Shown here piece after piece: positions 1 through 64,000 of a stretch of DNA of 64,000 bases. A model generated the notes under the pieces. The model saw nothing but the letters and a program-made list of their open reading frames with translations. It searched no databases and had not been told where the DNA came from. The stretch is taken from contig NZ_CP085530.1 in the NCBI RefSeq assembly GCF_020616155.1, positions 1,425,501 through 1,489,500 of the forward strand. The letters run 5' to 3'. The position numbers and the translations under genes were made by a program. Origin of the DNA: Vogesella sp. XCS3. GTDB lineage: Bacteria; Pseudomonadota; Gammaproteobacteria; Burkholderiales; Chromobacteriaceae. Positions within the stretch are counted from its first letter, which is position 1. Every line of letters begins with the position of its first letter.

Positions 1-1561
1 AGGCACCACGGTAACGGTTGAACAGCAAGTTGCCCTTCTCTTCACCGTGCGCTTCGATCAGCAGGTGGTGCAGCTCTTCCTGCCAGCCGCGTACCACGCG
101 GGCGATGTCGGTTTCCAGTTCCTGGGTACGGAACTGCGGCAGATGGCCGCCCTGGGTGCGGATAATGTAATGCACACGCGCCAGGGTGCTATCGCTGATC
201 TGCACGCTGAATTCGGCCGACGCGCCATTAAAGGCATTCATCAGCACGCGCTCGATTTTCAGGCGGATTTCGGTATTGAAGCTGTCACGAGGCACAAACA
301 CCAGGCAGCTTACATAACGATGGTAGCGGTCGGTACGTGTGTACAGGCGCACACGCGGGCGCTCCTGCAGGTTCACGATACCTTCCACGATAGGGGTCAG
401 GGTTTCTGCCGGGATTTCGAACAGCTCGTCACGCGGGTAGCTTTCCAGCACAAAACCCAGGGTCTTGGCTTTGTAGCTGTTGTCTACGTAATCGCAAGCG
501 GATACCACGTGGGCTACTTTTTCACGCAGCAGCGGGATGTCTTTCGGCGACTGCTGGTAAGCGCTGGCGGTATACAAGCCCAGGAAGCGGCGTTCGCCAA
601 CAACTTCGCCCTTGCTGTTGAAGCGCTTGATGCCGACAAAGTCCATGTAGGCGGAGCGATGCAGCACCGAGCGGGACTGCGATTTGTTCAGGATCAGCAA
701 CTGCGGCTGGTGCGCCAGTTCGCGCAGGTCTTGCGGCAGCGCCTCGAAGCTCTCGGAATACTCTTTATTACCCTGGTCTTTCAGGAAGCCCAGGCCGGAG
801 TTCTTCACGATCTTCAGGCTGTCTTTGCCGTCACGCTTCACCAGGTCGTAATCGCAGTAACCCATGAAGATGAAATGGTTGGCCGCCATCCAGTCCAGGA
901 AGGCTACCGCTTCGGCGGCTTCGCGCTCGCGCTCGCCCTTGATGGCGGCCAGGTCGGCGCGCAGGGCGGCAACCACTTCGCGCATCTGCGGCTCGTCGTC
1001 TACCACGCGGCGCAGGTAGGACAGCACGTCGTTCAGGTCGGCTTGCAGTGCCTTGAGCACGGCCGGGTCGCTGACGCGATCCACCTGCACGTGAATAAAG
1101 GATTCCAGCGGCAGGCTGCGGTCTTCGGTGCGTTTGAATTCGGCAATCACGCCGTCTGCATTGCGGCCAACCGACAGTACCGGGTGTACCAGCAGGTGCA
1201 GGTTCAGGTTGTGGCGTGCCAGCAGCATGGCGACCGAGTCGATCAGGAACGGCATGTCATCGTTCGCGATCTCGATCACGGTGTGGGTGCTCTGCCAGCC
1301 GTCACGCTCGAAATCGGGGTTGTAAATACGGGCCTTGGCCTGGCCTGGCGCGCGCTTCTTGGCGAATTCGAAATGCGCCATGGCTGCGCCGAACAGATCC
1401 AGCGGCGAGAAGCTTTTCAGGTCTTCGTGTTCGGTTTCTTCAAAGTAAAGCGGCACAAAGGACCCCAGACTTGCGGCGTCCTGGCTGGACAGCTTCTGCT
1501 CTGCTACCGCCTGGATATCAGCAATCAGGCTCAGAAATTCAGTCTTGTTGGTAAGCGACAT
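1..1561 (-). CDS. gdhB: NAD-specific glutamate dehydrogenase, N-terminal part (cut by window edge)
   Basis: Oxidises glutamate to 2-oxoglutarate and ammonium with NAD+. The minus-strand frame is open from ATG at 1561 to the window start, giving about 520 residues of what should be a protein of about 1,600. It begins MSLTNKTEFLSLIADIQAVA and contains stretches typical of the large (GDH-180 type) enzyme, such as IEIANDDMPFLIDSVAMLLA and HFIFMGYCDYDL, which belong to its N-terminal ACT-like regulatory region. A GAGAAG ribosome site lies just upstream of the ATG. The gene diverges from the arginine-uptake operon. In Pseudomonas aeruginosa, gdhB is activated by ArgR and feeds arginine-derived glutamate into the TCA cycle, so the pairing is meaningful. 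The catalytic domain lies outside the window. Confidence 0.9.
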   Translation of the reverse strand, partial: MSLTNKTEFLSLIADIQAVAEQKLSSQDAASLGSFVPLYFEETEHEDLKSFSPLDLFGAAMAHFEFAKKRAPGQAKARIYNPDFERDGWQSTHTVIEIANDDMPFLIDSVAMLLARHNLNLHLLVHPVLSVGRNADGVIAEFKRTEDRSLPLESFIHVQVDRVSDPAVLKALQADLNDVLSYLRRVVDDEPQMREVVAALRADLAAIKGEREREAAEAVAFLDWMAANHFIFMGYCDYDLVKRDGKDSLKIVKNSGLGFLKDQGNKEYSESFEALPQDLRELAHQPQLLILNKSQSRSVLHRSAYMDFVGIKRFNSKGEVVGERRFLGLYTASAYQQSPKDIPLLREKVAHVVSACDYVDNSYKAKTLGFVLESYPRDELFEIPAETLTPIVEGIVNLQERPRVRLYTRTDRYHRYVSCLVFVPRDSFNTEIRLKIERVLMNAFNGASAEFSVQISDSTLARVHYIIRTQGGHLPQFRTQELETDIARVVRGWQEELHHLLIEAHGEEKGNLLFNRYRGA

Positions 1562-1634
1562 GTTGCTTCTCGTATTTGTTTTGGGAACACAGGTGTTGTG
1601 TGAGCGCATTGTAAGAGCGCCCACACCCTAGGGA

Positions 1635-1650
1635 TTTCCTTATTGCGACA
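1635..1650 (-). promoter_or_regulatory. Candidate ArgR half-site
   Basis: On the minus strand this reads TGTCGC, eight bases, then AA, the half-site pattern described for the AraC-type ArgR of Pseudomonas. It lies about 75 bases upstream of the gdhB start codon. A properly phased second half-site is not obvious, so this is tentative. Confidence 0.3.
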
Positions 1651-1708
1651 TGCTCGTACACATTCAATAACCGCACTGCACAATGACAAGTACTTGCGCA
1701 GCGGGAAA

Positions 1709-1738
1709 TTGACAAATCGTGCACTTTTTGCCTTATAG
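1709..1738 (+). promoter_or_regulatory. Candidate sigma-70 promoter for aotJ operon
   Basis: TTGACA at 1709-1714, an 18-base spacer, then TTATAG at 1733-1738, pointing towards aotJ. The -10 region overlaps the candidate ArgR half-site at 1733-1748, so ArgR could control it directly. The resulting leader would be over 300 bases. Prediction only. Confidence 0.35.
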
Positions 1739-1748
1739 CAATGCGACG
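1733..1748 (-). promoter_or_regulatory. Second candidate ArgR half-site
   Basis: Minus strand reads CGTCGC, eight bases, then AA: one mismatch to the TGTCGC-N8-AA half-site. It overlaps the -10 element of the candidate aotJ promoter. Confidence 0.25.
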
Positions 1749-2078
1749 GCAAATTACAAAATGAATATGCGTAAAAAACAGGCTTTTTTGCAAAAATTCA
1801 CGACAAGCCACTGTATCTAAAGACATTTCCCTCCTGAACAAAAAGACAGTAGAATTCGCCCCCCGCACGCAAGCCCAAGCAACCGTGCAGCCAGCGCATT
1901 GTGCCTGCTGCCGCTTGCGTGCAAAGATTTCGCCGTCCCCCACAGAGGGGGTGCGAAAACAACAATATTGCAAACAAGGCAAGGCCTGCACCAGGCCCGT
2001 ACCGCCGCCTTCGCCAGGTAGCGGTACCCCTGCCCCGGCGTGCCGGGGTTCACCATCTTCAAAGAGAGTTATAGCAGC

Positions 2079-2843
2079 ATGAAAAAAGCGCTCATCCTGG
2101 CCGCACTGGCCCTGTCCGCTGCCGGCATGTCGGCACAAGCTGAAACCATCCGCTTCGGTATCGACGGCAACTACCCGCCGTTTGCCAAACAAGGCGCCGA
2201 CGGCAAACTGCAAGGCTTTGACGTGGATATCGCCAATGCCCTGTGTACCGCGATGAAAGTGACTTGCCAGATCGTGCCGCAAGACTGGGACGGCCTGATC
2301 CCTGCGCTGAACGCCAACAAGTTCGACGCCATCCTGTCGTCCATGTCCATCACCGAAGAGCGCCTGAAAGCGGTGGACTTCAGCAACAAGTACTACCACA
2401 CCCCTAGCCGCATGATCGCCAAAGAAGGCACCAAGGTTGATCAGAACAGCTTCAAGGGCAAGAAAATCGGCGTTCTGCGCGCCTCCATCCAGGAAAAATT
2501 CGCCAAGGACTACTGGGCCAAGAGCGGCGCCAGCCTGGTGGCTTACGGCAAAGTACCGGAAGCTTTCCTGGACCTGAAATCCGGCCGTATTGACGGCGTA
2601 TTCGTGGATTCCGTCGTCGGCGACACCGACTTCCTGAAATCGTCGCAAGGTAAGGGTTTTGCCTTTGTCGGCCCTGACTACAACGACGCCAAATACTTCG
2701 GCCGCGGTGCCGGTATTGCCGTGAAGAAAGGCAATAGCGCCCTCACCGAGCGCCTGAACAAAGCCATCGAGCAAATCCGCAAGGATGGCAGCTACAAGAA
2801 AGTACAGGATAAGTACTTCAACTTTAACGTATACGGCAACTAA
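2079..2843 (+). CDS. aotJ: Arginine/ornithine-type periplasmic binding protein 1
   Basis: A 254-residue solute-binding protein of the polar amino acid (SBP_bac_3, HisJ/ArgT) family. Residues 1-21 (MKKALILAALALSAAGMSAQA) form a signal peptide, so the mature protein is periplasmic. The fold is marked by FGIDGNYPPFAKQGADGKLQ near the mature start and FDVDIANALCTAMKVTCQIV. The ATG at 2079 is chosen over upstream in-frame starts because AAGAGAG precedes it and the signal peptide starts there. It is first in an ABC importer operon and has a close paralogue immediately downstream. Basic amino acids are the likely ligands, from family and operon order; the exact ligand cannot be read from sequence. 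Confidence 0.88.
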   Translation: MKKALILAALALSAAGMSAQAETIRFGIDGNYPPFAKQGADGKLQGFDVDIANALCTAMKVTCQIVPQDWDGLIPALNANKFDAILSSMSITEERLKAVDFSNKYYHTPSRMIAKEGTKVDQNSFKGKKIGVLRASIQEKFAKDYWAKSGASLVAYGKVPEAFLDLKSGRIDGVFVDSVVGDTDFLKSSQGKGFAFVGPDYNDAKYFGRGAGIAVKKGNSALTERLNKAIEQIRKDGSYKKVQDKYFNFNVYGN

Positions 2844-2857
2844 ACCTGCCAGTCCCG

Positions 2858-2886
2858 CCCTGCCTTCGTCCGGAGGCAGGGTTTTT
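2858..2886 (+). terminator. Hairpin/attenuator between the two aotJ copies
   Basis: CCCTGCCT and AGGCAGGG arms (2858-2865, 2874-2881) are followed by five T. It looks like an intrinsic terminator inside the operon and could make the first binding protein more abundant than the downstream membrane components. Confidence 0.65.
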
Positions 2887-2926
2887 CATACCTAAAAACA
2901 CAAAAACCACCGTGCCGGAGAGAAAC

Positions 2927-3691
2927 ATGAAGAAGCCCTTGCTTGTGCTGGGTGCGCTTGCACTCGCCCTGACCACTGCCGCCCACGCAGACACCCTGCG
3001 TTTTGCCACCGACGCCAGCTACCCGCCGTTCTCCAAACAGGGGGCCGACGGCAAGATGACCGGCTTTGACCCGGACATTGCCCAGGCGCTGTGCACGGCC
3101 ATGAAAGCGCAGTGCGAAGTGCTGCCGCAAGACTTCGACGGGATTATCCCGGCTTTGAACGCCAAGAAGTTCGACGCCGTGATCGCCTCGATGAACATCA
3201 CCGAAGAGCGCAAGAAAGCGGTGGATTTCTCCGACAAGTACTACAACATGGCCAGCCGCCTGGTGGCGCGCGAAGGCAGCCAGGTGAATGATGCCTGGTT
3301 CAAGGGCAAGAAGATCGGCGTGCTGCGCTCGTCCATCCAGGAAAAATACGCCCGCGAACACTTCGTGAAGCTGGGCGCCAAGCTGGTGAGCTACGGCAAG
3401 GCGCCGGAATCTTTCCTGGACCTGAAAGCCGCCCGTGTGGACGCGGCCTTCGTGGACGCTGCCGTGGGTGACGTGGACTTTGTCAAAACGGCCAACGGCA
3501 AGGGCTTTGCCCTGGTAGGCCCGGACTACAACGACCCGAAATACTTCGGTGTGGGCTCCGGCATTGCAGTGCGCAAGGGTGACAAGGCCCTGCTGGCGCG
3601 CATCAACCAGGCGCTGAAGCAGATCCGCGCCGACGGCAGCTACGACAAGATCCAGAAGAAATACTTCAGCTTCGATATTTACGGCAAGTAA
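2927..3691 (+). CDS. Arginine/ornithine-type periplasmic binding protein 2
   Basis: A 254-residue paralogue of the preceding gene product, the same length and clearly similar throughout (for example DASYPPFSKQGADGKMTGFD and KAVDFSDKYYNMASRLVA). Residues 1-21 form a signal peptide ending in AAHA. The ATG at 2927 follows GGAGAG. Both copies share the HisJ/ArgT layout, so this probably arose by tandem duplication and gives the transporter a second specificity or affinity. Only one set of permease and ATPase genes follows, so the two binding proteins presumably share it. Confidence 0.85.
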   Translation: MKKPLLVLGALALALTTAAHADTLRFATDASYPPFSKQGADGKMTGFDPDIAQALCTAMKAQCEVLPQDFDGIIPALNAKKFDAVIASMNITEERKKAVDFSDKYYNMASRLVAREGSQVNDAWFKGKKIGVLRSSIQEKYAREHFVKLGAKLVSYGKAPESFLDLKAARVDAAFVDAAVGDVDFVKTANGKGFALVGPDYNDPKYFGVGSGIAVRKGDKALLARINQALKQIRADGSYDKIQKKYFSFDIYGK

Positions 3692-3780
3692 GCAGCACAT
3701 AACACCCGCCGTCTGGCAAAACGCGCGGCCAACCCCGGTTGGCTGCCTGCCACATCAAGCAGGAACGATGGAGTAAAACA

Positions 3781-4470
3781 ATGTTTCTACAGGGTTACCT
3801 ACCCAGTATTCTGGAAGGCACCATACTGACACTGCAGGTTGCCGTGGCATCGCTGCTGGTGTCCGTGGTGCTGGGGCTGATTGGCGCCATGTTCAAGATG
3901 GCGCCCTCCAAGCCGCTGGTCTGGCTGGCCGAGCTGTATTCCACCGTGGTGCGGGGCATACCCGACCTGGTGTGGATGCTGCTGCTGTTCTTTGGCGGCC
4001 AGATGCTGATCAACGATTTCTGTACCCGCATGGGCTGGCAGGCGCCGGAGATCAACTCTTTCTTTGCCGGCGTGCTCACCATCGGTTTCATCTTTGGTGC
4101 GTACATGACCGAAACCTTCCGTGGCGCCATCATGGCGGTACCGAAGGGGCAGATGGAAGCCGGCCTGGCTTACGGCATGAGCCCGCTGCGCGTGTTTCTG
4201 CGCATTACCTTCCCGCAGATGGTGCGCTTTGCCCTGCCAAGCTTTTCCAATAACTGGCTGGTACTGGTGAAATCTACCGCCCTGGTGTCGGTGATCGGCC
4301 TGAACGACGTGATGTACCGTGCCGATACCGCCAAATCCATCACCCAGGAACCGTTTACCGTGTACGCCGTAGTGGGCCTGATCTTCCTGGCCATTACCAG
4401 CGTGTCCGACTTTGCCCTCAAACGCCTGGAAAAACGCTACTCGCTGGGCGTACGGGAGACCGAACTATGA
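3781..4470 (+). CDS. aotQ: Arginine/ornithine ABC transporter permease (HisQ type)
   Basis: A 229-residue inner-membrane permease of the HisQM family. It has several hydrophobic helices and the coupling (EAA) loop around MEAGLAYGMSPLRVFLRITF, which contacts the ATPase. The ATG at 3781 is preceded by GGAG; an upstream in-frame start would add a non-hydrophobic extension. The stop codon overlaps the start of the next permease gene, which indicates translational coupling. The pair forms the heterodimeric channel. Confidence 0.9.
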   Translation: MFLQGYLPSILEGTILTLQVAVASLLVSVVLGLIGAMFKMAPSKPLVWLAELYSTVVRGIPDLVWMLLLFFGGQMLINDFCTRMGWQAPEINSFFAGVLTIGFIFGAYMTETFRGAIMAVPKGQMEAGLAYGMSPLRVFLRITFPQMVRFALPSFSNNWLVLVKSTALVSVIGLNDVMYRADTAKSITQEPFTVYAVVGLIFLAITSVSDFALKRLEKRYSLGVRETEL

Positions 4471-5198
4471 TCGACTTCAACCTGATCGTGGAAAAACTCC
4501 CCGCTTTTCTGGGCGGGGCCGACGGCGCACCGATGATGTCTACCAGCGACGGCCTGCAGCTGACGCTGGAGCTGCTGTTCCTGTCGCTGGCTTGCGGGCT
4601 GCTGCTGGCGGTACCGCTGGCGCTGATGCGCGTCTCGAAAAATCGCGTGGCCTCCAGCCTGGTGTGGCTGTACACCTATGTGTTCCGTGGCACACCGCTG
4701 CTGGTTCAGCTGTTCATCATCTATTACGGCCTGTCGCAGTTTGACTGGGTACGCGATAGCTGGGCATGGGAATACCTGCGCGAAGCCTACGCCTGCGCCA
4801 TCCTGGCCTTTACGCTGAACACCGCCGCCTACACCACCGAAATCATCGCCGGCCAGATCCGCAATACCCACTACGGCGAGATCGAAGCGGCCAAGGCCAT
4901 GGGCATGAGCAAATGGCTGATGATGCGCCGTATCGTGATTCCGTCTGCGCTGCGCCGCGCCCTGCCGGCTTACAGCAACGAAGTGGTGATGATGATGCAG
5001 TCTACCTCGGTAGCCGGCCTGGTCACCCTGGCCGACCTGACCGGCGTGGCACGCCGCGTGTTCAGCGACACCTACATGCCGTTCGAGCCCTTCATTACCG
5101 TGGCCTGCTTCTACCTGGTACTGACCTTTGGCTTCGTGTGGCTGTTCAAGCTGGCCGAGCGCCGCTGGCTGGCCTACCTGGCCCCGCGCAAGCACTAA
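4467..5198 (+). CDS. aotM: Arginine/ornithine ABC transporter permease (HisM type)
   Basis: A 243-residue second permease. It carries the EAA loop IEAAKAMGMSKWLMMRRIVI and about five hydrophobic helices, and it ends LAYLAPRKH. Its ATG overlaps the stop of aotQ by four bases. Together with aotQ and the ATPase gene at 6332 it makes a complete importer. Confidence 0.9.
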   Translation: MIDFNLIVEKLPAFLGGADGAPMMSTSDGLQLTLELLFLSLACGLLLAVPLALMRVSKNRVASSLVWLYTYVFRGTPLLVQLFIIYYGLSQFDWVRDSWAWEYLREAYACAILAFTLNTAAYTTEIIAGQIRNTHYGEIEAAKAMGMSKWLMMRRIVIPSALRRALPAYSNEVVMMMQSTSVAGLVTLADLTGVARRVFSDTYMPFEPFITVACFYLVLTFGFVWLFKLAERRWLAYLAPRKH

Positions 5199-5207
5199 GG
5201 AGCCACC

Positions 5208-6335
5208 ATGCAACGCATAGACCACCCCCTGCTATCCCCCAGCCTCACCACCGGGCGTAGCATCTGTAGCTTTCACTACGGCCAGCCAGGCCAGGGTGAA
5301 AAGGTCTACATCCAGGCCAGCCTGCACGCTGACGAGCTGCCCGGCATGCTTACCGCCTGGCACCTGAAGCAAAGGTTGGCCGCACTGGAAGCCGAGGGCC
5401 GCATTGCCGGCGAAATCGTGCTGGTGCCTGTGGCCAACCCCATCGGTCTGGACCAGAACCTGAACGGCGTGGCGCTGGGGCGCTTCGAGCTGGGTAGCGG
5501 CCAGAACTTCAACCGCCACTACCCCGCCTTTGCCCGTCAGCTGTTCGACAAGCTGCGCGATCAACTGGGCACGGACGCTGCGGCCAACACCCGCCTGGTA
5601 CGCGAGCACCTGCGCAGCATGGTGGCGGCTATCGAGCCGGCCAGCGAGCTGGCCTCGCAGCGCAAAACCCTGATGCTGCTGGCCTGCGACGCCGACGTGG
5701 TACTGGACTTGCACTGCGACATGGACGCCGCGCTGCACCTGTATACCGGCACCCCGCTGTGGCCGCAGTGCGAGCCGCTGGCGTGCTACCTGGGCGCCGC
5801 CGCCACGCTGCTGGCCGAAGACTCGGGCGACAACCCGTTCGACGAAGCCTGCAGCCAGCTATGGTGGCAGCTGCGCGACCTGGTACGCGATGCCGGCCTG
5901 GACGCCGCCATCGACATGGCCTGCCTGTCGGTTACCGTAGAGCTGCGTGGCCAGGCCGACGTGAGCCACGAGCTGGCCGCTAGCGATGCCGACCGGCTGC
6001 TGGCCTTCCTGAGCCACCGCGGCATCATCCGTGGTGAGGCACCGCCACTGCCCGCGCTGGTCTACCCGGCCACCCCGCTGGCCGGCTCGGAAAGCCTGCT
6101 CGCCCCGCACGCCGGCGTAGTGCACTACTACGTGCAGCCCGGCACCCTGGTAGAAAGCGGCCAGCACCTGGCCGATGTGATCGACCCGATAAACGACCGC
6201 GTTACCGCGCTGCGCGCCCACCGCGCCGGCATGCTGTACGCCACCGACAGCCGTCATTACGCTACTGCAGGCCAGTGGCTGGCCAAAGTTGCCAGCGCCG
6301 AGGCCTTCAAAACCGGAAAGTTGCTCTCAGCATGA
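5208..6335 (+). CDS. aotO: AotO-like succinylglutamate desuccinylase/aspartoacylase family protein
   Basis: A 375-residue M14-like zinc hydrolase of the AstE/aspartoacylase family. Metal-site elements are visible: H-A-D-E in [16 protein letters not shown], and [18 protein letters not shown]. The position between the permease and ATPase genes matches aotO of the Pseudomonas aotJQMOP operon, whose product is not needed for transport and whose substrate is not settled. A TAAGGAG ribosome site precedes the ATG, nine bases after aotM. Two copies of the TGCGGCCAAC motif lie inside the gene. The stop overlaps the start of aotP. Confidence 0.82.
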
Positions 6336-7114
6336 ACCAGACATCCAATATCAAACTGCAAGTGCAGGATCTGCACAAAAGCTACGGTAGCCACGAAGTC
6401 CTGAAAGGCGTCTCGCTGACCGCCCACGCTGGCGACGTGATCAGCATCATCGGCTCGTCCGGCTCTGGCAAAAGTACCTTCCTGCGCTGTATCAACATGC
6501 TGGAGCAGCCCAATAGCGGCAGCATTGCCGTCACCGGCGAGCAACTGGCGCTGACCACCGACAAGCGCAACGGCGCGCTGAAGGCAGCCGACCAGAAACA
6601 GCTGGCGCGCATCCGCACCAAGCTGGCCATGGTGTTCCAGCACTTCAACCTGTGGGCCCACATGACGGTGCTGGAAAACATCATCGAAGCGCCGGTGCAC
6701 GTGCTGGGCGTACCCAAGGACGAAGCCATCGCCCGCGCCCGCAAGTATCTGGACAAGGTTGGCCTCAAAGGCGTGGAAGACAAATACCCGTCGCACATGT
6801 CCGGCGGCCAGCAGCAGCGTGTAGCCATTGCCCGCGCGCTGGCCATGGAGCCGGAAGTGATGCTGTTTGACGAGCCCACCTCGGCGCTGGACCCGGAGCT
6901 GGTCGGCGAAGTACTGCGCGTGATGCAGGACCTGGCAAAAGAAGGCCGCACCATGGTGGTGGTGACCCACGAAATGGGCTTTGCCCGCGAGGTGTCCAAC
7001 CACGTGATCTTCCTGCACCAGGGCCGTATCGAAGAGCAAGGCAACCCGCGCGAAGTTTTGGCGCAGCCCAAGAGCGAGCGCCTGGCGCAGTTCCTGTCCG
7101 GCAGCCTGAAATAA
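6332..7114 (+). CDS. aotP: Arginine/ornithine ABC transporter ATPase
   Basis: A 260-residue HisP/GlnQ-type ATPase. It has Walker [10 protein letters not shown] (residues 41-49), Q-loop [13 protein letters not shown], signature MSGGQQQR, Walker [15 protein letters not shown], and switch histidine in VVVTHEMGF. The ATG at 6332 overlaps the aotO stop; a longer upstream reading lies inside aotO and is unlikely. It energises the importer formed with aotQ and aotM. A strong terminator follows at 7135. Confidence 0.93.
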
Positions 7115-7134
7115 CGCGTCTGGCTTGATCTACC

Positions 7135-7175
7135 GGCGCCATGCAAGCTACAACGTTTGCATGGCGCCGTTTTTT
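7135..7175 (+). terminator. Intrinsic terminator after aotP
   Basis: Twelve-base arms GGCGCCATGCAA and TTGCATGGCGCC (7135-7146, 7157-7168) are followed by a run of six T from 7170. It separates the transport genes from argR, so argR is either read through or has its own promoter. Confidence 0.9.
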
Positions 7176-7300
7176 ACAGGCACGCCGGAAAACCACGCAG
7201 TTTTTATACGGCTGCATATTGCCTGCCACCTGCAAGCACGACACAATGCGCGCTTGATTCACCCCGCTGCTACAGCACCTGGAGCACCCGGCTACCGGAT

Positions 7301-8281
7301 ATGGTCAATATCGCCCCACATCACAAACCCGTTCGCTTCGGCTTCCTGCTACTGCCCAATGCCTCGATGGCAGACCTTGCCATCGCCACCGAAGTGCTCA
7401 CCCGCGCCAACCAGCTGGCAGAACGCCGCGCCTACGAGTTCTTGCCACTCTCGCTGAGCGGTGAAATGGTCACCCTGAGCAATGGCATGCGCATGCCGGT
7501 AGACCTGCCGCTGGCGCACGCCCCCAAGCTGGACGTGCTGGTGGTACTGGCTGATGAAGTCGGCATTGACGTATCAGCCGACGAACTGGGCAAAGCCATC
7601 AGCAGTCAGCTGTCCGACCATACCCAGCTGGTCGGCATAGGCTGCGGCAGCTACTGGCTGGCGCGCGCCGGTCTGCTGGCAGGCCACCGCGCCACCATTC
7701 ACTGGCAAGAGATCAGCCGCCTGACCGACGAGTTTCCCGATGTCATCGTGTCATCCAATCTTTTTGAACTGGATGGCAACCGGCTGACCAGCGCAGGCGG
7801 CGCGGCCACCTTCGATTTCATGATGGCGCTGGTGGCGGCCAACCTGGGGCAGGAGTTTGTCGCCACGCTGTCCGAGGTATTCAGCATGGAGCGCCTGCGC
7901 CCCGGCAGCGAGCGCCAGCGCATCCCGCTGGCCACCCGTATCGGCGGCAGCCAGCCCAAGCTGACCGAGGCAGTGAGCCTGATGGAAGCCAATATCGAAG
8001 AGCCGCTGACCACCGACGACATCGCCTATTACGTAGGGGTATCGCGTCGCCAACTGGAGCGGCTGTTCAAGCAGCACCTGGGAACCGTGCCTTCCAAATA
8101 CTATCTGGAACTGCGCCTTAGCCGCGCCAGACAGCTATTACAGCAAACCAGCAAGTCCATTGTGCAGATCGGCCTGGCTTGCGGCTTCTCCAGCGGGCCG
8201 CACTTTTCCAGCACCTACCGCAGCCACTTCGGCATAACCCCGCGCGAAGAACGGGCCCAGCGCAGCACCCCGGCAGCCTAG
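7301..8281 (+). CDS. argR: ArgR-like AraC/GlxA-family transcriptional regulator
   Basis: A 326-residue regulator. Residues about 10-190 form a DJ-1/PfpI-like (class I glutamine amidotransferase) sensing domain, and the C-terminus is an AraC-type double helix-turn-helix with VGVSRRQLERLFKQHLGTVP and IGLACGFSSGPHFSSTYRSH. In Pseudomonas the arginine-responsive ArgR has this architecture and is the last gene of the aot locus, so the assignment rests on both domain and position. The ATG at 7301 (MVNIAPHHKPVRFGFLLL) starts at the domain; the ribosome site is weak (GGAG about 20 bases upstream). Likely targets include the aot operon and gdhB. Confidence 0.82.
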   Translation: MVNIAPHHKPVRFGFLLLPNASMADLAIATEVLTRANQLAERRAYEFLPLSLSGEMVTLSNGMRMPVDLPLAHAPKLDVLVVLADEVGIDVSADELGKAISSQLSDHTQLVGIGCGSYWLARAGLLAGHRATIHWQEISRLTDEFPDVIVSSNLFELDGNRLTSAGGAATFDFMMALVAANLGQEFVATLSEVFSMERLRPGSERQRIPLATRIGGSQPKLTEAVSLMEANIEEPLTTDDIAYYVGVSRRQLERLFKQHLGTVPSKYYLELRLSRARQLLQQTSKSIVQIGLACGFSSGPHFSSTYRSHFGITPREERAQRSTPAA

Positions 8282-8290
8282 CCCAGCCCG

Positions 8291-8310
8291 CCCCCGCCAG
8301 CCGGCGGGGG
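8291..8310 (+). terminator. GC-rich hairpin after argR
   Basis: CCCCCGCC and GGCGGGGG arms with a four-base loop lie ten bases after the argR stop. Only two T follow, so termination would be weak or Rho-assisted. Confidence 0.4.
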
Positions 8311-8461
8311 TTAGTCCGCTTAGCCCTATCTTTACGGTAACACCTCGCCCGAACCGGCGTGCCTGCACGGCACGCACGGCCCCCATACGCCCCATCACAG
8401 CAGCTGGTACAACAGCAGTTCAGAATTGCTGAATAAGATTTACAAAAATGCTTGATTTTAT

Positions 8462-8471
8462 TTAGTACTAA
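8462..8471. promoter_or_regulatory. Palindrome, candidate MarR operator
   Basis: The perfect 10-base palindrome TTAGTACTAA lies in the AT-rich leader about 40 bases before the MarR gene. MarR proteins commonly bind short palindromes in their own promoters. The role is inferred. Confidence 0.35.
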
Positions 8472-8511
8472 CTGGAACTATCCTAATCACAACTTACTCG
8501 GAGACACAGGT

Positions 8512-8970
8512 ATGCCAGACCAGCCCGGCCAACATCGCTCGATACCTTTGGTACGCGAACTGGTACGTACTTACCAGGCGTTCGAGCAGCTCAGCAGCCA
8601 GCGCATCAAGCAACACGGCCTGACACACGCGCAGTTCGATGTCATTGCCACGCTGGGCAACACCCCCGGCATGAGCTGCCGCGAGCTGTCGGAGCGCACG
8701 CTGATTACCAAAGGCACGCTGACCGGCGTACTGGACCGGCTGCTGGATAAGGGGCTGATTAGCCGCACCGTGCCAGAGCACGACCGGCGCAGCCTGTTTG
8801 TTGCACTGACCCCGGCAGGAGAAGCGGTATTCGATAGCGCCTTTCCTGATGTAGTAAGCCACTGCGGCGAAGCGTTTGCCCACCTGGACGACGCCAGCCT
8901 GAACCAACACATCGCCATGCTGGCCGCACTGCGCGCCGCCATTGGCCAGAAACTGGAGCCAGCCGAATGA
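8512..8970 (+). CDS. MarR-family transcriptional regulator
   Basis: A 152-residue winged-helix dimeric regulator. The DNA-binding part is seen in LSERTLITKGTLTGVLDRLL, followed by the wing VPEHDRRSLFVALTPAG. The ATG at 8512 follows GGAGACACAGG. It is first in a probable operon with cytochrome b561 and two YceI genes; its stop overlaps the b561 start. It probably controls this operon in response to a small molecule or redox signal, which the sequence does not identify. Confidence 0.85.
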   Translation: MPDQPGQHRSIPLVRELVRTYQAFEQLSSQRIKQHGLTHAQFDVIATLGNTPGMSCRELSERTLITKGTLTGVLDRLLDKGLISRTVPEHDRRSLFVALTPAGEAVFDSAFPDVVSHCGEAFAHLDDASLNQHIAMLAALRAAIGQKLEPAE

Positions 8971-9503
8971 AGCAAGCCAACCGTTACCACCCCATGCAAA
9001 TCATGCTGCACAGCCTGATGGCCGTGCTGATGGTCTGTACTTTCGCCTTTGGCAAATACGTGCACAGCCTGCCGCTGTCGCCGGCCAAATTCCAGCTGAT
9101 CAGCTACCACAAGTGGGCCGGCATGGCCGTGCTGGCCCTGGTCATGGTGCGTATTCTGGTACGCCTGGCCAAGGGCGCACCGGCGCTGCCGGCCAGTATG
9201 TCTGCCGCTGCCCGCCTGGTGGCGCACGCCGGCCACCTGCTGCTGTACGTGCTGATGATCGCCATCCCGCTGTCCGGCTGGCTGATGAGCTCTGCCTACG
9301 GCATCCCCGTGGTGATGTTCGGCCTGTGGCAAGTACCCGACCTGATTGCGGCCAACCCCGAGCTGGCACCGCAACTGGGGCAGCTGCACGGCGCACTCAA
9401 TACCTTGCTACTGCTGGCCGTACTGGGCCACGTAGCGGCGGCACTGAAACACCACTTCATCGACAAAGACGGCCTGCTGAGCCGCATGAGCCTGCGCGGC
9501 TAA
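8967..9503 (+). CDS. Cytochrome b561
   Basis: A 178-residue di-heme b-type membrane cytochrome of the bacterial CybB family. It has four hydrophobic helices and conserved histidines, including HPMQIMLHSLMAVLM near the N-terminus, ISYHKWAGM, AHAGHLLLYVLM and LGHVAAALKHHF. The start overlaps the MarR stop (ATGA). In many proteobacteria b561 precedes yceI genes, as here, suggesting electron transfer to a quinone or quinone-like partner held by YceI. Confidence 0.88.
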   Translation: MKQANRYHPMQIMLHSLMAVLMVCTFAFGKYVHSLPLSPAKFQLISYHKWAGMAVLALVMVRILVRLAKGAPALPASMSAAARLVAHAGHLLLYVLMIAIPLSGWLMSSAYGIPVVMFGLWQVPDLIAANPELAPQLGQLHGALNTLLLLAVLGHVAAALKHHFIDKDGLLSRMSLRG

Positions 9504-9530
9504 CCGCGTGGTACACACAGGAACCCACCC

Positions 9531-10076
9531 ATGAAAAAAGCACTGCTTCTGCCCCTGGCTGCCCTGCTCGCAGCGCCAGCCTTTGCCCAGCCGGTTGACC
9601 TGACCAAGAGCCAGCTGGCCTTTACCCTGAAACAGATGGGCGTGCCGATGTCCGGCAGCTTCAAGAAGTTTGCGGCCAACGTGGACTTCAACCCGGCGCA
9701 AGCAGAAACCGGCAAAGCCGACATCAGCATCGACGTGGCCAGCATCGCGCTGCCTACCGGTGAAGCCAGCGCCGAAGCACGCAAAAAGGAATGGTTCAAC
9801 GCCGCCCAGTTCCCGCAAGCGCGCTTCGTGTCTACCAGCATGAAGTCGCTGGGTAACAACCGTTACCAGGTTACCGGCAAGCTGACCCTGAAAGGCATCA
9901 GCCGTGACGTTAGCGCGCCGTTTACCGCCACCGCCCAGGGCAAAACCCTGACCGTAGACGGCACGCTGCCGATCTCGCGCCTGGCATTCAAGATCGGTGA
10001 AGGCAGCTGGAGCGATACCGGCACCGTGGCCGACAACGTAGACCTGAAATTCCGTCTGGTGCTGGTCAACCCCTGA
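9531..10076 (+). CDS. YceI-family periplasmic protein 1
   Basis: A 181-residue YceI-like lipocalin-type beta-barrel with a signal peptide (MKKALLLPLAALLAAPAFAQ). Family features include LTKSQLAFTLKQMGVPMSGSF and TGKLTLKGISRDVSAPF. Some members bind a polyisoprenoid such as a quinone. It follows cytochrome b561 by 27 bases and has a paralogue directly downstream. The copies share only the family pattern and are not recent duplicates. Confidence 0.86.
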   Translation: MKKALLLPLAALLAAPAFAQPVDLTKSQLAFTLKQMGVPMSGSFKKFAANVDFNPAQAETGKADISIDVASIALPTGEASAEARKKEWFNAAQFPQARFVSTSMKSLGNNRYQVTGKLTLKGISRDVSAPFTATAQGKTLTVDGTLPISRLAFKIGEGSWSDTGTVADNVDLKFRLVLVNP

Positions 10077-10138
10077 TACCCGGGATCCGCACCAACCGTT
10101 TTTGTACTGATAGCCCCACCCTACTCTGGAGAGAGAAA

Positions 10139-10708
10139 ATGATCCGTACCACCCTGTTTGCCGCCCTGTTTGCCACTGCTGGTGCCGCCTTTGCCGCCCC
10201 GGTGTCCTACAACATCGACCCTACCCACACCTTCGCCAGCTACGAAGTAAACCACCTGGGTCTGTCGGTACAAGCCGGCACTTTCACCAAGATCAGCGGC
10301 AAGCTGACCGTGGATGAAGCCGCCAAAACCGGCGCCGTGGATGTGACTATCGATGCCGCTTCGCTGCAAACCTTCCTGGGCGACCGCGACAAGCACCTGA
10401 AGAGCGCCGATTTCTTCAACGTGGAAAAATTCCCTACCCTGACCTACAAGTCCACCGCGGTTGAATTCAAGAACGGCAAGCCGGCTGCTGTCAAAGGCAA
10501 CCTGACCCTGCTGGGCGTGACCAAGCCAGTGACCCTGAAGCTGGTTAACGTGACCAAGGCCAAGCACCCGATGACCGGTGTGGAAAACTGGGGCGCCAAC
10601 GCTGTGGCCACCATCAAGCGTAGCGAATTCGGCATGAAAACCTTCCTGCCAGCCATCAGCGATGATGTAAAACTGAACATCGCGCTGGAAGCCGCCAAGG
10701 CCGAGTAA
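10139..10708 (+). CDS. YceI-family periplasmic protein 2
   Basis: A 189-residue YceI protein with signal peptide MIRTTLFAALFATAGAAFAA. The typical start of the barrel YNIDPTHTFASYEVNHLGLS and VKGNLTLLGVTKPVTLKL are visible. The GGAGAGAG ribosome site before 10139 is strong. It ends the operon and is followed by a bidirectional terminator. Confidence 0.88.
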   Translation: MIRTTLFAALFATAGAAFAAPVSYNIDPTHTFASYEVNHLGLSVQAGTFTKISGKLTVDEAAKTGAVDVTIDAASLQTFLGDRDKHLKSADFFNVEKFPTLTYKSTAVEFKNGKPAAVKGNLTLLGVTKPVTLKLVNVTKAKHPMTGVENWGANAVATIKRSEFGMKTFLPAISDDVKLNIALEAAKAE

Positions 10709-10751
10709 GCCGCTGTCACGCACCCTGCCCGCACGGGCAGGGATAGGCAGT

Positions 10752-10788
10752 AAAAAGCCCTGTTTGCTTTGGCAAACAGGGCTTTTTT
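10752..10788. terminator. Bidirectional intrinsic terminator
   Basis: Arms AAGCCCTGTTTGC and GCAAACAGGGCTT around a TTTG loop have A-runs on the left and T-runs on the right. It sits between the convergent yceI operon and the signalling operon and can serve both strands. Confidence 0.9.
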
Positions 10789-10804
10789 ATAACAACTGCC
10801 GGGG

Positions 10805-12607
10805 TCAATCCGGCTGGCGCAGTGGCAGCGTCACGGTAAACATGGCGCCATTGCCCTCGCTGCTTTCCACCTCGATACTGCCGTGGTGCATCTGCACCAG
10901 CTCTTTCACCAGCGCCAGGCCAATGCCACAGCCTGGTATACCCTGCGCGGTACTGGCGCGGAAAAACCGCGTAAACAGCCGGCCCTGCTCGCTTTCCGGC
11001 ACACCCACCCCCCAGTCACGCACCGACACCCTTACCGTGTCATTATCCTGGCGCAGGCTCAGCGCCACACGCTGCCAGCGCGGCGAATACTTGATGGCGT
11101 TATTGATCAGGTTGGAAAAAATCAGCCGCAGCAGCTCCATATCGCCCTCTACCTGCAAGGCGACCTCAGCCTGGGCATCCAGCTCGATATGGCAATCCGG
11201 ATAAATAGCCTGGTTCAACTCCACCAGCTCGCTGACCAGCGGTAACAGCCGTACCGGCACGTGCTCTACACGAATCTGATCCGACTCCAGCCGGTTCAGC
11301 GTCAGCACGCTGTCTGCCAGCGTTACCATATGTGCCACCATATCGCGCACACGCTGCACCCGCTCGTGCAGCATCTCGCAGGTAAACTGCCCGGGGCTGC
11401 GCAAAATGCGCTGGGCAATGCCATCGATCACCGCCAGCGGGGTGCGGTACTCGTGAGACACCATGGAGACAAAACGCCGCTGCATTTCCATCAGCTCGCG
11501 TTCGTGCTGCAAGGTGGCTTCCAGCGAGCGCTCACGCTCACGAATATGCGAGATATTCAGCACACTCACCAGAATACTGGGGATACCGCGGTAATCCACC
11601 AGGCAGCCGGTGAGGCTGGCGTCAAAACGCTGCTGCTGGCGGTCGCGCAGCACGGTCTGAAAATCCGACACCATGCCCTGTAGCTGCAACAAGTCCAGAA
11701 ACTGGGTGCGGTCTTCCGGCTTTTCGTACAAACCCACCGAAACGGGCGACAAATCCCCGCTACTGCCCAGCCACATGCCGTACAGCTCTATCGCCAGCCG
11801 GTTGGCGTAGCGGATACGCCCGCCTTCCAGCTCGGAAATCACCATGGGCAGCGGCAGGGCATCCAGGATGCTCTGCAGCTCCTCGCTGCGCTCGCGCTGT
11901 AGCTGTAGCAGTTTTTCCCGGTCGCCAACATCGTGCTGGCTCACCAGCAGGGCCGGGTCGCCGGTGGCTGGGTCGGCCACTTCTACCAGCTGCATCTGGT
12001 GGCGCGTGGTGCTGCCATCGGCCAGGTTGACCTCCACAATGCGGCGTACCGAACGGCTTTCCGATACCGCCGTGCGCAGCTCGCGGGCGATGGCGGCGCA
12101 ATGCAGGTTGGCCGCAAAGGCATCGTCCGCCTGCGGCAAGTAGGCCTGCGCGGCCGGGTTGCGCAGCAGTACATTGCCGTGCAGGTCGTACAAGGTCACC
12201 ATCTCGCGCACGTGGCGCAACATTTCTACCGAGCGCGACACCTGGGTTTCGAAATTCAGCTCGCTGGCTTCTACGCGCATGATTTCCGGCACCGCCACGT
12301 CCAGCTGGGCACAGTGGCAATGCAGCTGCACCGGCCGGCCACGCGGGTAGATGGTCCAGGTTTCGCGCACGGTTTCTTGCCGCGCAAAGGCTGCCTGGTA
12401 GCCTTGCAGGCGCAAGCGCCCGCCTTCGCTACTCATGCTCAGGTCGCGCTGCTGCAGGGCTTCCAGGTCTGGCGCATCCCATAACTTGAGCGCGGCCAGG
12501 TTGGCCCACACTATGGTCTGCTGGCTGAAATGGTAAAACCAGATGGCAGTGCTGAGCTGGTTCAATGCCGGCAGAGCCGGCAGCCAGCCCGGAGGAATGG
12601 CTGTCAT
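10805..12607 (-). CDS. PAS-domain sensor histidine kinase
   Basis: A 600-residue soluble kinase; no membrane helices are evident. Two to three PAS-like segments fill the first 370 residues (one begins ILDALPLPMVISELEGG). The dimerisation/phosphorylation box is FVSMVSHEYRTPLAVIDG, and the ATPase part has NLINNAIKYSP, DWGVGVPESEQGRLF and GCGIGLALVKELVQ. It lacks a receiver domain. The ATG at 12607 has GGAGG four bases upstream and overlaps the stop of the REC-EAL gene, so it is last in a three-gene minus-strand operon. It may act with the upstream kinase on the same response regulator; the signal is unknown. Confidence 0.85.
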   Translation of the reverse strand: MTAIPPGWLPALPALNQLSTAIWFYHFSQQTIVWANLAALKLWDAPDLEALQQRDLSMSSEGGRLRLQGYQAAFARQETVRETWTIYPRGRPVQLHCHCAQLDVAVPEIMRVEASELNFETQVSRSVEMLRHVREMVTLYDLHGNVLLRNPAAQAYLPQADDAFAANLHCAAIARELRTAVSESRSVRRIVEVNLADGSTTRHQMQLVEVADPATGDPALLVSQHDVGDREKLLQLQRERSEELQSILDALPLPMVISELEGGRIRYANRLAIELYGMWLGSSGDLSPVSVGLYEKPEDRTQFLDLLQLQGMVSDFQTVLRDRQQQRFDASLTGCLVDYRGIPSILVSVLNISHIRERERSLEATLQHERELMEMQRRFVSMVSHEYRTPLAVIDGIAQRILRSPGQFTCEMLHERVQRVRDMVAHMVTLADSVLTLNRLESDQIRVEHVPVRLLPLVSELVELNQAIYPDCHIELDAQAEVALQVEGDMELLRLIFSNLINNAIKYSPRWQRVALSLRQDNDTVRVSVRDWGVGVPESEQGRLFTRFFRASTAQGIPGCGIGLALVKELVQMHHGSIEVESSEGNGAMFTVTLPLRQPD

Positions 12608-14247
12608 GGTGCCTCCAGCAGGGCAAGAAGTTCGTCCAATGGCATAGGCCTATAGAAATAATAGCCCTGCGCGTAGCGGCAGCCCAGGTTCAGCAAAGCC
12701 TCCGCCTGTACGGCGGTTTCCACTCCTTCCGCCACCACGGTGCAGCCCATGGCGCGCGCCAGGCCAATCAGGCCTTCCACAATCTGGGCATCGATTTCCT
12801 GCCGGGCAATATCGGTGACAAAGCTGCGGTCTATCTTGATGACCTCGGCACGCAAGCGTTTAAGGTAGGCAAGCGAGGCGTAGCCCATGCCGAAATCGTC
12901 TACCGCCAGCTTGGTGCCCATCTCGCGCAAGCGGGCAATGGCCTGCTCTACCTCGGGCGTGAGGTGGGCCATGGAGGTTTCGGTAACTTCGATTTCCAGG
13001 TTGGCCGCAATGCCTTGCGCGTCGTCTTTCAGGCAATCATTCAGGTAGGCAGGCACCCCCGCCCCCAGGCTTTGCCCGGACAGGTTGAACGACAGCACGG
13101 TATGCGGCGCACGCTGCACCATCTGGCGCACGGCTTGCAGCATGCGGCTGATCACCCAGCGGTCCAGCTCAGCGGCCAGGCCCATGCGCTCGGCAGCGGG
13201 CACAAAAAAGCCTGGCGACAAGGCGCCAATGGCGGCACCGGGCCAGCGCAGCAGGGCTTCCGCCCCGACAATCCCCCCGCTGGCAATATCCACCCGCGGC
13301 TGGAACACCAGCTCCAGTTCGCCATGGCGTATGGCTTCAGCCAGGTTGCGCTCGGCGTAGCGGGCTGCCTCCAGGGCGTGGTAATCGGCGTTGCCCAGAT
13401 AGATAAAACGGCGGGCGTTGCCGGCACTCATGAAGTTCAGATGCAGCGCGCACGCCTCCACCAACGCGCTGGCGTCCAGCCGGCGCAGCTCGGGCGATGT
13501 CCAGTCCACCTGGATACGCAGCATGCTGAAGGTGTAGTTCACCACCACCCCGCCCACCAGGATTTCATGGCGCTGCATGCTGGCCGGGATATCGCTGTCC
13601 TGGGTATCGGCGCGCTCGATCAGCGCCCAGCAGCCATCGGCCCAGCCGTACACCTTGCCGGACTCGGCCAGCTGCGCCAGTTGGGCATGCACCTGGCTGC
13701 GTAACAGCTGCTGCTCAGCCGGCGCCAGCCGGATGGACAAGCCAAGAAAACTGTCGATCTTGGTCAGGATCACACTCACCGGCGCTACCACGCGGCGGGC
13801 AGCTTCAAGCCGCTCCAGCAGTAACTGGCGGCTAAAGAACTGCCCGTTGGCGTCGGCAAAGGTATCGGAATGCCGGCGGCGCTTGATACGCGACGCCACG
13901 GCCGCCAGCAGCAGGTCAAAATCCACCGGTTTGACCAGGTAGTCCACCACGCCCAGCTCGCGCCCGCGTATCTGGTTCTGGCGGTCGCCCAGGGCGGTGA
14001 GCATGACAAAGGGCACAGGGTCGTCATCGTTCAGATTCACGGCTTCCAGCAGCTCGAAGCCATTCATGCGCGGCATGGAAATATCGCACACCACCAGGTC
14101 CGGGCTGTGCTGGTGCACCATCTCCAGCCCTTCCACCCCATCGCGCGCCTGCAGCACGTGGTAGCCGGCAAAAGCCAGCTCCTCGCAGATCAGCATGCGG
14201 ATGGTGTTGTCATCCTCTACACACAGTACGGTTCTTTGTTCAGACAT
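12604..14247 (-). CDS. Response regulator with EAL c-di-GMP phosphodiesterase domain
   Basis: About 547 residues. An N-terminal receiver domain has the acidic pair EDD, phospho-acceptor Asp in VVCDISMPRMNGFELL, and lysine in DYLVKPVD. A middle region (about 130-290) looks like a degenerate GGDEF domain without its signature. The C-terminal EAL domain is intact: GAEALLRW, EVTETSMAHL, AVDDFGMGYASLAYLKRL, KIDRSFVTDIA and AEGVET. It should hydrolyse cyclic di-GMP under phosphorylation control. A second in-frame ATG lies at 14253, but GGAG spacing favours 14247. It overlaps both neighbouring kinase genes, so the three are translationally coupled. Confidence 0.85.
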   Translation of the reverse strand: MSEQRTVLCVEDDNTIRMLICEELAFAGYHVLQARDGVEGLEMVHQHSPDLVVCDISMPRMNGFELLEAVNLNDDDPVPFVMLTALGDRQNQIRGRELGVVDYLVKPVDFDLLLAAVASRIKRRRHSDTFADANGQFFSRQLLLERLEAARRVVAPVSVILTKIDSFLGLSIRLAPAEQQLLRSQVHAQLAQLAESGKVYGWADGCWALIERADTQDSDIPASMQRHEILVGGVVVNYTFSMLRIQVDWTSPELRRLDASALVEACALHLNFMSAGNARRFIYLGNADYHALEAARYAERNLAEAIRHGELELVFQPRVDIASGGIVGAEALLRWPGAAIGALSPGFFVPAAERMGLAAELDRWVISRMLQAVRQMVQRAPHTVLSFNLSGQSLGAGVPAYLNDCLKDDAQGIAANLEIEVTETSMAHLTPEVEQAIARLREMGTKLAVDDFGMGYASLAYLKRLRAEVIKIDRSFVTDIARQEIDAQIVEGLIGLARAMGCTVVAEGVETAVQAEALLNLGCRYAQGYYFYRPMPLDELLALLEAP

Positions 14248-16336
14248 GGTCATGCTCCGTCAGCGGCAGGTAGACGGACACGATCAGCCCTTCGCCCTCG
14301 GCACTCTCCAGCTGTAGCCGGCCGCCCATTTCATTTACAAAGCGCGCCACCATGGTGAGGCCCAGGCCGCTGCCCACGGCACGGTCGCCGCTACGGCGAT
14401 AAAACGGCTGCAGCAACTGTGCCAGCTCGTCGGCAGGTAGCGCCGGGCCGCCATCGCTGATCCGTAGCAGCCACTCCTTGCCTTGCAGACTGCTGGCCAC
14501 ACGTAGCTGGCCACCGCCATGGCTGGACGCATTCTGCAGCAGCTCCTGCACCACCAGGCGTAACAGTGGCTCGCGCGCGGCAGGGCTGTCCGGCGCGTCC
14601 AGCTGGCGCTGGATATGCTGATCTGTCAGCCCATCGGCAACCAGGCTATCCAGCAAGGCGGGCAGCGATACCGGCAGCAAGGGCGCATGATTGTCCTGTA
14701 CCGGCAGCAAGGCCAGCAGGCTGCGATCCAGCATGGCTTCCAGGCGCTCGCCTGCCTCGCGGATCAGGCCCAGGCGCACCTTGAGCGTATCGGCATCCGT
14801 CGTGCTGCCCCGGCGCTGTAGCGCCTGGGCCACCGAATCTATCTGCGCCAGCGGCGTGCGCACCTCGTGCGACAGTACTTCGATGAAGTGCTGCTGTTGC
14901 TGGTTGATTTGCCGCTCGGTAGCCAGGGCTTTTTCCATCTGCTGGCGCGCTTGCTCTTCCACGCTAGCGGCTTTTTCCAGCTGCAAGGCCATCTGGCCAA
15001 TATGCTGGCCCAGGGCATTCAGCTCCATGATGGGCTGCTCGGCAATGGTAGTGCGGTATTGCCCGGCACCGATCTGCTCTACCGCTTGCTGGAAGCTGGC
15101 CAGCGGTGCCACCACGCGCTGGCTCATCTGGCGGGCACGGCGCGCCAGCAAGGCAAAGAAAACCGCATAGAACACCAGCAAGGCGGCCAGCATGAACCAG
15201 CCTATGGTCGTCATGCGCTCATGCAGCTTTTGTGCCGCGGCCAGGATAACCGGCTCTTCGGCCACCATCAGCATGGTCCAGTTCGGGCCGGCCACCCGCG
15301 ACCAGGCCACGACCTCTTGGCGGCCATGGCGCAGCGGCAAGGTGGCAATGCCGGAAGAACCCTTGCCCATCAGTGCGGCCAACTTCTTGCCTTCCGGGTG
15401 CAGGTCGATACGGTATTTTTCCGGCTTGAACACGTTCTGGCGGATAGCCTCGGTATAGCTGTGCGCCCCCAGCTCCTGCAGCCCCCAGTCGTGCTCGCCT
15501 TGCGGTGGCAGCGCCAGAATCGTGCCGTCCCGCCCGATCAGCATCACGTAGGCGCCCCAGGGCAGGTCCAGCGCCAGCAGCTCATCCACCACGGTTTTCA
15601 GGGTAATGTCGATACCCACCACGGCCTGCAGCGTATCGCCCTGCCAGACAGGGGCGATGGACGACACCATCCAGCCCTGGCCTGCCGGGTCCAGATAGGC
15701 GTCGGTCCATACCGGTTTGCGCGCGGGGTTATGCTTGCCGTCGGCCTCGTAATAGAAATTGAACGACGGGATATCCATCTTGGCCGGGTACTGCCCCTTC
15801 ACCTCGAAATAAGGGTAGATGCGGTTGTAGGAATCCTTGGTATTCAGATAAACCTGCGCAATCAGCGGGTTGGCCGCTTTTACGTCTTTCAGTACCGGGT
15901 CCAGCTGAGCGCTACGGTCTATGGTTTCCTGCTGCTGCGGGCCCAGCGGCACGATACCGCTGTAGTAGGCTGCAGCACCGCCATTGTCTCGGGTGGTAAT
16001 CAGCGCCCCGTCTGGCGTGCGCTGGTAGCGCGACTTTTCATCGGCAGCGGGGGTGTAGGGTGTCTGCAGGGCACGCCCGGTCTGGCGGGCAAACAAGCCG
16101 GTAATGCCCGACACGGCATTCAGGCGCTCGGACAAGGCCCGCGCCTCGGCTTGCACCTCACGCGGCATGAAGGCCTTGGAAATATCGCCTACCGTGCGGC
16201 TGTTATCCTGGTAAATCATCTGGGCGCTAACCCAGTAAATCAGCAAAAACCCGAGCTCGATCACCAGCAAGGGAATCAGTGCCGTACGCAGGAAAGACTG
16301 CCAGAACCAGCGGTCCAGCCTGACTTTTTGGCTCAT
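14240..16336 (-). CDS. Cache-domain membrane sensor histidine kinase
   Basis: A 698-residue kinase. Transmembrane helix 1 is at about residues 17-39 (IPLLVIELGFLLIYWVSAQM). A long periplasmic region of double-Cache type follows, with VYLNTKDSYNRIYPYFEVKG and VVGIDITLKTVV. Helix 2 is at about 370-395, then a HAMP-like linker and coiled coil, phospho-acceptor box FIEVLSHEVRTPLAQIDSVA, and ATPase motif GSGLGLTMVARFV. Cache domains usually bind small metabolites. It is first in the operon with the EAL regulator and the PAS kinase, so it probably sets c-di-GMP in response to an external ligand. Confidence 0.87.
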   Translation of the reverse strand: MSQKVRLDRWFWQSFLRTALIPLLVIELGFLLIYWVSAQMIYQDNSRTVGDISKAFMPREVQAEARALSERLNAVSGITGLFARQTGRALQTPYTPAADEKSRYQRTPDGALITTRDNGGAAAYYSGIVPLGPQQQETIDRSAQLDPVLKDVKAANPLIAQVYLNTKDSYNRIYPYFEVKGQYPAKMDIPSFNFYYEADGKHNPARKPVWTDAYLDPAGQGWMVSSIAPVWQGDTLQAVVGIDITLKTVVDELLALDLPWGAYVMLIGRDGTILALPPQGEHDWGLQELGAHSYTEAIRQNVFKPEKYRIDLHPEGKKLAALMGKGSSGIATLPLRHGRQEVVAWSRVAGPNWTMLMVAEEPVILAAAQKLHERMTTIGWFMLAALLVFYAVFFALLARRARQMSQRVVAPLASFQQAVEQIGAGQYRTTIAEQPIMELNALGQHIGQMALQLEKAASVEEQARQQMEKALATERQINQQQQHFIEVLSHEVRTPLAQIDSVAQALQRRGSTTDADTLKVRLGLIREAGERLEAMLDRSLLALLPVQDNHAPLLPVSLPALLDSLVADGLTDQHIQRQLDAPDSPAAREPLLRLVVQELLQNASSHGGGQLRVASSLQGKEWLLRISDGGPALPADELAQLLQPFYRRSGDRAVGSGLGLTMVARFVNEMGGRLQLESAEGEGLIVSVYLPLTEHDHV

Positions 16337-16450
16337 AACCCACCTCGCTTCATGATTTTCAGTTTTAAATAACTGGCAAAATTTTAAACAATAATTACAG
16401 TATGCCGCATTTGCCCGGCCAGCACCGCACTGGCACCACGCCGTGTACCA

Positions 16451-17101
16451 TCAGCGCAACTCGCCTGCGGCCAACGCTATGCGGGTGCGCTCCAGCAGCT
16501 GCTCTGGCGGCACAGCACCGCCAAAATCCAGGCGCTGGCGCTGGCCATGCACCAGGTAGTCCACACCGTAGCAATCCGCCCCCAGCACGGCCACATGCTT
16601 GCCCGGCGGTACCAGCGCCGGTAGCAGACTGGTTTCGGTAGCCAGGTCCAGCAGGTCGCCAGCCTGCCAGGCTTCGGCCTGTATCCAACCCATCTGGCCG
16701 AAACCGCCAATAAAGCGCAGCGCACGCAAGGACAGGCGGTAAAAGCTGAAATCGCCCAAGGCCAGGTACTGTTCGAAATCCGGGCAATAGCGCAGCAATC
16801 TGGCTTGCAGCGCCGCATCCGGCTGCTGCGGCTGCAGCTCGCCCACCAGCGTCATGCGTGCCTGCTGCAGCACAGCATCGGTGGGTGCCTGCAGCAGCAG
16901 GCTGACACGCGGGTCGGCCTGGACATTGCGGCAATGCTCGGCCAGGCTGCTCATCAATAGCCACGGGCTGTGGTCCGGCCCCGGCGCAAAAGGCAGCACC
17001 GTGGCAAACGGGTAGCCAGGTACCGCCTGCGAGTGGCTGGCCAGTACAGCCGTGCTGCAACGGTGCAACAGGGAAAAGGCTTGCGATACGGGTATTTTCA
17101 T
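16451..17101 (-). CDS. HugZ-like pyridoxamine 5'-phosphate oxidase family protein
   Basis: A 216-residue split-barrel protein resembling the heme-utilisation HugZ/HutZ family. The flavin/PNPOx barrel starts with STAVLASHSQAVPGYPFATV, has HCRNVQADPRVSLLL, and carries FYRLSLRALRFIGGFGQMGW before a DUF2470-like C-terminal part. Such proteins act in heme breakdown or as flavin-dependent reductases. It stands alone on the minus strand, 114 bases from the kinase operon, with no heme-uptake gene beside it in the window, so function is inferred from family only. Confidence 0.7.
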   Translation of the reverse strand: MKIPVSQAFSLLHRCSTAVLASHSQAVPGYPFATVLPFAPGPDHSPWLLMSSLAEHCRNVQADPRVSLLLQAPTDAVLQQARMTLVGELQPQQPDAALQARLLRYCPDFEQYLALGDFSFYRLSLRALRFIGGFGQMGWIQAEAWQAGDLLDLATETSLLPALVPPGKHVAVLGADCYGVDYLVHGQRQRLDFGGAVPPEQLLERTRIALAAGELR

Positions 17102-17318
17102 GAGGATTACACCATGGTGCCGTTACTACAGCTTAGGGGGGTGGCGCAGCCAGGGCAATAAATAGCCCATTAGAATAACGTGGGAAATAGCACCTGAAAC
17201 ACCATTTCATCCCGAAATTCGATAAATTTTCAGCTAGCCTGCCAAAAGCACTTAACGACGAAGGCATAGCGCGCTAGAGTCATGACACCTTACTGACCAC
17301 CCCAGCCGCCAGCCCACC

Positions 17319-18044
17319 GTGTACACCCGCCTGCTCCTTTTGTTACTCAGTGCTCCGGTCTGCGCGGCCACCATCACCGCAGTGACTACCGAGTTTCCGC
17401 CCTTTCAGAGCGCACAGCCCCAGCCATGGGGCATTGCGCTGGAAACCGCACGTGAGCTGGCCAGACAAAACGGCGATACACTGGATGTGCGCTTCTTGCC
17501 CTGGGCACGGGCCTACCAGATGGCGGAAACCACGCCCGGGCTGATGATCTTCTGCCTGGCACGCACGCCACAGCGTGAAGCGCAGTTTGGCTGGATAGGC
17601 GAAATTGCCCCCAACGACGTTACCGTCTGGCGCCTGGCCAGCCGCCGCGAAGTCAGCCCCCGCAACCTGGGCGAGGCCCGGGTATGGCAGCTGGGCGCCA
17701 CCGCCGGCGACGTGAAAATGCAATACCTGCTACAGCAGGGCTTTGTCCTGGGGCAAAACCTGCAGGAAAGCAGCGACGACCTGAGCAATATCCGCAAACT
17801 GTTTGCGCACCGCATCGACCTGCTGCCGTTTTCCAACCAGGTGGTCCTGCGCTACCGCAGCGCCCAGGCCGGCCTGGATAGCCGCATGCTGCACCCTGCT
17901 TTTACGCTACCAGGGCTGTCGCAGCCGCTATACCTTGCCTTTAGCCCGGGCACTCCGGCTACACAGCTGGCGCGCTACCAGGCCAGCTTTCACCAGTTGC
18001 AGAAACGTGGCTGGGTGCAGCGGCTGACAGCGCGCTATCGCTAG
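17319..18044 (+). CDS. Periplasmic solute-binding protein (SBP_bac_3 family), orphan
   Basis: A 241-residue secreted binding protein with signal peptide MYTRLLLLLLSAPVCAA and the typical onset ITAVTTEFPPFQS. The start is GTG at 17319. The family binds amino acids or related polar compounds, but this branch (LPWARAYQMAETTPGLMIFC) often occurs alone and may be a sensor or binding protein without a dedicated transporter. No permease or ATPase gene lies beside it. Confidence 0.75.
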   Translation: MYTRLLLLLLSAPVCAATITAVTTEFPPFQSAQPQPWGIALETARELARQNGDTLDVRFLPWARAYQMAETTPGLMIFCLARTPQREAQFGWIGEIAPNDVTVWRLASRREVSPRNLGEARVWQLGATAGDVKMQYLLQQGFVLGQNLQESSDDLSNIRKLFAHRIDLLPFSNQVVLRYRSAQAGLDSRMLHPAFTLPGLSQPLYLAFSPGTPATQLARYQASFHQLQKRGWVQRLTARYR

Positions 18045-18052
18045 CCGCCAAA

Positions 18053-18071
18053 GTGAAAAGCTACTTTTCAC
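18053..18071. terminator. Hairpin after the orphan binding protein
   Basis: GTGAAAAG and CTTTTCAC arms with a three-base loop lie nine bases after the stop. There is no clear T-run, so the strength is uncertain. Confidence 0.4.
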
Positions 18072-18150
18072 CACAAGGCACCAAAAAGAAAACAAACTTT
18101 CCACCTCGTAAACACAAGCACCCGCCGCATACCAGCAAACCCATAAAAAT

Positions 18151-18201
18151 CAGCCACTTGCCCAAAGCACCTGCCCGCTCAAAGCTGGCACGGCCTTTGT
18201 A
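18151..18201 (+). promoter_or_regulatory. Sigma-54 promoter and upstream element for hoxM operon
   Basis: TGGCACG (18186-18192), four bases, then TTGTA (18197-18201) fits the -24/-12 pattern. CAGCCACTTG at 18151-18160 lies 35 bases upstream of the -24 box and recurs before hupE and hoxK. The hydrogenase locus encodes a sigma-54 activator (hoxA), the expected partner. Confidence 0.75.
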
Positions 18202-18238
18202 TATGTAACGCCCTCCGTAACACACCGGGAAGGCAAAC

Positions 18239-18856
18239 ATGTCAACGCCACACATCGTGGTACTGGGTCTGGGCAATCTGCTGTGGGCCGACGAAGGCTT
18301 CGGCGTGCGCTGTGCCGAGGCGCTGTACGCCGGCCATACCCTGCCCGCCAATGTGGAAGTAATCGACGGCGGCACCCAGGGCCTGCTGCTGCTGCCCTAT
18401 GTGGAAGCGGCCGACCATCTGCTGATCCTGGATGCCATCGACTTCGGCCTGCCACCGGCCACGCTGCGCGTCTTCCACAACGACGCGGTACCCGCCTACC
18501 TCACTGCCAAGAAAATGAGCCTGCACCAAACCGGCTTTTCCGAGGTACTGGCGCTGGCCGAGCTCAAGGGCGCGATGCCCACGGCCATCACGCTGATCGG
18601 CGTGCAGCCAGCCGAGCTGGAAGACTACGGCGGCAGCCTGTCGCCGGCGGTACGCGCCCGGCTGCCCGAGGCACTGGCCATTGCCGTGCAAACCTTGGCG
18701 GCATGGGGCGTGCAGGTACAGCCCGCCAGCGGTGACGGTGCGCGCCTGAACGACGCCAGCCTGGACATGACGCGCTACGAAAGCGAACGCCCCAGCGCCG
18801 ACAGCGCCTGCCGCGTGGGCGATGCGCGCGTGCTGTTTGACGGGGAGCCCGGCTGA
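18239..18856 (+). CDS. hoxM: [NiFe] hydrogenase large-subunit maturation protease (HupD/HoxM)
   Basis: A 205-residue endopeptidase that removes the C-terminal tail of the large subunit (HoxG) once nickel is inserted. Family landmarks are the N-terminal [15 protein letters not shown] (nickel-sensing Glu), [10 protein letters not shown] (Asp) and [15 protein letters not shown] (His), then [10 protein letters not shown]. It is first in the accessory operon, 38 bases after the predicted sigma-54 promoter region, with ribosome site GGGAAGG. Its stop overlaps the next start. The C-terminal 40 residues extend past the usual protease core. Confidence 0.92.
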
Positions 18857-19182
18857 TGTGCATGGGCACCCCGATGCAAGTCGTTACCCCCGGCTGGTTC
18901 AGCGCCCGCTGCCGCGACCGTGACGGCAGCTTGGTGGACATCGACACCCGTCTGCTGGGTGATGTCAGCGCCGGCCAGTGGCTACTGGTGTTCACCGGCG
19001 CCGCGCGCGAACTGCTGGACGAGCAGCGCGCCGCCGACATTCTGGCCGCCATCACCGCGCTGGAAGCCGCGCTGACCGGCCACTACCAGCCCGAGCAGCA
19101 CTTTGCCGACCTGTACCACCGCGAGCCGCAGCTGCCGCCGCACCTGCAGGCGCTGCTGACACCCGATACCCCATCAAGCTGA
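18856..19182 (+). CDS. hoxL: HypC-like hydrogenase chaperone (HupF/HoxL)
   Basis: A 108-residue HypC/HupF-family protein starting [10 protein letters not shown]; the Cys2 exposed after Met removal binds the Fe(CN)2CO intermediate or the large subunit. A true hypC lies at 25955, so this is the second, hydrogenase-specific paralogue, as in Cupriavidus hoxL and rhizobial hupF, where it protects the enzyme during aerobic assembly. It overlaps hoxM by one base. Confidence 0.88.
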   Translation: MCMGTPMQVVTPGWFSARCRDRDGSLVDIDTRLLGDVSAGQWLLVFTGAARELLDEQRAADILAAITALEAALTGHYQPEQHFADLYHREPQLPPHLQALLTPDTPSS

Positions 19183-19201
19183 CAAAGCAAGGCCACCCAC
19201 C

Positions 19202-19648
19202 ATGCAATCGTATATCCCCACTTTCGACAGCGTTGCCACACGCTTGGCCGCACTGGGCTACAGCCAGACCGACGCGGCCAACCTTGACACCCTGGCCACC
19301 GCACACCCGCAACTGGTACTGATGCTGAACGCCGACCCGCACCAGCACCCCGAGGTGGCCGACAACGCCATCATCGTGCCCGAGGTGCTCAAAAGCCTGC
19401 CCGGCGCCACACCGCACGTGTGCTGGGCCGACCCAGCCGCCAGCCGCACGCTTGCCAGCCGCTTTGGCGTGCTGAAGTACCCGGCGCTGGTATTCCTGCG
19501 CGGCGGCCAGTACACCGGCGTCATCGTCGGCCTGATGGACTGGCCGGACGTGGTACACCGCTTTGCCGAACTGTTGGCCGCACCGGTGCGCCGCCCGCCC
19601 TCGGTAGGCATTCCTGTGACCAGCCCCACCAGCGGAGCCTGCCAATGA
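19202..19648 (+). CDS. hoxO: Thioredoxin-like hydrogenase chaperone (HupG/HyaE/HoxO)
   Basis: A 148-residue thioredoxin-fold protein of the HyaE/HupG family, without the CxxC redox pair. Typical segments are VLMLNADPHQHPEVADNAII, RFGVLKYPALVFLRGGQYTG and the aromatic-rich GLMDWPDVVHRF. In related systems it holds the Tat-exported small subunit precursor during cluster assembly. It sits between hoxL and hoxQ, overlapping the latter. Confidence 0.87.
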   Translation: MQSYIPTFDSVATRLAALGYSQTDAANLDTLATAHPQLVLMLNADPHQHPEVADNAIIVPEVLKSLPGATPHVCWADPAASRTLASRFGVLKYPALVFLRGGQYTGVIVGLMDWPDVVHRFAELLAAPVRRPPSVGIPVTSPTSGACQ

Positions 19649-20535
19649 GCACCTTTACCCTGCCCAAAGCCTTCCCCATTCCGGTAGTGGGCATCGGCCC
19701 CGGCTCGCAGCCGGCCGACCCCGACCTGAACTACATGCCGCTGCCGCGCGAGCTGGACGGCTTTGACATGCCCTACCTGCCCACCGCCGAAGAAACCGCC
19801 CACCTGGGCGACGCCAAGGCGCTGGTGGCCGAACTGATCCGCCGCATGCAGGCGTGGGATGGCACGAGCGAGCCCTACCCGTCGCTGCTGCTGAACGGCC
19901 TGGACCGCGACGGCCGCACGCTAGTCAGCCAGCTGCTGGGCGAAGGCGAAGTCAGCGCCCGCGTGCGCTGCCTCAACGGCCACGAGCTGCTGATCCAGGA
20001 ATCGGTGTTCGCTGGCGTGTGGCGCGTGCTGGAGCTGGACGCCGACGGCCAGCCGCTGGCCGACCGCATCGAAGCCTGTGCCATCCCCGCTGCCGTGTGG
20101 CAGCAAGCCCGCGCCTTCGGCCGCCGCGAACTCACGCCGTTCGACCCGGCCGGCGTGGCGCTGATGAACGCGCCGGCGGTGCTGGCGGAAATCGCCGAAC
20201 GCGCCGCCGCCTACCAGGACGGCGACGAAGACCACGTCATCAACTTCAGCCTGCTGCCGATGACGCCGGAAGACATGGCCTATATCGACGCCAACCTAGG
20301 CGGCGGCAACAGCGGTGTGTTCTCGCGCGGCTACGGCAAGTGCCGGGTGATGGCCACCGGCCTGCAAAACGTGTGGCGGGTGCAGTACTTCAACGGCATG
20401 AACGCCATCCTGCTGGACACGCTGGAAATCACCCGCATGCCAGAGGTGGCACTGGCCGCCGCCGACGACCTGGCCGACGCCATCGACCGGCTGCAGGAGG
20501 CACTGGACTGGCTCACCGGGGAGCAAGTGGCATGA
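19645..20535 (+). CDS. hoxQ: Hydrogenase small-subunit assembly factor (HupH/HyaF/HoxQ)
   Basis: A 296-residue HupH/HyaF-family protein; the onset FPIPVVGIGPGSQPADPDLN is diagnostic, with NGHELLIQESVFAGVWRVLE, HVINFSLLPMTPEDMAYIDA and GGNSGVFSRGYGKCRVMATG later. Together with HoxO it is thought to handle the small subunit before export. The ATG at 19645 overlaps the hoxO stop; a longer open frame upstream lies inside hoxO. Confidence 0.9.
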   Translation: MSTFTLPKAFPIPVVGIGPGSQPADPDLNYMPLPRELDGFDMPYLPTAEETAHLGDAKALVAELIRRMQAWDGTSEPYPSLLLNGLDRDGRTLVSQLLGEGEVSARVRCLNGHELLIQESVFAGVWRVLELDADGQPLADRIEACAIPAAVWQQARAFGRRELTPFDPAGVALMNAPAVLAEIAERAAAYQDGDEDHVINFSLLPMTPEDMAYIDANLGGGNSGVFSRGYGKCRVMATGLQNVWRVQYFNGMNAILLDTLEITRMPEVALAAADDLADAIDRLQEALDWLTGEQVA

Positions 20536-20744
20536 ACACTTTTGAAGGCAGCTATCTGGGCAAACCCGGCGAGCTGGCCGACGACGCGCGGCTGGAGTGC
20601 AAGATTTGCTGGTGGGTATACGACCCGGCGCAAGGCGACAGCGTTTGGCAGATACCGCCAGGCACGCCGTTTGCCGCGCTGCCCGCGCACTGGCGCTGCC
20701 CGGTATGCGACGGCGCGCACGAACAGTTCATGGTGCTGCCATGA
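20532..20744 (+). CDS. hoxR: Rubredoxin (HupI/HoxR)
   Basis: A 70-residue rubredoxin. Two iron-binding pairs are visible: CKICWWVYD and CPVCDGAHEQF. Its position in the hydrogenase operon equals hupI/hoxR, needed for making the unusual proximal iron-sulfur cluster under oxygen. It overlaps hoxQ by four bases and hoxT by four bases. Confidence 0.95.
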   Translation: MNTFEGSYLGKPGELADDARLECKICWWVYDPAQGDSVWQIPPGTPFAALPAHWRCPVCDGAHEQFMVLP

Positions 20745-21229
20745 ACGCGCGCCACAGCAGCACCGGCTGGCTGCAGCACCCGGGCGCCGCGCTGGAGCAG
20801 GCCTACCGCCACATTCAGCACACGCGCATGCAGGGCATCCCCATCCTGAACCCGGCCATCAGCGTGGAAAGCGTGGGCTTTCGCCGCTACCAGGGCTGGT
20901 GGGCCGGCGTGCTGATTACGCCGTGGTTCATCAACCTGATGCTGCTGCCGGCCGACGCGCCGCTGCCGGATGGCCCGGCCGGCGAAGAGCGGCTGGTGGC
21001 GCTGCCGGAAGGCATCATGCCGTTTCTGCCAGGCAGCGAGGACAGCATCGGCCCCTACCTGATGTGCTCGCTATTTTCGCCGCTGCCGCAGTTTGCCGAC
21101 CAGCAATCCGCGCGCGACACCGCTGCCGAGGTACTGCGCCTGCTGTTCGAGATTCCGGCGCCAGCAGCGGCCACGCCGGCCGGGCCGGACCTGAGCCGCC
21201 GCCGCCTGTTCGGGCTGGGCAGCGCATGA
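20741..21229 (+). CDS. hoxT: Hydrogenase chaperone of HybE family (HupJ/HoxT)
   Basis: A 162-residue HybE/HupJ-family protein. Recognised by MQGIPILNPAISVESVGF, WWAGVLITPWFINLMLLP and the later FLPGSEDSIGPYLMCSLF. It acts in hydrogenase assembly or proofreading of Tat-exported subunits. It overlaps the rubredoxin gene at the start and hoxV at the end. Confidence 0.87.
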   Translation: MNARHSSTGWLQHPGAALEQAYRHIQHTRMQGIPILNPAISVESVGFRRYQGWWAGVLITPWFINLMLLPADAPLPDGPAGEERLVALPEGIMPFLPGSEDSIGPYLMCSLFSPLPQFADQQSARDTAAEVLRLLFEIPAPAAATPAGPDLSRRRLFGLGSA

Positions 21230-22218
21230 ACGGCATCACCTTGCAGCGCCAGCACGGCCAGGTGAGCGTGCACTGGCCCAGGTTGGCCGCAGAGCAACTG
21301 TTTATCGGCCGCACACCCGCCGACGCCATCGCGCTGGTACCGCAATTGTTTTCGCTGTGCGGCCACGCCCAACAGCTGGCCGCCACCCTGGCGCTGGCCG
21401 CCGCCAGCGGCCAGCCAGTACAGGCCGATCAGCAGACCCTGGCCAAGGTACGACTGGAGGCCATCCGCGAAACCCTGCGCCGCTGGCTGCTGGACTGGGC
21501 GCCGGCCTGCGGCCAACCCTGCGAGCCCAGCGCCATTGCCGTACTGGCACGCGCCAGCACGCTACAAGACTACCGCCAGCTGGCCGCGTACAGCATTTTC
21601 GGTACCGACCCGGCCATCTGGTGCCAGTACGGCCTGCACGGCTGGCAGCAATGGGCAGCCGGTAGCGATAACGCCGCCGCCCGCGCCTTGCAGTCACTGC
21701 TGAATGCGCCAACAGAAGCCGTACCGGCACTACGCACGCTGGACCGCACCGCCGCGCTGGCCGCCGACCCGCACTGGCTGGCCGGCCCCTGCCCGGCCTG
21801 GCACGGCCAGGCGGTAGAAACCGGCGCGCTGGCACGCTACCAGCCGCTGCTGCAACCCTGGCTGGACACCGGCCACGTTAGCGCCGCGCGCCTGCTGGCG
21901 CGCTGGCTGGCGCTGGCCGCCTGGCTGGGCGAGGCCGAACCGGGCGGCGACAGCTGCACACTGGCCGGTAGCGGCCTGGCGCTGGTGGATACCGCACGCG
22001 GCCCGCTGCTGCACCTGGCCACGCTGGGTAGCGACGGCCACATCAGCCATTACCGCGTGCTGCCGCCCACGCTATGGCACAGCCACCCGCAAGGCTGCAT
22101 GGCGCAGGCCGCGGCCAACGGTACGGCCGCACAGGTACAGCGCAGGCTGTTGCTGATCGACCCCTGCGTAAGCTTTACACTTGCCGGTATCGATAACGAG
22201 GAATCGCCCCATGCATGA
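21226..22218 (+). CDS. hoxV: Hydrogenase assembly protein HupK/HoxV (degenerate large-subunit homologue)
   Basis: A 330-residue HupK/HoxV protein, thought to be a scaffold that carries the Fe(CN)2CO unit to the apo large subunit. It resembles a shrunken HoxG: the end LLIDPCVSFTLAGID recalls the large-subunit DPCxxCxxH site but has lost the second cysteine and histidine. The ATG at 21226 overlaps hoxT; a much longer open frame upstream is only an overlap with hoxR/hoxT. Its stop overlaps hypA. Confidence 0.82.
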   Translation: MNGITLQRQHGQVSVHWPRLAAEQLFIGRTPADAIALVPQLFSLCGHAQQLAATLALAAASGQPVQADQQTLAKVRLEAIRETLRRWLLDWAPACGQPCEPSAIAVLARASTLQDYRQLAAYSIFGTDPAIWCQYGLHGWQQWAAGSDNAAARALQSLLNAPTEAVPALRTLDRTAALAADPHWLAGPCPAWHGQAVETGALARYQPLLQPWLDTGHVSAARLLARWLALAAWLGEAEPGGDSCTLAGSGLALVDTARGPLLHLATLGSDGHISHYRVLPPTLWHSHPQGCMAQAAANGTAAQVQRRLLLIDPCVSFTLAGIDNEESPHA

Positions 22219-22552
22219 AATGTCGCTGGCCGAAGGCATCGTGCAGCTGCTGGAAGAGCACGCACACACGCAGCAATTCCGCCGCGTCAAACAAATCTGG
22301 CTACAGGTAGGCGAGCTGGCCGGCGTAGAGCCGGAGGCGCTGACCTTTTGCCTGGACGTGGTGCTGCGCGGCAGCCTGGCCGAGGACGCACAGGTGCACC
22401 TGCTGCGCGAGCCCGGCCGTGGCTGGTGCCTGGCCTGCAGCCAGGAAGTAGCCATCCACGCGCGCTTTGACGCCTGCCCCAGCTGCGGCCGCCACCAGGT
22501 GCAGGTCACCGGCGGCGAGGAACTGCGCGTAGCCGAGCTGGAGGTGGAGTAG
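22211..22552 (+). CDS. hypA: Nickel metallochaperone HypA
   Basis: A 113-residue HypA with N-terminal nickel ligands [11 protein letters not shown] (His2) and a zinc site made of CLAC and CPSC. It delivers nickel to the hydrogenase large subunit together with HypB. The ATG at 22211 is set by the invariant MHE start, rejecting a start ten codons earlier; it overlaps the hoxV stop by eight bases. Confidence 0.95.
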
Positions 22553-22625
22553 CGCCTGCCCGCGCCCCTTACCACCCGCACAAAGAAAAGCACAACACCG
22601 AACAGAACAAGAAAGGACCCCACCC

Positions 22626-23660
22626 ATGTGTACCGTCTGTGGCTGCGCCGAAGGCAATGTCAGCATCGAGGGCCAGAAACCGGCCGTGAAATACCCGTAC
22701 CGCCCGCGCCGCGCCGGCGGCCACGCGCATGGCCATCACCACCACCATGACCACGATCACGCTCATGATCACCCGCACCATCACGACCACGCGCCAGCAC
22801 AGCCGGTAGCGCAGGCAAGCAACGCCGCAGACAGCACACCGGTAACGCTGGCCGACGGCAGCCACCACTACGGCCACGGCCCGGCGCACGCGCACGCACC
22901 GGGGCTAAGCCAGGCGCGCATGGTGAAGATCGAGCAGGACATCCTGGGCAAGAACAAGCAGTACGCCACGGCCAACCGCCGCCGCCTGGCCGAGCGCGGC
23001 ATTTTTGCGCTGAACCTGGTATCCAGCCCCGGTTCTGGCAAAACCACACTGCTGACCGAGACGGTACAAAGGTTGGCCGCCTCCACGCCACTGGCAGTGA
23101 TCGAGGGCGACCAGCAAACCGCGCACGACGCCGAGCGCATCCGCGCCGCCGGCGCGCCGGCCATCCAGATCAACACCGGCAAGGGCTGCCACCTGGACGC
23201 GCACATGGTGGGCCAGGCGCTGGACGCGCTGGCGCTGCAGGACGACAGCCTGCTGCTGATCGAAAACGTCGGCAACCTGGTGTGCCCGGCGGCGTTCGAC
23301 CTGGGCGAGGCGCACAAGGTGGCCATCCTGTCGGTGACCGAAGGCGAGGACAAACCGCTGAAGTACCCGGACATGTTCGCCGCCGCCAGCCTGATGGTAC
23401 TCACCAAAACCGACCTGCTGCCGCACCTGGATTTCAACGTCGATGCCTGCATCGCCTACGCCCGCCGCGTTAACCCCGCCATCGAGGTGCTGCAGCTCAG
23501 CGCCCGCAGCGGCGACGGCATGGACGCCTGGCTACAGTGGCTGGCCTACGGGCTGATCGAAGCGCGCGCCCAGCGTGCCGAGCGGGAAGCACAGCTGGCG
23601 CAGTTGGCCGCACTCAAAGCCCAGGTCGCCGCGCTGGAAGCGCAGCTGGCGCAGGGCTAG
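22626..23660 (+). CDS. hypB: Nickel-binding GTPase HypB with histidine-rich region
   Basis: A 344-residue HypB. N-terminal high-affinity nickel motif [10 protein letters not shown]; a long His-rich stretch (about residues 32-90) that can store nickel; then the G domain with Walker [42 protein letters not shown] and the guanine motif [11 protein letters not shown]-terminal helical tail of about 35 residues ([18 protein letters not shown]) resembles a coiled coil and is longer than usual. It lies 73 bases after hypA. Confidence 0.95.
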
Positions 23661-23663
23661 CGC

Positions 23664-25976
23664 ATGACGCTGCAACGCCGTTGCCTCTCCGCCCGTGGCC
23701 GCGTACAAGGCGTGGGCTTTCGCCCGCACGTGTGGCGCGTCGCCCAGGCGCTGGGCCTGGCCGGCCACGTGGCCAACCACGCCAACGGGGTGGTGATCGA
23801 GGTGGAAGGCCCGCCGGCGCAGCTGGACGCCTTTGCCATACAGCTGCTGGCCAGCCTGCCGCCGCAGGCGCAGGTGGATAGTCTCACCAGCCACGCGCTA
23901 CCGCCGCAAGGCGGGCGCGACTTCAGCATTGCCGTCAGCAGCGGCAACACCGCACAGGTGCGGCTACCGGCCGATAGCGCGCCGTGCGACGCCTGCCTGG
24001 CCGAACTGTGCCAGCCCGCTGGCCGGCACTGGCGCCACGCCTTCATCAACTGTACCCAGTGCGGCCCGCGCTATAGCGTGACCCGCGCCCTGCCCTACGA
24101 CCGCAGCGCCACCACGCTGGCCGGCTTTGCACTATGCCCCGACTGCGACGCCGACTACCAGCAGCCGGCCAGCCGCCGCTTTCACGCCGAACCCACCTGC
24201 TGCCCGGCCTGCGGCCCCCAGCTGCACTACCTGGGCGCGGATGGCGCGCCGCAAGCTGGCGACCCGCTGGCGCTAGCGCTGGCCACGCTGCAAGGTGGCG
24301 GCATCGTAGCGATTAAAAGCAGCGGCGGCTTTCACCTGGCTTGCGACGCGCGCAACGCGGCCGCCATCGACCGGCTGCGCCAGCGCAAGCACCGCCCGGC
24401 CAAGCCCTTGGCACTGATGGCGGCCAACCTGGCCAGCCTGCAGGGCGTGGTGCAGCTGGATACCGCCGCTGCCACGCTGCTGGCCAGCCCGGCACGCCCC
24501 ATCGTGCTGCTGCCACGCGGCAGCGTGCCCCTGCCGGACGCGCTGGCGCCGGGCCTGGCCGAGCTGGGCGTGCTGCTGCCGCCCACGCCACTGCACCTGC
24601 TGCTGTGGCACGAAGCCGCCGGCCGCCCGGCCGGCACCGGCTGGCTGGATGATGCCCAAGCCATGCTGCTGGTGATGACCAGCGGCAACGCCAGCGGCGC
24701 ACCGGTGGCCATCGATAACGACGAAGCGCTCACCGCGCTGGCCGGCATTGCCGACGGCTTTCTGCTGCACGACCGCGCCATCCACGCCCGCAGCGACGAC
24801 AGCGTGCTGCGCGTCGATGCGCTGGGCCACGCCACGCTGCGCCGCAGCCGGGGCTACGTGCCGGACGTGCTACCGCTGGCTGCCGACGGCGCCACCGTGC
24901 TGGCCACCGGCAGCTACCTGAAAAACGCGCCGGCGCTGCTGTACGGCAACGCGGCGCTGCCTGGCGCCCACGTGGGCGACCTGGCGCACCCGGCCGCCTG
25001 CGTGGCGCTGGAGGATGCCATCGCCGCGTTGCAGCTGCACGCTGGCTACGCGCCACAGGCCATCGCCTGCGACAACGGCGAGCACTTTGCCAGCCAGCTG
25101 GCGGCACAGTTGGCCACTGCGGCCAACATCCCGCTGCTACGCATTAGCCACCACCACGCCCACATCGGCGCCGTGTGCGCCGAACACCAGCTGCACGGCC
25201 CGGTGCTGGGGCTGGCGCTGGACGGCCACGGCGTCGGCGACGACGGCGGCGCCTGGGGCGGCGAGCTGCTACGGGTAGACGGCGCGCACAGCCAGCGCAT
25301 CGGCCATCTGGCGCCGCTGGCGCTGCCCGGCGGCGACACCGCCGCGCGCGAACCGTGGCGCGTGGCCGCCGCCTGGTTGCTGCAACACGGCCATGCAGAC
25401 GAAGCAGAACGCCGCTTTGGCCACCAGCCAGCGTGGCCGCTGCTACAGCAACAACTGGCACGCGGCATCAACACCCCGTACAGCAGCAGCATGGGCCGCT
25501 ATTTCGACCTGGTGGCCGCGCTGGCTGGCGTGTGCCTGCAGCAAGGCTACGAAGGCGAAGCGCCGCAACGGCTGCAAGCGCTGGTGCAGCCCTGCGCGCC
25601 GCTGGCCGAGGCCTGGCATATCGATGCGGCCAACGTGTTGCAGCTGGCGCCGCTGCTACGGCAGCTGCTGGCCCAGCCCGACGCCGCCACCATCGCCAGC
25701 CGGTGGCACGCCACGCTGGCGGCGGCGCTGACCAGCTGGGTGCTGGCTGCCGCGCAACACCACCACCTCAGCACGGTGGCACTGGGCGGCGGCTGTTTTG
25801 CCAACCGCACCTTGCTGGCCGCGCTGCTACCGCGATTACAACAGGCCGGACTGGCCGTGTACCACCCGCAGGCCTTGCCGGCCGGCGACGGCGGTCTGGC
25901 CGTGGGCCAGGCCTGGGTAGCACGGCAGATACTGGCCAACAAGGAGACTGACCCATGTGCCTGGCCATGCCGGTGA
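23664..25976 (+). CDS. hypF: Carbamoyltransferase HypF
   Basis: A 770-residue HypF that makes thiocarbamate on HypE, the source of the cyanide ligands. Domains in order: acylphosphatase (RGRVQGVGFRPHVWRVA), two zinc fingers (CDACLAEL...CTQCGPRY and CPDCDADY...CCPACGPQL), a YrdC-like carbamoyl-adenylation domain (IVAIKSSGGFHLACDA), and a Kae1-like transferase domain (ISHHHAHIGAVCAE; GLALDGHGVGDDGGAWGGEL). Length is normal. It starts three bases after hypB and overlaps hypC by 22 bases. Confidence 0.95.
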   Translation: MTLQRRCLSARGRVQGVGFRPHVWRVAQALGLAGHVANHANGVVIEVEGPPAQLDAFAIQLLASLPPQAQVDSLTSHALPPQGGRDFSIAVSSGNTAQVRLPADSAPCDACLAELCQPAGRHWRHAFINCTQCGPRYSVTRALPYDRSATTLAGFALCPDCDADYQQPASRRFHAEPTCCPACGPQLHYLGADGAPQAGDPLALALATLQGGGIVAIKSSGGFHLACDARNAAAIDRLRQRKHRPAKPLALMAANLASLQGVVQLDTAAATLLASPARPIVLLPRGSVPLPDALAPGLAELGVLLPPTPLHLLLWHEAAGRPAGTGWLDDAQAMLLVMTSGNASGAPVAIDNDEALTALAGIADGFLLHDRAIHARSDDSVLRVDALGHATLRRSRGYVPDVLPLAADGATVLATGSYLKNAPALLYGNAALPGAHVGDLAHPAACVALEDAIAALQLHAGYAPQAIACDNGEHFASQLAAQLATAANIPLLRISHHHAHIGAVCAEHQLHGPVLGLALDGHGVGDDGGAWGGELLRVDGAHSQRIGHLAPLALPGGDTAAREPWRVAAAWLLQHGHADEAERRFGHQPAWPLLQQQLARGINTPYSSSMGRYFDLVAALAGVCLQQGYEGEAPQRLQALVQPCAPLAEAWHIDAANVLQLAPLLRQLLAQPDAATIASRWHATLAAALTSWVLAAAQHHHLSTVALGGGCFANRTLLAALLPRLQQAGLAVYHPQALPAGDGGLAVGQAWVARQILANKETDPCAWPCR

Positions 25977-26191
25977 AAGTGACAGAGCTACTGGCGGGCG
26001 ACAACGCCCGTGTCGAGGTGGACGGCGTGATGCGCGACGTGTCCATCGCCCTGGTGCCGGGCGTGCAGCCTGGCGATTACGTGATCCTGCACGTGGGTTA
26101 CGCCATCGGCCGGCTGGACGCCGCCGAAGCCGAAAAAACGCTGGCGCTGATGCACGAGCTGGCCGCCTTGCCGCAGGGGGAGCAGCCATGA
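25955..26191 (+). CDS. hypC: Hydrogenase maturation chaperone HypC
   Basis: A 78-residue HypC starting MCLAMPVKV, with Cys2 and the conserved GDYVILHVGYAI. It carries the iron unit between HypD and the large subunit. It overlaps the hypF end and, by four bases, hypD. Confidence 0.95.
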   Translation: MCLAMPVKVTELLAGDNARVEVDGVMRDVSIALVPGVQPGDYVILHVGYAIGRLDAAEAEKTLALMHELAALPQGEQP

Positions 26192-27312
26192 AATACGTAG
26201 ACGAATTCCGCCGTGGCGACGTGGCGCACGGCCTGGCCGCCCGCATTGCCGAGGCGGTACAGCCCGGCCGTAGCTACCGCCTGATGGAGTTTTGCGGCGG
26301 CCACACCCACGCCATTGCCCGCTACGGCCTCACCGGCCTGCTGCCGGCGGCGGTGCAGCTGATCCACGGCCCCGGCTGCCCGGTGTGCGTGCTGCCGATC
26401 GGCCGCATCGATTCCGCCATCGAGCTGGCGCTGCAGCACGGCGCCATCGTCTGTAGCTACGGCGACTGCCTGCGGGTACCGGCCAGCAACAAGCTCAGCC
26501 TGTACAAGGCACGGGCGCTGGGCGGCGACGTGCGCATGGTGTACTCCACCGCCGACGCGCTGCAGATCGCGCGCGACAACCCGGCGCGGCAGGTGGTGTT
26601 CTTTGCCATCGGTTTTGAAACCACCACCCCGCCCACGGCGCTGGCGCTGAAAGCCGCCCGCGCCGAAGGGCTGCGCAACTTCAGCGTGTTCTGCAACCAC
26701 GTGCTGACCCCGCCTGCCATGCAGCACCTGCTGGCCGCCGGCGACGCGGTGCAGCTGGACGGTTTCATCGGCCCCTCGCACGTCAGCACCGTGATCGGCA
26801 GCGCGCCGTACCAGGCGGTGGCCGATGCCTACGCCAAGCCGGTGGTGATTGCCGGTTTCGAGCCGCTGGATGTGCTGCAATCGGTGCTGATGCTGGTCGA
26901 GCGCATCAACCGTGGCGAGGCAGGCGTGGCCACCCAGTTCACCCGCGCCGTCACCACCGACGGCAACGCCACCGCGCGCGCCGTGGTGGCCGAGACGCTG
27001 GTGCTGCGGCCAACCTTCGAGTGGCGCGGCCTGGGCCAGGTGCCGCAGTCGGCGCTGGCCATCCACCCCGACTACGCCGACTTCGACGCCGAGCTGCGCT
27101 TCGGCCTGCCCTACCGCCACGTGCCGGACCACCGCGCCTGCGAGTGCGCCGCCATCCTGCGCGGGCAAAAGCAGCCGCAGGACTGCAAGGTGTTCGGCAT
27201 TGTCTGTACCCCCGACAACCCGCTGGGTTCGTGCATGGTGTCCAGCGAAGGCGCCTGCGCCGCCCACTACCACTACGGCCGCTTTAGCGCGCCGCAGGAG
27301 CAACCGGCATGA
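26188..27312 (+). CDS. hypD: Fe-S hydrogenase maturation protein HypD
   Basis: A 374-residue HypD, the platform for assembly of Fe(CN)2CO. Signatures: MEFCGGHTHAIARYGL, LIHGPGCPVCVLPIGRID, FAIGFETTTPPTAL and the C-terminal cysteine-bearing HRACECAAILRGQKQPQDC. Start chosen at the ATG overlapping the hypC stop. It overlaps hypE by four bases. Confidence 0.96.
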   Translation: MKYVDEFRRGDVAHGLAARIAEAVQPGRSYRLMEFCGGHTHAIARYGLTGLLPAAVQLIHGPGCPVCVLPIGRIDSAIELALQHGAIVCSYGDCLRVPASNKLSLYKARALGGDVRMVYSTADALQIARDNPARQVVFFAIGFETTTPPTALALKAARAEGLRNFSVFCNHVLTPPAMQHLLAAGDAVQLDGFIGPSHVSTVIGSAPYQAVADAYAKPVVIAGFEPLDVLQSVLMLVERINRGEAGVATQFTRAVTTDGNATARAVVAETLVLRPTFEWRGLGQVPQSALAIHPDYADFDAELRFGLPYRHVPDHRACECAAILRGQKQPQDCKVFGIVCTPDNPLGSCMVSSEGACAAHYHYGRFSAPQEQPA

Positions 27313-28346
27313 GCCACTACCCCCGCAAGCTGGACATCACCCACGGCCGCATCGACATGACCCACGGCAGCGGCGGCCGCGCCATGGCGCAGCTGGTAGA
27401 CGAGCTGTTCGCCCCGGCCTTTCGCAACGACTACCTGGCGCAGGGTAACGACCAGGCCATCCTGCCGCCCCCCGGCGGCCGCCTGGCCATCGCCACCGAC
27501 AGCCACGTGATCTCGCCGCTGTTCTTCCCCGGCGGCGACATCGGCAGCCTCTCGGTGCACGGCACAGTGAACGACCTGGCCATGGGCGGCGCCACGCCGC
27601 TGTACCTGAGCGCCGGCTTCATTCTGGAAGAAGGCCTGCCGCTGGCCGACCTGCAGCGCATCGTGCACAGCATGGCCGCCGCCGCCCGCGACGCCGGCGT
27701 GCGCATTGTGACCGGCGACACCAAGGTGGTAGAGCGCGGCCACGGCGACGGCGTGTACATCAGCACCACCGGTATTGGCGTGGTGGCCGACGGCGTGCAG
27801 CTGTGCGGCAGCCAGGCACGGCCGGGCGATGCGATTCTGGTATCCGGCACGCTGGGCGAGCACGGCATGGCGGTGATGAGCCAGCGCGAAAACCTGGGCT
27901 TTGCCAGCCCCATCGTGTCCGACAGCGCCGCGCTGCACACGCTGGCGGCGGCGCTGATGGCGGCCAGCCCCGGCCTGCGCCTGATGCGCGACCCCACCCG
28001 TGGCGGCCTGGCCACCACGCTGAACGAGATCGCGCGCCAGTCCGGCGTGGGCATGCAGCTGCAGGAAGACGCCATTCCTCTGCAGCCGGCGGTGCGCGCC
28101 GCCTGCGAATTCCTGGGCCTGGACCCGCTGTACGTGGCCAACGAGGGCAAGCTGATTGCTGTCTGCCCCGCCGCCGAAGCCGACGCCGCGCTGGCCGCGC
28201 TGCGGGCGCACCCGCTGGGCCGCCATGCGGCCAACATCGGCCAGGTGGTGGCCGACCCGCACCACTTCGTGCGCGTGCGCACGCCGTTTGGCGGCGAGCG
28301 CCTGCTGGACTGGCTGACCGGCGAGATGCTGCCGCGCATTTGCTAA
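27309..28346 (+). CDS. hypE: Carbamoyl dehydratase HypE
   Basis: A 345-residue PurM-like ATP-dependent enzyme that turns the thiocarbamate into thiocyanate. It ends PRIC, the invariant C-terminal cysteine that is modified. The N-terminus has ITHGRIDMTHGSGGRAMAQL, with GNDQAILPPPGG for ATP/metal binding and RDPTRGGLATTLNEIA later. It completes the hypABFCDE series. Confidence 0.96.
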   Translation: MSHYPRKLDITHGRIDMTHGSGGRAMAQLVDELFAPAFRNDYLAQGNDQAILPPPGGRLAIATDSHVISPLFFPGGDIGSLSVHGTVNDLAMGGATPLYLSAGFILEEGLPLADLQRIVHSMAAAARDAGVRIVTGDTKVVERGHGDGVYISTTGIGVVADGVQLCGSQARPGDAILVSGTLGEHGMAVMSQRENLGFASPIVSDSAALHTLAAALMAASPGLRLMRDPTRGGLATTLNEIARQSGVGMQLQEDAIPLQPAVRAACEFLGLDPLYVANEGKLIAVCPAAEADAALAALRAHPLGRHAANIGQVVADPHHFVRVRTPFGGERLLDWLTGEMLPRIC

Positions 28347-28385
28347 GCCCCGTTACAATACGCCCATGCCCCTGAAAGACACGCC

Positions 28386-29822
28386 ATGAGCCCCCAAGCT
28401 ACCGTTTTGCTGGTGGACGATGAAATCCGCTCGCTGGAAGCGCTGCAGCGCACGCTGGAAGACGACTTCACGCTGTTTACCGCCAGCAGTGCCGACGAGG
28501 CGCTGGCCATCCTGGAAAGCGAATTCATCCAGGTGATCGTCACCGACCAGCGCATGCCGGACATGACCGGTGTGGCGCTGCTGCGCCGCGTGCGCGAGCG
28601 CCACCCGCAGGTGGTGCGCATCATCCTGTCCGGCTACACCGACAACGCCGACATCATTGCCGCCGTCAACGAAGCCGGCATCTACCAGTACCTGCTCAAG
28701 CCCTGGCACCCGGAAAGCCTGCTGCTCACCGTACAGGGCGCCGCCGAGCTGTTCCGCCTGCAGCAGGACAACGAACTGTTGAACGTGGAGCTGAAAACTT
28801 CGGCGCCGTGGCTGCAAGGCCGGGTGGACGGCAAGCGCCGCGAGCTGAAGGCCCGTAACGCGATGGCCAACATCACCCGCGCCGCCGGCAGCCCGCTAGA
28901 CAAAGTGTGCGAGCTGCTGGAACGCGTGGCCGGCTTCGACATTGCGGTGCTGATCGAGGGTGAATCCGGCGTGGGCAAAGAGCTGCTGGCGCGGGCGCTG
29001 CACTACGCCAGCCACCGCCGCGACCGCCCCTTCGTGGTGGAAAACTGCGCCGCCATGCCGGAGCAGCTGCTGGAAAGCGAGCTGTTCGGCCACAAGCGGG
29101 GCGCCTTTACCGGCGCCTATCAAGACCACATAGGCCTGTTCCAGCAGGCCGACGGCGGCACCATCTTTCTGGATGAAATCGGCGAAACCTCGCCCGCCTT
29201 CCAGGCCAAGCTGCTGCGCGTGCTGCAGGAAGGCGAGATCCGCCCGGTGGGCAGCCCGCGCCCGCTGAAGGTGGACGTGCGCGTGGTATCGGCCACCAAC
29301 CGCAAGCTGGCCGAGCTGGTGCGCGAGGGGCGCTTTCGCGAAGACCTGTACTACCGGCTGTCGGCGTTTGCCGTCACCGTGCCGCCGCTGCGCGAGCGGC
29401 CGGCCGATATTCCGCTGATTGCCGAAAAGCTGCTGGACGACGCCCGCCGCCACTACCAGCGCCCCGGCCTGACGCTGCTGGCCGACGCGCAGGACGCGCT
29501 GCGGCTGTACCGCTGGCCAGGCAATGTGCGCCAGCTGCGCAACGAGCTGAACCGCATGCTGGTGCTGGCCGACGGCGACGCGCTGGGCGCCGAGCTGCTG
29601 TCGCCCGAAGTGCTGCAGGCCGCTGCCGAAGAACAGGTGGCCGAGCTGGCGTTCCTCGCCGGCATCGAGGGCGACCTCAAAACGCGGCTGGAGGCGCTGG
29701 AAAAGCGCATCCTCAAGGAAACCCTTACCCGCCAGCGCTGGAACAAGACCCGCGCCGCCGAAGAACTGGGCCTGTCGCGGGTAGGCCTGCGCAGCAAGCT
29801 GACGCGCTACGGGCTGGAATGA
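28386..29822 (+). CDS. hoxA: Sigma-54-dependent hydrogenase regulator (HoxA/HupR)
   Basis: A 478-residue NtrC-type activator. The receiver domain (1-125) has phospho-acceptor Asp in VIVTDQRMPDMTGVALL. The AAA+ domain has Walker A EGESGVGKELLARAL, sigma-54 contact loop GAFTGA and GTIFLDEIGE. The C-terminal Fis-type helix-turn-helix ends NKTRAAEELGLSRVGLRSKL. HoxA/HupR drives hydrogenase promoters and is controlled by the HoxJ kinase; in known cases the unphosphorylated form is active. Three sigma-54 promoters within the locus are its likely targets. The next gene starts four bases after the stop region. Confidence 0.93.
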   Translation: MSPQATVLLVDDEIRSLEALQRTLEDDFTLFTASSADEALAILESEFIQVIVTDQRMPDMTGVALLRRVRERHPQVVRIILSGYTDNADIIAAVNEAGIYQYLLKPWHPESLLLTVQGAAELFRLQQDNELLNVELKTSAPWLQGRVDGKRRELKARNAMANITRAAGSPLDKVCELLERVAGFDIAVLIEGESGVGKELLARALHYASHRRDRPFVVENCAAMPEQLLESELFGHKRGAFTGAYQDHIGLFQQADGGTIFLDEIGETSPAFQAKLLRVLQEGEIRPVGSPRPLKVDVRVVSATNRKLAELVREGRFREDLYYRLSAFAVTVPPLRERPADIPLIAEKLLDDARRHYQRPGLTLLADAQDALRLYRWPGNVRQLRNELNRMLVLADGDALGAELLSPEVLQAAAEEQVAELAFLAGIEGDLKTRLEALEKRILKETLTRQRWNKTRAAEELGLSRVGLRSKLTRYGLE

Positions 29823-29823
29823 C

Positions 29824-30816
29824 ATGACGAGCAAAACCCTGGTCTGGCTGCAAAGCGGCGGCTGCGGCGGCTGTACGCTGTCGGCGCTGTGCGCGGAAAG
29901 CCCCGACTTCTTTACCGCGCTGGCCGACAGCGGCATCCGCCTGGCCTACCACCCGTCGCTGACCGAAGCCAGCGGCGACGAGGTGGCGCCGCTGCTGGCA
30001 GGGTTGGCCGCAGACGGCATTGACATCCTGTGCCTGGAAGGCTCGGTGATGCTGGGGGCGGACGGCCGCTTCCACATCAGCGGTGCCGAACACCAGCCCT
30101 ACTACCGGCAGATCGCAGCGCTGGCCGCCCGCGCCCGCTACGTGGTGGCGGTGGGCACCTGCGCCGCCTACGGCGGCATTACCGCCGCCGGCGACAACCT
30201 CACCGGCGCCACGGGCCTCGCGTGGCAGGGCAGCCAGCCCGGCGGCCTGCTGGGTAGCGGCTTTGCCGGCAGCAGCGGCTTGCCGGTGGTGAACATCAGC
30301 GGCTGCCCCACCCACCCGGGCTGGGTGCTGGAAACGCTGGCGCTGCTGGCCGCCGACGCGCTGGCCGCCAGCGACCTGGACCCGCTGGGCCGGCCACGCT
30401 TCTACGCCGACAAGCTGGTACACCACGGCTGCGACAAGAACGAGTTTTACGAATTCAAGGCCAGCGCCGAGGCGCCCGGGCAGCAAGGCTGCCTGATGGA
30501 GTTTGTCGGCTGCAAGGGCACGCAGGCGCACGCCGACTGCAATATCCGGCCGTGGAACGGCGAAGGCTCCTGCCTCACCGGCGGCTACCCGTGCATCAAC
30601 TGCACCGCGCCCGACTTTGCCGACCCCGGCCACGGCTTCTTCGACACGCCCAAGATTGCCGGCTTCCCGGTGGGCCTGCCCACCGACATGCCCAAGGCCT
30701 GGTTTGTGGCGCTGTCCACGCTGTCCAAGTCGGCCACGCCCACACGGGTGAAGGTTAACGCCACACAGGACCGCATCACCATGCCACCGTCGCTACCCAA
30801 GAAAAACACCCCATGA
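29824..30816 (+). CDS. hoxB: H2-sensing regulatory hydrogenase small subunit (HoxB/HupU)
   Basis: A 330-residue small subunit without a Tat signal, hence cytoplasmic. The start LVWLQSGGCGGCTLSALC carries proximal-cluster cysteines; others lie in VAVGTCAAYGGI, NISGCPTHPGW, HHGCDKNEFYEF, FVGCKGTQAHADCN and YPCINCTAPDFADPG. With HoxC it senses hydrogen and signals to HoxJ. It overlaps hoxC by four bases. Confidence 0.93.
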   Translation: MTSKTLVWLQSGGCGGCTLSALCAESPDFFTALADSGIRLAYHPSLTEASGDEVAPLLAGLAADGIDILCLEGSVMLGADGRFHISGAEHQPYYRQIAALAARARYVVAVGTCAAYGGITAAGDNLTGATGLAWQGSQPGGLLGSGFAGSSGLPVVNISGCPTHPGWVLETLALLAADALAASDLDPLGRPRFYADKLVHHGCDKNEFYEFKASAEAPGQQGCLMEFVGCKGTQAHADCNIRPWNGEGSCLTGGYPCINCTAPDFADPGHGFFDTPKIAGFPVGLPTDMPKAWFVALSTLSKSATPTRVKVNATQDRITMPPSLPKKNTP

Positions 30817-32258
30817 CACGACGCATACTGGGCCCGCTGGGCCGTGTGGAAGGCGACCTTACCCTGACGCTGGAGCTGCAAGACGGCAAGGTAGCCGCCG
30901 CCGAAGCCACCAGCGGGCTGTTTCGCGGCTTCGAACGCATTCTGGTAGGCCGCCAGGCGATGGACGCGCTGGCCATCGTGCCGCGCATCTGCGGCATCTG
31001 CTCGGTGTCGCAGTCGGTTGCCGCCGCGCGCGCGCTGGCGCAGCTGTACCACGTGACGCCGCCGGCCAATGGCGAACGCGTCACCAACCTGATCCACGCG
31101 GTGGAAAACGTGGCCGACCACCTGTCGCATTTCTACCTGTTTTTCATGCCGGACTTTGCCCGCGACGCCTACGCCGGCCACGGCTGGCACGCGGATATCC
31201 GCGCCCGCTTCAAGGCGGTAGAAGGCAGCGCCCACGCGCCGATGTTGGCCGCACGCGCCACGCTGATGCGCTTCATGGGCACGCTGGCCGGCCACTGGCC
31301 GCACACCATGGTGATCCAGCCCGGCGGCGTCAGCCGCACCGTCAGCGCCGCCGAACGCGTGCGGCTGGGGCAATGGCTGGCAGCCTTCCGCCGCTTTCTG
31401 GAACAACACACCTACGGCGTGCCGCTGCAGGACGTGGCCGCCTGGGACAGCCCGGCAGCGCTGGCCGACTACGCCAGCCGCCAGCCGCAGGCCGACCTGG
31501 CGCGCTTTCTGCTGCTGGCAGACAGCCTGGGCCTGGCCACGCTGGGCCGCTGCGACGCGCCGCTGATTGCCGGCCCGGCCTACCTGGAAGGCGAAGGCAG
31601 CAGCGCCTGGGCGCCGGCCGGCGTATGGCAGCAAGGTAAAACCGACATACTGGATACCGCGCTGATCCGCGAACACAGCCGCCACGCCTGGCTGGTGGAC
31701 TACGGCCCCACCCACCCGTTTGACGACGACACGCTGCCGGTGCCGGATAAAACCGACGCCTACAGCTGGAGCAAGGCACCACGGCTGGGTGGGCAGCCGG
31801 CGCAAACCGGCGCCATCGCCCGCGCCCTGCTGCGCCGCGACCGGCTGACCACCACGCTGGTGCAGGCGCAAGGCAGCACCGTGTACACCCGCGTGCTGGC
31901 ACGGGTGCGCGAAATGGCGCTGCTGGTGCTGCAGATGCAGGCGTGGCTAGCCGCCATCGAGCTGGACGCGCCGTTCCAGACTGCGCTGCCGGCGCACCCG
32001 CTGTACGCCCGCGGCGAAGGCCTGACCGAGGCGGCACGCGGCATGCTGGGCCATTGGGTGACGCTGGACGGCAGCCGCATCCAGCGTTACCAGATCATTG
32101 CGCCCACTACCTGGAACTTCTCGCCACGCGACAGCGGCGGCCAGCCCGGCCCGCTGGAAGCCGCCCTGCTGGGCACCGTGGCCGACGACGCGCAAGCGCT
32201 AGCGGTGCAGCACATCGTGCGCAGCTTCGACCCGTGCCAGGTGTGCACGGTGCAGTAG
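30813..32258 (+). CDS. hoxC: H2-sensing regulatory hydrogenase large subunit (HoxC/HupV)
   Basis: A 481-residue large subunit. Nickel-site motif 1 is RICGICSVSQSVAAARAL; motif 2 is at the very end, SFDPCQVCTVQ. As in other sensory hydrogenases there is no cleavable tail after motif 2, so no protease step is needed. The last residue is Gln where the canonical motif DPCxxCxxH has His, an oddity worth checking. N-terminal LGPLGRVEGDLTLTLEL is typical. Confidence 0.92.
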   Translation: MTRRILGPLGRVEGDLTLTLELQDGKVAAAEATSGLFRGFERILVGRQAMDALAIVPRICGICSVSQSVAAARALAQLYHVTPPANGERVTNLIHAVENVADHLSHFYLFFMPDFARDAYAGHGWHADIRARFKAVEGSAHAPMLAARATLMRFMGTLAGHWPHTMVIQPGGVSRTVSAAERVRLGQWLAAFRRFLEQHTYGVPLQDVAAWDSPAALADYASRQPQADLARFLLLADSLGLATLGRCDAPLIAGPAYLEGEGSSAWAPAGVWQQGKTDILDTALIREHSRHAWLVDYGPTHPFDDDTLPVPDKTDAYSWSKAPRLGGQPAQTGAIARALLRRDRLTTTLVQAQGSTVYTRVLARVREMALLVLQMQAWLAAIELDAPFQTALPAHPLYARGEGLTEAARGMLGHWVTLDGSRIQRYQIIAPTTWNFSPRDSGGQPGPLEAALLGTVADDAQALAVQHIVRSFDPCQVCTVQ

Positions 32259-32266
32259 AGGACCCC

Positions 32267-33595
32267 ATGCCCGACAAACTCATTAGCAGCGCCGAAGCCA
32301 CCCGCCTGGGTGGCGAGCTGGCCGAAGAAGCCTGGATAGACGTGATACGCCGCATGGACCAGGTGTACACCGAGCTGGTGCAATCGCAGGAAACGCTGGA
32401 AGCCAAGCACCGCGAGCTGGCCGACGCGCACCGTTTTACCGAAGGCGTGCTGGAAGCCATGACCGACGTGATGGTGGTATGCGACACGCTGGGCCAGGTG
32501 CGCCAGGTGAACCGCGCCATGGTGTCGCTAACCGGGCTGAGCGAAAGCCTGCTCACCGCCTGCAAACTCACCGACCTGGTGCCGGGCGAGGCCGAGCGCG
32601 AGCTGCTACTGCACAGGTTGGCCGCAGGCAATGCCGAGGGCAGCGATATCGAAATTGCGCTGATCGCCCACAACGGCGAATCGATACCGGTCACCTGGAA
32701 TGTCAGCGCGCTGTTCGACGGCGAGCGCCGCTACAGCGGCTTTGTGGCGGTGGGCCGCCCGGTGGGCGAGCTCAAACGAGCCTACGCCGAGCTGAAACAA
32801 GCGCACGAGGCGCTGAAGGCGGCACAGGCGCAGCTGGTGCAGGCCGAAAAAATGGCGTCGCTGGGGCGGCTGGTGGCCGGCGTGGCGCACGAGCTGAACA
32901 ACCCAATCAGCTTCATCGTGGGCAACACCCACGCCATGCAGCGCTACGCTGGCAAGCTGCAGCAGTACCTGGCCGCCGTGCACGCGGCCAACCCCGACGC
33001 GGCCACGCTACGCCAGCACCTGAAGATCGACCGCCTGCTGGCCGACCTGCCCTCGCTGCTGGACGGGCTGATGGAAGGCGCGCAGCGCAGCAGCGCGATT
33101 GTGGACGCGCTGAAACGCTTTTCTGCCATCGAAACCGACACCCGCCAGCGTGTGAACCTGGCCGAAGCGGTGCAGCGTGCGCTGCACTGGGTAGGCCAGG
33201 CGGCACCGCACCGCGTCGATGTGCACTGCCACGGGCTGGATGGCGCGCAGTGGGTCACCGGCTCGGCCAACCAGCTGCAGCAGGTGCTGGTAAACCTGAT
33301 CCAGAACGCCTACGACGCGGTAGAAACGCAAGCGGCACCCGCATTGACACTAACGCTGGCCAGCGGGCAACACCAGGTGAGCCTGAGCGTGGCCGACAAC
33401 GGCCCCGGCATTGCCGCGGCCAACCTGGCGCGTATCTTCGACCCGTTCTTTACCACCAAACCGGTGGGCAAAGGCACCGGCCTGGGCTTGTCGATCAGCT
33501 ACGGCATCGTGGAGCAGCACGGCGGCACGCTGTCTGCGGCCAACCTGCCAGAAGGCGGCGCCTGCTTTACGCTGACGCTGCCGCAAGCAGGCTGA
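32267..33595 (+). CDS. hoxJ: Hydrogen-signalling PAS histidine kinase (HoxJ/HupT)
   Basis: A 442-residue soluble kinase. A PAS domain (about 55-170, [20 protein letters not shown]) is followed by a short coiled coil, H-box [20 protein letters not shown], and ATPase motifs [30 protein letters not shown] and [18 protein letters not shown]. It is the partner of HoxBC and phosphorylates HoxA. It starts nine bases after hoxC (GAGGACCCC before ATG); the much longer open frame upstream overlaps hoxC and is not used. Confidence 0.92.
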
Positions 33596-33697
33596 CCGTG
33601 GCAAGGAGAGCGGCACCGGGTTAAGCCCCTGGCGCCGCGCGCAGCATGGCGGCGCGACATGACGCTACGATGGCCGTTAGTATGGCTGTTCCGCCAC

Positions 33698-33708
33698 TGC
33701 GGCCAACC
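33698..33708 (+). repeat. TGCGGCCAACC motif, intergenic copy (uptake-like word)
   Basis: Full consensus TGCGGCCAACCTT lies just upstream of the GNAT gene. See the finding on the repeated word. Confidence 0.8.
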
Positions 33709-33722
33709 TTGGCACCACCGCC

Positions 33723-34163
33723 ATGACCACCATGCTCACCTTCCCGCCCGCCGACAGCGACGACCTGACCGCCATCGACAGCCTTGTCCGCAACGCGATG
33801 GCCGAGCACTACCAGCGCCACCAGCTGGCCTGGGATAGTGCCGCCTTCCGGCTGCGCGCCGCCGACACCCGCTTCCACTGGCTGCAGCTGGGTAACACCC
33901 GTGTCGGCATCATCGGCTACCGGCCAGAAGCCAGCGCCGTGTATCTGGCCGAGCTGCACTTGCTACCGGCGTGGCAAGGCCGTGGTCTGGGCGCACAGGC
34001 GCTGGCCTGGCTGCGACAGCAAGCCGCCGGGCATAGCGAGCTACGGGTACGCACGTTTCACGACAGCCGCGCGCTGGGCTTTTACATACGGGAAGGCTTT
34101 AGCGTGGTACGCCAGGATGGCGTCTTGCTGGGGCTAAGCTGCCCGCTGCCGCCAGCGCCTTAG
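33723..34163 (+). CDS. GNAT-family N-acetyltransferase
   Basis: A 146-residue acetyltransferase with the acetyl-CoA loop in LHLLPAWQGRGLGAQALAWL (Q-x-x-G-x-G) and the C-terminal RALGFYIREGFSVVRQDG. The substrate is unknown. It sits between hoxJ and hupE, within the hydrogenase locus but with its own 127-base leader, so it may be a later insertion rather than part of hydrogen metabolism. Confidence 0.82.
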   Translation: MTTMLTFPPADSDDLTAIDSLVRNAMAEHYQRHQLAWDSAAFRLRAADTRFHWLQLGNTRVGIIGYRPEASAVYLAELHLLPAWQGRGLGAQALAWLRQQAAGHSELRVRTFHDSRALGFYIREGFSVVRQDGVLLGLSCPLPPAP

Positions 34164-34173
34164 CAAAAGAAAA

Positions 34174-34192
34174 CGGCCTGCATGGCAGGCCG
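34174..34192. terminator. Hairpin after GNAT gene
   Basis: CGGCCTGC and GCAGGCCG arms with a three-base loop lie ten bases after the GNAT stop. The A-rich flank is on the left, so the T-run is on the minus strand; plus-strand strength is uncertain. Confidence 0.45.
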
Positions 34193-34330
34193 CACAAGGC
34201 AGAAACGCACGGGACAAAACCTGAAGAACGGCGGCCACTGTAGCGCGCTGGCGTGACAGCGCGATGACACCCCGCCAGCAAAGGCGGCTACCGGCTGGCG
34301 CACCATAGTGCAAAGCCGCTTGCCAGCCGT

Positions 34331-34349
34331 TGTAACGCTAGCCGTTACA
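34331..34349. promoter_or_regulatory. Inverted repeat, candidate HoxA enhancer
   Basis: TGTAACG, five bases, CGTTACA: perfect seven-base arms, 61 bases upstream of the -24 box of the hupE promoter. Related GTAAC words occur before hoxK (about 35323) and after the hoxM promoter (about 18204 and 18217). Enhancers for sigma-54 activators often look like this; binding is inferred. Confidence 0.4.
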
Positions 34350-34373
34350 GCTCAGCCCCATCCCCTTGAAAAA

Positions 34374-34425
34374 CAGCCACTTGCCCCGCCTGCCAGCCTT
34401 ACCCGGGGCTGGCATGCTTCCTGCA
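34374..34425 (+). promoter_or_regulatory. Sigma-54 promoter and upstream element for hupE
   Basis: TGGCATG (34410-34416), four bases, CTGCA (34421-34425). The shared CAGCCACTTG element is at 34374-34383, 36 bases from the -24 box. The rest of this 320-base gap (34164-34483) holds the GNAT hairpin and the inverted repeat at 34331 and no gene. Confidence 0.65.
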
Positions 34426-34483
34426 GTGCCGCCACCATGCCCGGGCTAAAACGGGCAAGACACGCATCCACCTGGAGACACCA

Positions 34484-35062
34484 ATGACCCCGACCCGCAG
34501 CTTGCTGGCTGGCACCCTTAGCCTGGCCGCCCTGCCCGCGCTGGCCCACACCGGCCACAACGATACATTTAACCTGCTGACCGGCATGGCACACCCGGTA
34601 GGCGGGCTGGACCACCTGCTGGCCATGGTGGCCGTCGGCCTGTGGGCCGCAGCCCACCAGGGCAAGGTACGCCTGGCGGCACCGGCGACTTTTGTGCTGG
34701 CCATGCTGGGCGGCTGCCTGCTGGGCGCTGCCGGTATCAACCTGCCTGCGGTAGAGCCAGGCATTGCGCTGTCGGTACTGGTGCTGGGCCTGATGGTAGC
34801 CGCCGGTAGCCGCGTGCAGGCCAGCATCGGCTTACCGCTGATTGCCGCCTTTGCCCTGGTACACGGCCATGCCCACGGCGCCGAAGCGCCGGCCGGCAGC
34901 CTGGCCGGCTATATGGCCGGTTTCGTGCTGGCAACCGCCGCACTGCACGCTGGCGGCCTGGTGGCTGGCCACACCCTGCTGGCCCGCGCCAGCCTGTGGG
35001 TTCGCGCTACCGGCGCCGCCATTGCCGCCAGCGGTGCCTGGCTGCTGGCGTCCAGCCTGTAA
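34484..35062 (+). CDS. hupE: HupE/UreJ-family nickel transporter
   Basis: A 192-residue membrane protein with a signal-like first helix ending PALAHTGHND, the family signature HPVGGLDHLLAMVAVGLWAA (H-P-x-x-G-x-D-H) and FALVHGHAHGAEAP. About six further hydrophobic helices are visible. HupE proteins are nickel permeases or diffusion facilitators supplying hydrogenase. A GGAG ribosome site is seven bases before the ATG. It has its own sigma-54 promoter and terminators downstream, so it is a single-gene unit co-regulated with the hydrogenase. Confidence 0.9.
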   Translation: MTPTRSLLAGTLSLAALPALAHTGHNDTFNLLTGMAHPVGGLDHLLAMVAVGLWAAAHQGKVRLAAPATFVLAMLGGCLLGAAGINLPAVEPGIALSVLVLGLMVAAGSRVQASIGLPLIAAFALVHGHAHGAEAPAGSLAGYMAGFVLATAALHAGGLVAGHTLLARASLWVRATGAAIAASGAWLLASSL

Positions 35063-35069
35063 TTCTGTT

Positions 35070-35095
35070 GCCGGCCGGGCTTGAAAACGGCCGGC
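35070..35095. terminator. GC-rich hairpin after hupE
   Basis: GCCGGCCG and CGGCCGGC arms with a ten-base loop lie eight bases after the hupE stop. No T-run. Confidence 0.4.
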
Positions 35096-35217
35096 GCATG
35101 CCTATCTAGCCAAGGCTGGTTGTACCCCGCGCGCAGCGCCTGCCCGACGGGCGCTGCACGAGTGGTATTGCCGCTCACACTCCTCCATCCAAACCTGGTT
35201 GTTATGCATGACAACAG

Positions 35218-35255
35218 CCGGGCAGGCCGCCCCCGCGCCTGCCCGGTATTTTTTT
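35218..35255 (+). terminator. Intrinsic terminator in the hupE-hoxK gap
   Basis: CCGGGCAGGC and GCCTGCCCGG arms (35218-35227, 35237-35246) are followed by TATTTTTTT. It insulates hoxK from upstream transcription. Another stem (GCAGCGCC/GGCGCTGC) lies at 35133-35157. The 391-base gap holds no gene. Confidence 0.8.
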
Positions 35256-35284
35256 GCCCGCCCCTGCCGCACAGCTGGCAGCCA

Positions 35285-35294
35285 GTTGGCCGCA
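35285..35294 (-). repeat. TGCGGCCAAC motif, intergenic copy
   Basis: Core ten bases on the minus strand, in the leader upstream of the hoxK promoter. Confidence 0.7.
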
Positions 35295-35352
35295 CCCACT
35301 GCAAAGCCGCTTACCACCCCGCCGTAACACCACCAGCAAAACCAAGCAAAAA

Positions 35353-35393
35353 CAGCCACTTGCGCACACCATCAAGCTGGCACGCTTCTTGTA
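35353..35393 (+). promoter_or_regulatory. Sigma-54 promoter and upstream element for hoxKGZ
   Basis: TGGCACG (35378-35384), four bases, TTGTA (35389-35393). CAGCCACTTG at 35353-35362 lies 25 bases from the -24 box, one helical turn closer than in the other two promoters. A second shared word, TGCAAAGCCGCTT, is at 35300-35312 and also at 34309-34321. Confidence 0.8.
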
Positions 35394-35453
35394 ACAGGCT
35401 GCCACCCATGTTGTAACCACCCCCCTATAAAACAGAATAAGGCAGAGACCACG

Positions 35454-36563
35454 ATGGAGACTTTCTACCAGGCCATGCGGCGCCAGGGTGTTACCCGCCG
35501 CAGCTTTCTGAAGTTCTGCAGCCTCACCGCCACCTCGATGGGCCTGGGTTCGGCATTTGTGCCGCGCATTGCCCAGGCACTGGAAACCAAACCGCGTACG
35601 CCGGTGATCTGGCTGCACGGGCTGGAATGTACCTGTTGCACCGAGTCGTTCATCCGCTCGGCGCACCCGCTGGCGAAGGACGCCATCCTGTCGCTGATCT
35701 CGCTGGACTACGACGACACCATCATGGCCGCTGCCGGCCACCAGGCCGAAGCCATCCTCGAAGAGATCATGGCCAAGCACAAAGGCGAGTACATCGTGGC
35801 CATCGAGGGCAACCCGCCGCTGAACGAGGACGGCATGTTCTGCTTCCCCGGCGGCGAGCCCTTCGTGGAAAAACTGAAGCGCGTATCGGCCGACGCCAAG
35901 GCGCTGATCGCCTGGGGCTCCTGTGCCAGCTGGGGCTGCGTGCAGGCCGCCAAGCCCAACCCCACCCGCGCCACGCCGGTACACCAGGTGATTCTGGACA
36001 AGCCCATCATCAAGGTGCCGGGCTGCCCGCCCATCCCCGAAGTGATGGCCGCCGTGATCACTTATATGGTCACCTTCGACCGTATTCCGGAGCTGGACCG
36101 CCAGGGCCGCCCCAAGATGTTCTACGGCCAGCGCATTCACGACAAATGCTACCGCCGCCCGCACTTCGACGCCGGCCAGTTCGTGGAAAGCTGGGACGAC
36201 GAAGGCGCGCGCAAGGGCTACTGCCTGTACAAGGTGGGCTGCAAAGGCCCCACCACCTATAACGCCTGCTCCACCGTACGCTGGAACGGCGGCGTGAGCT
36301 GGCCGGTGCAAAGCGGCCACGGCTGCATAGGCTGTTCGGAAGATGGTTTCTGGGACAAGGGCTCGTTCTACGACCGCGTCACCAGCATTCCGCAGTTCGG
36401 CATCGAGGCCAACGCCGACCAGATCGGCATGACGGTAGCCGGCGGTGTGGGGGCGGCCATTGCCGCGCACGCGGCGGTCAGCGCCATCAAGAGCACGGTG
36501 CTGAAAAAGCAGGACCTGAAGCCGCTTGACGACACCCAGAACAAGAACAAGGAGAACGTGTAA
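35454..36563 (+). CDS. hoxK: Oxygen-tolerant uptake [NiFe] hydrogenase small subunit (HoxK/HupS/HyaA)
   Basis: A 369-residue small subunit with a Tat signal ([14 protein letters not shown]) for folded export with HoxG. The proximal cluster region reads [10 protein letters not shown], and an extra cysteine lies in [10 protein letters not shown]: these six-cysteine features mark the [4Fe-3S] cluster of oxygen-tolerant group 1d enzymes. Later clusters: [44 protein letters not shown] and [14 protein letters not shown]-terminal hydrophobic helix (about 325-345) anchors it to the membrane. It overlaps hoxG by one base. Confidence 0.96.
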
Positions 36564-38353
36564 TGGCCTACCAGACCCAAGGCTTTACCCTGGACAACAG
36601 CGGCCGCCGCGTGGTGGTAGACCCGGTAACGCGCATCGAAGGCCACCTGCGCTGCGAAGTGAACCTGGACAGCAACAACATCATCACCAACGCGGTATCC
36701 ACCGGCACCATGTGGCGCGGGCTGGAAGTGATCCTGAAAGGCCGCGACCCGCGCGACGCCTGGGCGTTTGTGGAGCGCATCTGCGGCGTATGCACCGGCA
36801 CCCACGCGCTGACCTCGGTACGCGCCGTGGAAGACGCGCTGAAGATCAATATCCCGGCCAACGCCAACCTGATCCGCAACCTGATGCAGGCCGCGCTGTA
36901 CGTGCACGACCACCTGGTGCACTACTACCACCTGCACGCGCTGGACTGGGTAGACGTGGTGTCGGCGCTGAAAGCCGACCCCAAGAAAACCAGCGAGCTG
37001 GCGCAAAGCATCTCCAACTGGCCGCTGTCCAGCCCCGGCTACTTCCGCGACCTGCAGTCGCGGCTGAAGCGCTTTGTGGAAAGCGGGCAGCTAGGCCCGT
37101 TCCGCAACGGCTACTGGGGCCACCCGGCGATGAAACTGCCGCCGGAAGCCAACCTGATGGCGGTGGCGCACTACCTGGAAGCGCTGGATTTCCAGAAGGA
37201 AATCGTCAAGATCCACACCATTTTCGGCGGCAAGAACCCGCACCCGAACTGGCTGGTAGGCGGCATGCCGTGCGCCATCAACGTGGACGACACCGGCGCG
37301 GTGGGTGCCATCAATATGGAACGCCTGAACCTGGTAAAACAGGTAATCGACCGCACCATCGAATTCTGCGAGCAAGTCTACGTGCCGGACGTGATCGCCA
37401 TTGCCGGCTTCTACCCGGAGTGGTTCAAGATCGGCGGCGGCCTGGCCAGCCAGAGCGTGCTGTCGTACGGCGATTTCCCCGACAAGGCCAACGACTACAG
37501 TGCGGCCAACCTGCTGCTGCCACGCGGCGCCATCATCAACGGCAAGTTCAGCGAGATCCACCCGGTAGACCTGTACGCGCCGGACGAGATCCAGGAGTTC
37601 GTTACCCACAGCTGGTACAGCTACGGCGACGACAAGAAAGGCCTGCACCCGTTTGATGGCATCACCGAGCCCAGATTCGAGCTGGGGCCGAACCACAAAG
37701 GCACCAAGACGCGCATCGAGTCGCTGGACGAGTCGGCCAAGTATTCGTGGATCAAGTCGCCGCGCTGGAAAGGCCACGCGATGGAGGTAGGCCCGCTGGC
37801 GCGCTACCTGATCGGCTACCATCAGAACAAGCCGGAGTTCAAGGAGCCGGTAGACGCGCTGCTCAAGCACTTCAACGCGCCGCTGGACGTGATGTTCTCC
37901 ACCAACGGCCGCACCGCCGCGCGCGCGCTGGAATCGGTGTGGGCGGCGCGCCAGATGGCCAGCTTCTACGACCAGCTGATCGCCAACATCAAGAACGGCG
38001 ACACCGCTACCGCCAACGTCGAAAAATGGGACCCGTCCACCTGGCCGGCATCGGTGAAAGGCGTGGGCTTTACCGAGGCGCCGCGCGGCGCGCTGGGCCA
38101 CTGGCTGAAGATTGAAAACACCAAGATCGACAGCTACCAGTGCGTGGTACCCACCACCTGGAACGCCGGCCCGCGCGACGACAAGGGCCAGATCGGCGCC
38201 TACGAAGCCTCGCTGATGGGCACCAAGATGGCGGTGCCGGACCAGCCGCTGGAGATCCTGCGCACGCTGCACAGCTTCGACCCGTGCCTGGCCTGCTCTA
38301 CCCACGTTATCGGCGATGACGGCGGCGAGCTCGTGAAAGTACAAGTGCGCTAA
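36563..38353 (+). CDS. hoxG: Uptake [NiFe] hydrogenase large subunit (HoxG/HupL/HyaB)
   Basis: A 596-residue catalytic subunit carrying the Ni-Fe centre. Motif 1 is [20 protein letters not shown]; motif 2 is [12 protein letters not shown] followed by a 15-residue tail that HoxM should cut after the histidine. [17 protein letters not shown] is the usual N-terminal signature. It oxidises hydrogen in the periplasm and passes electrons through HoxK to HoxZ. A perfect inverted pair of the repeated 10-mer lies nine bases after its stop. Confidence 0.97.
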
Positions 38354-38361
38354 ACGCATCG

Positions 38362-38383
38362 GGTTGGCCGCATGCGGCCAACC
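38362..38383. repeat. Back-to-back inverted pair of the TGCGGCCAACC motif
   Basis: Two 11-base copies, one on each strand, abut to form a perfect 22-base palindrome nine bases after the hoxG stop; TTTGG follows. It could form a hairpin at the transcript end, as inverted DUS pairs do in Neisseria, although hoxZ lies downstream. Confidence 0.9.
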
Positions 38384-38562
38384 TTTGGCCCCCAGACCCG
38401 GCTGCCGCCACCGCACACCCCGGCGGCGGCCGGATCGCCGGAATGGCCCGCGGCGGGGGCTGCAATCCCCTGCCGCGGCGCTGCCGGTTCATTCAGAGCA
38501 GCGGCCACGGCCACGCTACTGCAGCACGTAGCGGGGGGGTGGCACAGACTCAGGAGCAAGCG

Positions 38563-39267
38563 ATGAAAAGCTATGGTTTTGACGGCAACGCCCCACAAGG
38601 GCTGGGCCGCAAGGTAACGTCGGTTTACGTGTATGAGGCGCCGGTACGGCTGTGGCACTGGGTGACGGTGCTGTGCATCATCACGCTGTCGCTCACCGGC
38701 TATTTTATCGGCAAGCCGCTACCCAGCGTGCCGGGTGAGGCCACCTTCCGCTATGTGATGGGCTACATCCGCTTTGCCCACTTTGCTGCCGGCTACGTGC
38801 TGGCGGTGGGGCTGGTGGGGCGGCTGTACTGGGCCATTGTCGGCAACCACCACGCGCGCGAGATCATTCTGGTACCGGTGTGGGACAAGGCCTGGTGGCA
38901 GGAATTCTTCTTTGAAATCCGCTGGTATCTGTTTATCGAGCGCTACCCCAAGAAGTACATCGGCCACAACCCGGTAGGCCAGATCGCCATGGCCAGCTTT
39001 ATCTGGGCCACGCTGTTCATGTGCGCCACCGGCTTTGCGCTGTACGGCGAAGGCACGGGCGATGGCAGCTGGGCGCATACCGCCTTTAACTGGGTGATTG
39101 TGGCCTTTGGCAACAGCATGGACGTGCACAGCTGGCACCGGCTGGGCATGTGGGCGATTTTGCTGTTCGTGATGATCCACGTGTACGCCGCCATCCGCGA
39201 GGACATCATGTCCAAGCAGAGCATGGTGTCTACCATGATCAGCGGCTTTCGCATGTTCAAGGATTAG
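38563..39267 (+). CDS. hoxZ: Hydrogenase b-type cytochrome (HoxZ/HupC/HyaC)
   Basis: A 234-residue membrane cytochrome b linking the hydrogenase to the quinone pool. Four helices and heme histidines are visible: VRLWHWVTVLCIITLSLTGY, IRFAHFAAGYVLAVGL, the helix with TLFMCATGFALYGEG, and SWHRLGMWAILLFVMIHVYA. The ATG at 38563 has GGAG nearby and starts MKSYGFDGN; an upstream in-frame start at 38443 lies in GC-rich leader. The gap after hoxG is 209 bases, long for an operon partner, and includes the motif palindrome. Confidence 0.94.
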   Translation: MKSYGFDGNAPQGLGRKVTSVYVYEAPVRLWHWVTVLCIITLSLTGYFIGKPLPSVPGEATFRYVMGYIRFAHFAAGYVLAVGLVGRLYWAIVGNHHAREIILVPVWDKAWWQEFFFEIRWYLFIERYPKKYIGHNPVGQIAMASFIWATLFMCATGFALYGEGTGDGSWAHTAFNWVIVAFGNSMDVHSWHRLGMWAILLFVMIHVYAAIREDIMSKQSMVSTMISGFRMFKD

Positions 39268-39275
39268 GGCTGGCC

Positions 39276-39296
39276 GTGACAGCGTCTTGCTGTCAC
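39276..39296. terminator. Hairpin after hoxZ
   Basis: GTGACAGC and GCTGTCAC arms with a five-base loop lie nine bases after the stop. No T-run. Confidence 0.5.
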
Positions 39297-39371
39297 GCAG
39301 GCCCTGTAGCTACACGCTGGCCCGCCTGGCGGTGCCGGCAAACGATAGTTGTAGAGTGTGTGGGTAAGTTG

Positions 39372-39398
39372 GGCCGGGGGAAACCCCGGCCATTTTTT
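39372..39398 (+). terminator. Intrinsic terminator before the HigA-type gene
   Basis: GGCCGGGG, GAAA loop, CCCCGGCC, then A and six T. It ends only five bases before a copy of the repeated motif and 14 bases before the next start codon, so the following gene must be started within or after it. Confidence 0.85.
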
Positions 39399-39402
39399 CA
39401 AA

Positions 39403-39413
39403 GGTTGGCCGCA
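39403..39413 (-). repeat. TGCGGCCAACC motif, copy after terminator
   Basis: Extended form (AAAGGTTGGCCGCA on plus) lies directly behind an intrinsic terminator. Its last A is the first base of the next gene's ATG. Confidence 0.85.
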
Positions 39414-39694
39414 TGGCACACAAAATCCTTACCGCCCGAACCCCCATCGCCCCGGGGCGCTTTTTACACAGCCGCTTCTTGCGGCCTGCCGGCCTGACAC
39501 AAACCGATGCCGCCAGCCGGCTGGGGCTGTCGCGCCGCCGCCTGAACGAAATCATCCAGGGCCACCGCGGCATTACCCCCGATACCGCGCTGCGGCTCTC
39601 GCTGCTGTTTGGCCTGCCGCCGCGCTTCTGGCTGGACCTGCAAGGTGACTGGGACCTGGCGCAGGCAAGGCGCAAGCTGCAGCACGCGGCTTGA
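39413..39694 (+). CDS. HigA-family antitoxin-like regulator, no toxin partner
   Basis: A 93-residue XRE-type helix-turn-helix protein. LTQTDAASRLGLSRRRLNEI followed by HRGITPDTALRLSLLFGLPP and FWLDLQGDWDLAQAR is the HigA/VapI pattern. A HigB toxin would normally precede it, but the 145 bases upstream contain only a hairpin, a terminator and the repeated motif. It is therefore an orphan antitoxin or a stand-alone regulator. The ribosome site is poor (AAAGG about eight bases before). Confidence 0.75.
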   Translation: MAHKILTARTPIAPGRFLHSRFLRPAGLTQTDAASRLGLSRRRLNEIIQGHRGITPDTALRLSLLFGLPPRFWLDLQGDWDLAQARRKLQHAA

Positions 39695-39697
39695 TAC

Positions 39698-40132
39698 TCA
39701 GCCCCCGGCCGGGACACCCGGCCAACGCAATGCAAGCAGATCAGCGGTACTAAGCCGGCAAAACGGGTACAGGATGCTTTCTTCCTTGCTATGGTGCTGC
39801 CATAGCTGGCGTTGCAATACGCCAGCCAAGGGGGCGCATACGGCTTCATCGCGCTGCTGTACGGCCTGGTACAGCGCTTCCATCAGCTCGCGCAGCTGCT
39901 CGTGTTCATACCGCATCACTTCGGTGGGCCCGTTCTGCTGGCCATTTAACTGTTCGTACAGCGGGTACAGTACCTGCTCTTCGTCGGCAAAATGGCTATC
40001 CAGCTCGGCACAAAAATCGTGGCAGGCTTGCTGTGCCGGCACCCAGTGCTGCTGTGCTATATGGCACTGCAAGGCCTGGAACAACTGCTGGCAATGGTGG
40101 TGTGTCTGTATCAGATAGTCTTCTGGTTTCAT
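39698..40132 (-). CDS. Hemerythrin-domain protein
   Basis: A 144-residue four-helix hemerythrin (HHE) protein that could bind a di-iron centre. Candidate ligands lie in IQTHHHCQQLF, SHFADEEQVLYPLYE, RYEHEQLRELM and WQHHSKEESILYPF. Such proteins handle oxygen, nitric oxide or iron. The ATG at 40132 (MKPEDYL) is chosen because the domain starts there; a longer open frame upstream is not family-like. It converges with the HigA-type gene; the stops are four bases apart. Confidence 0.78.
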   Translation of the reverse strand: MKPEDYLIQTHHHCQQLFQALQCHIAQQHWVPAQQACHDFCAELDSHFADEEQVLYPLYEQLNGQQNGPTEVMRYEHEQLRELMEALYQAVQQRDEAVCAPLAGVLQRQLWQHHSKEESILYPFCRLSTADLLALRWPGVPAGG

Positions 40133-40435
40133 CGGGTATCCAGTGTCCTGGTAGCCCTGGCAGCACCGTGCTGTACGGGCTGATTTCAGTATTGCACTGC
40201 GGGGGCACCCGCAACTGACGCGGATCAAATACGGGCCCACCTACCCGCACAGCATGAGAAAAACAGGCCAGCACAGGCCTGCGGGGCAGACTGTGCTACC
40301 ATGCGGCCTCGTATTTTTCCGTTTCCCGCCTGCTTTACCCGATGTTCTCATCGCCCAAGCATCGCCTCTGCCCTTTGGTCGCGACGTCTGTTCGACGCAC
40401 ATAGAGTCCAGCTCGTACCGCACCAAAGGTTTGCC
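40133..40435. other. Divergent intergenic region with imperfect hairpin
   Basis: 303 bases between the hemerythrin gene and the methyltransferase gene. The only structure seen is an inverted repeat at 40153-40181 (AGCCC...CAGCAC C GTGCTG...GGGCT), 21 bases before the hemerythrin start, which may be an operator. Confidence 0.4.
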
Positions 40436-41113
40436 ATGCCAGGCTATACAGTAAAAACCCAGCACGTTCGCGTGGCTGGGGCCCCCGATCTCGTCATCCG
40501 TTCCTTGCTGGACAACCAGCAGTACGCCGACCCGCTAGGCGAAGCCGCCGCGCTGGGTATTTCCGAAGCCAGCTGGCCGCTATTTGGCCTGGTATGGCCA
40601 TCTGCACAAAAGCTGGCCGACCTGATGCAAGACTGGGAACTGGGTACGCAGCGCATTCTGGAAATTGGCTGCGGACTGGGGCTGGCCAGCCTGGTGATAC
40701 AGCGCCGTGCCGGCAATATCACCGCCAGCGACTGCCACCCGCTCACCGCAGGTTTTCTGGCGGCCAACGTGGCGCTGAATGCGCTGCCGCCGCTGCCCTA
40801 CCTTACCGGTAACTGGGGGCACAGCAACCCGGGCCTGGGCGAGTTTGACCTGATTATCGGCAGCGATGTGCTGTACGAGCGCGACCAGCCACTGACCCTG
40901 GCCGCATTTATTGCCCTGCATGCCGCCCCAGCCGCCCAGGTCATCATCATCGACCCGAACCGTGGCAACCGCAGCCTGTTTCACCGCCAGATGGCCTTGC
41001 TGGGCTTTACACTGAGCGAAACCATGATCGAAGCCCCGTTGTGGGACGGCACACCCTATCGTGGCCGCCTGCTGCACTACCAGCGCAGCCTGCCACCAGC
41101 CAGCGTGTGCTAG
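40436..41113 (+). CDS. Class I SAM-dependent methyltransferase
   Basis: A 225-residue methyltransferase. SAM-binding motif I is ILEIGCGLGLASLVI, the acidic residue follows in ITASDCHPLTAGFLAANV, and IIGSDVLYERDQP resembles the small METTL21-like protein methyltransferases. The target is unknown. The ATG at 40436 starts MPGYTVKTQHV. It ends with a strong terminator and stands alone. Confidence 0.8.
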   Translation: MPGYTVKTQHVRVAGAPDLVIRSLLDNQQYADPLGEAAALGISEASWPLFGLVWPSAQKLADLMQDWELGTQRILEIGCGLGLASLVIQRRAGNITASDCHPLTAGFLAANVALNALPPLPYLTGNWGHSNPGLGEFDLIIGSDVLYERDQPLTLAAFIALHAAPAAQVIIIDPNRGNRSLFHRQMALLGFTLSETMIEAPLWDGTPYRGRLLHYQRSLPPASVC

Positions 41114-41120
41114 CCCATGC

Positions 41121-41148
41121 AAAAGCCCACCGCAAAGGTGGGCTTTTT
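41121..41148. terminator. Intrinsic terminator (bidirectional)
   Basis: AAAAGCCCACC, five-base loop, GGTGGGCTTTTT. It serves the methyltransferase gene and can also stop the convergent L,D-transpeptidase gene. Confidence 0.9.
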
Positions 41149-41173
41149 ACTGTCAGGCTGGCTTGAACGGATA

Positions 41174-42103
41174 CTAGCCTGGGCTCACAACAGGCGCCTT
41201 GCTTTGCAAGGCACGCCCCTGTACCGGCACGGTTGCCTCCTGCTGCGAGGGCTCCGGGTCTACGCTGAGCCAGCGCTTGATGCTGAGGCCGCCGGTAATG
41301 GTGGCGCTGGCGGCATCCTTGCACGACAGGCATACCGGCTTGCCGGTGCGTTCGCGTATCGCCACATCCACACGGGCACCATGCAGCACCTTGGACTTGT
41401 CGCGTTGCCATTCCAGCAGTGTGTTGGCCAGGTGGCGGTAGGACGGGTCTTTCATGCCGTAGATATCACGATAGGCGGTGAGCCACAGCTCGCCGGCCTC
41501 GTCCTCGTTCAACACCAGAGGCTGGTAGGCAATGGTCACCTGGGCGCCATTATTCACCCAGTCGGCCAAGGCCAGCGCATTCTCGTTTTTCAAGCGGACA
41601 CAACCATGGCTACGCACCCCGGGCACGCTACCTGGCTGGTTGGTACCGTGAAAGCCCAGGCCCAGACGCGGCTCGCCAAAACGGATGAATACCTTGCCCA
41701 GCGGATTATCCGGCCCAGGTGGTACTTCGGTTTTCACCGGCTGGCCTTTTTTGGCCATTTCCGCCTGGATGGACTTGGGGACATGCCAGGTCGGGTCACG
41801 GTGAATACCGGTAATGCTGTAGCTGCCGGTAGGCGTACGCGTGATCTGCTTGCCCACCGCTACCGGGTAACTGCGCAGCAAAACGCCATCCTGATACAGC
41901 AACACACGGGTTTGCGGCAGGTTCACCACCAGATGCTGGCCCAGGGGGGCGATATCGACATCCGGCTCGGGGGTGGACGCCCATACAGTGCTACTGATGA
42001 AGGCAAAGAGGGCAAGGCTGGGCTTGAGTGTCAATTTGGTACTTTGAACAGGTTGCAATAGCGAGGATGGTAGCAGATGCAGACCGATTTGTTGTATTGC
42101 CAT
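41174..42103 (-). CDS. L,D-transpeptidase (YkuD domain)
   Basis: A 309-residue cell-wall enzyme. The catalytic site is in GTNQPGSVPGVRSHGCVRLK (H...SHGCVR). Ahead of it come LVVNLPQTRVLLYQDGVLLR and YPVAVGKQITRTPTGSYSI, typical of the ErfK/YbiS/YcfS/YnhG group that attaches lipoprotein to or cross-links peptidoglycan. A signal-type helix (KPSLALFAFISSTVWAS) lies at about residues 26-42. The ATG at 42103 is formed by the last bases of a repeated-motif copy and lacks a clear ribosome site; a TTG start just before the signal helix is an alternative. Confidence 0.82.
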   Translation of the reverse strand: MAIQQIGLHLLPSSLLQPVQSTKLTLKPSLALFAFISSTVWASTPEPDVDIAPLGQHLVVNLPQTRVLLYQDGVLLRSYPVAVGKQITRTPTGSYSITGIHRDPTWHVPKSIQAEMAKKGQPVKTEVPPGPDNPLGKVFIRFGEPRLGLGFHGTNQPGSVPGVRSHGCVRLKNENALALADWVNNGAQVTIAYQPLVLNEDEAGELWLTAYRDIYGMKDPSYRHLANTLLEWQRDKSKVLHGARVDVAIRERTGKPVCLSCKDAASATITGGLSIKRWLSVDPEPSQQEATVPVQGRALQSKAPVVSPG

Positions 42104-42113
42104 GCGGCCAACC
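42103..42113 (+). repeat. TGCGGCCAACC motif, upstream of L,D-transpeptidase
   Basis: Complete motif overlapping the proposed start codon of the minus-strand gene, in the rlmD/L,D-transpeptidase divergent region. Confidence 0.8.
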
Positions 42114-42186
42114 GGGCACCGTGCGTTTTGCTGTGGTTTCTGCGACAATTGCCGCCTTTGCCAACGCATTTTGACTTTAAAAAACA

Positions 42187-43782
42187 ATGACTCAACAGCA
42201 ACAAATCGCCCAGATCGAATCCCTGGACCATGAAGGACGTGGTGTTGCCCACGTCGAAGGCAAGACAATATTTATCGAAGGCGCACTGCCTTACGAAGTA
42301 GTTACTTACAGCAGCTTCCGTAAAAAACCCAGCTACGAGAACGCGGTAGCGGTAGATGTGTTGAAAGACAGCTACATGCGCACCCAGCCATCCTGTCCGC
42401 ACTATGGCGTATGCGGTGGCTGCTCCATGCAGCACGTGGAGTTTACCGCCCAGGTGGCCATCAAACAGCGCGTGCTGGAAGACAACCTGGCCCGCATCGG
42501 CAAGGTTCGCCCGCAAGTGGTCATGACCCCTATCGCCGGCCCGGCCTGGGGCTACCGCCACCGCGCCCGCCTGTCTGCCCGCCTGGTAGAGAAAAAAGGC
42601 GGCGTGCTGGTAGGTTTCCATGAAAAGCGCTCCAGCTTCATCGCCGACATGAACGAGTGCCACATTCTGCCCAAGCACATCTCGGCGCTGATTACCCCGC
42701 TGCGCCAGATGATTTACCAGCTGTCCATCAACAACCGCATGCCGCAGGTAGAAGTGGCCGTGGGCTCGGACGTGGACATCCTGGTGTTCCGCAATATGGA
42801 CGCCATCACCGATGACGACTTCGCCATCCTGAAAGGCTTTTCCGACCAATACAGCCAGCCAGGCCGCCCGCTGCAAATGTGGCTGCAGCCCAAAGGCCCG
42901 GAAACCTGCTACCCCATCTACCCGCTGGACGCACCACGCCTGACCTACCGCCTGGCCGACTTCAACGTGGAAATGCCGTACTACCCCACCGAGTTCACCC
43001 AGGTCAACCCGGACATCAACAACGTGATGGTCGCCCGCGCCCTGCGCCTGCTGGACCCGCAAGCCGGCGAACGCATTGCCGACATGTTCTGCGGCATCGG
43101 CAACTTCACCCTGCCGATCGCCCGTAGCGGCGCCACCGTGCACGGCATGGAAGGCAGCCAGGCGCTGGTAAAACGCGCCGTGGAAAACGCCACCCACAAC
43201 GGCCTGCAAGACAAGGTGAGCTACGAGATGGCCAACCTGTTCGACGTGACCGAAGAATCGCTGGCAGCGCTGGGCAAGTTCGACAAAATGCTGATCGACC
43301 CGCCACGCGACGGCGCCATCCAGCTGGTAAAAGCCTTTACCGAGGAAACCGCCCCACAGCGCCTAGTGTACGTATCGTGCAACCCGTCCACGCTGGCACG
43401 CGACGCCGGCATTCTGGTCCACACCAAGGGCTACACGCTGAAATCGGCCGGCATCGTGAACATGTTCCCGCACACCGGCCACGTGGAGTCCATTGCCTGG
43501 TTCGAAAAAACCAGCCCGTGCAAGACCCATGCCGAAGTAGCGGAAATGGAAGCGCGCGAAGAAGCCGAGCGCGACGCCGCCCGTGCCATCGCCATTGCCG
43601 CCCGCGAAGTGCGAGAAACCCAGCTGGCCGAGCTGCGTGCCATCGAAAAGGCCGAAAAGCAGGCTGCCAAAGCCGCCCGCACCGCCGAGTTCCAGGCCCG
43701 CACTGCGGCCAACGCGGAAAAGCGCGCCGCTTTCGAAGCCCGCCAGGCTGGTGGTGATGCGGGTAGTGAGCAGGCGGAGTAA
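42187..43782 (+). CDS. rlmD: 23S rRNA (uracil-1939-C5)-methyltransferase RlmD
   Basis: A 531-residue RNA methyltransferase with TRAM-like start, [4Fe-4S] cysteines in [17 protein letters not shown] motif [25 protein letters not shown], and catalytic nucleophile in [13 protein letters not shown]. After the domain end ([15 protein letters not shown]) comes a tail of about 90 residues very rich in Ala, Glu and Arg, probably a coiled coil; most RlmD proteins lack it. From about 43452 onward the gene is the left arm of a 349-base repeat bounding the island, so its 3' end was probably supplied by the integrating element and the original end now lies at 51248-51578. Confidence 0.92.
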
Positions 43783-43800
43783 GCACCAAGGCGGCAGCTA
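43452..43800 (+). repeat. Left direct repeat of the rlmD island (attL side)
   Basis: 349 bases covering the end of rlmD plus 18 bases past its stop match 51248-51596 without gaps, with about 15 mismatches. The first 42 bases, CATCGTGAACATG onward, are identical in both and are the best candidate for the crossover core. Confidence 0.9.
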
Positions 43801-43896
43801 CAGAGTTCCGTCACTAGGCGACTGTTCCGATAGGGCCACCGACTGCATTAGATGATTTTTGTATCGCTCGACCCCAGTTTTACCCCAGAGCGAACC

Positions 43897-45078
43897 ATGA
43901 AGATTCATCTAACTGATAGTGCAATCGCTAGACTAAAGACCCCGGTTGACCGTGTTGAGTACAAAGACACGAGGCTTCCGGGGTTTACTTTACGCGTAGG
44001 ACGAAGGGCGAAGGTCTGGTACTTCCGGTCTACCATCAATAGAGAGCGTGTCAGCGTTAAGCTTGGAACATGGCCTATCGTGAGCGCTGACTTAGCAAGG
44101 GCGCGTTGCACTCACTGGCTTCAACTGAACAGAGATACCTACGCTCTTGGTACTAGCACTGCCACTTCAAATCCCGCCCCAACACTGCCCACCACACCAA
44201 CGCTCCAAGAAGTGTACGAAGAGTACACAAAGTCAAAGCAATTAAGATCGACCACGCTTGCTACCTACGGCAAGACATTACGGCTATATCTTTCGGCCTA
44301 TATAAATCAGCCTCTCACAGCTTTGACATCGAAAACAGTAAGAGCTATATACTCTGGACTAAAAAGTAAAATCTCAGTTGCCAAGGCGAATGCTGCTTTA
44401 TCTCTCATTAAAGCACTATGGCGCTGGTGGAGTGCTACACAAGAAATTGAACTTCCCGATATTTTCACAGCACTAGCCGCATCAGGAGAAAAGAAAAAAA
44501 CAAAAGCAAAGGATGACGTATTAATTGATAGTCAAATTCAAGAACTCGGAAGAAATTTAAACAAGCTCAGAGAACAAAAAAAGAATTTCATCCTCACAGG
44601 GCTTTATACAGGGCTTCGTCTATCAGAACTTCTAAGACTCACTCCTTCATCCATCGACCAAAAATGCAAAACCATCAAAATTGACAACACAAAGAATGGG
44701 AAACCACACACTTTACCGATTAGCACACATCTAATGAATGTCCTAATTGAGCTATGTAAGGGCAAGGCTAACAGCACTCCGTTGTTTCCAGCACAAGCTA
44801 AAAATTGGTGCTCCAGCATATCAAAATTAGTGAACATACCCTTCTCAGCACATACACTGAGAAGAACTTTTGCATCACAAGCAACCAAAATAAACATCAA
44901 CGCCTACACCATTAAAGCACTTCTAAATCATCACGCAGGCTCTGACATAACTCAATTGCATTACATTAGATTAAATGTAGACGATCTCAAATCGCCAATG
45001 CAAAAAATCTGCTCACACATTAACAACCTAATATACAACACCAGCAATACTGACGAAATACACAAAACACCTATTTAA
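43897..45078 (+). CDS. Tyrosine-type site-specific integrase
   Basis: A 393-residue phage-type integrase. The N-terminal arm-binding domain has VEYKDTRLPGFTLRVGRRAK; the catalytic domain has Arg in TGLYTGLRLSELLRL, the HxxR box in SAHTLRRTFASQ, and NHHAGSDITQLHYIR with His and nucleophile Tyr. It starts 115 bases past the rlmD stop, next to the left repeat, where an integrase of an element using the rlmD 3' end should lie. The ATG at 43897 fits the family start (MKIHLTDSAIARL). AT-rich codon use marks foreign origin. Confidence 0.92.
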   Translation: MKIHLTDSAIARLKTPVDRVEYKDTRLPGFTLRVGRRAKVWYFRSTINRERVSVKLGTWPIVSADLARARCTHWLQLNRDTYALGTSTATSNPAPTLPTTPTLQEVYEEYTKSKQLRSTTLATYGKTLRLYLSAYINQPLTALTSKTVRAIYSGLKSKISVAKANAALSLIKALWRWWSATQEIELPDIFTALAASGEKKKTKAKDDVLIDSQIQELGRNLNKLREQKKNFILTGLYTGLRLSELLRLTPSSIDQKCKTIKIDNTKNGKPHTLPISTHLMNVLIELCKGKANSTPLFPAQAKNWCSSISKLVNIPFSAHTLRRTFASQATKININAYTIKALLNHHAGSDITQLHYIRLNVDDLKSPMQKICSHINNLIYNTSNTDEIHKTPI

Positions 45079-45131
45079 CACACTACATCTGCTTAGCCAA
45101 ACACAGAAAAATCAACAGCTTAAAAAATAAA

Positions 45132-45181
45132 ACCCCTATTTATTGCAGCTTTCCAATCGGAAAAATACAATATTTAGGGGT
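45132..45181. repeat. Imperfect inverted repeat between convergent island genes
   Basis: ACCCCTAtttATTG and CAATatttAGGGGT arms about 22 bases apart. It lies between the integrase and the gene at 45197, which converge; it may terminate transcription. Confidence 0.4.
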
Positions 45182-45196
45182 CATTTATGAAGAAAA

Positions 45197-45802
45197 TCAA
45201 GACTTATTATAAGAAATCAATGCCTCGAAAACTCTAGGCTCAATTCGACTCTTGTACTTATGAGCCAAATCAGATAGAACCTTGTTCTTTTTCGCACCAT
45301 TGACACGAGACAAGGCATAGTTAATTTCCGGAGGAATAAGACAGCAAGTCTCAGCAGAGTACACCTTATATCCACCAGAAAACAAATCTTTATCAACATG
45401 AAAGTCTTCTTCATCACATCCAACTTGAGAATGCCACCATTTGGCGAAATTCTGAAAACAAAGGAACTCATCACTAATCCCAGTCCCCACATAAGACAGA
45501 TTATTTTTATAATTAAAAGCAGTCGCCAAATAAATCCTACTTTTCCATGCCCGATAGCACTTGGCACAATCTTTGGGAGTGTACTCACCATGTCCTACAT
45601 AACCCAACCCGTTAATCACCCGATCAAAAGGCGACTTAAACTTCCTGCTAATTAGCTTGGAATTATCGATCTCCAAATAAACCTTAGAACCAGTTTGAAA
45701 ATCTGCAAAGACAACTATAGATTTATTTTCGTCAACCCACTCAACTACCTCAGCATAATTTTCATATTTATTCTTAAAACATTCACCAATCCAGACAGAC
45801 AT
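45197..45802 (-). CDS. HNH/AP2-type mobile endonuclease-like protein
   Basis: 201 residues. The middle and end resemble the DNA-binding part of phage HNH/AP2 homing-endonuclease-like proteins: KCYRAWKSRIYLA, FQNFAKWWHSQ, FHVDKDLFSGGYKVYSAETC and LIPPEINYALSR. A clear H-N-H metal site is not visible, so it may be a degenerate or DNA-binding relative. It follows the helicase-like gene by only three bases on the same strand and is probably co-transcribed with it. Recognition is from pattern memory only. Confidence 0.5.
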   Translation of the reverse strand: MSVWIGECFKNKYENYAEVVEWVDENKSIVVFADFQTGSKVYLEIDNSKLISRKFKSPFDRVINGLGYVGHGEYTPKDCAKCYRAWKSRIYLATAFNYKNNLSYVGTGISDEFLCFQNFAKWWHSQVGCDEEDFHVDKDLFSGGYKVYSAETCCLIPPEINYALSRVNGAKKNKVLSDLAHKYKSRIEPRVFEALISYNKS

Positions 45803-45805
45803 AAT

Positions 45806-47341
45806 TCAATTCCAATGATTATAAACAGTTGCCCTACTAAAACCAGTCTCCCGCTGCACTTCAGACTTTGAGAAGCCTAAAACCTTCAATCTCTGCACTA
45901 TTATATATGTTTCATCCGCTTTGGAATTCAGACCAACGAGACCAACATTGCCAACCTTAGCATCTGGCGCGTAATTATTTACGAAGTAGTCCATTGTGGG
46001 CTTATCAATAAAGACAAATTCAACAGGAGCGTTAGAGCTTGCGTCCCGCAACTTTGTACGCAAGCAAAACTGATACGCTGCTTCAAAGCTATTGAATACC
46101 TCAATCGCATCAATGATATTTACTGGATCACCCCCGAGAAATTGGCAAACCTCTTTTAGATGTGACTTTACTTCCCCATTGAGTCTTGAAACACCTAGCC
46201 AAATTGCCTTCTGAAAACCATTTCTATATAACTCAATATCATGAAAACCTTGGGTTTCAAGCTCGTGCTCAGAGTACCCATGTACATTAGCGCCTCCAAA
46301 AATATTGAGCCCATGACTAACATAAGCCGCTCTAACGCCAACACCTGAAAATACCCCATCAGCGATAGACTTAAATTTACAATCGAGTGCACCTGACTTA
46401 TTCGCATTAGTAGCGTATATAAAATCACTAGTGAGCAACCGCTTGGACTCCTTACATATATCTTCAAAAATTCCATTTTTTGCGATACTAGACAAACCAG
46501 CTCGTTTTTTTAGAATTGCATGGCACAATATTCTTTTTGAATCATGCCTATTTCTAGCTGCATCTGGCTGTAAGATATCAGGAGCAGACTCCAGCTCCAT
46601 TCCATACCACTCGCATGCAACTCTAGCAAATGGAGAATTTACAACATTTGAAGACATGAGATAGAAGTCTTTACAGAACCTAGCAATTTGCATAATAGGG
46701 CTTGGTGCATAACCATGAATAACAAACCCCCCGCCAGAAACCCGACTTCGTATAAGTGGGCAACCAGCCAGAGCAATCCATATCGCATTCTTCGTATGTT
46801 CATCACCATTCTGATAATCAGAATAGAAGCTCTTTAACCTTTTCCTATCTTGTGGAAACCAGTATCTTTTCTGCTCAAATCGTTCCATTTCGACAGGACG
46901 AAGATAAGCAAGCCAGCGATGATTCTCCACAACTCTGACAGAAACCCTAGCACTCAAAATAGGAGAAGGAACCTCATCAACAAAAATGACATATTCCCCC
47001 AAAATCTCTGAAAACGTGCCATCCAGTAATATACGCTTACCAATCATCTCAAGAGCTTTATGAGTCAAGACAATTACATGCCTTTTGGAAGAGTCTCTAA
47101 TAGCCATAGAAAATAGCTCAGTGACACTTGGTTCACCATCGTGACTTACCAGCCCATAAATATTGGATAATCCAAAGCTCCTGCGGAGAATATTTGCCGT
47201 TTGGTGAACCATCTGCTTTGTTGGCATGGCAAGGATATACTTACCCTCAGTCGGGCTATCAGCAATATTTCGCATGACGTTATATGATTTACCACTACCA
47301 CATACACCAGTAATAAACTTTATTTTTTTCTTTCTACTCAT
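45806..47341 (-). CDS. ATPase/helicase-like protein with C-terminal helix-turn-helix
   Basis: 511 residues. Walker A FITGVCGSGKSYNVMRNI (about 9-26) and an acidic motif YVIFVDEVPSP (about 117-127), with AMPTKQMVHQTANIL and VIVLTHKAL in between, fit a superfamily 2 helicase-like core. The last 25 residues, GFSKSEVQRETGFSRATVYN, form a resolvase-type helix-turn-helix. I do not recognise the exact family. Such fusions suggest a replication or mobilisation protein of the element. A perfect inverted repeat lies about 52-88 bases upstream of its start, a plausible binding site. Confidence 0.6.
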   Translation of the reverse strand: MSRKKKIKFITGVCGSGKSYNVMRNIADSPTEGKYILAMPTKQMVHQTANILRRSFGLSNIYGLVSHDGEPSVTELFSMAIRDSSKRHVIVLTHKALEMIGKRILLDGTFSEILGEYVIFVDEVPSPILSARVSVRVVENHRWLAYLRPVEMERFEQKRYWFPQDRKRLKSFYSDYQNGDEHTKNAIWIALAGCPLIRSRVSGGGFVIHGYAPSPIMQIARFCKDFYLMSSNVVNSPFARVACEWYGMELESAPDILQPDAARNRHDSKRILCHAILKKRAGLSSIAKNGIFEDICKESKRLLTSDFIYATNANKSGALDCKFKSIADGVFSGVGVRAAYVSHGLNIFGGANVHGYSEHELETQGFHDIELYRNGFQKAIWLGVSRLNGEVKSHLKEVCQFLGGDPVNIIDAIEVFNSFEAAYQFCLRTKLRDASSNAPVEFVFIDKPTMDYFVNNYAPDAKVGNVGLVGLNSKADETYIIVQRLKVLGFSKSEVQRETGFSRATVYNHWN

Positions 47342-47392
47342 ATACCTTACGTATCTTACTCGAAGCCTAGACCCAACAGGGTTAGTGTCTAA

Positions 47393-47429
47393 TTTTGTCT
47401 AAAAGGCTTATAGAGAAATTTAGACAAAA
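47393..47429. repeat. Perfect inverted repeat upstream of helicase-HTH gene
   Basis: TTTTGTCTAAA (47393-47403) and TTTAGACAAAA (47419-47429) with a 15-base spacer. A third TGTCTAA word starts at 47386. It suits an operator or replication-initiator site. Confidence 0.7.
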
Positions 47430-47516
47430 CTATAGCCATGCAAAAGCACTATAGGTTTATTGCCAATGCAATCTAGAGCTCAAATTGGATAACAACGCCC
47501 TCCGCAGGAGTCGCCT

Positions 47517-47535
47517 CGCCCGGCGAATTCGGGCG
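47517..47535. repeat. Short GC-rich hairpin in AT-rich island
   Basis: CGCCCG and CGGGCG with a seven-base loop, conspicuous in an AT-rich context. Possible terminator or structured RNA element. Confidence 0.4.
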
Positions 47536-47929
47536 TAAATAACTACTACATAAAATCTTCCCACTCCTCATCGAGGCTAATCAGAGGAGCGCACCAATTT
47601 CAAAGAAAACCTATGCGAGGTCAGTGAGGACCGCATCATAGTTCCATCATCAAAAATTTGGCAATAAAAATTTCCAGCAAATTTATTTAACAGGTATCAA
47701 ATATGTTTTGTTAAATAAAACTCCTCTCTAATTCTAAACATAGGTGTAAATTAAATATCGCCATCATTGTCATATTTTGATGAAAAATTAATCGCAATAT
47801 CACAAAAAGCTATAGGTTGGAAAGGAAACGTTGCGATCTGGAATATTGAATTGAATTGATTTTTTTTAAGGGAAGAGGATTTTTGAACAGAAAAGTCCCA
47901 GATTTGATGCTGGATTCCCAAGGTGGGTT

Positions 47930-47968
47930 AGCGGTGCAGACTATTGGAAGTCACCGCTGAGCGGTGCA
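47930..47968. repeat. AGCGGTGCA direct repeats with internal palindrome
   Basis: AGCGGTGCA at 47930-47938 and 47960-47968; the second is joined to CACCGCT at 47952-47958, making a stem of seven-base arms around one base. It could be an iteron or recombination site near the serine recombinase gene. Confidence 0.5.
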
Positions 47969-48200
47969 TAGTGAGGGCTTTGGAAGGGAGAATGACATGC
48001 CGAACAACAGAAAATGCATATAAAATATCTGATATGCAATTACGATAGCATGATCTAAAGAGGGCCTAGGGTGGATATCCTAGGTGTCAGTTGTAAACTT
48101 TGGGGAAAGCGCTATGTATTTCTTTTGTTGCTTAGCAAGAAGGATGTATGCTATCCAGAGCAAATCACAATTTCGAAATATCAATAGGCAAGGTGATATC

Positions 48201-48869
48201 TCACAGGCTTAACTTTGCTAGGATGCGCTGTACTTGGAGTAGAGACCATACTCCTCCCTTGGCTGCTTTTATTCCCAATAGATTAAGCTCTTGGACCATA
48301 GCTCGTTGTGATAGGTGCCTAGCCTTCATCCCCACAAAAACACCTCTGAGTCTCTCTGAAAACTCTTTAGATGCTTTTTGACGATCTTCTATGTTTGGTT
48401 TCAGGTTCTGTGAACCTGCCTTACCAAGTTGAACGCCTCGTGCTTTAGCTGCTGCCAACGCGGCTTTCGTACGTACACTAATTTGATCACGCTCCCATTC
48501 TGACATCACTGCATGCATCTGGATCATTACTTTGTTAGCCTGTGGCATATCAGCAGCAACGAACTCAACACCGGTTTCTAGCAATCCCGAAACAAAATGA
48601 ACATTCCTGGCCAATCGATCAAGCTTAGCTATGACTAGTGTTGCCCCATGCTTTTTGCACTCCCCAAGGGCCGCTTTTAGCTGGGGGCGTTTATCGATAG
48701 CATTTGCGCCTTTAGCAGTTTCTATCTCTTGAAATTCATCTATCAGCTCCCATGCGCCATTAGCTAAGAAACTGGCTACCGCCTGTCTTTGCGCCTCAAG
48801 TCCAAGACCACTAAGTCCCTGCTTCGTAGTGCTCACTCTGTAGTAAGCCACACACTTTCCGACCTTCAT
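48201..48869 (-). CDS. Serine recombinase (resolvase/invertase family)
   Basis: A 222-residue small serine recombinase. The catalytic Ser is in VAYYRVSTTKQGLSGLGL, and conserved Arg residues are in AKLDRLARN and SEWERDQISVRTKAAL. The C-terminal part has a helix-turn-helix-like segment (RHLSQRAMVQELNLLGI). It is intact. The element therefore carries both a tyrosine and a serine recombinase; the latter may resolve multimers or invert DNA. Confidence 0.9.
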   Translation of the reverse strand: MKVGKCVAYYRVSTTKQGLSGLGLEAQRQAVASFLANGAWELIDEFQEIETAKGANAIDKRPQLKAALGECKKHGATLVIAKLDRLARNVHFVSGLLETGVEFVAADMPQANKVMIQMHAVMSEWERDQISVRTKAALAAAKARGVQLGKAGSQNLKPNIEDRQKASKEFSERLRGVFVGMKARHLSQRAMVQELNLLGIKAAKGGVWSLLQVQRILAKLSL

Positions 48870-48956
48870 ATCGCCTCCGACTACAATATAAAACGTTCAT
48901 TTAATATGTAGTCATATTAGTCAACAAGAGCAGGAATGTAAATGTCTACGGGTAAA

Positions 48957-48986
48957 TAAAAAAAACGACCTCCAAAATGAAGGTCG
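48957..48986 (-). terminator. Intrinsic terminator of the three-gene island operon
   Basis: CGACCT and AGGTCG arms (48965-48970, 48980-48985); on the minus strand a T-rich run follows (A-run 48957-48964 on plus). It lies just after the nuclease-like gene. Confidence 0.75.
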
Positions 48987-49003
48987 CTTCACAAAATACG
49001 GAG

Positions 49004-49606
49004 TCAGCTGCTTAACCATTCAACGTTTACTGAAAAATGCCTGACTAATATTTTCGAACCACTAGAGTGGGGATGCGTACTGGAAAATGAAAAATCTGTG
49101 ATAGGCTCACATTTACAACAATAGGTTTTTGGCAATAACGAAAGATGCTCAAACCACTTTTTCATCTTAGTCACAATCCCCTGCTCTTTAAAATAGACCA
49201 AAAAACCAAGATATATTTGACGGCCTGTAGCATACCTATCTAATAGTTGATCCATTCCACTTTGAAGGTATGCAACACCATCCCAAATCTTTGCCTCACC
49301 ATACCATTTCATGGCACTGCGTTGTTTAGGTTGAACGAGCATATCAACATGACCGCCTTGCGTTGGATCTTTCATAGCCACATAACCGCTTCTTTGTAAG
49401 CAAGAAACAATCTCTATCGATAACCTGTCTTCTCCATCTTCCGATCGTTCTTTTTTACCAGCCTCCAAGCTAACGATTATTTCATCAAGCTCTTTATAAA
49501 GCCTAGTGATAAAAACTTCCTCTGTTTCAGGGGCTATTATTTCCATAGTGCGTATCAGATCTACCGCTCCATACAGCGAGAGAAAATCTTCAAGGTCATG
49601 TCGCAT
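49004..49606 (-). CDS. Predicted PD-(D/E)XK nuclease-like protein
   Basis: 200 residues. The sequence GGHVDMLVQPKQRSAMKWYG followed by EAKIWDG (about residues 86-110) has the D...ExK spacing of restriction-enzyme-fold nucleases, and LQSGMDQLLDRYATGRQIYL is like the helix after the active site in that fold. The ATG at 49606 has AAGG about eight bases upstream and is preferred to an in-frame start 13 codons earlier. It overlaps the preceding gene by 11 bases and is last in a three-gene operon. The family was not recognised; nuclease assignment is by motif only. Confidence 0.5.
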   Translation of the reverse strand: MRHDLEDFLSLYGAVDLIRTMEIIAPETEEVFITRLYKELDEIIVSLEAGKKERSEDGEDRLSIEIVSCLQRSGYVAMKDPTQGGHVDMLVQPKQRSAMKWYGEAKIWDGVAYLQSGMDQLLDRYATGRQIYLGFLVYFKEQGIVTKMKKWFEHLSLLPKTYCCKCEPITDFSFSSTHPHSSGSKILVRHFSVNVEWLSS

Positions 49607-50033
49607 TAGAATTACCTTGCAGATTACAAAGCAGCTGAAAGTCATCCTTGGACAATAAATACGGAAAAATCATGCTTGCTGCTGCTTTGGGTGAGTAGAC
49701 TCTGGAGCCAAAATATAGATCAACCCCATTAATAACAGACTCTATATCAGAGTGACTAACATCGAAGCAATCATCATCATCGATTAGATGAAATTTTAAA
49801 TCAAACAAGTTATTTTCAACGCAAAGAAAATCTATAATAATTTTCCAGAACTTTTTCTTATCAACACCAGCCGAAGCCATGACCGCTTCCAACTCGTACG
49901 CAGGAATATACAGTGGCTTGCAGCCAAGATATTTCAGACAGAGTGCAAAAAGGACCTCAATCTGTGGGCGACGATGCCCATAGTTTTTTGTGAGCGTTTC
50001 CCACAAAAGAGGGTTGTCTTGTTGACTAGACAT
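49596..50033 (-). CDS. Hypothetical protein, middle gene of the island operon
   Basis: 145 residues, unrecognised. Mostly helical by composition, acidic in the middle (HLIDDDDCFDVSHSDIESV) and without signal peptide or membrane helix. It overlaps both neighbours (8 and 11 bases), so it is translationally coupled to them. The coupling suggests a complex or a toxin/effector partner; nothing in the sequence proves this. Confidence 0.65.
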   Translation of the reverse strand: MSSQQDNPLLWETLTKNYGHRRPQIEVLFALCLKYLGCKPLYIPAYELEAVMASAGVDKKKFWKIIIDFLCVENNLFDLKFHLIDDDDCFDVSHSDIESVINGVDLYFGSRVYSPKAAASMIFPYLLSKDDFQLLCNLQGNSNAT

Positions 50034-51033
50034 ATAAAGCTATTCTGTGTAGCGCGAATGCAAGTTCATTAAACGAACCCTGGGAGCTTAAAACAGCACA
50101 ATGCATACCCCCTTGCCGGTGAAGTTGCTTACGAGTGCCTAGGATCTCAAATTCTACTTGACTGACAGTTTTAGTAGCTGCGCTGGGCAACCATGTCACT
50201 CCAATCTTAAAGGGACGAATTCCACCTCCAATAGCAGCCTTACCTTGTATATGGTAACCTTCATTTCTTAGATCAAGCTGACCAGGTTTTAGTTTTTCAT
50301 CTCGAACCACACCAGTATTACATTCAAACTCCAGCCTATGAATAACCCCTTCATTTGGCTGCTGATAAATACCCTCGATAGCCGGATAAAAATCTATCAT
50401 GCTTAATTTAGAAAAAGATGGGCAAACACCCCTGAGCTCAGTAATAAATGACGCCTGCAACTCATAGACGCTTTCTTCAAAAGTATACTTTTTATTATCA
50501 ATAATAACATACAAAATGTCATTATGACTATCGTAAATGACACTATCAAAAACGGTAACTCTAACATTGGTTTTAATTCTAACAACAGAATCAGGAGTCC
50601 ACAATTTCCTCTTTGTTTCAGGAATCAAGTCATTCCCAGAAAGTACATGTGTTTCGCCAGCCATTCTCGTACGGCAAAATGTATATGAATAAAATCTACC
50701 GTCATTTCTCTTATCAATTAAAGCATAGTTCTCGCTACCAAAACTTAGCGCAGTTTCAATAGACATACTTGAAACTTTTAGACCTTCAAGCTCAGCAATA
50801 AGATGCTCATTTGCATCAAAAGCGAAGATGGATTTATTGCCGAAACAAACAACATCCCGCAGCAGATCTAAGAAGAACACCTGCTCATTGCTATTTTTCG
50901 CAAAAATTTCATCCCATGACCTAGCTACAGGCTTTTTATGCGCCTTTAAAAAATCACATAGCAAAGAATGGGAGATGTGCTTTCTTACCAACTCAGCTAA
51001 ATTTTGAGGAATTGAATTTGTTCTAGCATTCAC
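50026..51033 (-). CDS. Hypothetical protein, first gene of the island operon
   Basis: 335 residues, unrecognised. No signal peptide or transmembrane helix; the C-terminal half is rich in beta-type segments (VRVTVFDSVIYDSHNDILYV). No nucleotide-binding motif is visible. The ATG at 51033 has a GGAG ribosome site. It is the leader of the tightly packed operon next to the right end of the island, where elements often carry cargo such as defence genes. Confidence 0.65.
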   Translation of the reverse strand: MNARTNSIPQNLAELVRKHISHSLLCDFLKAHKKPVARSWDEIFAKNSNEQVFFLDLLRDVVCFGNKSIFAFDANEHLIAELEGLKVSSMSIETALSFGSENYALIDKRNDGRFYSYTFCRTRMAGETHVLSGNDLIPETKRKLWTPDSVVRIKTNVRVTVFDSVIYDSHNDILYVIIDNKKYTFEESVYELQASFITELRGVCPSFSKLSMIDFYPAIEGIYQQPNEGVIHRLEFECNTGVVRDEKLKPGQLDLRNEGYHIQGKAAIGGGIRPFKIGVTWLPSAATKTVSQVEFEILGTRKQLHRQGGMHCAVLSSQGSFNELAFALHRIALYV

Positions 51034-51247
51034 GGCAGAGCTCCAGCAATTGATGTATTAGGTGCGATTAACATTTCTTATCATGGTGACAAGCACCTTC
51101 AGGCACACCCAATGAATGCCCTCATCATACCAAAGCCTTTGATCTTGTTGCCATGTTTAAGTGCTAGAATCCCCCAGTAGGATCCCAAATTTTGACCAAC
51201 ACAGAGCTGGACAAGCGTATACAAAAGTTCTTTTTGCACCCATAGCA

Positions 51248-51578
51248 CATCGTGAACATGTTCCCGCACACCGGCCACGTGGAGTCCATCGCCTGGTTCG
51301 AAAAAACCAGCCCGTGCATGACCCACGCCGAAGTAGCAGAAATGGAAGCACGCGAAGAAGCCGAGCGCGATGCCGCCCGTGCCATCGCCATTGCCGCCCG
51401 CGAAGTGCGTGAAACCCAGCTGGCCGAGCTGCGTGCCATCGAAAAAGCCGAAAAGCAGGCTGCCAAAGCCGCCCGCACCGCCGAGTTCCAGGCCCGCACT
51501 GCGGCCAACGCTGAAAAGCGCGCCGCTTTCGAAGCACGCCAGGCTGGTGGTGACACCGCTAGCGAGCAGGCGGAGTAA
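51248..51578 (+). pseudogene. Displaced 3' end of rlmD
   Basis: An in-frame remnant encoding the last 109 or so residues of RlmD ([20 protein letters not shown] to the same GSEQAE-type end, here ASEQAE). It lacks a start and the enzyme core. It is followed by an intrinsic terminator, which suggests it is the original chromosomal gene end, cut off by integration. Confidence 0.88.
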
Positions 51579-51596
51579 GCACCAAGGCGGCAGCTA
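51248..51596 (+). repeat. Right direct repeat of the rlmD island (attR side)
   Basis: Pairs with 43452-43800 at a constant offset of 7796 bases. It carries the displaced end of rlmD. Confidence 0.9.
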
Positions 51597-51616
51597 AACG
51601 CTGAAGCCAAATACTG

Positions 51617-51654
51617 AGGACAGCACCGGTTTACCCCGGTGGCTGTCCTTTTTT
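51617..51654 (+). terminator. Original rlmD terminator
   Basis: AGGACAGC-ACCGG pairs with CCGGT-G-GCTGTCCT with a small bulge, then six T. It now lies beyond the island, 7.8 kb from the active rlmD copy. Confidence 0.8.
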
Positions 51655-51751
51655 GTTGGCTGCTTCAGCTCATCACTGACAGGTCTCTTGCCTGATTGGG
51701 CAAGGGTTTGCGGGGGAAGAATTACCCAATCATTCCCCAAACCCTTTAAAA

Positions 51752-51762
51752 GGTTGGCCGCA
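51752..51762 (-). repeat. TGCGGCCAACC motif, intergenic copy
   Basis: The extended form AAAGGTTGGCCGCA on the plus strand, between the rlmD terminator and the end of the first pilY1 gene. Confidence 0.85.
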
Positions 51763-51789
51763 TGGGCAAAGCGCTGCCGGCCATACTGC

Positions 51790-54700
51790 TTACGGGGTAA
51801 TGATCTCGCGCCAGCTGACCCGGCTTACCACCCGGTTCAGCACCTCATCCAGCTCCCCGCCAGTGCCACCTGAGGTCAGAGACAAGCCCAACGATACACG
51901 GCTGCCGGTTCTGATACGCGCCCTGCCTAGCGAACCGGCGGTACGCTTGCCCACAATGCGGCTGGCATTCGTCTGACTGCCGAGTGCACTTTTAACCAGC
52001 GGGTCATCAAAGCGCGGCTTGGCAAACACACCACCGGTACGATAGTTCAACCGCAGCAAGTAACCGCTGTCTTTACCGACCTCGCAGGCATTGGTGGCTG
52101 GCGCCGCAGGAATATAGGTTTGTACTTCCAGCCGCTTTTTGTAGTAGTCCAGCGCACCCACCACCCGCTCGCCAGAGGTAGGCAGGTCGATGTACCAACC
52201 CAACCAGTAGCTGCCCGCGGCATCGCGCTCGGCTTGCGGTTTGTCAAACGCCGGAAACGGATAGAGCTTATCGGTGCTACCGTCCGGGCGCAGAGTTTTG
52301 ACAGCCGTACGGGCACGGCCGTTTTCATCACATGGCGAGCTGGCAATGGTGGCGGGCGGGTAAGCCAGCTTGTTATCCGAGCCTTGCCGATAGGTACCGG
52401 CCTCTGCACCAGTCAGGGTGATATCGGTCAGATACTGCGCCAGCAGCTCTTTGCGCTGGCAAATGCGGCCACCGTAGTCCCACAGCCCGTAAATGGATTG
52501 CTGGCTATCCTCGCCCTGGCAGCTGCCACCCAGCTTGTCGCAGTTGTCCAGATAGCGGCCGGTACCCACATACACCATCAAGCCCGGGCGGCTAGCTGTC
52601 GCAGTCGTCTGGGGGTAGTCCGGATGGGGTGCAACAACCGGGGCCGACATGATGGGCTGGACTTGGCCATTCGGGCCCAAGGCACGATACAGCAGCACCG
52701 GGCTGGTCTTGCCCCAGTCAGCCGGTTCTTTGGCAGACAAGTCAAACTTCCACACGTTGCCCAGCAAATCGCCTGCGTAAACCAGGTCTATCGTGCCGTT
52801 ATTGTCCAGATCATAAGTGGCAATATCGGAAAGGCCATTACCACTGCCGGCGGCTGCCTGCAGACGCCAGTAGTTGCTGCCTTCGCCCCAGCTACTGATG
52901 CCACTCTTTACCGGCAAGATGAATAATGAAGCACTGCCCTGCTTGCTGTTGTAGCCATTGGGGGCCAACACATAGTCTTGGCCATCGTTCAGGCGGACTA
53001 TTTGCGGTGTCAGGCCATGCTGCTTGCCCATGTGTTCGCTGTGCTGGCTGCCAAACTCCCAGCGCACCAGTTTTCTGGCGGTACTCAGATCTTCGGTCAC
53101 CTGTGCTGGCTGGGTGATATCCAGCAGGAACATCGCCTCGCCACCCCGCCCCAGCGTGCCGGCCAGATAGGTGGCTACCGTCTTGTCTGTCTGGTTCACC
53201 GCCTCTGCCACGGATAGCGCACCATCAACGTAGTAGCTGTGCTGGTCTTTGTAGTTTTGCTGCGAAAGATTCTTCAAACGGGGCAGCAAGAGTGAGGGAA
53301 TATAGGCAAAACGCTCTTCCCCCGTACTGGCATCAAAGGCATGCAGCATGCCGTCGTTTGCGCCCACATAGACCATGGCCGGCCGGTCTTGTGCTGCCTT
53401 GATCTTGTCGGATGGTGCGCCCACGTACACGGGTGCCGACCCGATGATATCCCCCAGCAGTGTGGTTCGTTGGCGATAGCCACTATTGCCTTCGAGGTCA
53501 CCACTCCCCCGCAGATAGTCCACCAGGCTGGTATCCAGGTTGCTCGTCAGGCCGGCGAGTTTGAGGTGATCCCAGGTAAACGGACGTGCCAGGCTACCCG
53601 TACCGCCACCGCCCATCAGAATGACACGGCCCTTGCCTTTGCTTAGCTTGTCTGCAGCATTCCATTGCTGTGCCCCAACGGTAACAGAGCTACCCGTCTT
53701 GGTTAGCTTGAAGGCGCGCAAACTGCCTGTCCAGTTATCTGAATCAAAACCCGCCTGAAAATACAGCGCACCATCACTATAGACTTGCTGACTCATGCCA
53801 CCGGCTGCCTGCGAGCCGGACATCTGGGTGATCTCGTTCAGTGCATCCAGCAATCCTTTGCGGAATTCGTCCGGGTTGGCCGCTGCGACAAACCTACCGC
53901 GAGTATTGACTGCGGCATGCAGCAGATCATCGATTTTGTTGATCTCTGCCGAATTAGGGGCTGGCCAGCTTTTGCTGCCTGCGGCCAACAAGGGGAGATC
54001 CGCCACCGGATCCAGCGTGCCTTTCAAGCCCAAAGACAAGCTGAAGGTCGTCATATGCTGCCAGGTTGCCGGGTTTTGCGTGGTTGGCCGCACGTTATTG
54101 GGCTGCGACGTTTTCAGGTCGTTCTTCCAGTATTTCATTGCCACATCTGCCAGCGTATTGCTGTGGGCATCAGGGTATGGCGCATCACTGAAATTATCGG
54201 TGTTACCGACATTGATGCTCTCGTCACTCCAGTAGCCATCCGTAGTCAGAATGGAAAACGCCCGTCGGCAGCTGACCCCGTCATTCCAGTAGTTATTCTT
54301 GAAATTTTCTCCAGACCACTGCAGTGCCGAGCGTAGCGGCGTACCCTGCTGATAAAGCTGTAAATTCAGCAAGCTATCAAAAAAATCTGTACGGTTTTGC
54401 CCGGTAAACCCACCGCTTGTTGGCACAGGAAGGTAAGAATTCCCATCCCGATTAATTGTGACAAAGCCTACACGGTACTCGGACCCCAGTTCGGAAAATG
54501 CCAAGGCGGTGCTGGCCTTGGCCGCCAGAATGCGCGAGCGGTAATACTGGAACCAGATGGCAAAATTGCGTGCTTCATCCGCAACGCTACGCCCCCAGGG
54601 AAACTGGTCGATTTCTTTCCCTACATCATCCTGCTGGCTATTCACCTGTGCCAGGTCGGTACGGTAGGCTTTGCTGCCCTGAATCTGGTAGCGGATATAG

Positions 54701-55374
54701 CTTTTGCGATCCTGGGCAGACCCCGTGCCTTTGTAGACATAAAACGTCATGGGCCAATAGCTTTGGCGCGTTATCACATCCCGCGTATCTGTCCAGTCAC
54801 ATGCGTCGTGGGTCTGGCAGTAACTCGGATTTCCAACACTATGCAGGGAATTCTTGGTATACCAGCGCCCCCAAAGAGACTGTCGCCGGGTCAGATTGAT
54901 GACATCTGCCCTTTGGTACGCCGGGTTGAAACTGGCTGACTCAGGGTCATCGTAGCGCCCCTGCGGGGCATAGACCGAACCATCCGCATTGACCCAGGGC
55001 TTATAGGTCTGCAGTGGGTTGTAATACACGGCATTGTTGTTCGATGCACGCAGAAAGACTTCATAGATATTCAGCCCGCTTTGTGCCGGCATGTAGTACT
55101 GGTTCAGGCTGGCGTAATTACTGCCGCCATACACCACATTGTTATTGCTCGGCGGGAACAGGTAGCCGCTAGGGCTGCCTTTGGGCATATAGCTGTCGGG
55201 CATGATGTCCCACATCATCGAACCGGAATCATCGATCTGGTACATGATTTTCGGTTCTACCGTTCTGGTTGCCGTCAGCGGGGCAGGAGGAATATCCAGG
55301 TTACGGGCTGCGGCAAACGAAACCAGGCTCGATAACAAGAGTGCTACCAGGCGGAGCTGATGAGTAGAAGACAT
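51790..55374 (-). CDS. pilY1: PilY1-type pilus tip/assembly protein 1
   Basis: A 1,194-residue secreted protein (signal peptide about 1-23, LVALLLSSLVSFAAA). A von Willebrand A-type segment with metal-site start KIMYQIDDSGSMMWD is followed by a C-terminal beta-propeller with calcium loop DLDNNGTIDLVYAGDLLGNV and MVYVGANDGMLHAFDAS. It ends SRVSWREIITP. PilY1 caps type IV pili, regulates retraction and can act as adhesin. Several copies of the repeated 10-mer lie in the gene. Confidence 0.9.
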   Translation of the reverse strand: MSSTHQLRLVALLLSSLVSFAAARNLDIPPAPLTATRTVEPKIMYQIDDSGSMMWDIMPDSYMPKGSPSGYLFPPSNNNVVYGGSNYASLNQYYMPAQSGLNIYEVFLRASNNNAVYYNPLQTYKPWVNADGSVYAPQGRYDDPESASFNPAYQRADVINLTRRQSLWGRWYTKNSLHSVGNPSYCQTHDACDWTDTRDVITRQSYWPMTFYVYKGTGSAQDRKSYIRYQIQGSKAYRTDLAQVNSQQDDVGKEIDQFPWGRSVADEARNFAIWFQYYRSRILAAKASTALAFSELGSEYRVGFVTINRDGNSYLPVPTSGGFTGQNRTDFFDSLLNLQLYQQGTPLRSALQWSGENFKNNYWNDGVSCRRAFSILTTDGYWSDESINVGNTDNFSDAPYPDAHSNTLADVAMKYWKNDLKTSQPNNVRPTTQNPATWQHMTTFSLSLGLKGTLDPVADLPLLAAGSKSWPAPNSAEINKIDDLLHAAVNTRGRFVAAANPDEFRKGLLDALNEITQMSGSQAAGGMSQQVYSDGALYFQAGFDSDNWTGSLRAFKLTKTGSSVTVGAQQWNAADKLSKGKGRVILMGGGGTGSLARPFTWDHLKLAGLTSNLDTSLVDYLRGSGDLEGNSGYRQRTTLLGDIIGSAPVYVGAPSDKIKAAQDRPAMVYVGANDGMLHAFDASTGEERFAYIPSLLLPRLKNLSQQNYKDQHSYYVDGALSVAEAVNQTDKTVATYLAGTLGRGGEAMFLLDITQPAQVTEDLSTARKLVRWEFGSQHSEHMGKQHGLTPQIVRLNDGQDYVLAPNGYNSKQGSASLFILPVKSGISSWGEGSNYWRLQAAAGSGNGLSDIATYDLDNNGTIDLVYAGDLLGNVWKFDLSAKEPADWGKTSPVLLYRALGPNGQVQPIMSAPVVAPHPDYPQTTATASRPGLMVYVGTGRYLDNCDKLGGSCQGEDSQQSIYGLWDYGGRICQRKELLAQYLTDITLTGAEAGTYRQGSDNKLAYPPATIASSPCDENGRARTAVKTLRPDGSTDKLYPFPAFDKPQAERDAAGSYWLGWYIDLPTSGERVVGALDYYKKRLEVQTYIPAAPATNACEVGKDSGYLLRLNYRTGGVFAKPRFDDPLVKSALGSQTNASRIVGKRTAGSLGRARIRTGSRVSLGLSLTSGGTGGELDEVLNRVVSRVSWREIITP

Positions 55375-55538
55375 GAGCAGCGCGGCAATGAAGCCGAGTC
55401 AATAAGATTTATCGATATATGTCAAATGGTATCACCTATGCAGCATTAATGACGATGCGAATTACAAAAAGATATAGTGTCTCACCCAGCCCTACTCGCC
55501 TGTCGCTGGCTCGCACAACTCGACAACCTGACAAAACA

Positions 55539-55564
55539 AAACCCCACGCTATAGCGTGGGGTTT
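55539..55564 (-). terminator. Palindromic terminator after second pilY1 gene
   Basis: A perfect 26-base palindrome built on ACCCCACGCT/AGCGTGGGGT; minus-strand continuation is T-rich (TTTTGTTTTG). The remaining 265-base gap (55375-55639) holds no gene. Confidence 0.75.
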
Positions 55565-55639
55565 CCAATCACATCCAGAGCAAAACGCCTTCTTTACCCA
55601 ACTCTCAGCAGCCGCGGTGGCAAGTCTGACGCCGTGTGA

Positions 55640-58600
55640 TTAGTCGGCAATGATCTCGCGCCAGCTTACCCGGCTGACCACACGGCTGGACGAGCCCAGC
55701 TGGTTACACTCGATGGTACCGCTGACACCGGTGTTGCAGAGCACCAGCTTGTTCTTGTTGCCGGCCAGTGTTACCAGCAAAGAACCACCGTAGTTGACGC
55801 CTGTGGATAGCGATTGCCGGTTTGCCTTGCTGTCCCGGCTGGTGACGCGGCCATCGCCATCGGTATCCATCAATGGCTTGTCGGGCGCGGCACCATTGCT
55901 CAGGCTGACGATGGTGCGGAATGACGCCTCGCCTGCTGTCGAACACTCCTGCCGCAGACGGATGCTATCCACCACCACCATATCGGTTTTCAGTACCGAC
56001 ATATAAAACGGCGACGAGACGACCTGCTCGTTGGTAGTAAGCGGGATATACCAGCCTTTCTGGTTGGCCGCCATGCTACTGGTAGAGGTGCGCGAGTAAC
56101 CGGAATCCGATGATGGCGTGGCATGGGCCAACAAGTTGCGCGGGTCGCCTACTGCGCTGCCATTGTCGTAAATGCCATAAATAGCGTGCCCGGTAGAGGC
56201 ACGGTCTTGCTCGTCGTAATTGATACCGGTGCCAAACACGACAACCTTCTGCCCCCCCGCAGTCTTCATCAGTACAGGCGCGGCGGTAATGGGTTGGCGG
56301 CTCCCCAGCGTGGTGCCGCTCATGGTGTAGGCGGTAAACAGCGGGGTTGCACCCAGGGCCACGTTCCAGCTGGTGGGCGAGGCCGCGCTGATATCGAACT
56401 TCCATACATTGCCGTTCAGGTCGCCAGCGTAGAGATAATCCACGGTACCGTTGCCGTCGTCGTCGTAGGTGCTGACATCGGTAATGCCGTTTGGCGCATA
56501 CAGCGGAGTACTAGACGGCGTGACCGTAAGCTTGAAGTAGTTGTCATTCAGTACCCAAGCTTGCCCGGCTGGCTTGTCCAGCATCAGCAGAAATACGCCC
56601 GCATTGCTACCCGTCTGGTTGATGCCGTTACCCAGCACCGCCGCCCAGCGGCCATTATTGAGCTTTACCAGCTTGGGCAGCGTCATCATATTGCCCAGTG
56701 TGCTGTCATTGGCCGACGAGAATTCCCAGCGTACGTTGGCCGCATTCATGCTGGTGGGGGTTGTGACGTCAATCGCGTAGATACTGCTGCTGCCGTAGCC
56801 GTCGGCCTTGGTAATGCCTCGGCCCGAGGCGCCAATCAGCAAGGTGGCTGCCTGGTTATTCAGGCAAACGTCCTTGATTACCGGGCTGCCATCATGCAGG
56901 CGTACGTACTCGTAGTCTTTTGCGGCCAACTTGGCTGCTTGCGGATAGACCGCAGAAGGCATGAAAGCAAACAGCTCTTTGCCCTGGTCTGCCTTGACCT
57001 TGTCGCCGTAGTTGAAGATATGCAGGAAACCGTCGTTCGCCGGCACGGCGTAAATGGACGGCCGCGCTTTTGCCGCTACAGAGAAGGTACCGCAGCCACT
57101 GATATCGACAGGCGCACCACCAAACGCCACCTTGGCCAGCTCGATTGGCCCCAGGCGGGCACTGCGGGTGCGATATGCCTTGCTACCGCTATTACCCGCA
57201 TTGGTATTGTCGCCCATCAGATAGGCCAGACCGTTTGCATTCAGGCCGGTCTCGCTTTGCAGATAGCTGCTGGCGCTACTAAAGCTGATGCCCGTTTCAT
57301 TGGTCTTGTTGTAGGCGTAAATATTACGGCCGCTGGCCGTGGTACCCAGTTGGGCCTCCAGCTTGGCCTTGGTGCTCCAGTCCAGGGAAAGGGAGCCGCT
57401 GTTCAGCACATTATTGGTCAGCGTTACCTTGTACGCCTCTACATCACCGTACCAGTCGGTGCTGTCGGTAGACGAGCGCTCGAAGGTGGTGCGGAATATA
57501 TGGCTGCCATTATTGACATTGTTAGTGCCGGATGACACCGCCAGGCCAGACAGCGACGGCTTCACCGCCAGGGCTGCGTAGCTAAAGGCACGGTTCAGCG
57601 CTTTTACCAGGGCTTCCGGGTTGTTGGCGGGGGCGTAGTTGTCTGGCACGCCGTTGGGAAACGCACTGATGGTTTGTAGATCGCTGGACCATTCCGACTT
57701 CACGTTAGGTGTTTTGCTGCCGTCGTTGTCTTCGAAACCGCCCCACTTGGCCGCCAGGTAAAACGAGTTCGTGGTTTCGGATTTGTACGAGCCGCTTTCC
57801 ACCACGTCGATCATGAACGCTTTGACGTGCTGCTCGCCGGATTTATCGCTACGTATATCAAATACATTGCCCCAGTACGCCAGGGCGGCAATATAGCCGG
57901 GCGAATTGGTAGAGCCGATATTGTCTGTACCACCACTACGAACGGTACTGAGCAAGGTGCTGACATTCAGGTCAGTATCATCGCTGGGCTTTCTGGGGGT
58001 TCCCCAGGTAGAGCCTGGCAAGTCCACATCGCCGTGTACGTTGACATCACCCAGATAGATAATGAAGTTGTTCTGGTCGGAGCTTTTGAGCGGGTCGTCC
58101 CAATCGGTAATGACAGGGAAGCTGTCTTTCTGGTTATTGTTGGTGATATTGGTGTAGGCGCTAAGGTTGCCCTTGTTGCGCAGGTAGCGCTGGGCCGCGT
58201 AATACAGCTCGGCGGCCGGGTCGTAGGATTTGTAGCCACCCTCACCAAAACGGTTCAGATAGTTCACCACGCCGCTATTGCTCACGCTACTGTTACTCGC
58301 ATCGGTAGGGTCGGGGTTGGTATAGAAGACACCGGTTTTCGGGTCCCACTCGCGCCCCAGCGCAATGGTATTACCACCGTTGGTGGTAACCGTCTGGTAG
58401 CAGCCCGGGTATTTCAGCCGCGCGCGCAACACACCACCATCACGGTCGTAGCTGCTATCCAGCAGATAACTGAACACCCCTACCCGCATGGTTTTGGCGT
58501 ACTTCTGGATCAGGCCTTCCGGCTTGTAGTCCACCACACCTGTAGACGGCGTATACAGTGTGCAGTTACTACCCATGGCAAAGCTGCTGGACTGCACGCA

Positions 58601-59275
58601 GGCACGTACATTCAGATCGTAAAGCGTGGTGTCACTGAACGACTGCCAGCTATAGCCGTTCCAGCGTTGATACGCTCGGGTAAGGTTCAAAGAAAAAGGG
58701 TTGGCGCTAGGGCGCGCCAAGGTAGCACTTACATTCTGATAGTACGTTGACGTACTGCTGTGCCCTGACAACAGTGGCAAATAGCCGCGAAAATCACCAT
58801 AGCTACGCGAGGTATCGCCATAACCGTGCCGTGAAAAACGCAGAATCGTCTTGCCGGTGATTTCTTTTACCCGGTACCCACCGGTCAGGGTTTTACGGAA
58901 GATATCGGTAGCGGTGCCTGCCGCCCAGTTCAGGAAGTTGCCCGACCAGTAACCATCGTTACACGTACGGTAGGTACTATTATTTACCTTGCTTACCGGG
59001 TTGAAATAGTTCACCCCAGCTGTACTGTCATTGGTGACGTAGCTGTAGCACAGGCCAGAGTCGAAATAGCCCAGATACTCGTTGCTCGTGGTGTAGCCCG
59101 TCTGGTAGGCCCAGCCGGCAGTAGGGAACTCGATAGACAATGCCAGCAGCACATTGGGGCCGTCGGTATCCCCCGTACCGGCCAGCGGCGAGGTACTGGA
59201 TGGCACAATAGCGTGGGCAAACCCAGCCAGCATGCAAATGGCGGATAGTTTCAGTCCGTTAAAAAACGATGTCAT
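55640..59275 (-). CDS. PilY1-type pilus tip/assembly protein 2
   Basis: 1,211 residues with signal peptide MTSFFNGLKLSAICMLAGFA. The N-terminal half differs from copy 1 and lacks an obvious DxSxS metal site (NVLLALSIEFPTAGWAYQTG instead). The C-terminal propeller is conserved: IYAVPANDGFLHIFNYGD and YDDDGNGTVDYLYAGDLNGN. It ends SRVSWREIIAD. The ATG at 59275 is preferred to an in-frame TTG seven codons earlier. It is probably an alternative tip protein for the same pilus. Confidence 0.87.
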   Translation of the reverse strand: MTSFFNGLKLSAICMLAGFAHAIVPSSTSPLAGTGDTDGPNVLLALSIEFPTAGWAYQTGYTTSNEYLGYFDSGLCYSYVTNDSTAGVNYFNPVSKVNNSTYRTCNDGYWSGNFLNWAAGTATDIFRKTLTGGYRVKEITGKTILRFSRHGYGDTSRSYGDFRGYLPLLSGHSSTSTYYQNVSATLARPSANPFSLNLTRAYQRWNGYSWQSFSDTTLYDLNVRACVQSSSFAMGSNCTLYTPSTGVVDYKPEGLIQKYAKTMRVGVFSYLLDSSYDRDGGVLRARLKYPGCYQTVTTNGGNTIALGREWDPKTGVFYTNPDPTDASNSSVSNSGVVNYLNRFGEGGYKSYDPAAELYYAAQRYLRNKGNLSAYTNITNNNQKDSFPVITDWDDPLKSSDQNNFIIYLGDVNVHGDVDLPGSTWGTPRKPSDDTDLNVSTLLSTVRSGGTDNIGSTNSPGYIAALAYWGNVFDIRSDKSGEQHVKAFMIDVVESGSYKSETTNSFYLAAKWGGFEDNDGSKTPNVKSEWSSDLQTISAFPNGVPDNYAPANNPEALVKALNRAFSYAALAVKPSLSGLAVSSGTNNVNNGSHIFRTTFERSSTDSTDWYGDVEAYKVTLTNNVLNSGSLSLDWSTKAKLEAQLGTTASGRNIYAYNKTNETGISFSSASSYLQSETGLNANGLAYLMGDNTNAGNSGSKAYRTRSARLGPIELAKVAFGGAPVDISGCGTFSVAAKARPSIYAVPANDGFLHIFNYGDKVKADQGKELFAFMPSAVYPQAAKLAAKDYEYVRLHDGSPVIKDVCLNNQAATLLIGASGRGITKADGYGSSSIYAIDVTTPTSMNAANVRWEFSSANDSTLGNMMTLPKLVKLNNGRWAAVLGNGINQTGSNAGVFLLMLDKPAGQAWVLNDNYFKLTVTPSSTPLYAPNGITDVSTYDDDGNGTVDYLYAGDLNGNVWKFDISAASPTSWNVALGATPLFTAYTMSGTTLGSRQPITAAPVLMKTAGGQKVVVFGTGINYDEQDRASTGHAIYGIYDNGSAVGDPRNLLAHATPSSDSGYSRTSTSSMAANQKGWYIPLTTNEQVVSSPFYMSVLKTDMVVVDSIRLRQECSTAGEASFRTIVSLSNGAAPDKPLMDTDGDGRVTSRDSKANRQSLSTGVNYGGSLLVTLAGNKNKLVLCNTGVSGTIECNQLGSSSRVVSRVSWREIIAD

Positions 59276-59420
59276 ATCAAATCCGATAAGAAGCAAGGAA
59301 GCTAGCCAAGCTGCTTCATCGTAGTCGATAAGATCACGATTGGAAATAGCTTATAGAATGCAGATACAAAAACATAAAAATAAATTTAACCACGCGGCCA
59401 TATTTAATAAACTTCCAATA

Positions 59421-59455
59421 GAAATGGCACCAGTTTATATAACTGGTGCCATTTC
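59421..59455 (-). terminator. Strong hairpin between second and third pilY1 genes
   Basis: Perfect 15-base arms GAAATGGCACCAGTT and AACTGGTGCCATTTC with a five-base loop. It lies downstream of the third (minus-strand) pilY1 copy. The remaining gap (59276-59713) is AT-rich and holds one weak small open frame (see findings). Confidence 0.7.
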
Positions 59456-59713
59456 CATGAAACATCGCGTCACGTTTTTTATGAATCAATAACCAAAGCG
59501 TAGCGCTCGACCAACTGACAAAGTATTGTCACAGACTCAGGCCATCACTGGCGCTAGTAACATACACGTACCTGCATGATGATATGCCCCACAAGGCCCC
59601 GGCGGCAGACCGATGGTGCACTGCTCATGCGCGAGACTGCCGTCAGACACCAGCCACGCTGCGCCTGCCTGCCAAGCAGGTAAGGTGAACAAGCGAATGC
59701 CACACACCTGCCG

Positions 59714-62700
59714 CTAGTCCTGAATTACCTCTCGCCAGCTAACCCGCTTGGTGATACGGGAGGTGCCACAAGCGACAGGGCCGATAACGCTGCCGTTATA
59801 GCTAAGATAGCACTGGTTGCCTTGCTTGAAAGTATTGCGCCGAATCAAACCGTAGGAACCCGCCAATGCAAGGTTACCGGGGCCGCCAATACCGGCAGCC
59901 AACTGGCGTGCCTTTTCTTCCGTATACCCACGAGCCATTAGCTCCGCCACTAGGGCTTGTACTTCAGCAGTCAGTGGCGGGTTGATCACCCCCACCAAAG
60001 GCTTGCCGGTCAGACTAAAGTTATCGTATGGATAAGTGACATACTCGGACTCGCAGGCATCCGTACCTGACTTGCGGTAGTCGGTTTCAAAGATGACGCG
60101 GTTTTTACCGAACACCTCTAGGTTCACCACGTTTTCCTGCGGCAATTCCAGATCAACATAGAAACCCAGCTTGTAACTGGACAGACTATACGATGTCTTG
60201 CCATCCGGGCTAAGTAGCGTACGATCGCCGCTGGTGACACAAGCCGCGTTGTTTACTGCCGAACCGGGGTAGGCCAGCGCACCGTAGTCAAACACATGGC
60301 GGGTTTTGGGCAGGATTGTGGCAGGAAAGTGTTCCACGCCCACTGCGGCCAACTCGCTGCGTTTACAGATATAGCCTCCAAAATCCCAGATGCTGTATAC
60401 GCTGCGGGTAGTAGATTCGCCGGTGCAACCCGCCGTGTCCTTGTCGCAGGATTCCAGGAACTTGCCACCGGAGAACGTCAGCACCAGGTTGGGCTTGCTG
60501 GCTGAGCGTGTCAGGCTAAGCGTAGGGTGCTGCGACAGCTGTGGCGCCAGTATCACCGGCTGCACCTGGTTATCCGGGCCGGTAGCGACAAAGATACTGC
60601 TCGCACTCCATTGATCTTTGTCGCTATGGCTGACATTAAAACGCCAGATATTTCCCTTGAGATCACCAGCGTAAATCAGATCGACCTTGCCGTCCTTGTT
60701 AAGATCGTAATACGAAAAGTCAGACAAACCGTTGGCCGCACTGGCATCTTCGACCACCATTTTCTTGTAGTTGTCTGCAGCCCAGCTGGTGCGTGCATTG
60801 ACAGGCAAGAAGAACATAGCCGCCTTGCCCGCATTGCTGTTGTACCCATTGGGAGCAACTACGTACCAGTTGCCGTCATTCATCTGCAGAATCTGCGGCT
60901 GGGCAAAAGTGAGGCCGAAGTCACCATCGTCTGCCGAGGTAAATTCCCACTGCACCAAATCATTGGCTTTGGACTCCAACAGATTGGCAGGCGCGGTTAC
61001 ATCCAGCAAGAACAGGCTACGCCCGCCACCGCGCAAGCCACCAGCCAGCAAGGTTTTCCAGCGGCTATCAGCCCACGCAGCACTGCTATGCAGCTGGCCA
61101 TCAACAAAGTAACGGTGGCTGTAATTGCGATCGGAGAGATCGATCAGCGGCGACTGCCCTACCGTAGATGACAAGAATACTTTTGGCACGAAGGCAAATT
61201 TTTCTACCCCGCTAGCGGCATCAAAACCATGCAGCATGCCGTCGTTAGCCCCGACATACAACATGGCTGCCCGGTTTTTATTGCTGCTGTAGAAGCTGGC
61301 GTAGCTACTATCACTACGAAAGCTACTCAGCGGCGGCCCAACGTAGGCCCCGCGTGAATGCAGGATATCGCCCAACTTGGTACGGCTACGAACGCGGAAC
61401 TTGCCGGTAGTGGTGCCTTCGTTACTGGCACTACCGCGCAGGTAGTCAACTCGGTTGCTGGCTACGCCGGCAGCTTCAAAGCTTTCACGCAATGACGGCA
61501 GCAGGTTATAGGCGGGCAAGCCCAGGCTGGCGGCGGTAAACGGAATGGCTTTGACACTGCTGTGACTGACCCCGGCAATGATCTGCCGGTTGCCACTGGC
61601 TGGCAGCAATTCAGCGGCAGACCACAATGTGGTGGCAAACTTCTTCTGCGCGCTGTCATACTTTTTGGCTATCAGGCTACCCGACCAATCGGAGGAGTCG
61701 TAACCACCCGTATATTCCGCAGTATCGGTTTCCAGTTTGCTGCCACTGCCCACTGCCGGCACCAGAAATGGTGCCTGCTGCTGGATGGTATTGAAGATAC
61801 GATCCAGCTGCTGCTCCAGCTCCAAAGGGTTGGTCGCCGAGGCATATGCATCAGGCGTACCATCGCCATCGGCATCCCACTGGCTATTGTCTACCAGCGC
61901 ATTAGGATCCGTACCGGTTTTGGCATCGGTGTAGCCGCCATACTTCGCCATATACCACAGCGGCGACTGCAACCTCTCTACAGTGGCGTCGCCATTGCTT
62001 ACCGTAAAGATACGGTCGAAGTTTTCCGGCAGGATCGGGCAATTACTGCGCCTCGGGCTGTTGTACAAGCCGTACAGCAGGCTGTAGTAAGGCTGGCCGG
62101 TAGAAATGCACTCGATACTGGTGCCCTTGTACCCGTTCCAGGTCAATGCCCACGGTTCGTCTTCTTTCTCGCGGATCACCAGATAAGGGCCGGTCTTGTT
62201 GCCATCACTGGCCCCGCCAAGCGGGCTAACACCGGAAATGATGAAACCGGCGTAAGTTTGCGCGCCATTGGCAGCATAGAACGTGTCTACCTTCACCCGC
62301 ACGGTACTGCTGCTGTCCTTGCTGATACGGTAATCTGCAATGTGGTCTACGTCCCAGTCGCTACCGTCCTCAGAGTTTTCGAAGTTCACCCGGAAGCGGT
62401 AGCAGTTTGGCCAGGTGCAGCTACTGTCGCTCTTGAACAGGTAGTAATCCACAATGGACATGGTGTTGGCACCCGAGCGCGCGTACGGGATAAACGTTAC
62501 CGTCTGCTGCGAAAACTTCAGTTCGACCTTGGGCAAGGAGTTGGACAGCGCAATGGCAAAGGTACGAATGGCAGGCTTGCTCTTGCCGGCAGGCACGGTG
62601 ACATCCACGAGTGGCTTGGTACGGGCGTAGTAAGCGGCCATCGCGCCATAGAACCCGCCTTGACGGGTAGGTTCTTCCGGCGAAATGCCGCGCACATTAA

Positions 62701-63163
62701 AAGCACTGGCGAGCTTACCGGTTGGCAGGCCCACACTGTTATTGCTGCCAGCCACCTGACCGATCATGATGGTTTTCATCGCGCCGGCAAACTCCCTGTT
62801 CCACAGCGTGCCAGCCAGGGTGCTAACGTTCAGATCGCTCATGCCGGATTCGGCCCCCATGCTCTCGAACGGCGAGCCGGGCAACTGACTATCAAATGAG
62901 GACACCGCATCGCTAACCACGGTGATAAATGGTTTGGAGCACCAGTACTTGCCGGCATAGGGCTTGTAGCCGGCCCAGTTTTCCAGGAAATTGATGCCGA
63001 TATTGTTTTTATCGATAGTGCTATTGCTACCCGCAGTAAAGTAGAAAGGGCTGGTTTTTCCGGCGTAGTAGCGCAGTGCTGAAGCGCGCCGCGAAAATTG
63101 AGCGCCATTCTGCGCGATAAATGGGACAGTTTTCATTTTCCAGCATTTGCAAAGGAATTTCAC
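59714..63163 (-). pseudogene. PilY1-type gene 3, 5'-truncated
   Basis: The open frame (1,149 residues) has no signal peptide and starts inside the adhesin region: RRASALRYYAGKTSPFYFTA is followed by CSKPFITVVSDAVSSFDSQL, a central strand of the VWA-type domain. The metal-site start seen in copy 1 is missing. The C-terminal propeller is intact (MLYVGANDGMLHGFDAASGV; YDLNKDGKVDLIYAGDLKGN) and it ends KRVSWREVIQD. Upstream sequence changes within about 40 bases to a methylase terminator and gene, so the 5' end was probably cut off by an inserted element. The GTG at 63163 is only the first possible start after the junction. Confidence 0.75.
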
Positions 63164-63175
63164 TTTTACAGCTCA

Positions 63176-63195
63176 AAGGGGCCATTCGGCCCCTT
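63176..63195 (-). terminator. Hairpin terminator of the DNA methylase gene
   Basis: AAGGGGCC, ATTC, GGCCCCTT; on the minus strand TTT follows. It lies 19 bases after the methylase stop and just before the pilY1 remnant, near the presumed prophage end. Confidence 0.75.
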
Positions 63196-63213
63196 CGTCG
63201 TTTCTGTCAGTGA

Positions 63214-63990
63214 TCACCAGTTGCGGATGATGAGCTCGCCCTTCCTGTCCTTGCTGCGGCCGGCACCGCCCACCGTGTAGTTGATGTCCACTCGGTCAAT
63301 GGTCAGTCCGTCGAACGCCTGGCGCATTTCCGGGATGTCGTTGACCGAGATGATCATGCGGCCCTGGATGGTCTTGGCCAGCTCGGCCATGCGCTGGTAC
63401 TGGTGCAGGCCGAAATCGACGCCGTAGCCTTCAGTGCCCCAGTATGGCGGGTCGCAATAGATCAGCGTGTGCTCGCGGTCGTACTTCCTGATGCAGTCTG
63501 CCCAGTCGAGGTTTTCGATGTAGGTACGGCTCAAGCGCAGGTGTGCGGCCGACAGGTCTTCTTCCAGGCGCAGCAGGTTCAGCTTGGGCGGGCTGGTGGT
63601 CGCCGTGCCGAACGATTGCGATTCGACCTTGCCGCCAAAGGCCATCTTCTGCAGGTAGAAGAACCGCGCGGCACGCTGGATGTCGGTCAGCGTTTCCTCG
63701 GGGGTGATCTGCAGCCACTTGAAGATTTGCCGCGAGGTCAACGCCCATTTGAATTGCCGGACGAACTCTTCCAGATGGTGGCGCACGACTCTATATAAGT
63801 TCACCAGCTCGCCGTTCACGTCGTTGATCACCTCGACCTTAGCCGGCTCTTTCAGGAAGTAGAGCGCGGCCGCACCGCAGAACGGCTCGACGTAGCAGGT
63901 GTGCTCCGGGAACAGCGGGAGAATGTGTTTTGCCAGGCGACGTTTACCGCCGATCCACGGCACGATGGGTGTTGCTGTTGCTTGTAACAT
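63214..63990 (-). CDS. DNA adenine methylase (Dam/D12 class), probably prophage
   Basis: A 258-residue D12-class N6-adenine methyltransferase. SAM-binding part: IVPWIGGKRRLAKHILPLF and YVEPFCGAAALYFL; catalytic motif YCDPPYWGTEGYG. It resembles the small orphan methylases of temperate, often Mu-like, phages rather than housekeeping Dam. The ATG at 63990 (MLQATATP) is chosen; a TTG two codons upstream is possible. Its position against a broken pilY1 gene supports prophage origin, but only this one gene of the element is inside the window. Confidence 0.85.
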   Translation of the reverse strand: MLQATATPIVPWIGGKRRLAKHILPLFPEHTCYVEPFCGAAALYFLKEPAKVEVINDVNGELVNLYRVVRHHLEEFVRQFKWALTSRQIFKWLQITPEETLTDIQRAARFFYLQKMAFGGKVESQSFGTATTSPPKLNLLRLEEDLSAAHLRLSRTYIENLDWADCIRKYDREHTLIYCDPPYWGTEGYGVDFGLHQYQRMAELAKTIQGRMIISVNDIPEMRQAFDGLTIDRVDINYTVGGAGRSKDRKGELIIRNW

Positions 63991-64000
63991 CTGCAAGCCT

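What the first reader, a model, noticed from the sequence alone, without database searches (positions are those of the whole stretch)
1162..60740. A 10-mer, TGCGGCCAAC, is scattered about every 1.7 kb like a DNA uptake sequence
Reading both strands I count at least 37 exact copies. Plus-orientation starts: 1162, 5579, 9347, 9671, 15374, 16466, 21508, 25118, 25625, 27005, 28226, 33535, 33698, 37501, 38373, 42103, 43704, 51500, 53980, 56921, 60344. Minus: 5375, 12108, 13000, 19573, 21282, 23603, 30003, 31244, 32617, 35285, 38363, 39404, 51753, 54083, 56735, 60731. About 62% GC predicts less than one. Codon use does not explain it: the common coding reading is xxT-GCG-GCC-AAC, needing T at a third position where this genome strongly prefers G/C, yet on the two strands T (or A) flanks the core 37 times against about 13 for other bases. 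Intergenic copies extend to CATGCGGCCAACCTTT. The AT-rich island interior has none. Both orientations, genic and intergenic, inverted pairs: all as for Neisserial DUS, whose sequence is different. Three pilus-tip genes are nearby, and uptake uses type IV pili. Chi or KOPS-type words would be strand-biased.
Basis: partly seen in the sequence, partly recalled or inferred. Interest (0 to 1): 0.9.

Follow-up and report, generated by a model that had tools for sequence, protein, structure and literature searches.

The report
DNA-uptake watermark in Vogesella genomes
A ten-letter DNA word repeated about 2,300 times marks the genome of this environmental bacterium, very probably so that the cell recognises and takes up DNA of its own kind; among its relatives such marks had been reported only from the Neisseria family.

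Summary
In detail: 37 exact copies in the window (0.49 expected), 2,279 in the genome (control word 11). The genome is a Vogesella. All 13 Vogesella genomes searched carry 1,871-2,895 copies, 48 genomes of other genera in the family 8-58. Several of those genera have sister words on the same core: GTTGGCCGAA (Pseudogulbenkiania, Gulbenkiania, JH1-16), GTTGGCCGAG (Crenobacter cavernae). Codon use and strand do not explain it: 197 genic copies against 7.0 after synonymous shuffling. Read as AG-GTTGGCCGCA it falls in the register of the Neisseria DNA uptake sequence (DUS), with CCG in place of the CTG core. A minor pilin whose nearest solved relatives are ComP, the Neisseria DUS receptor, lies 2 kb from pilMNOPQ but lacks ComP's DD region. 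A 2013 survey saw no obvious DUS in Pseudogulbenkiania or Chromobacterium (PMC3630211). Best reading: a DUS-ComP-like self-DNA uptake system outside Neisseriaceae, a new variant. Uptake itself is untested.

The parts
1162..1171 (+). DUS-like word TGCGGCCAAC (reverse complement GTTGGCCGCA)
5375..5384 (-). DUS-like word
5579..5588 (+). DUS-like word
9347..9356 (+). DUS-like word
9671..9680 (+). DUS-like word, in YceI-like gene
12107..12116 (-). DUS-like word (reader gave 12108), in histidine kinase gene
13000..13009 (-). DUS-like word, in EAL response-regulator gene
15374..15383 (+). DUS-like word
16466..16475 (+). DUS-like word
19573..19582 (-). DUS-like word
21282..21291 (-). DUS-like word
21508..21517 (+). 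DUS-like word
23603..23612 (-). DUS-like word
25118..25127 (+). DUS-like word
25625..25634 (+). DUS-like word
27005..27014 (+). DUS-like word
28226..28235 (+). DUS-like word
30003..30012 (-). DUS-like word
31244..31253 (-). DUS-like word
32617..32626 (-). DUS-like word
33535..33544 (+). DUS-like word
33698..33707 (+). DUS-like word
35285..35294 (-). DUS-like word
37501..37510 (+). DUS-like word, in NiFe hydrogenase large-subunit gene
38363..38372 (-). DUS-like word, one half of an abutting inverted pair just after the hydrogenase gene
38373..38382 (+). DUS-like word, other half of the inverted pair
39404..39413 (-). DUS-like word
42103..42112 (+). DUS-like word, upstream of the RNA methyltransferase gene
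43704..43713 (+). DUS-like word in the 3' end of the RNA (uracil-5-)methyltransferase gene, inside the direct repeat that flanks the island
51500..51509 (+). DUS-like word inside the second copy of that direct repeat
51753..51762 (-). DUS-like word, intergenic
53980..53989 (+). DUS-like word in PilY1 gene
54083..54092 (-). DUS-like word in PilY1 gene
56735..56744 (-). DUS-like word in PilY1 gene
56921..56930 (+). DUS-like word in PilY1 gene
60344..60353 (+). DUS-like word in PilY1 gene
60731..60740 (-). DUS-like word in PilY1 gene

Best explanation
The word is the DNA uptake sequence of Vogesella: best written AG-GTTGGCCGCA (10-mer GTTGGCCGCA, A and G preferred at -2 and -1, position +10 relaxed). 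Free DNA carrying it is bound at the type IV pilus by a sequence-specific minor pilin, most likely the ComP homologue at G000:C1:3106142-3106552 (138 aa), pulled through PilQ by retraction, passed inward by ComEC and recombined. Because fragments bearing the word are favoured, copies accumulate over the chromosome on both strands and are rare in recently acquired DNA. Shown: the counts, the dialects, the failure of codon and strand explanations, conservation of sites between close species, and presence of the ComP homologue, PilQ, ComEC and DprA. Inferred: that the word promotes uptake, that this pilin is the receptor, and that competence works in this species.
Against: No uptake or binding data. 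Core is CCG, not the CTG found in all eight Neisseriaceae dialects (PMC3630211 section 6). The ComP homologue has two cysteines, not four, so no DD region, the part that binds DNA in Neisseria (PMC4906244 passages), and its soluble part is not strongly basic (pI 8.6 in own, 4.8-9.8 over 29 homologues). Chromobacterium and nine of ten g6 genomes have ComP-grade homologues but the words near background. Three diverged Vogesella ComPs (G001, G006, G010) go with the same word. Between own species and two species of the other Vogesella clade only 1 of 6 aligned sites is kept (random 5%), so long-term conservation is not shown. ComEC and DprA are widespread, E. coli included (controls).
Confidence: 0.82

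Rival explanations
1. A true DNA uptake sequence, but read by another pilin, for example the FimT/GspH-like pilin encoded immediately upstream of the ComP homologue, or by the two together.
For: The gene upstream overlaps comP by one base and encodes a GspH-family pilin; a GspH-family pilin gene was also found next to comP in G001, Vogesella sp. LIG4. FimT mediates DNA uptake in other bacteria (PMC8897410, title and start of abstract). The ComP homologue lacks the DD region. ComP homologues occur where no DUS-like word is seen.
Against: Of three own pilins tested, only the ComP homologue has ComP as nearest solved relative. The upstream pilin was not itself compared with solved structures.
Confidence: 0.2
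2. A chromosome maintenance signal (Chi, KOPS, ter, nucleoid-protein or terminator motif) and not an uptake signal.
For: Some copies form close inverted pairs able to make stem-loops. High copy number alone is shared with such signals.
Against: No clear strand or replichore bias; only 16 of 264 neighbouring pairs are inverted within 40 bp; the word changes between sister genera and is near background in Chromobacterium and most g6 genomes, unexpected for a core chromosome function.
Confidence: 0.06
3. By-product of codon use, local composition or a dispersed mobile repeat.
For: The core encodes the codons GCG-GCC-AAC in its commonest frame (159 of 199 genic copies in frame 2).
Against: Shuffling synonymous codons leaves 7.0 of 197; dinucleotide shuffles leave 0.49 of 37; flanks beyond -3 and +10 carry at most 0.23 bits, so no larger repeat; sense and antisense about equal.
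Confidence: 0.01

Closest known systems
DNA uptake sequence (DUS) dialects of Neisseriaceae (PMC3630211; PMC10715097)
   Same: 10-12-mer, thousands of copies, both strands, inverted pairs, one dialect per lineage, now and then two dialects in one genome (G017: GTTGGCCGAA plus GTTTGCCGAA), AG preferred at -2/-1, C at +6, G at +8, mostly A at +10; AGGTTGGCCGAA matches mucDUS and simDUS at 9 of 12 in register
   Different: T at +7 replaced by C in every new dialect, so no CTG core; +10 relaxed in Vogesella and G in Crenobacter cavernae; hosts are Vogesella, Pseudogulbenkiania, Gulbenkiania and Crenobacter, where no DUS had been recognised in the survey that included Pseudogulbenkiania
ComP, the DUS receptor minor pilin (2M3K, 2NBA, 5HZ7; PMC4906244)
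   Same: Nearest solved relatives by sequence and fold; shared segment around LLENAxFxExxYxxxGxxKxTxxxWPxLP
   Different: Two cysteines instead of four; no DD region; weak or no net positive charge
Uptake signal sequences (USS) of Pasteurellaceae
   Same: Same kind of genomic distribution, with inverted pairs as stem-loops (PMC5217627, passage)
   Different: Unrelated sequence (AAGTGCGGT, same passage); the receptor there is predicted, not shown (PMC12616744, start of abstract)

Membership tests
Neisseriaceae DUS | Over-represented 10-mer in about a thousand or more copies | tested here: met
   2,279 in own genome; 13 of 13 Vogesella 1,871-2,895
Neisseriaceae DUS | Both orientations, not tied to coding strand or replication direction | tested here: met
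   1,106/1,173; 101/96 and 153/130 in the 424-kb sample
Neisseriaceae DUS | Inverted pairs | tested here: met
   16 of 16 neighbours within 40 bp inverted
Neisseriaceae DUS | CTG at +6..+8 and A at +10 (conserved in all eight dialects, PMC3630211 section 6) | tested here: not met
   CCG in all new dialects; the T+7 variant has 1 copy vs 2.5 expected in own sample; +10 is G in Crenobacter cavernae (35 copies in 60 kb)
Neisseriaceae DUS | Dialects follow phylogeny | tested here: inconclusive
   Vogesella word in all 13 Vogesella and no other genus; but g6 is split (G017 against nine others) and no species tree was built
Neisseriaceae DUS | Raises uptake and transformation | not testable with these tools
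   needs bench work
ComP | Sequence and fold nearest to ComP among solved pilins | tested here: met
ComP | Pfam PF16732 above gathering score | tested here: met
   32.4 bits vs 27.3; but PF16732 also takes a PilE-like pilin (L008)
ComP | DD region with four cysteines, two disulfides (PMC4906244) | tested here: not met
   own homologue has two cysteines; 29 homologues read have two or three in the soluble part, none four
ComP | Electropositive DNA-binding surface | tested here: inconclusive
   only pI was computed: 8.6 in own, 4.8-9.8 over 29
ComP | Binds its DUS | not testable with these tools
   needs purified protein
Pasteurellaceae USS | AAGTGCGGT-type core | tested here: not met
   the over-represented word is a different sequence

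The most novel reading that the evidence does not exclude
The DUS-ComP system predates the split of Neisseriaceae from the Vogesella-Chromobacterium family: an ancestral word of the form AGGxxGxCYGAA split into CTG dialects (Neisseriaceae) and CCG dialects (Vogesella, Pseudogulbenkiania, Gulbenkiania, Crenobacter), the latter read by a ComP without a DD region, perhaps with a FimT-like partner encoded beside it, while Chromobacterium kept the receptor and lost the word.
Probability: 0.45. Interest if true: 0.87.

Novelty: new variant of a known kind. Interest (0 to 1): 0.78.

Why it matters
Uptake sequences were known from Pasteurellaceae and Neisseriaceae (PMC7811141, abstract). A survey that included Pseudogulbenkiania and Chromobacterium saw no obvious DUS there, found no ComP in C. 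violaceum by BLAST, and dated the system after that split (PMC3630211 sections 6, 7). If these words are DUS, that date needs revision, the CTG core is not essential to the kind, and a ComP relative can serve without its DD region. Environmental hosts with several dialects and pilin variants, some with the pilin and no word, make receptor-word coevolution directly testable.

Tried and rejected
PF16732 as a receptor finder was too loose: its best own-genome hit (C1:112281, L008) is PilE-like; another (C1:2523983, L058) is a general pilin. Nearness of the PilY1 genes was set aside as evidence. Word searches in genera without a clear word gave nothing comparable: 12 stretches of 20 kb from three Chromobacterium genomes, 8 from two g6 genomes, 9 from three g8 genomes, 6 from three g9 genomes, and one stretch in each of nine other-family genomes. 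Under a codon-aware null the two positive controls stood out (9-mer z 16.4 for C. cavernae, 11.0 for Pseudogulbenkiania) while the ten genomes without a word, one to three per genus, reached at most z 7.6 for 9-mers and 8.9 for 8-mers; a word rarer than about one per 10 kb would be missed. C. paludis had AGCTTGCCG 23 times in 80 kb against 2.4 under a simple Markov model; it was not among the top words of the codon-aware test and has no fixed continuation. G027 and G036 (g8) show 308 and 252 copies of TCGGCCAAC (controls 94, 87) with ambiguous ComP matches; unexplained. Outside the family a few genomes reach about five times their control for GTTGGCCG[AC]A though few copies (G123 52 vs 10, G288 60 vs 12, G151 49 vs 10); not followed. 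In 'a match in 61 of 61' is not 61 ComPs: own PilE-like pilin scores 9.7e-21 there, and 7 genomes (four g9; G019, G027, G036) have no match better than 4.6e-22; the match in G083 holds one internal stop. The similarity to known DUS is only suggestive: P(>=9 of 12) 0.013 for AGGTTGGCCGAA and P(>=8) 0.08 for the Vogesella word against genomic 12-mers, allowing seven dialects, both strands and offsets -3..3. An apparent strong intergenic enrichment (a rough gene caller of mine that misses genes in the GC-rich hydrogenase region) shrank to 0.94 vs 0.66 per kb. The ComP tree has long branches and open forks outside Vogesella; one of 30 loci (L105) gave no sequence and was left out. The structure model is of P0002, 94% identical to own ComP, since own ComP came from a source the structure tool does not take. 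Papers: PMC3630211 outline, sections 6, 7, 11 and passages; PMC4906244, PMC10715097, PMC12061091, PMC5217627 passages only; all others listing only. Searches for a printed report of this word or of DUS in these genera: 0 papers; 20 of 39 seen; 3 of 3; 10 of 771; 25 of 49; 15 of 509; 15 of 17; 8 of 1,140; none found. That library lacks most subscription journals, and supplementary table S1D of PMC3630211 (over-represented 10-mers) could not be read.
Full report
OBSERVATION. [quoted passage not shown] The window lies at 1,425,501-1,489,500 of a 3,724,844-base contig; the whole genome (3,889,382 bases, two contigs) holds 1,106 + 1,173 copies, the reversed control word 11.

WHOSE GENOME. Contig lengths tie genus g1 to Vogesella (V. 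alkaliphila = G004, V. margarita = G003; V. indigofera and V. fluminis as further loci), g2 to Pseudogulbenkiania (P. subflava, P. ferrooxidans 2002), g3 to Neisseriaceae bacterium JH1-16, g5 to Gulbenkiania mobilis. Crenobacter oryzisoli is G023 of g3 by an identical pilin.

DISTRIBUTION. Over 61 family genomes the word is at 1,871-2,895 in all 13 Vogesella and at 8-58 in all 48 others. The sister 9-mer TCGGCCAAC is at 889-2,363 in nine genomes (Pseudogulbenkiania two, g3 two, g4 two, Gulbenkiania, g10, and G017 of g6), at 252-321 in three (G029 of g2; G027, G036 of g8) and at 41-185 in the remaining 49, Vogesella included; reversed controls are 31-129 over the 61. In 300 genomes drawn from the order, nine of them from this family, GTTGGCCG[AC]A does not exceed 83 copies in the 291 outside the family.

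DIALECTS. Word searches in stretches and counts of what follows GTTGGCCG give, in the DUS orientation: Vogesella AG-GTTGGCCGCA (283 in 424 kb of own genome); Pseudogulbenkiania (24 in 81 kb), Gulbenkiania (19 in 40 kb), JH1-16 (27 in 60 kb), g10 (12 in 20 kb) GTTGGCCGAA; C. cavernae GTTGGCCGAG (35 in 60 kb); G017 GTTGGCCGAA and GTTTGCCGAA together (13 and 7 in 40 kb; the second 616 genome-wide, control 8), as Simonsiella muelleri carries two dialects (PMC3630211 section 6). AG is the commonest pair at -2/-1 in eight of the nine groups that have the word. Own sample: 283 of the own word, 4 and 3 of the sister words.

WHAT IT IS NOT. In 322 rough gene calls (353 kb) 197 copies stand against 7.0 (sd 2.6, max 14 of 100) after shuffling synonymous codons. 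GTTGGCCGCA is on the sense strand 101 times and antisense 96; leading 153, lagging 130, judged by the GC skew of each stretch. Spacing is close to random (264 gaps, mean 1,430, CV 0.92). Beyond -3 and +10 no position carries more than 0.23 bits, so it is not part of a longer repeat. Single-base variants stay within a few copies of expectation from +2 to +9, except that C at +2 is rarer (8 vs 18.8); C at +1 is raised (14 vs 3.5) and all changes at +10 are raised (42 C, 45 G, 16 T vs 3-6): a sharp nine-base core with a relaxed tenth position.

SELF VERSUS FOREIGN DNA. The second contig has 2 copies in 80 kb sampled, about 53 expected; the AT-rich island of the window (43,714-51,499), bounded by a direct repeat of a methyltransferase gene end and carrying an integrase and a resolvase, has none. 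Around comP, sites are kept in 10 of 12, 10 of 12, 11 of 12 and 8 of 11 in four comparisons among four close Vogesella, against 36-49% of random 10-column windows; between own species and two of those only 1 of 6 each (random 5%).

RELATION TO KNOWN DUS. Numbered as in PMC3630211, the eight Neisseriaceae dialects share C+6 T+7 G+8 and A+10. The new words keep C+6 and G+8, and mostly A+10, but have C at +7. AGGTTGGCCGAA matches mucDUS (inferred from that paper's text) and simDUS (PMC10715097) at 9 of 12 with no shift; chance 0.013, and 0.08 for the Vogesella word's 8 of 12. That paper names Lutiella nitroferrum 2002, which from the strain number I take to be P. ferrooxidans 2002 (G013: 1,220 copies of TCGGCCAAC), and Pseudogulbenkiania NH8B among genomes without an obvious DUS, and infers that DUS arose after the split from C. 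violaceum. Its table S1D of over-represented 10-mers was not available here, so the word may be listed there unrecognised.

VERDICT. It works like a DUS: very likely. It is not filed as a Neisseriaceae DUS with a standard ComP, because the CTG core and the DD region were tested and not met. Ancestral origin or convergence is open.

Noticed in passing
window 43605-43810 and 51401-51600: A roughly 200-bp direct repeat of the 3' end of an RNA (uracil-5-)methyltransferase gene flanks an AT-rich island with an integrase (43852-45078) and a resolvase (48201-48869); looks like attachment-site duplication by an integrative element.
   Followed up: partly
window 51790-63163: Three PilY1-like genes in a row on the minus strand, 1,149-1,218 aa each.
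   Followed up: no
L059:1571-2559: The ComP homologue overlaps by one base a GspH/FimT-like pilin gene. A possible two-part DNA receptor.
   Followed up: partly
L116 (Chromobacterium alticapitis): A ComP homologue whose nearest solved relative is Neisseria ComP, with relatives in other Chromobacterium, though no ComP had been found in C. violaceum by BLAST (PMC3630211); no DUS-like word seen in 240 kb of three Chromobacterium genomes.
   Followed up: partly
G017 (L134, L135): One g6 genome carries two uptake-like words (TCGGCCAAC 1,453, GTTTGCCGAA 616), while the other nine g6 genomes have 45-121 and 25-66.
   Followed up: partly
L037 (G000:C2:80001-100000): A stretch of the second contig with few called genes and a repeated word CGGATTGGCA (9 copies in 20 kb), perhaps a long repetitive gene.
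   Followed up: no
L047 (G033:C37:40001-60000): An array with about ten copies of CCCTACTCCCTA.
   Followed up: no
L141-L144 (C. paludis): AGCTTGCCG occurs 23 times in 80 kb against 2.4 under a simple model, in the DUS register (GCTTGCCG) but without a fixed continuation; probably codon use.
   Followed up: partly
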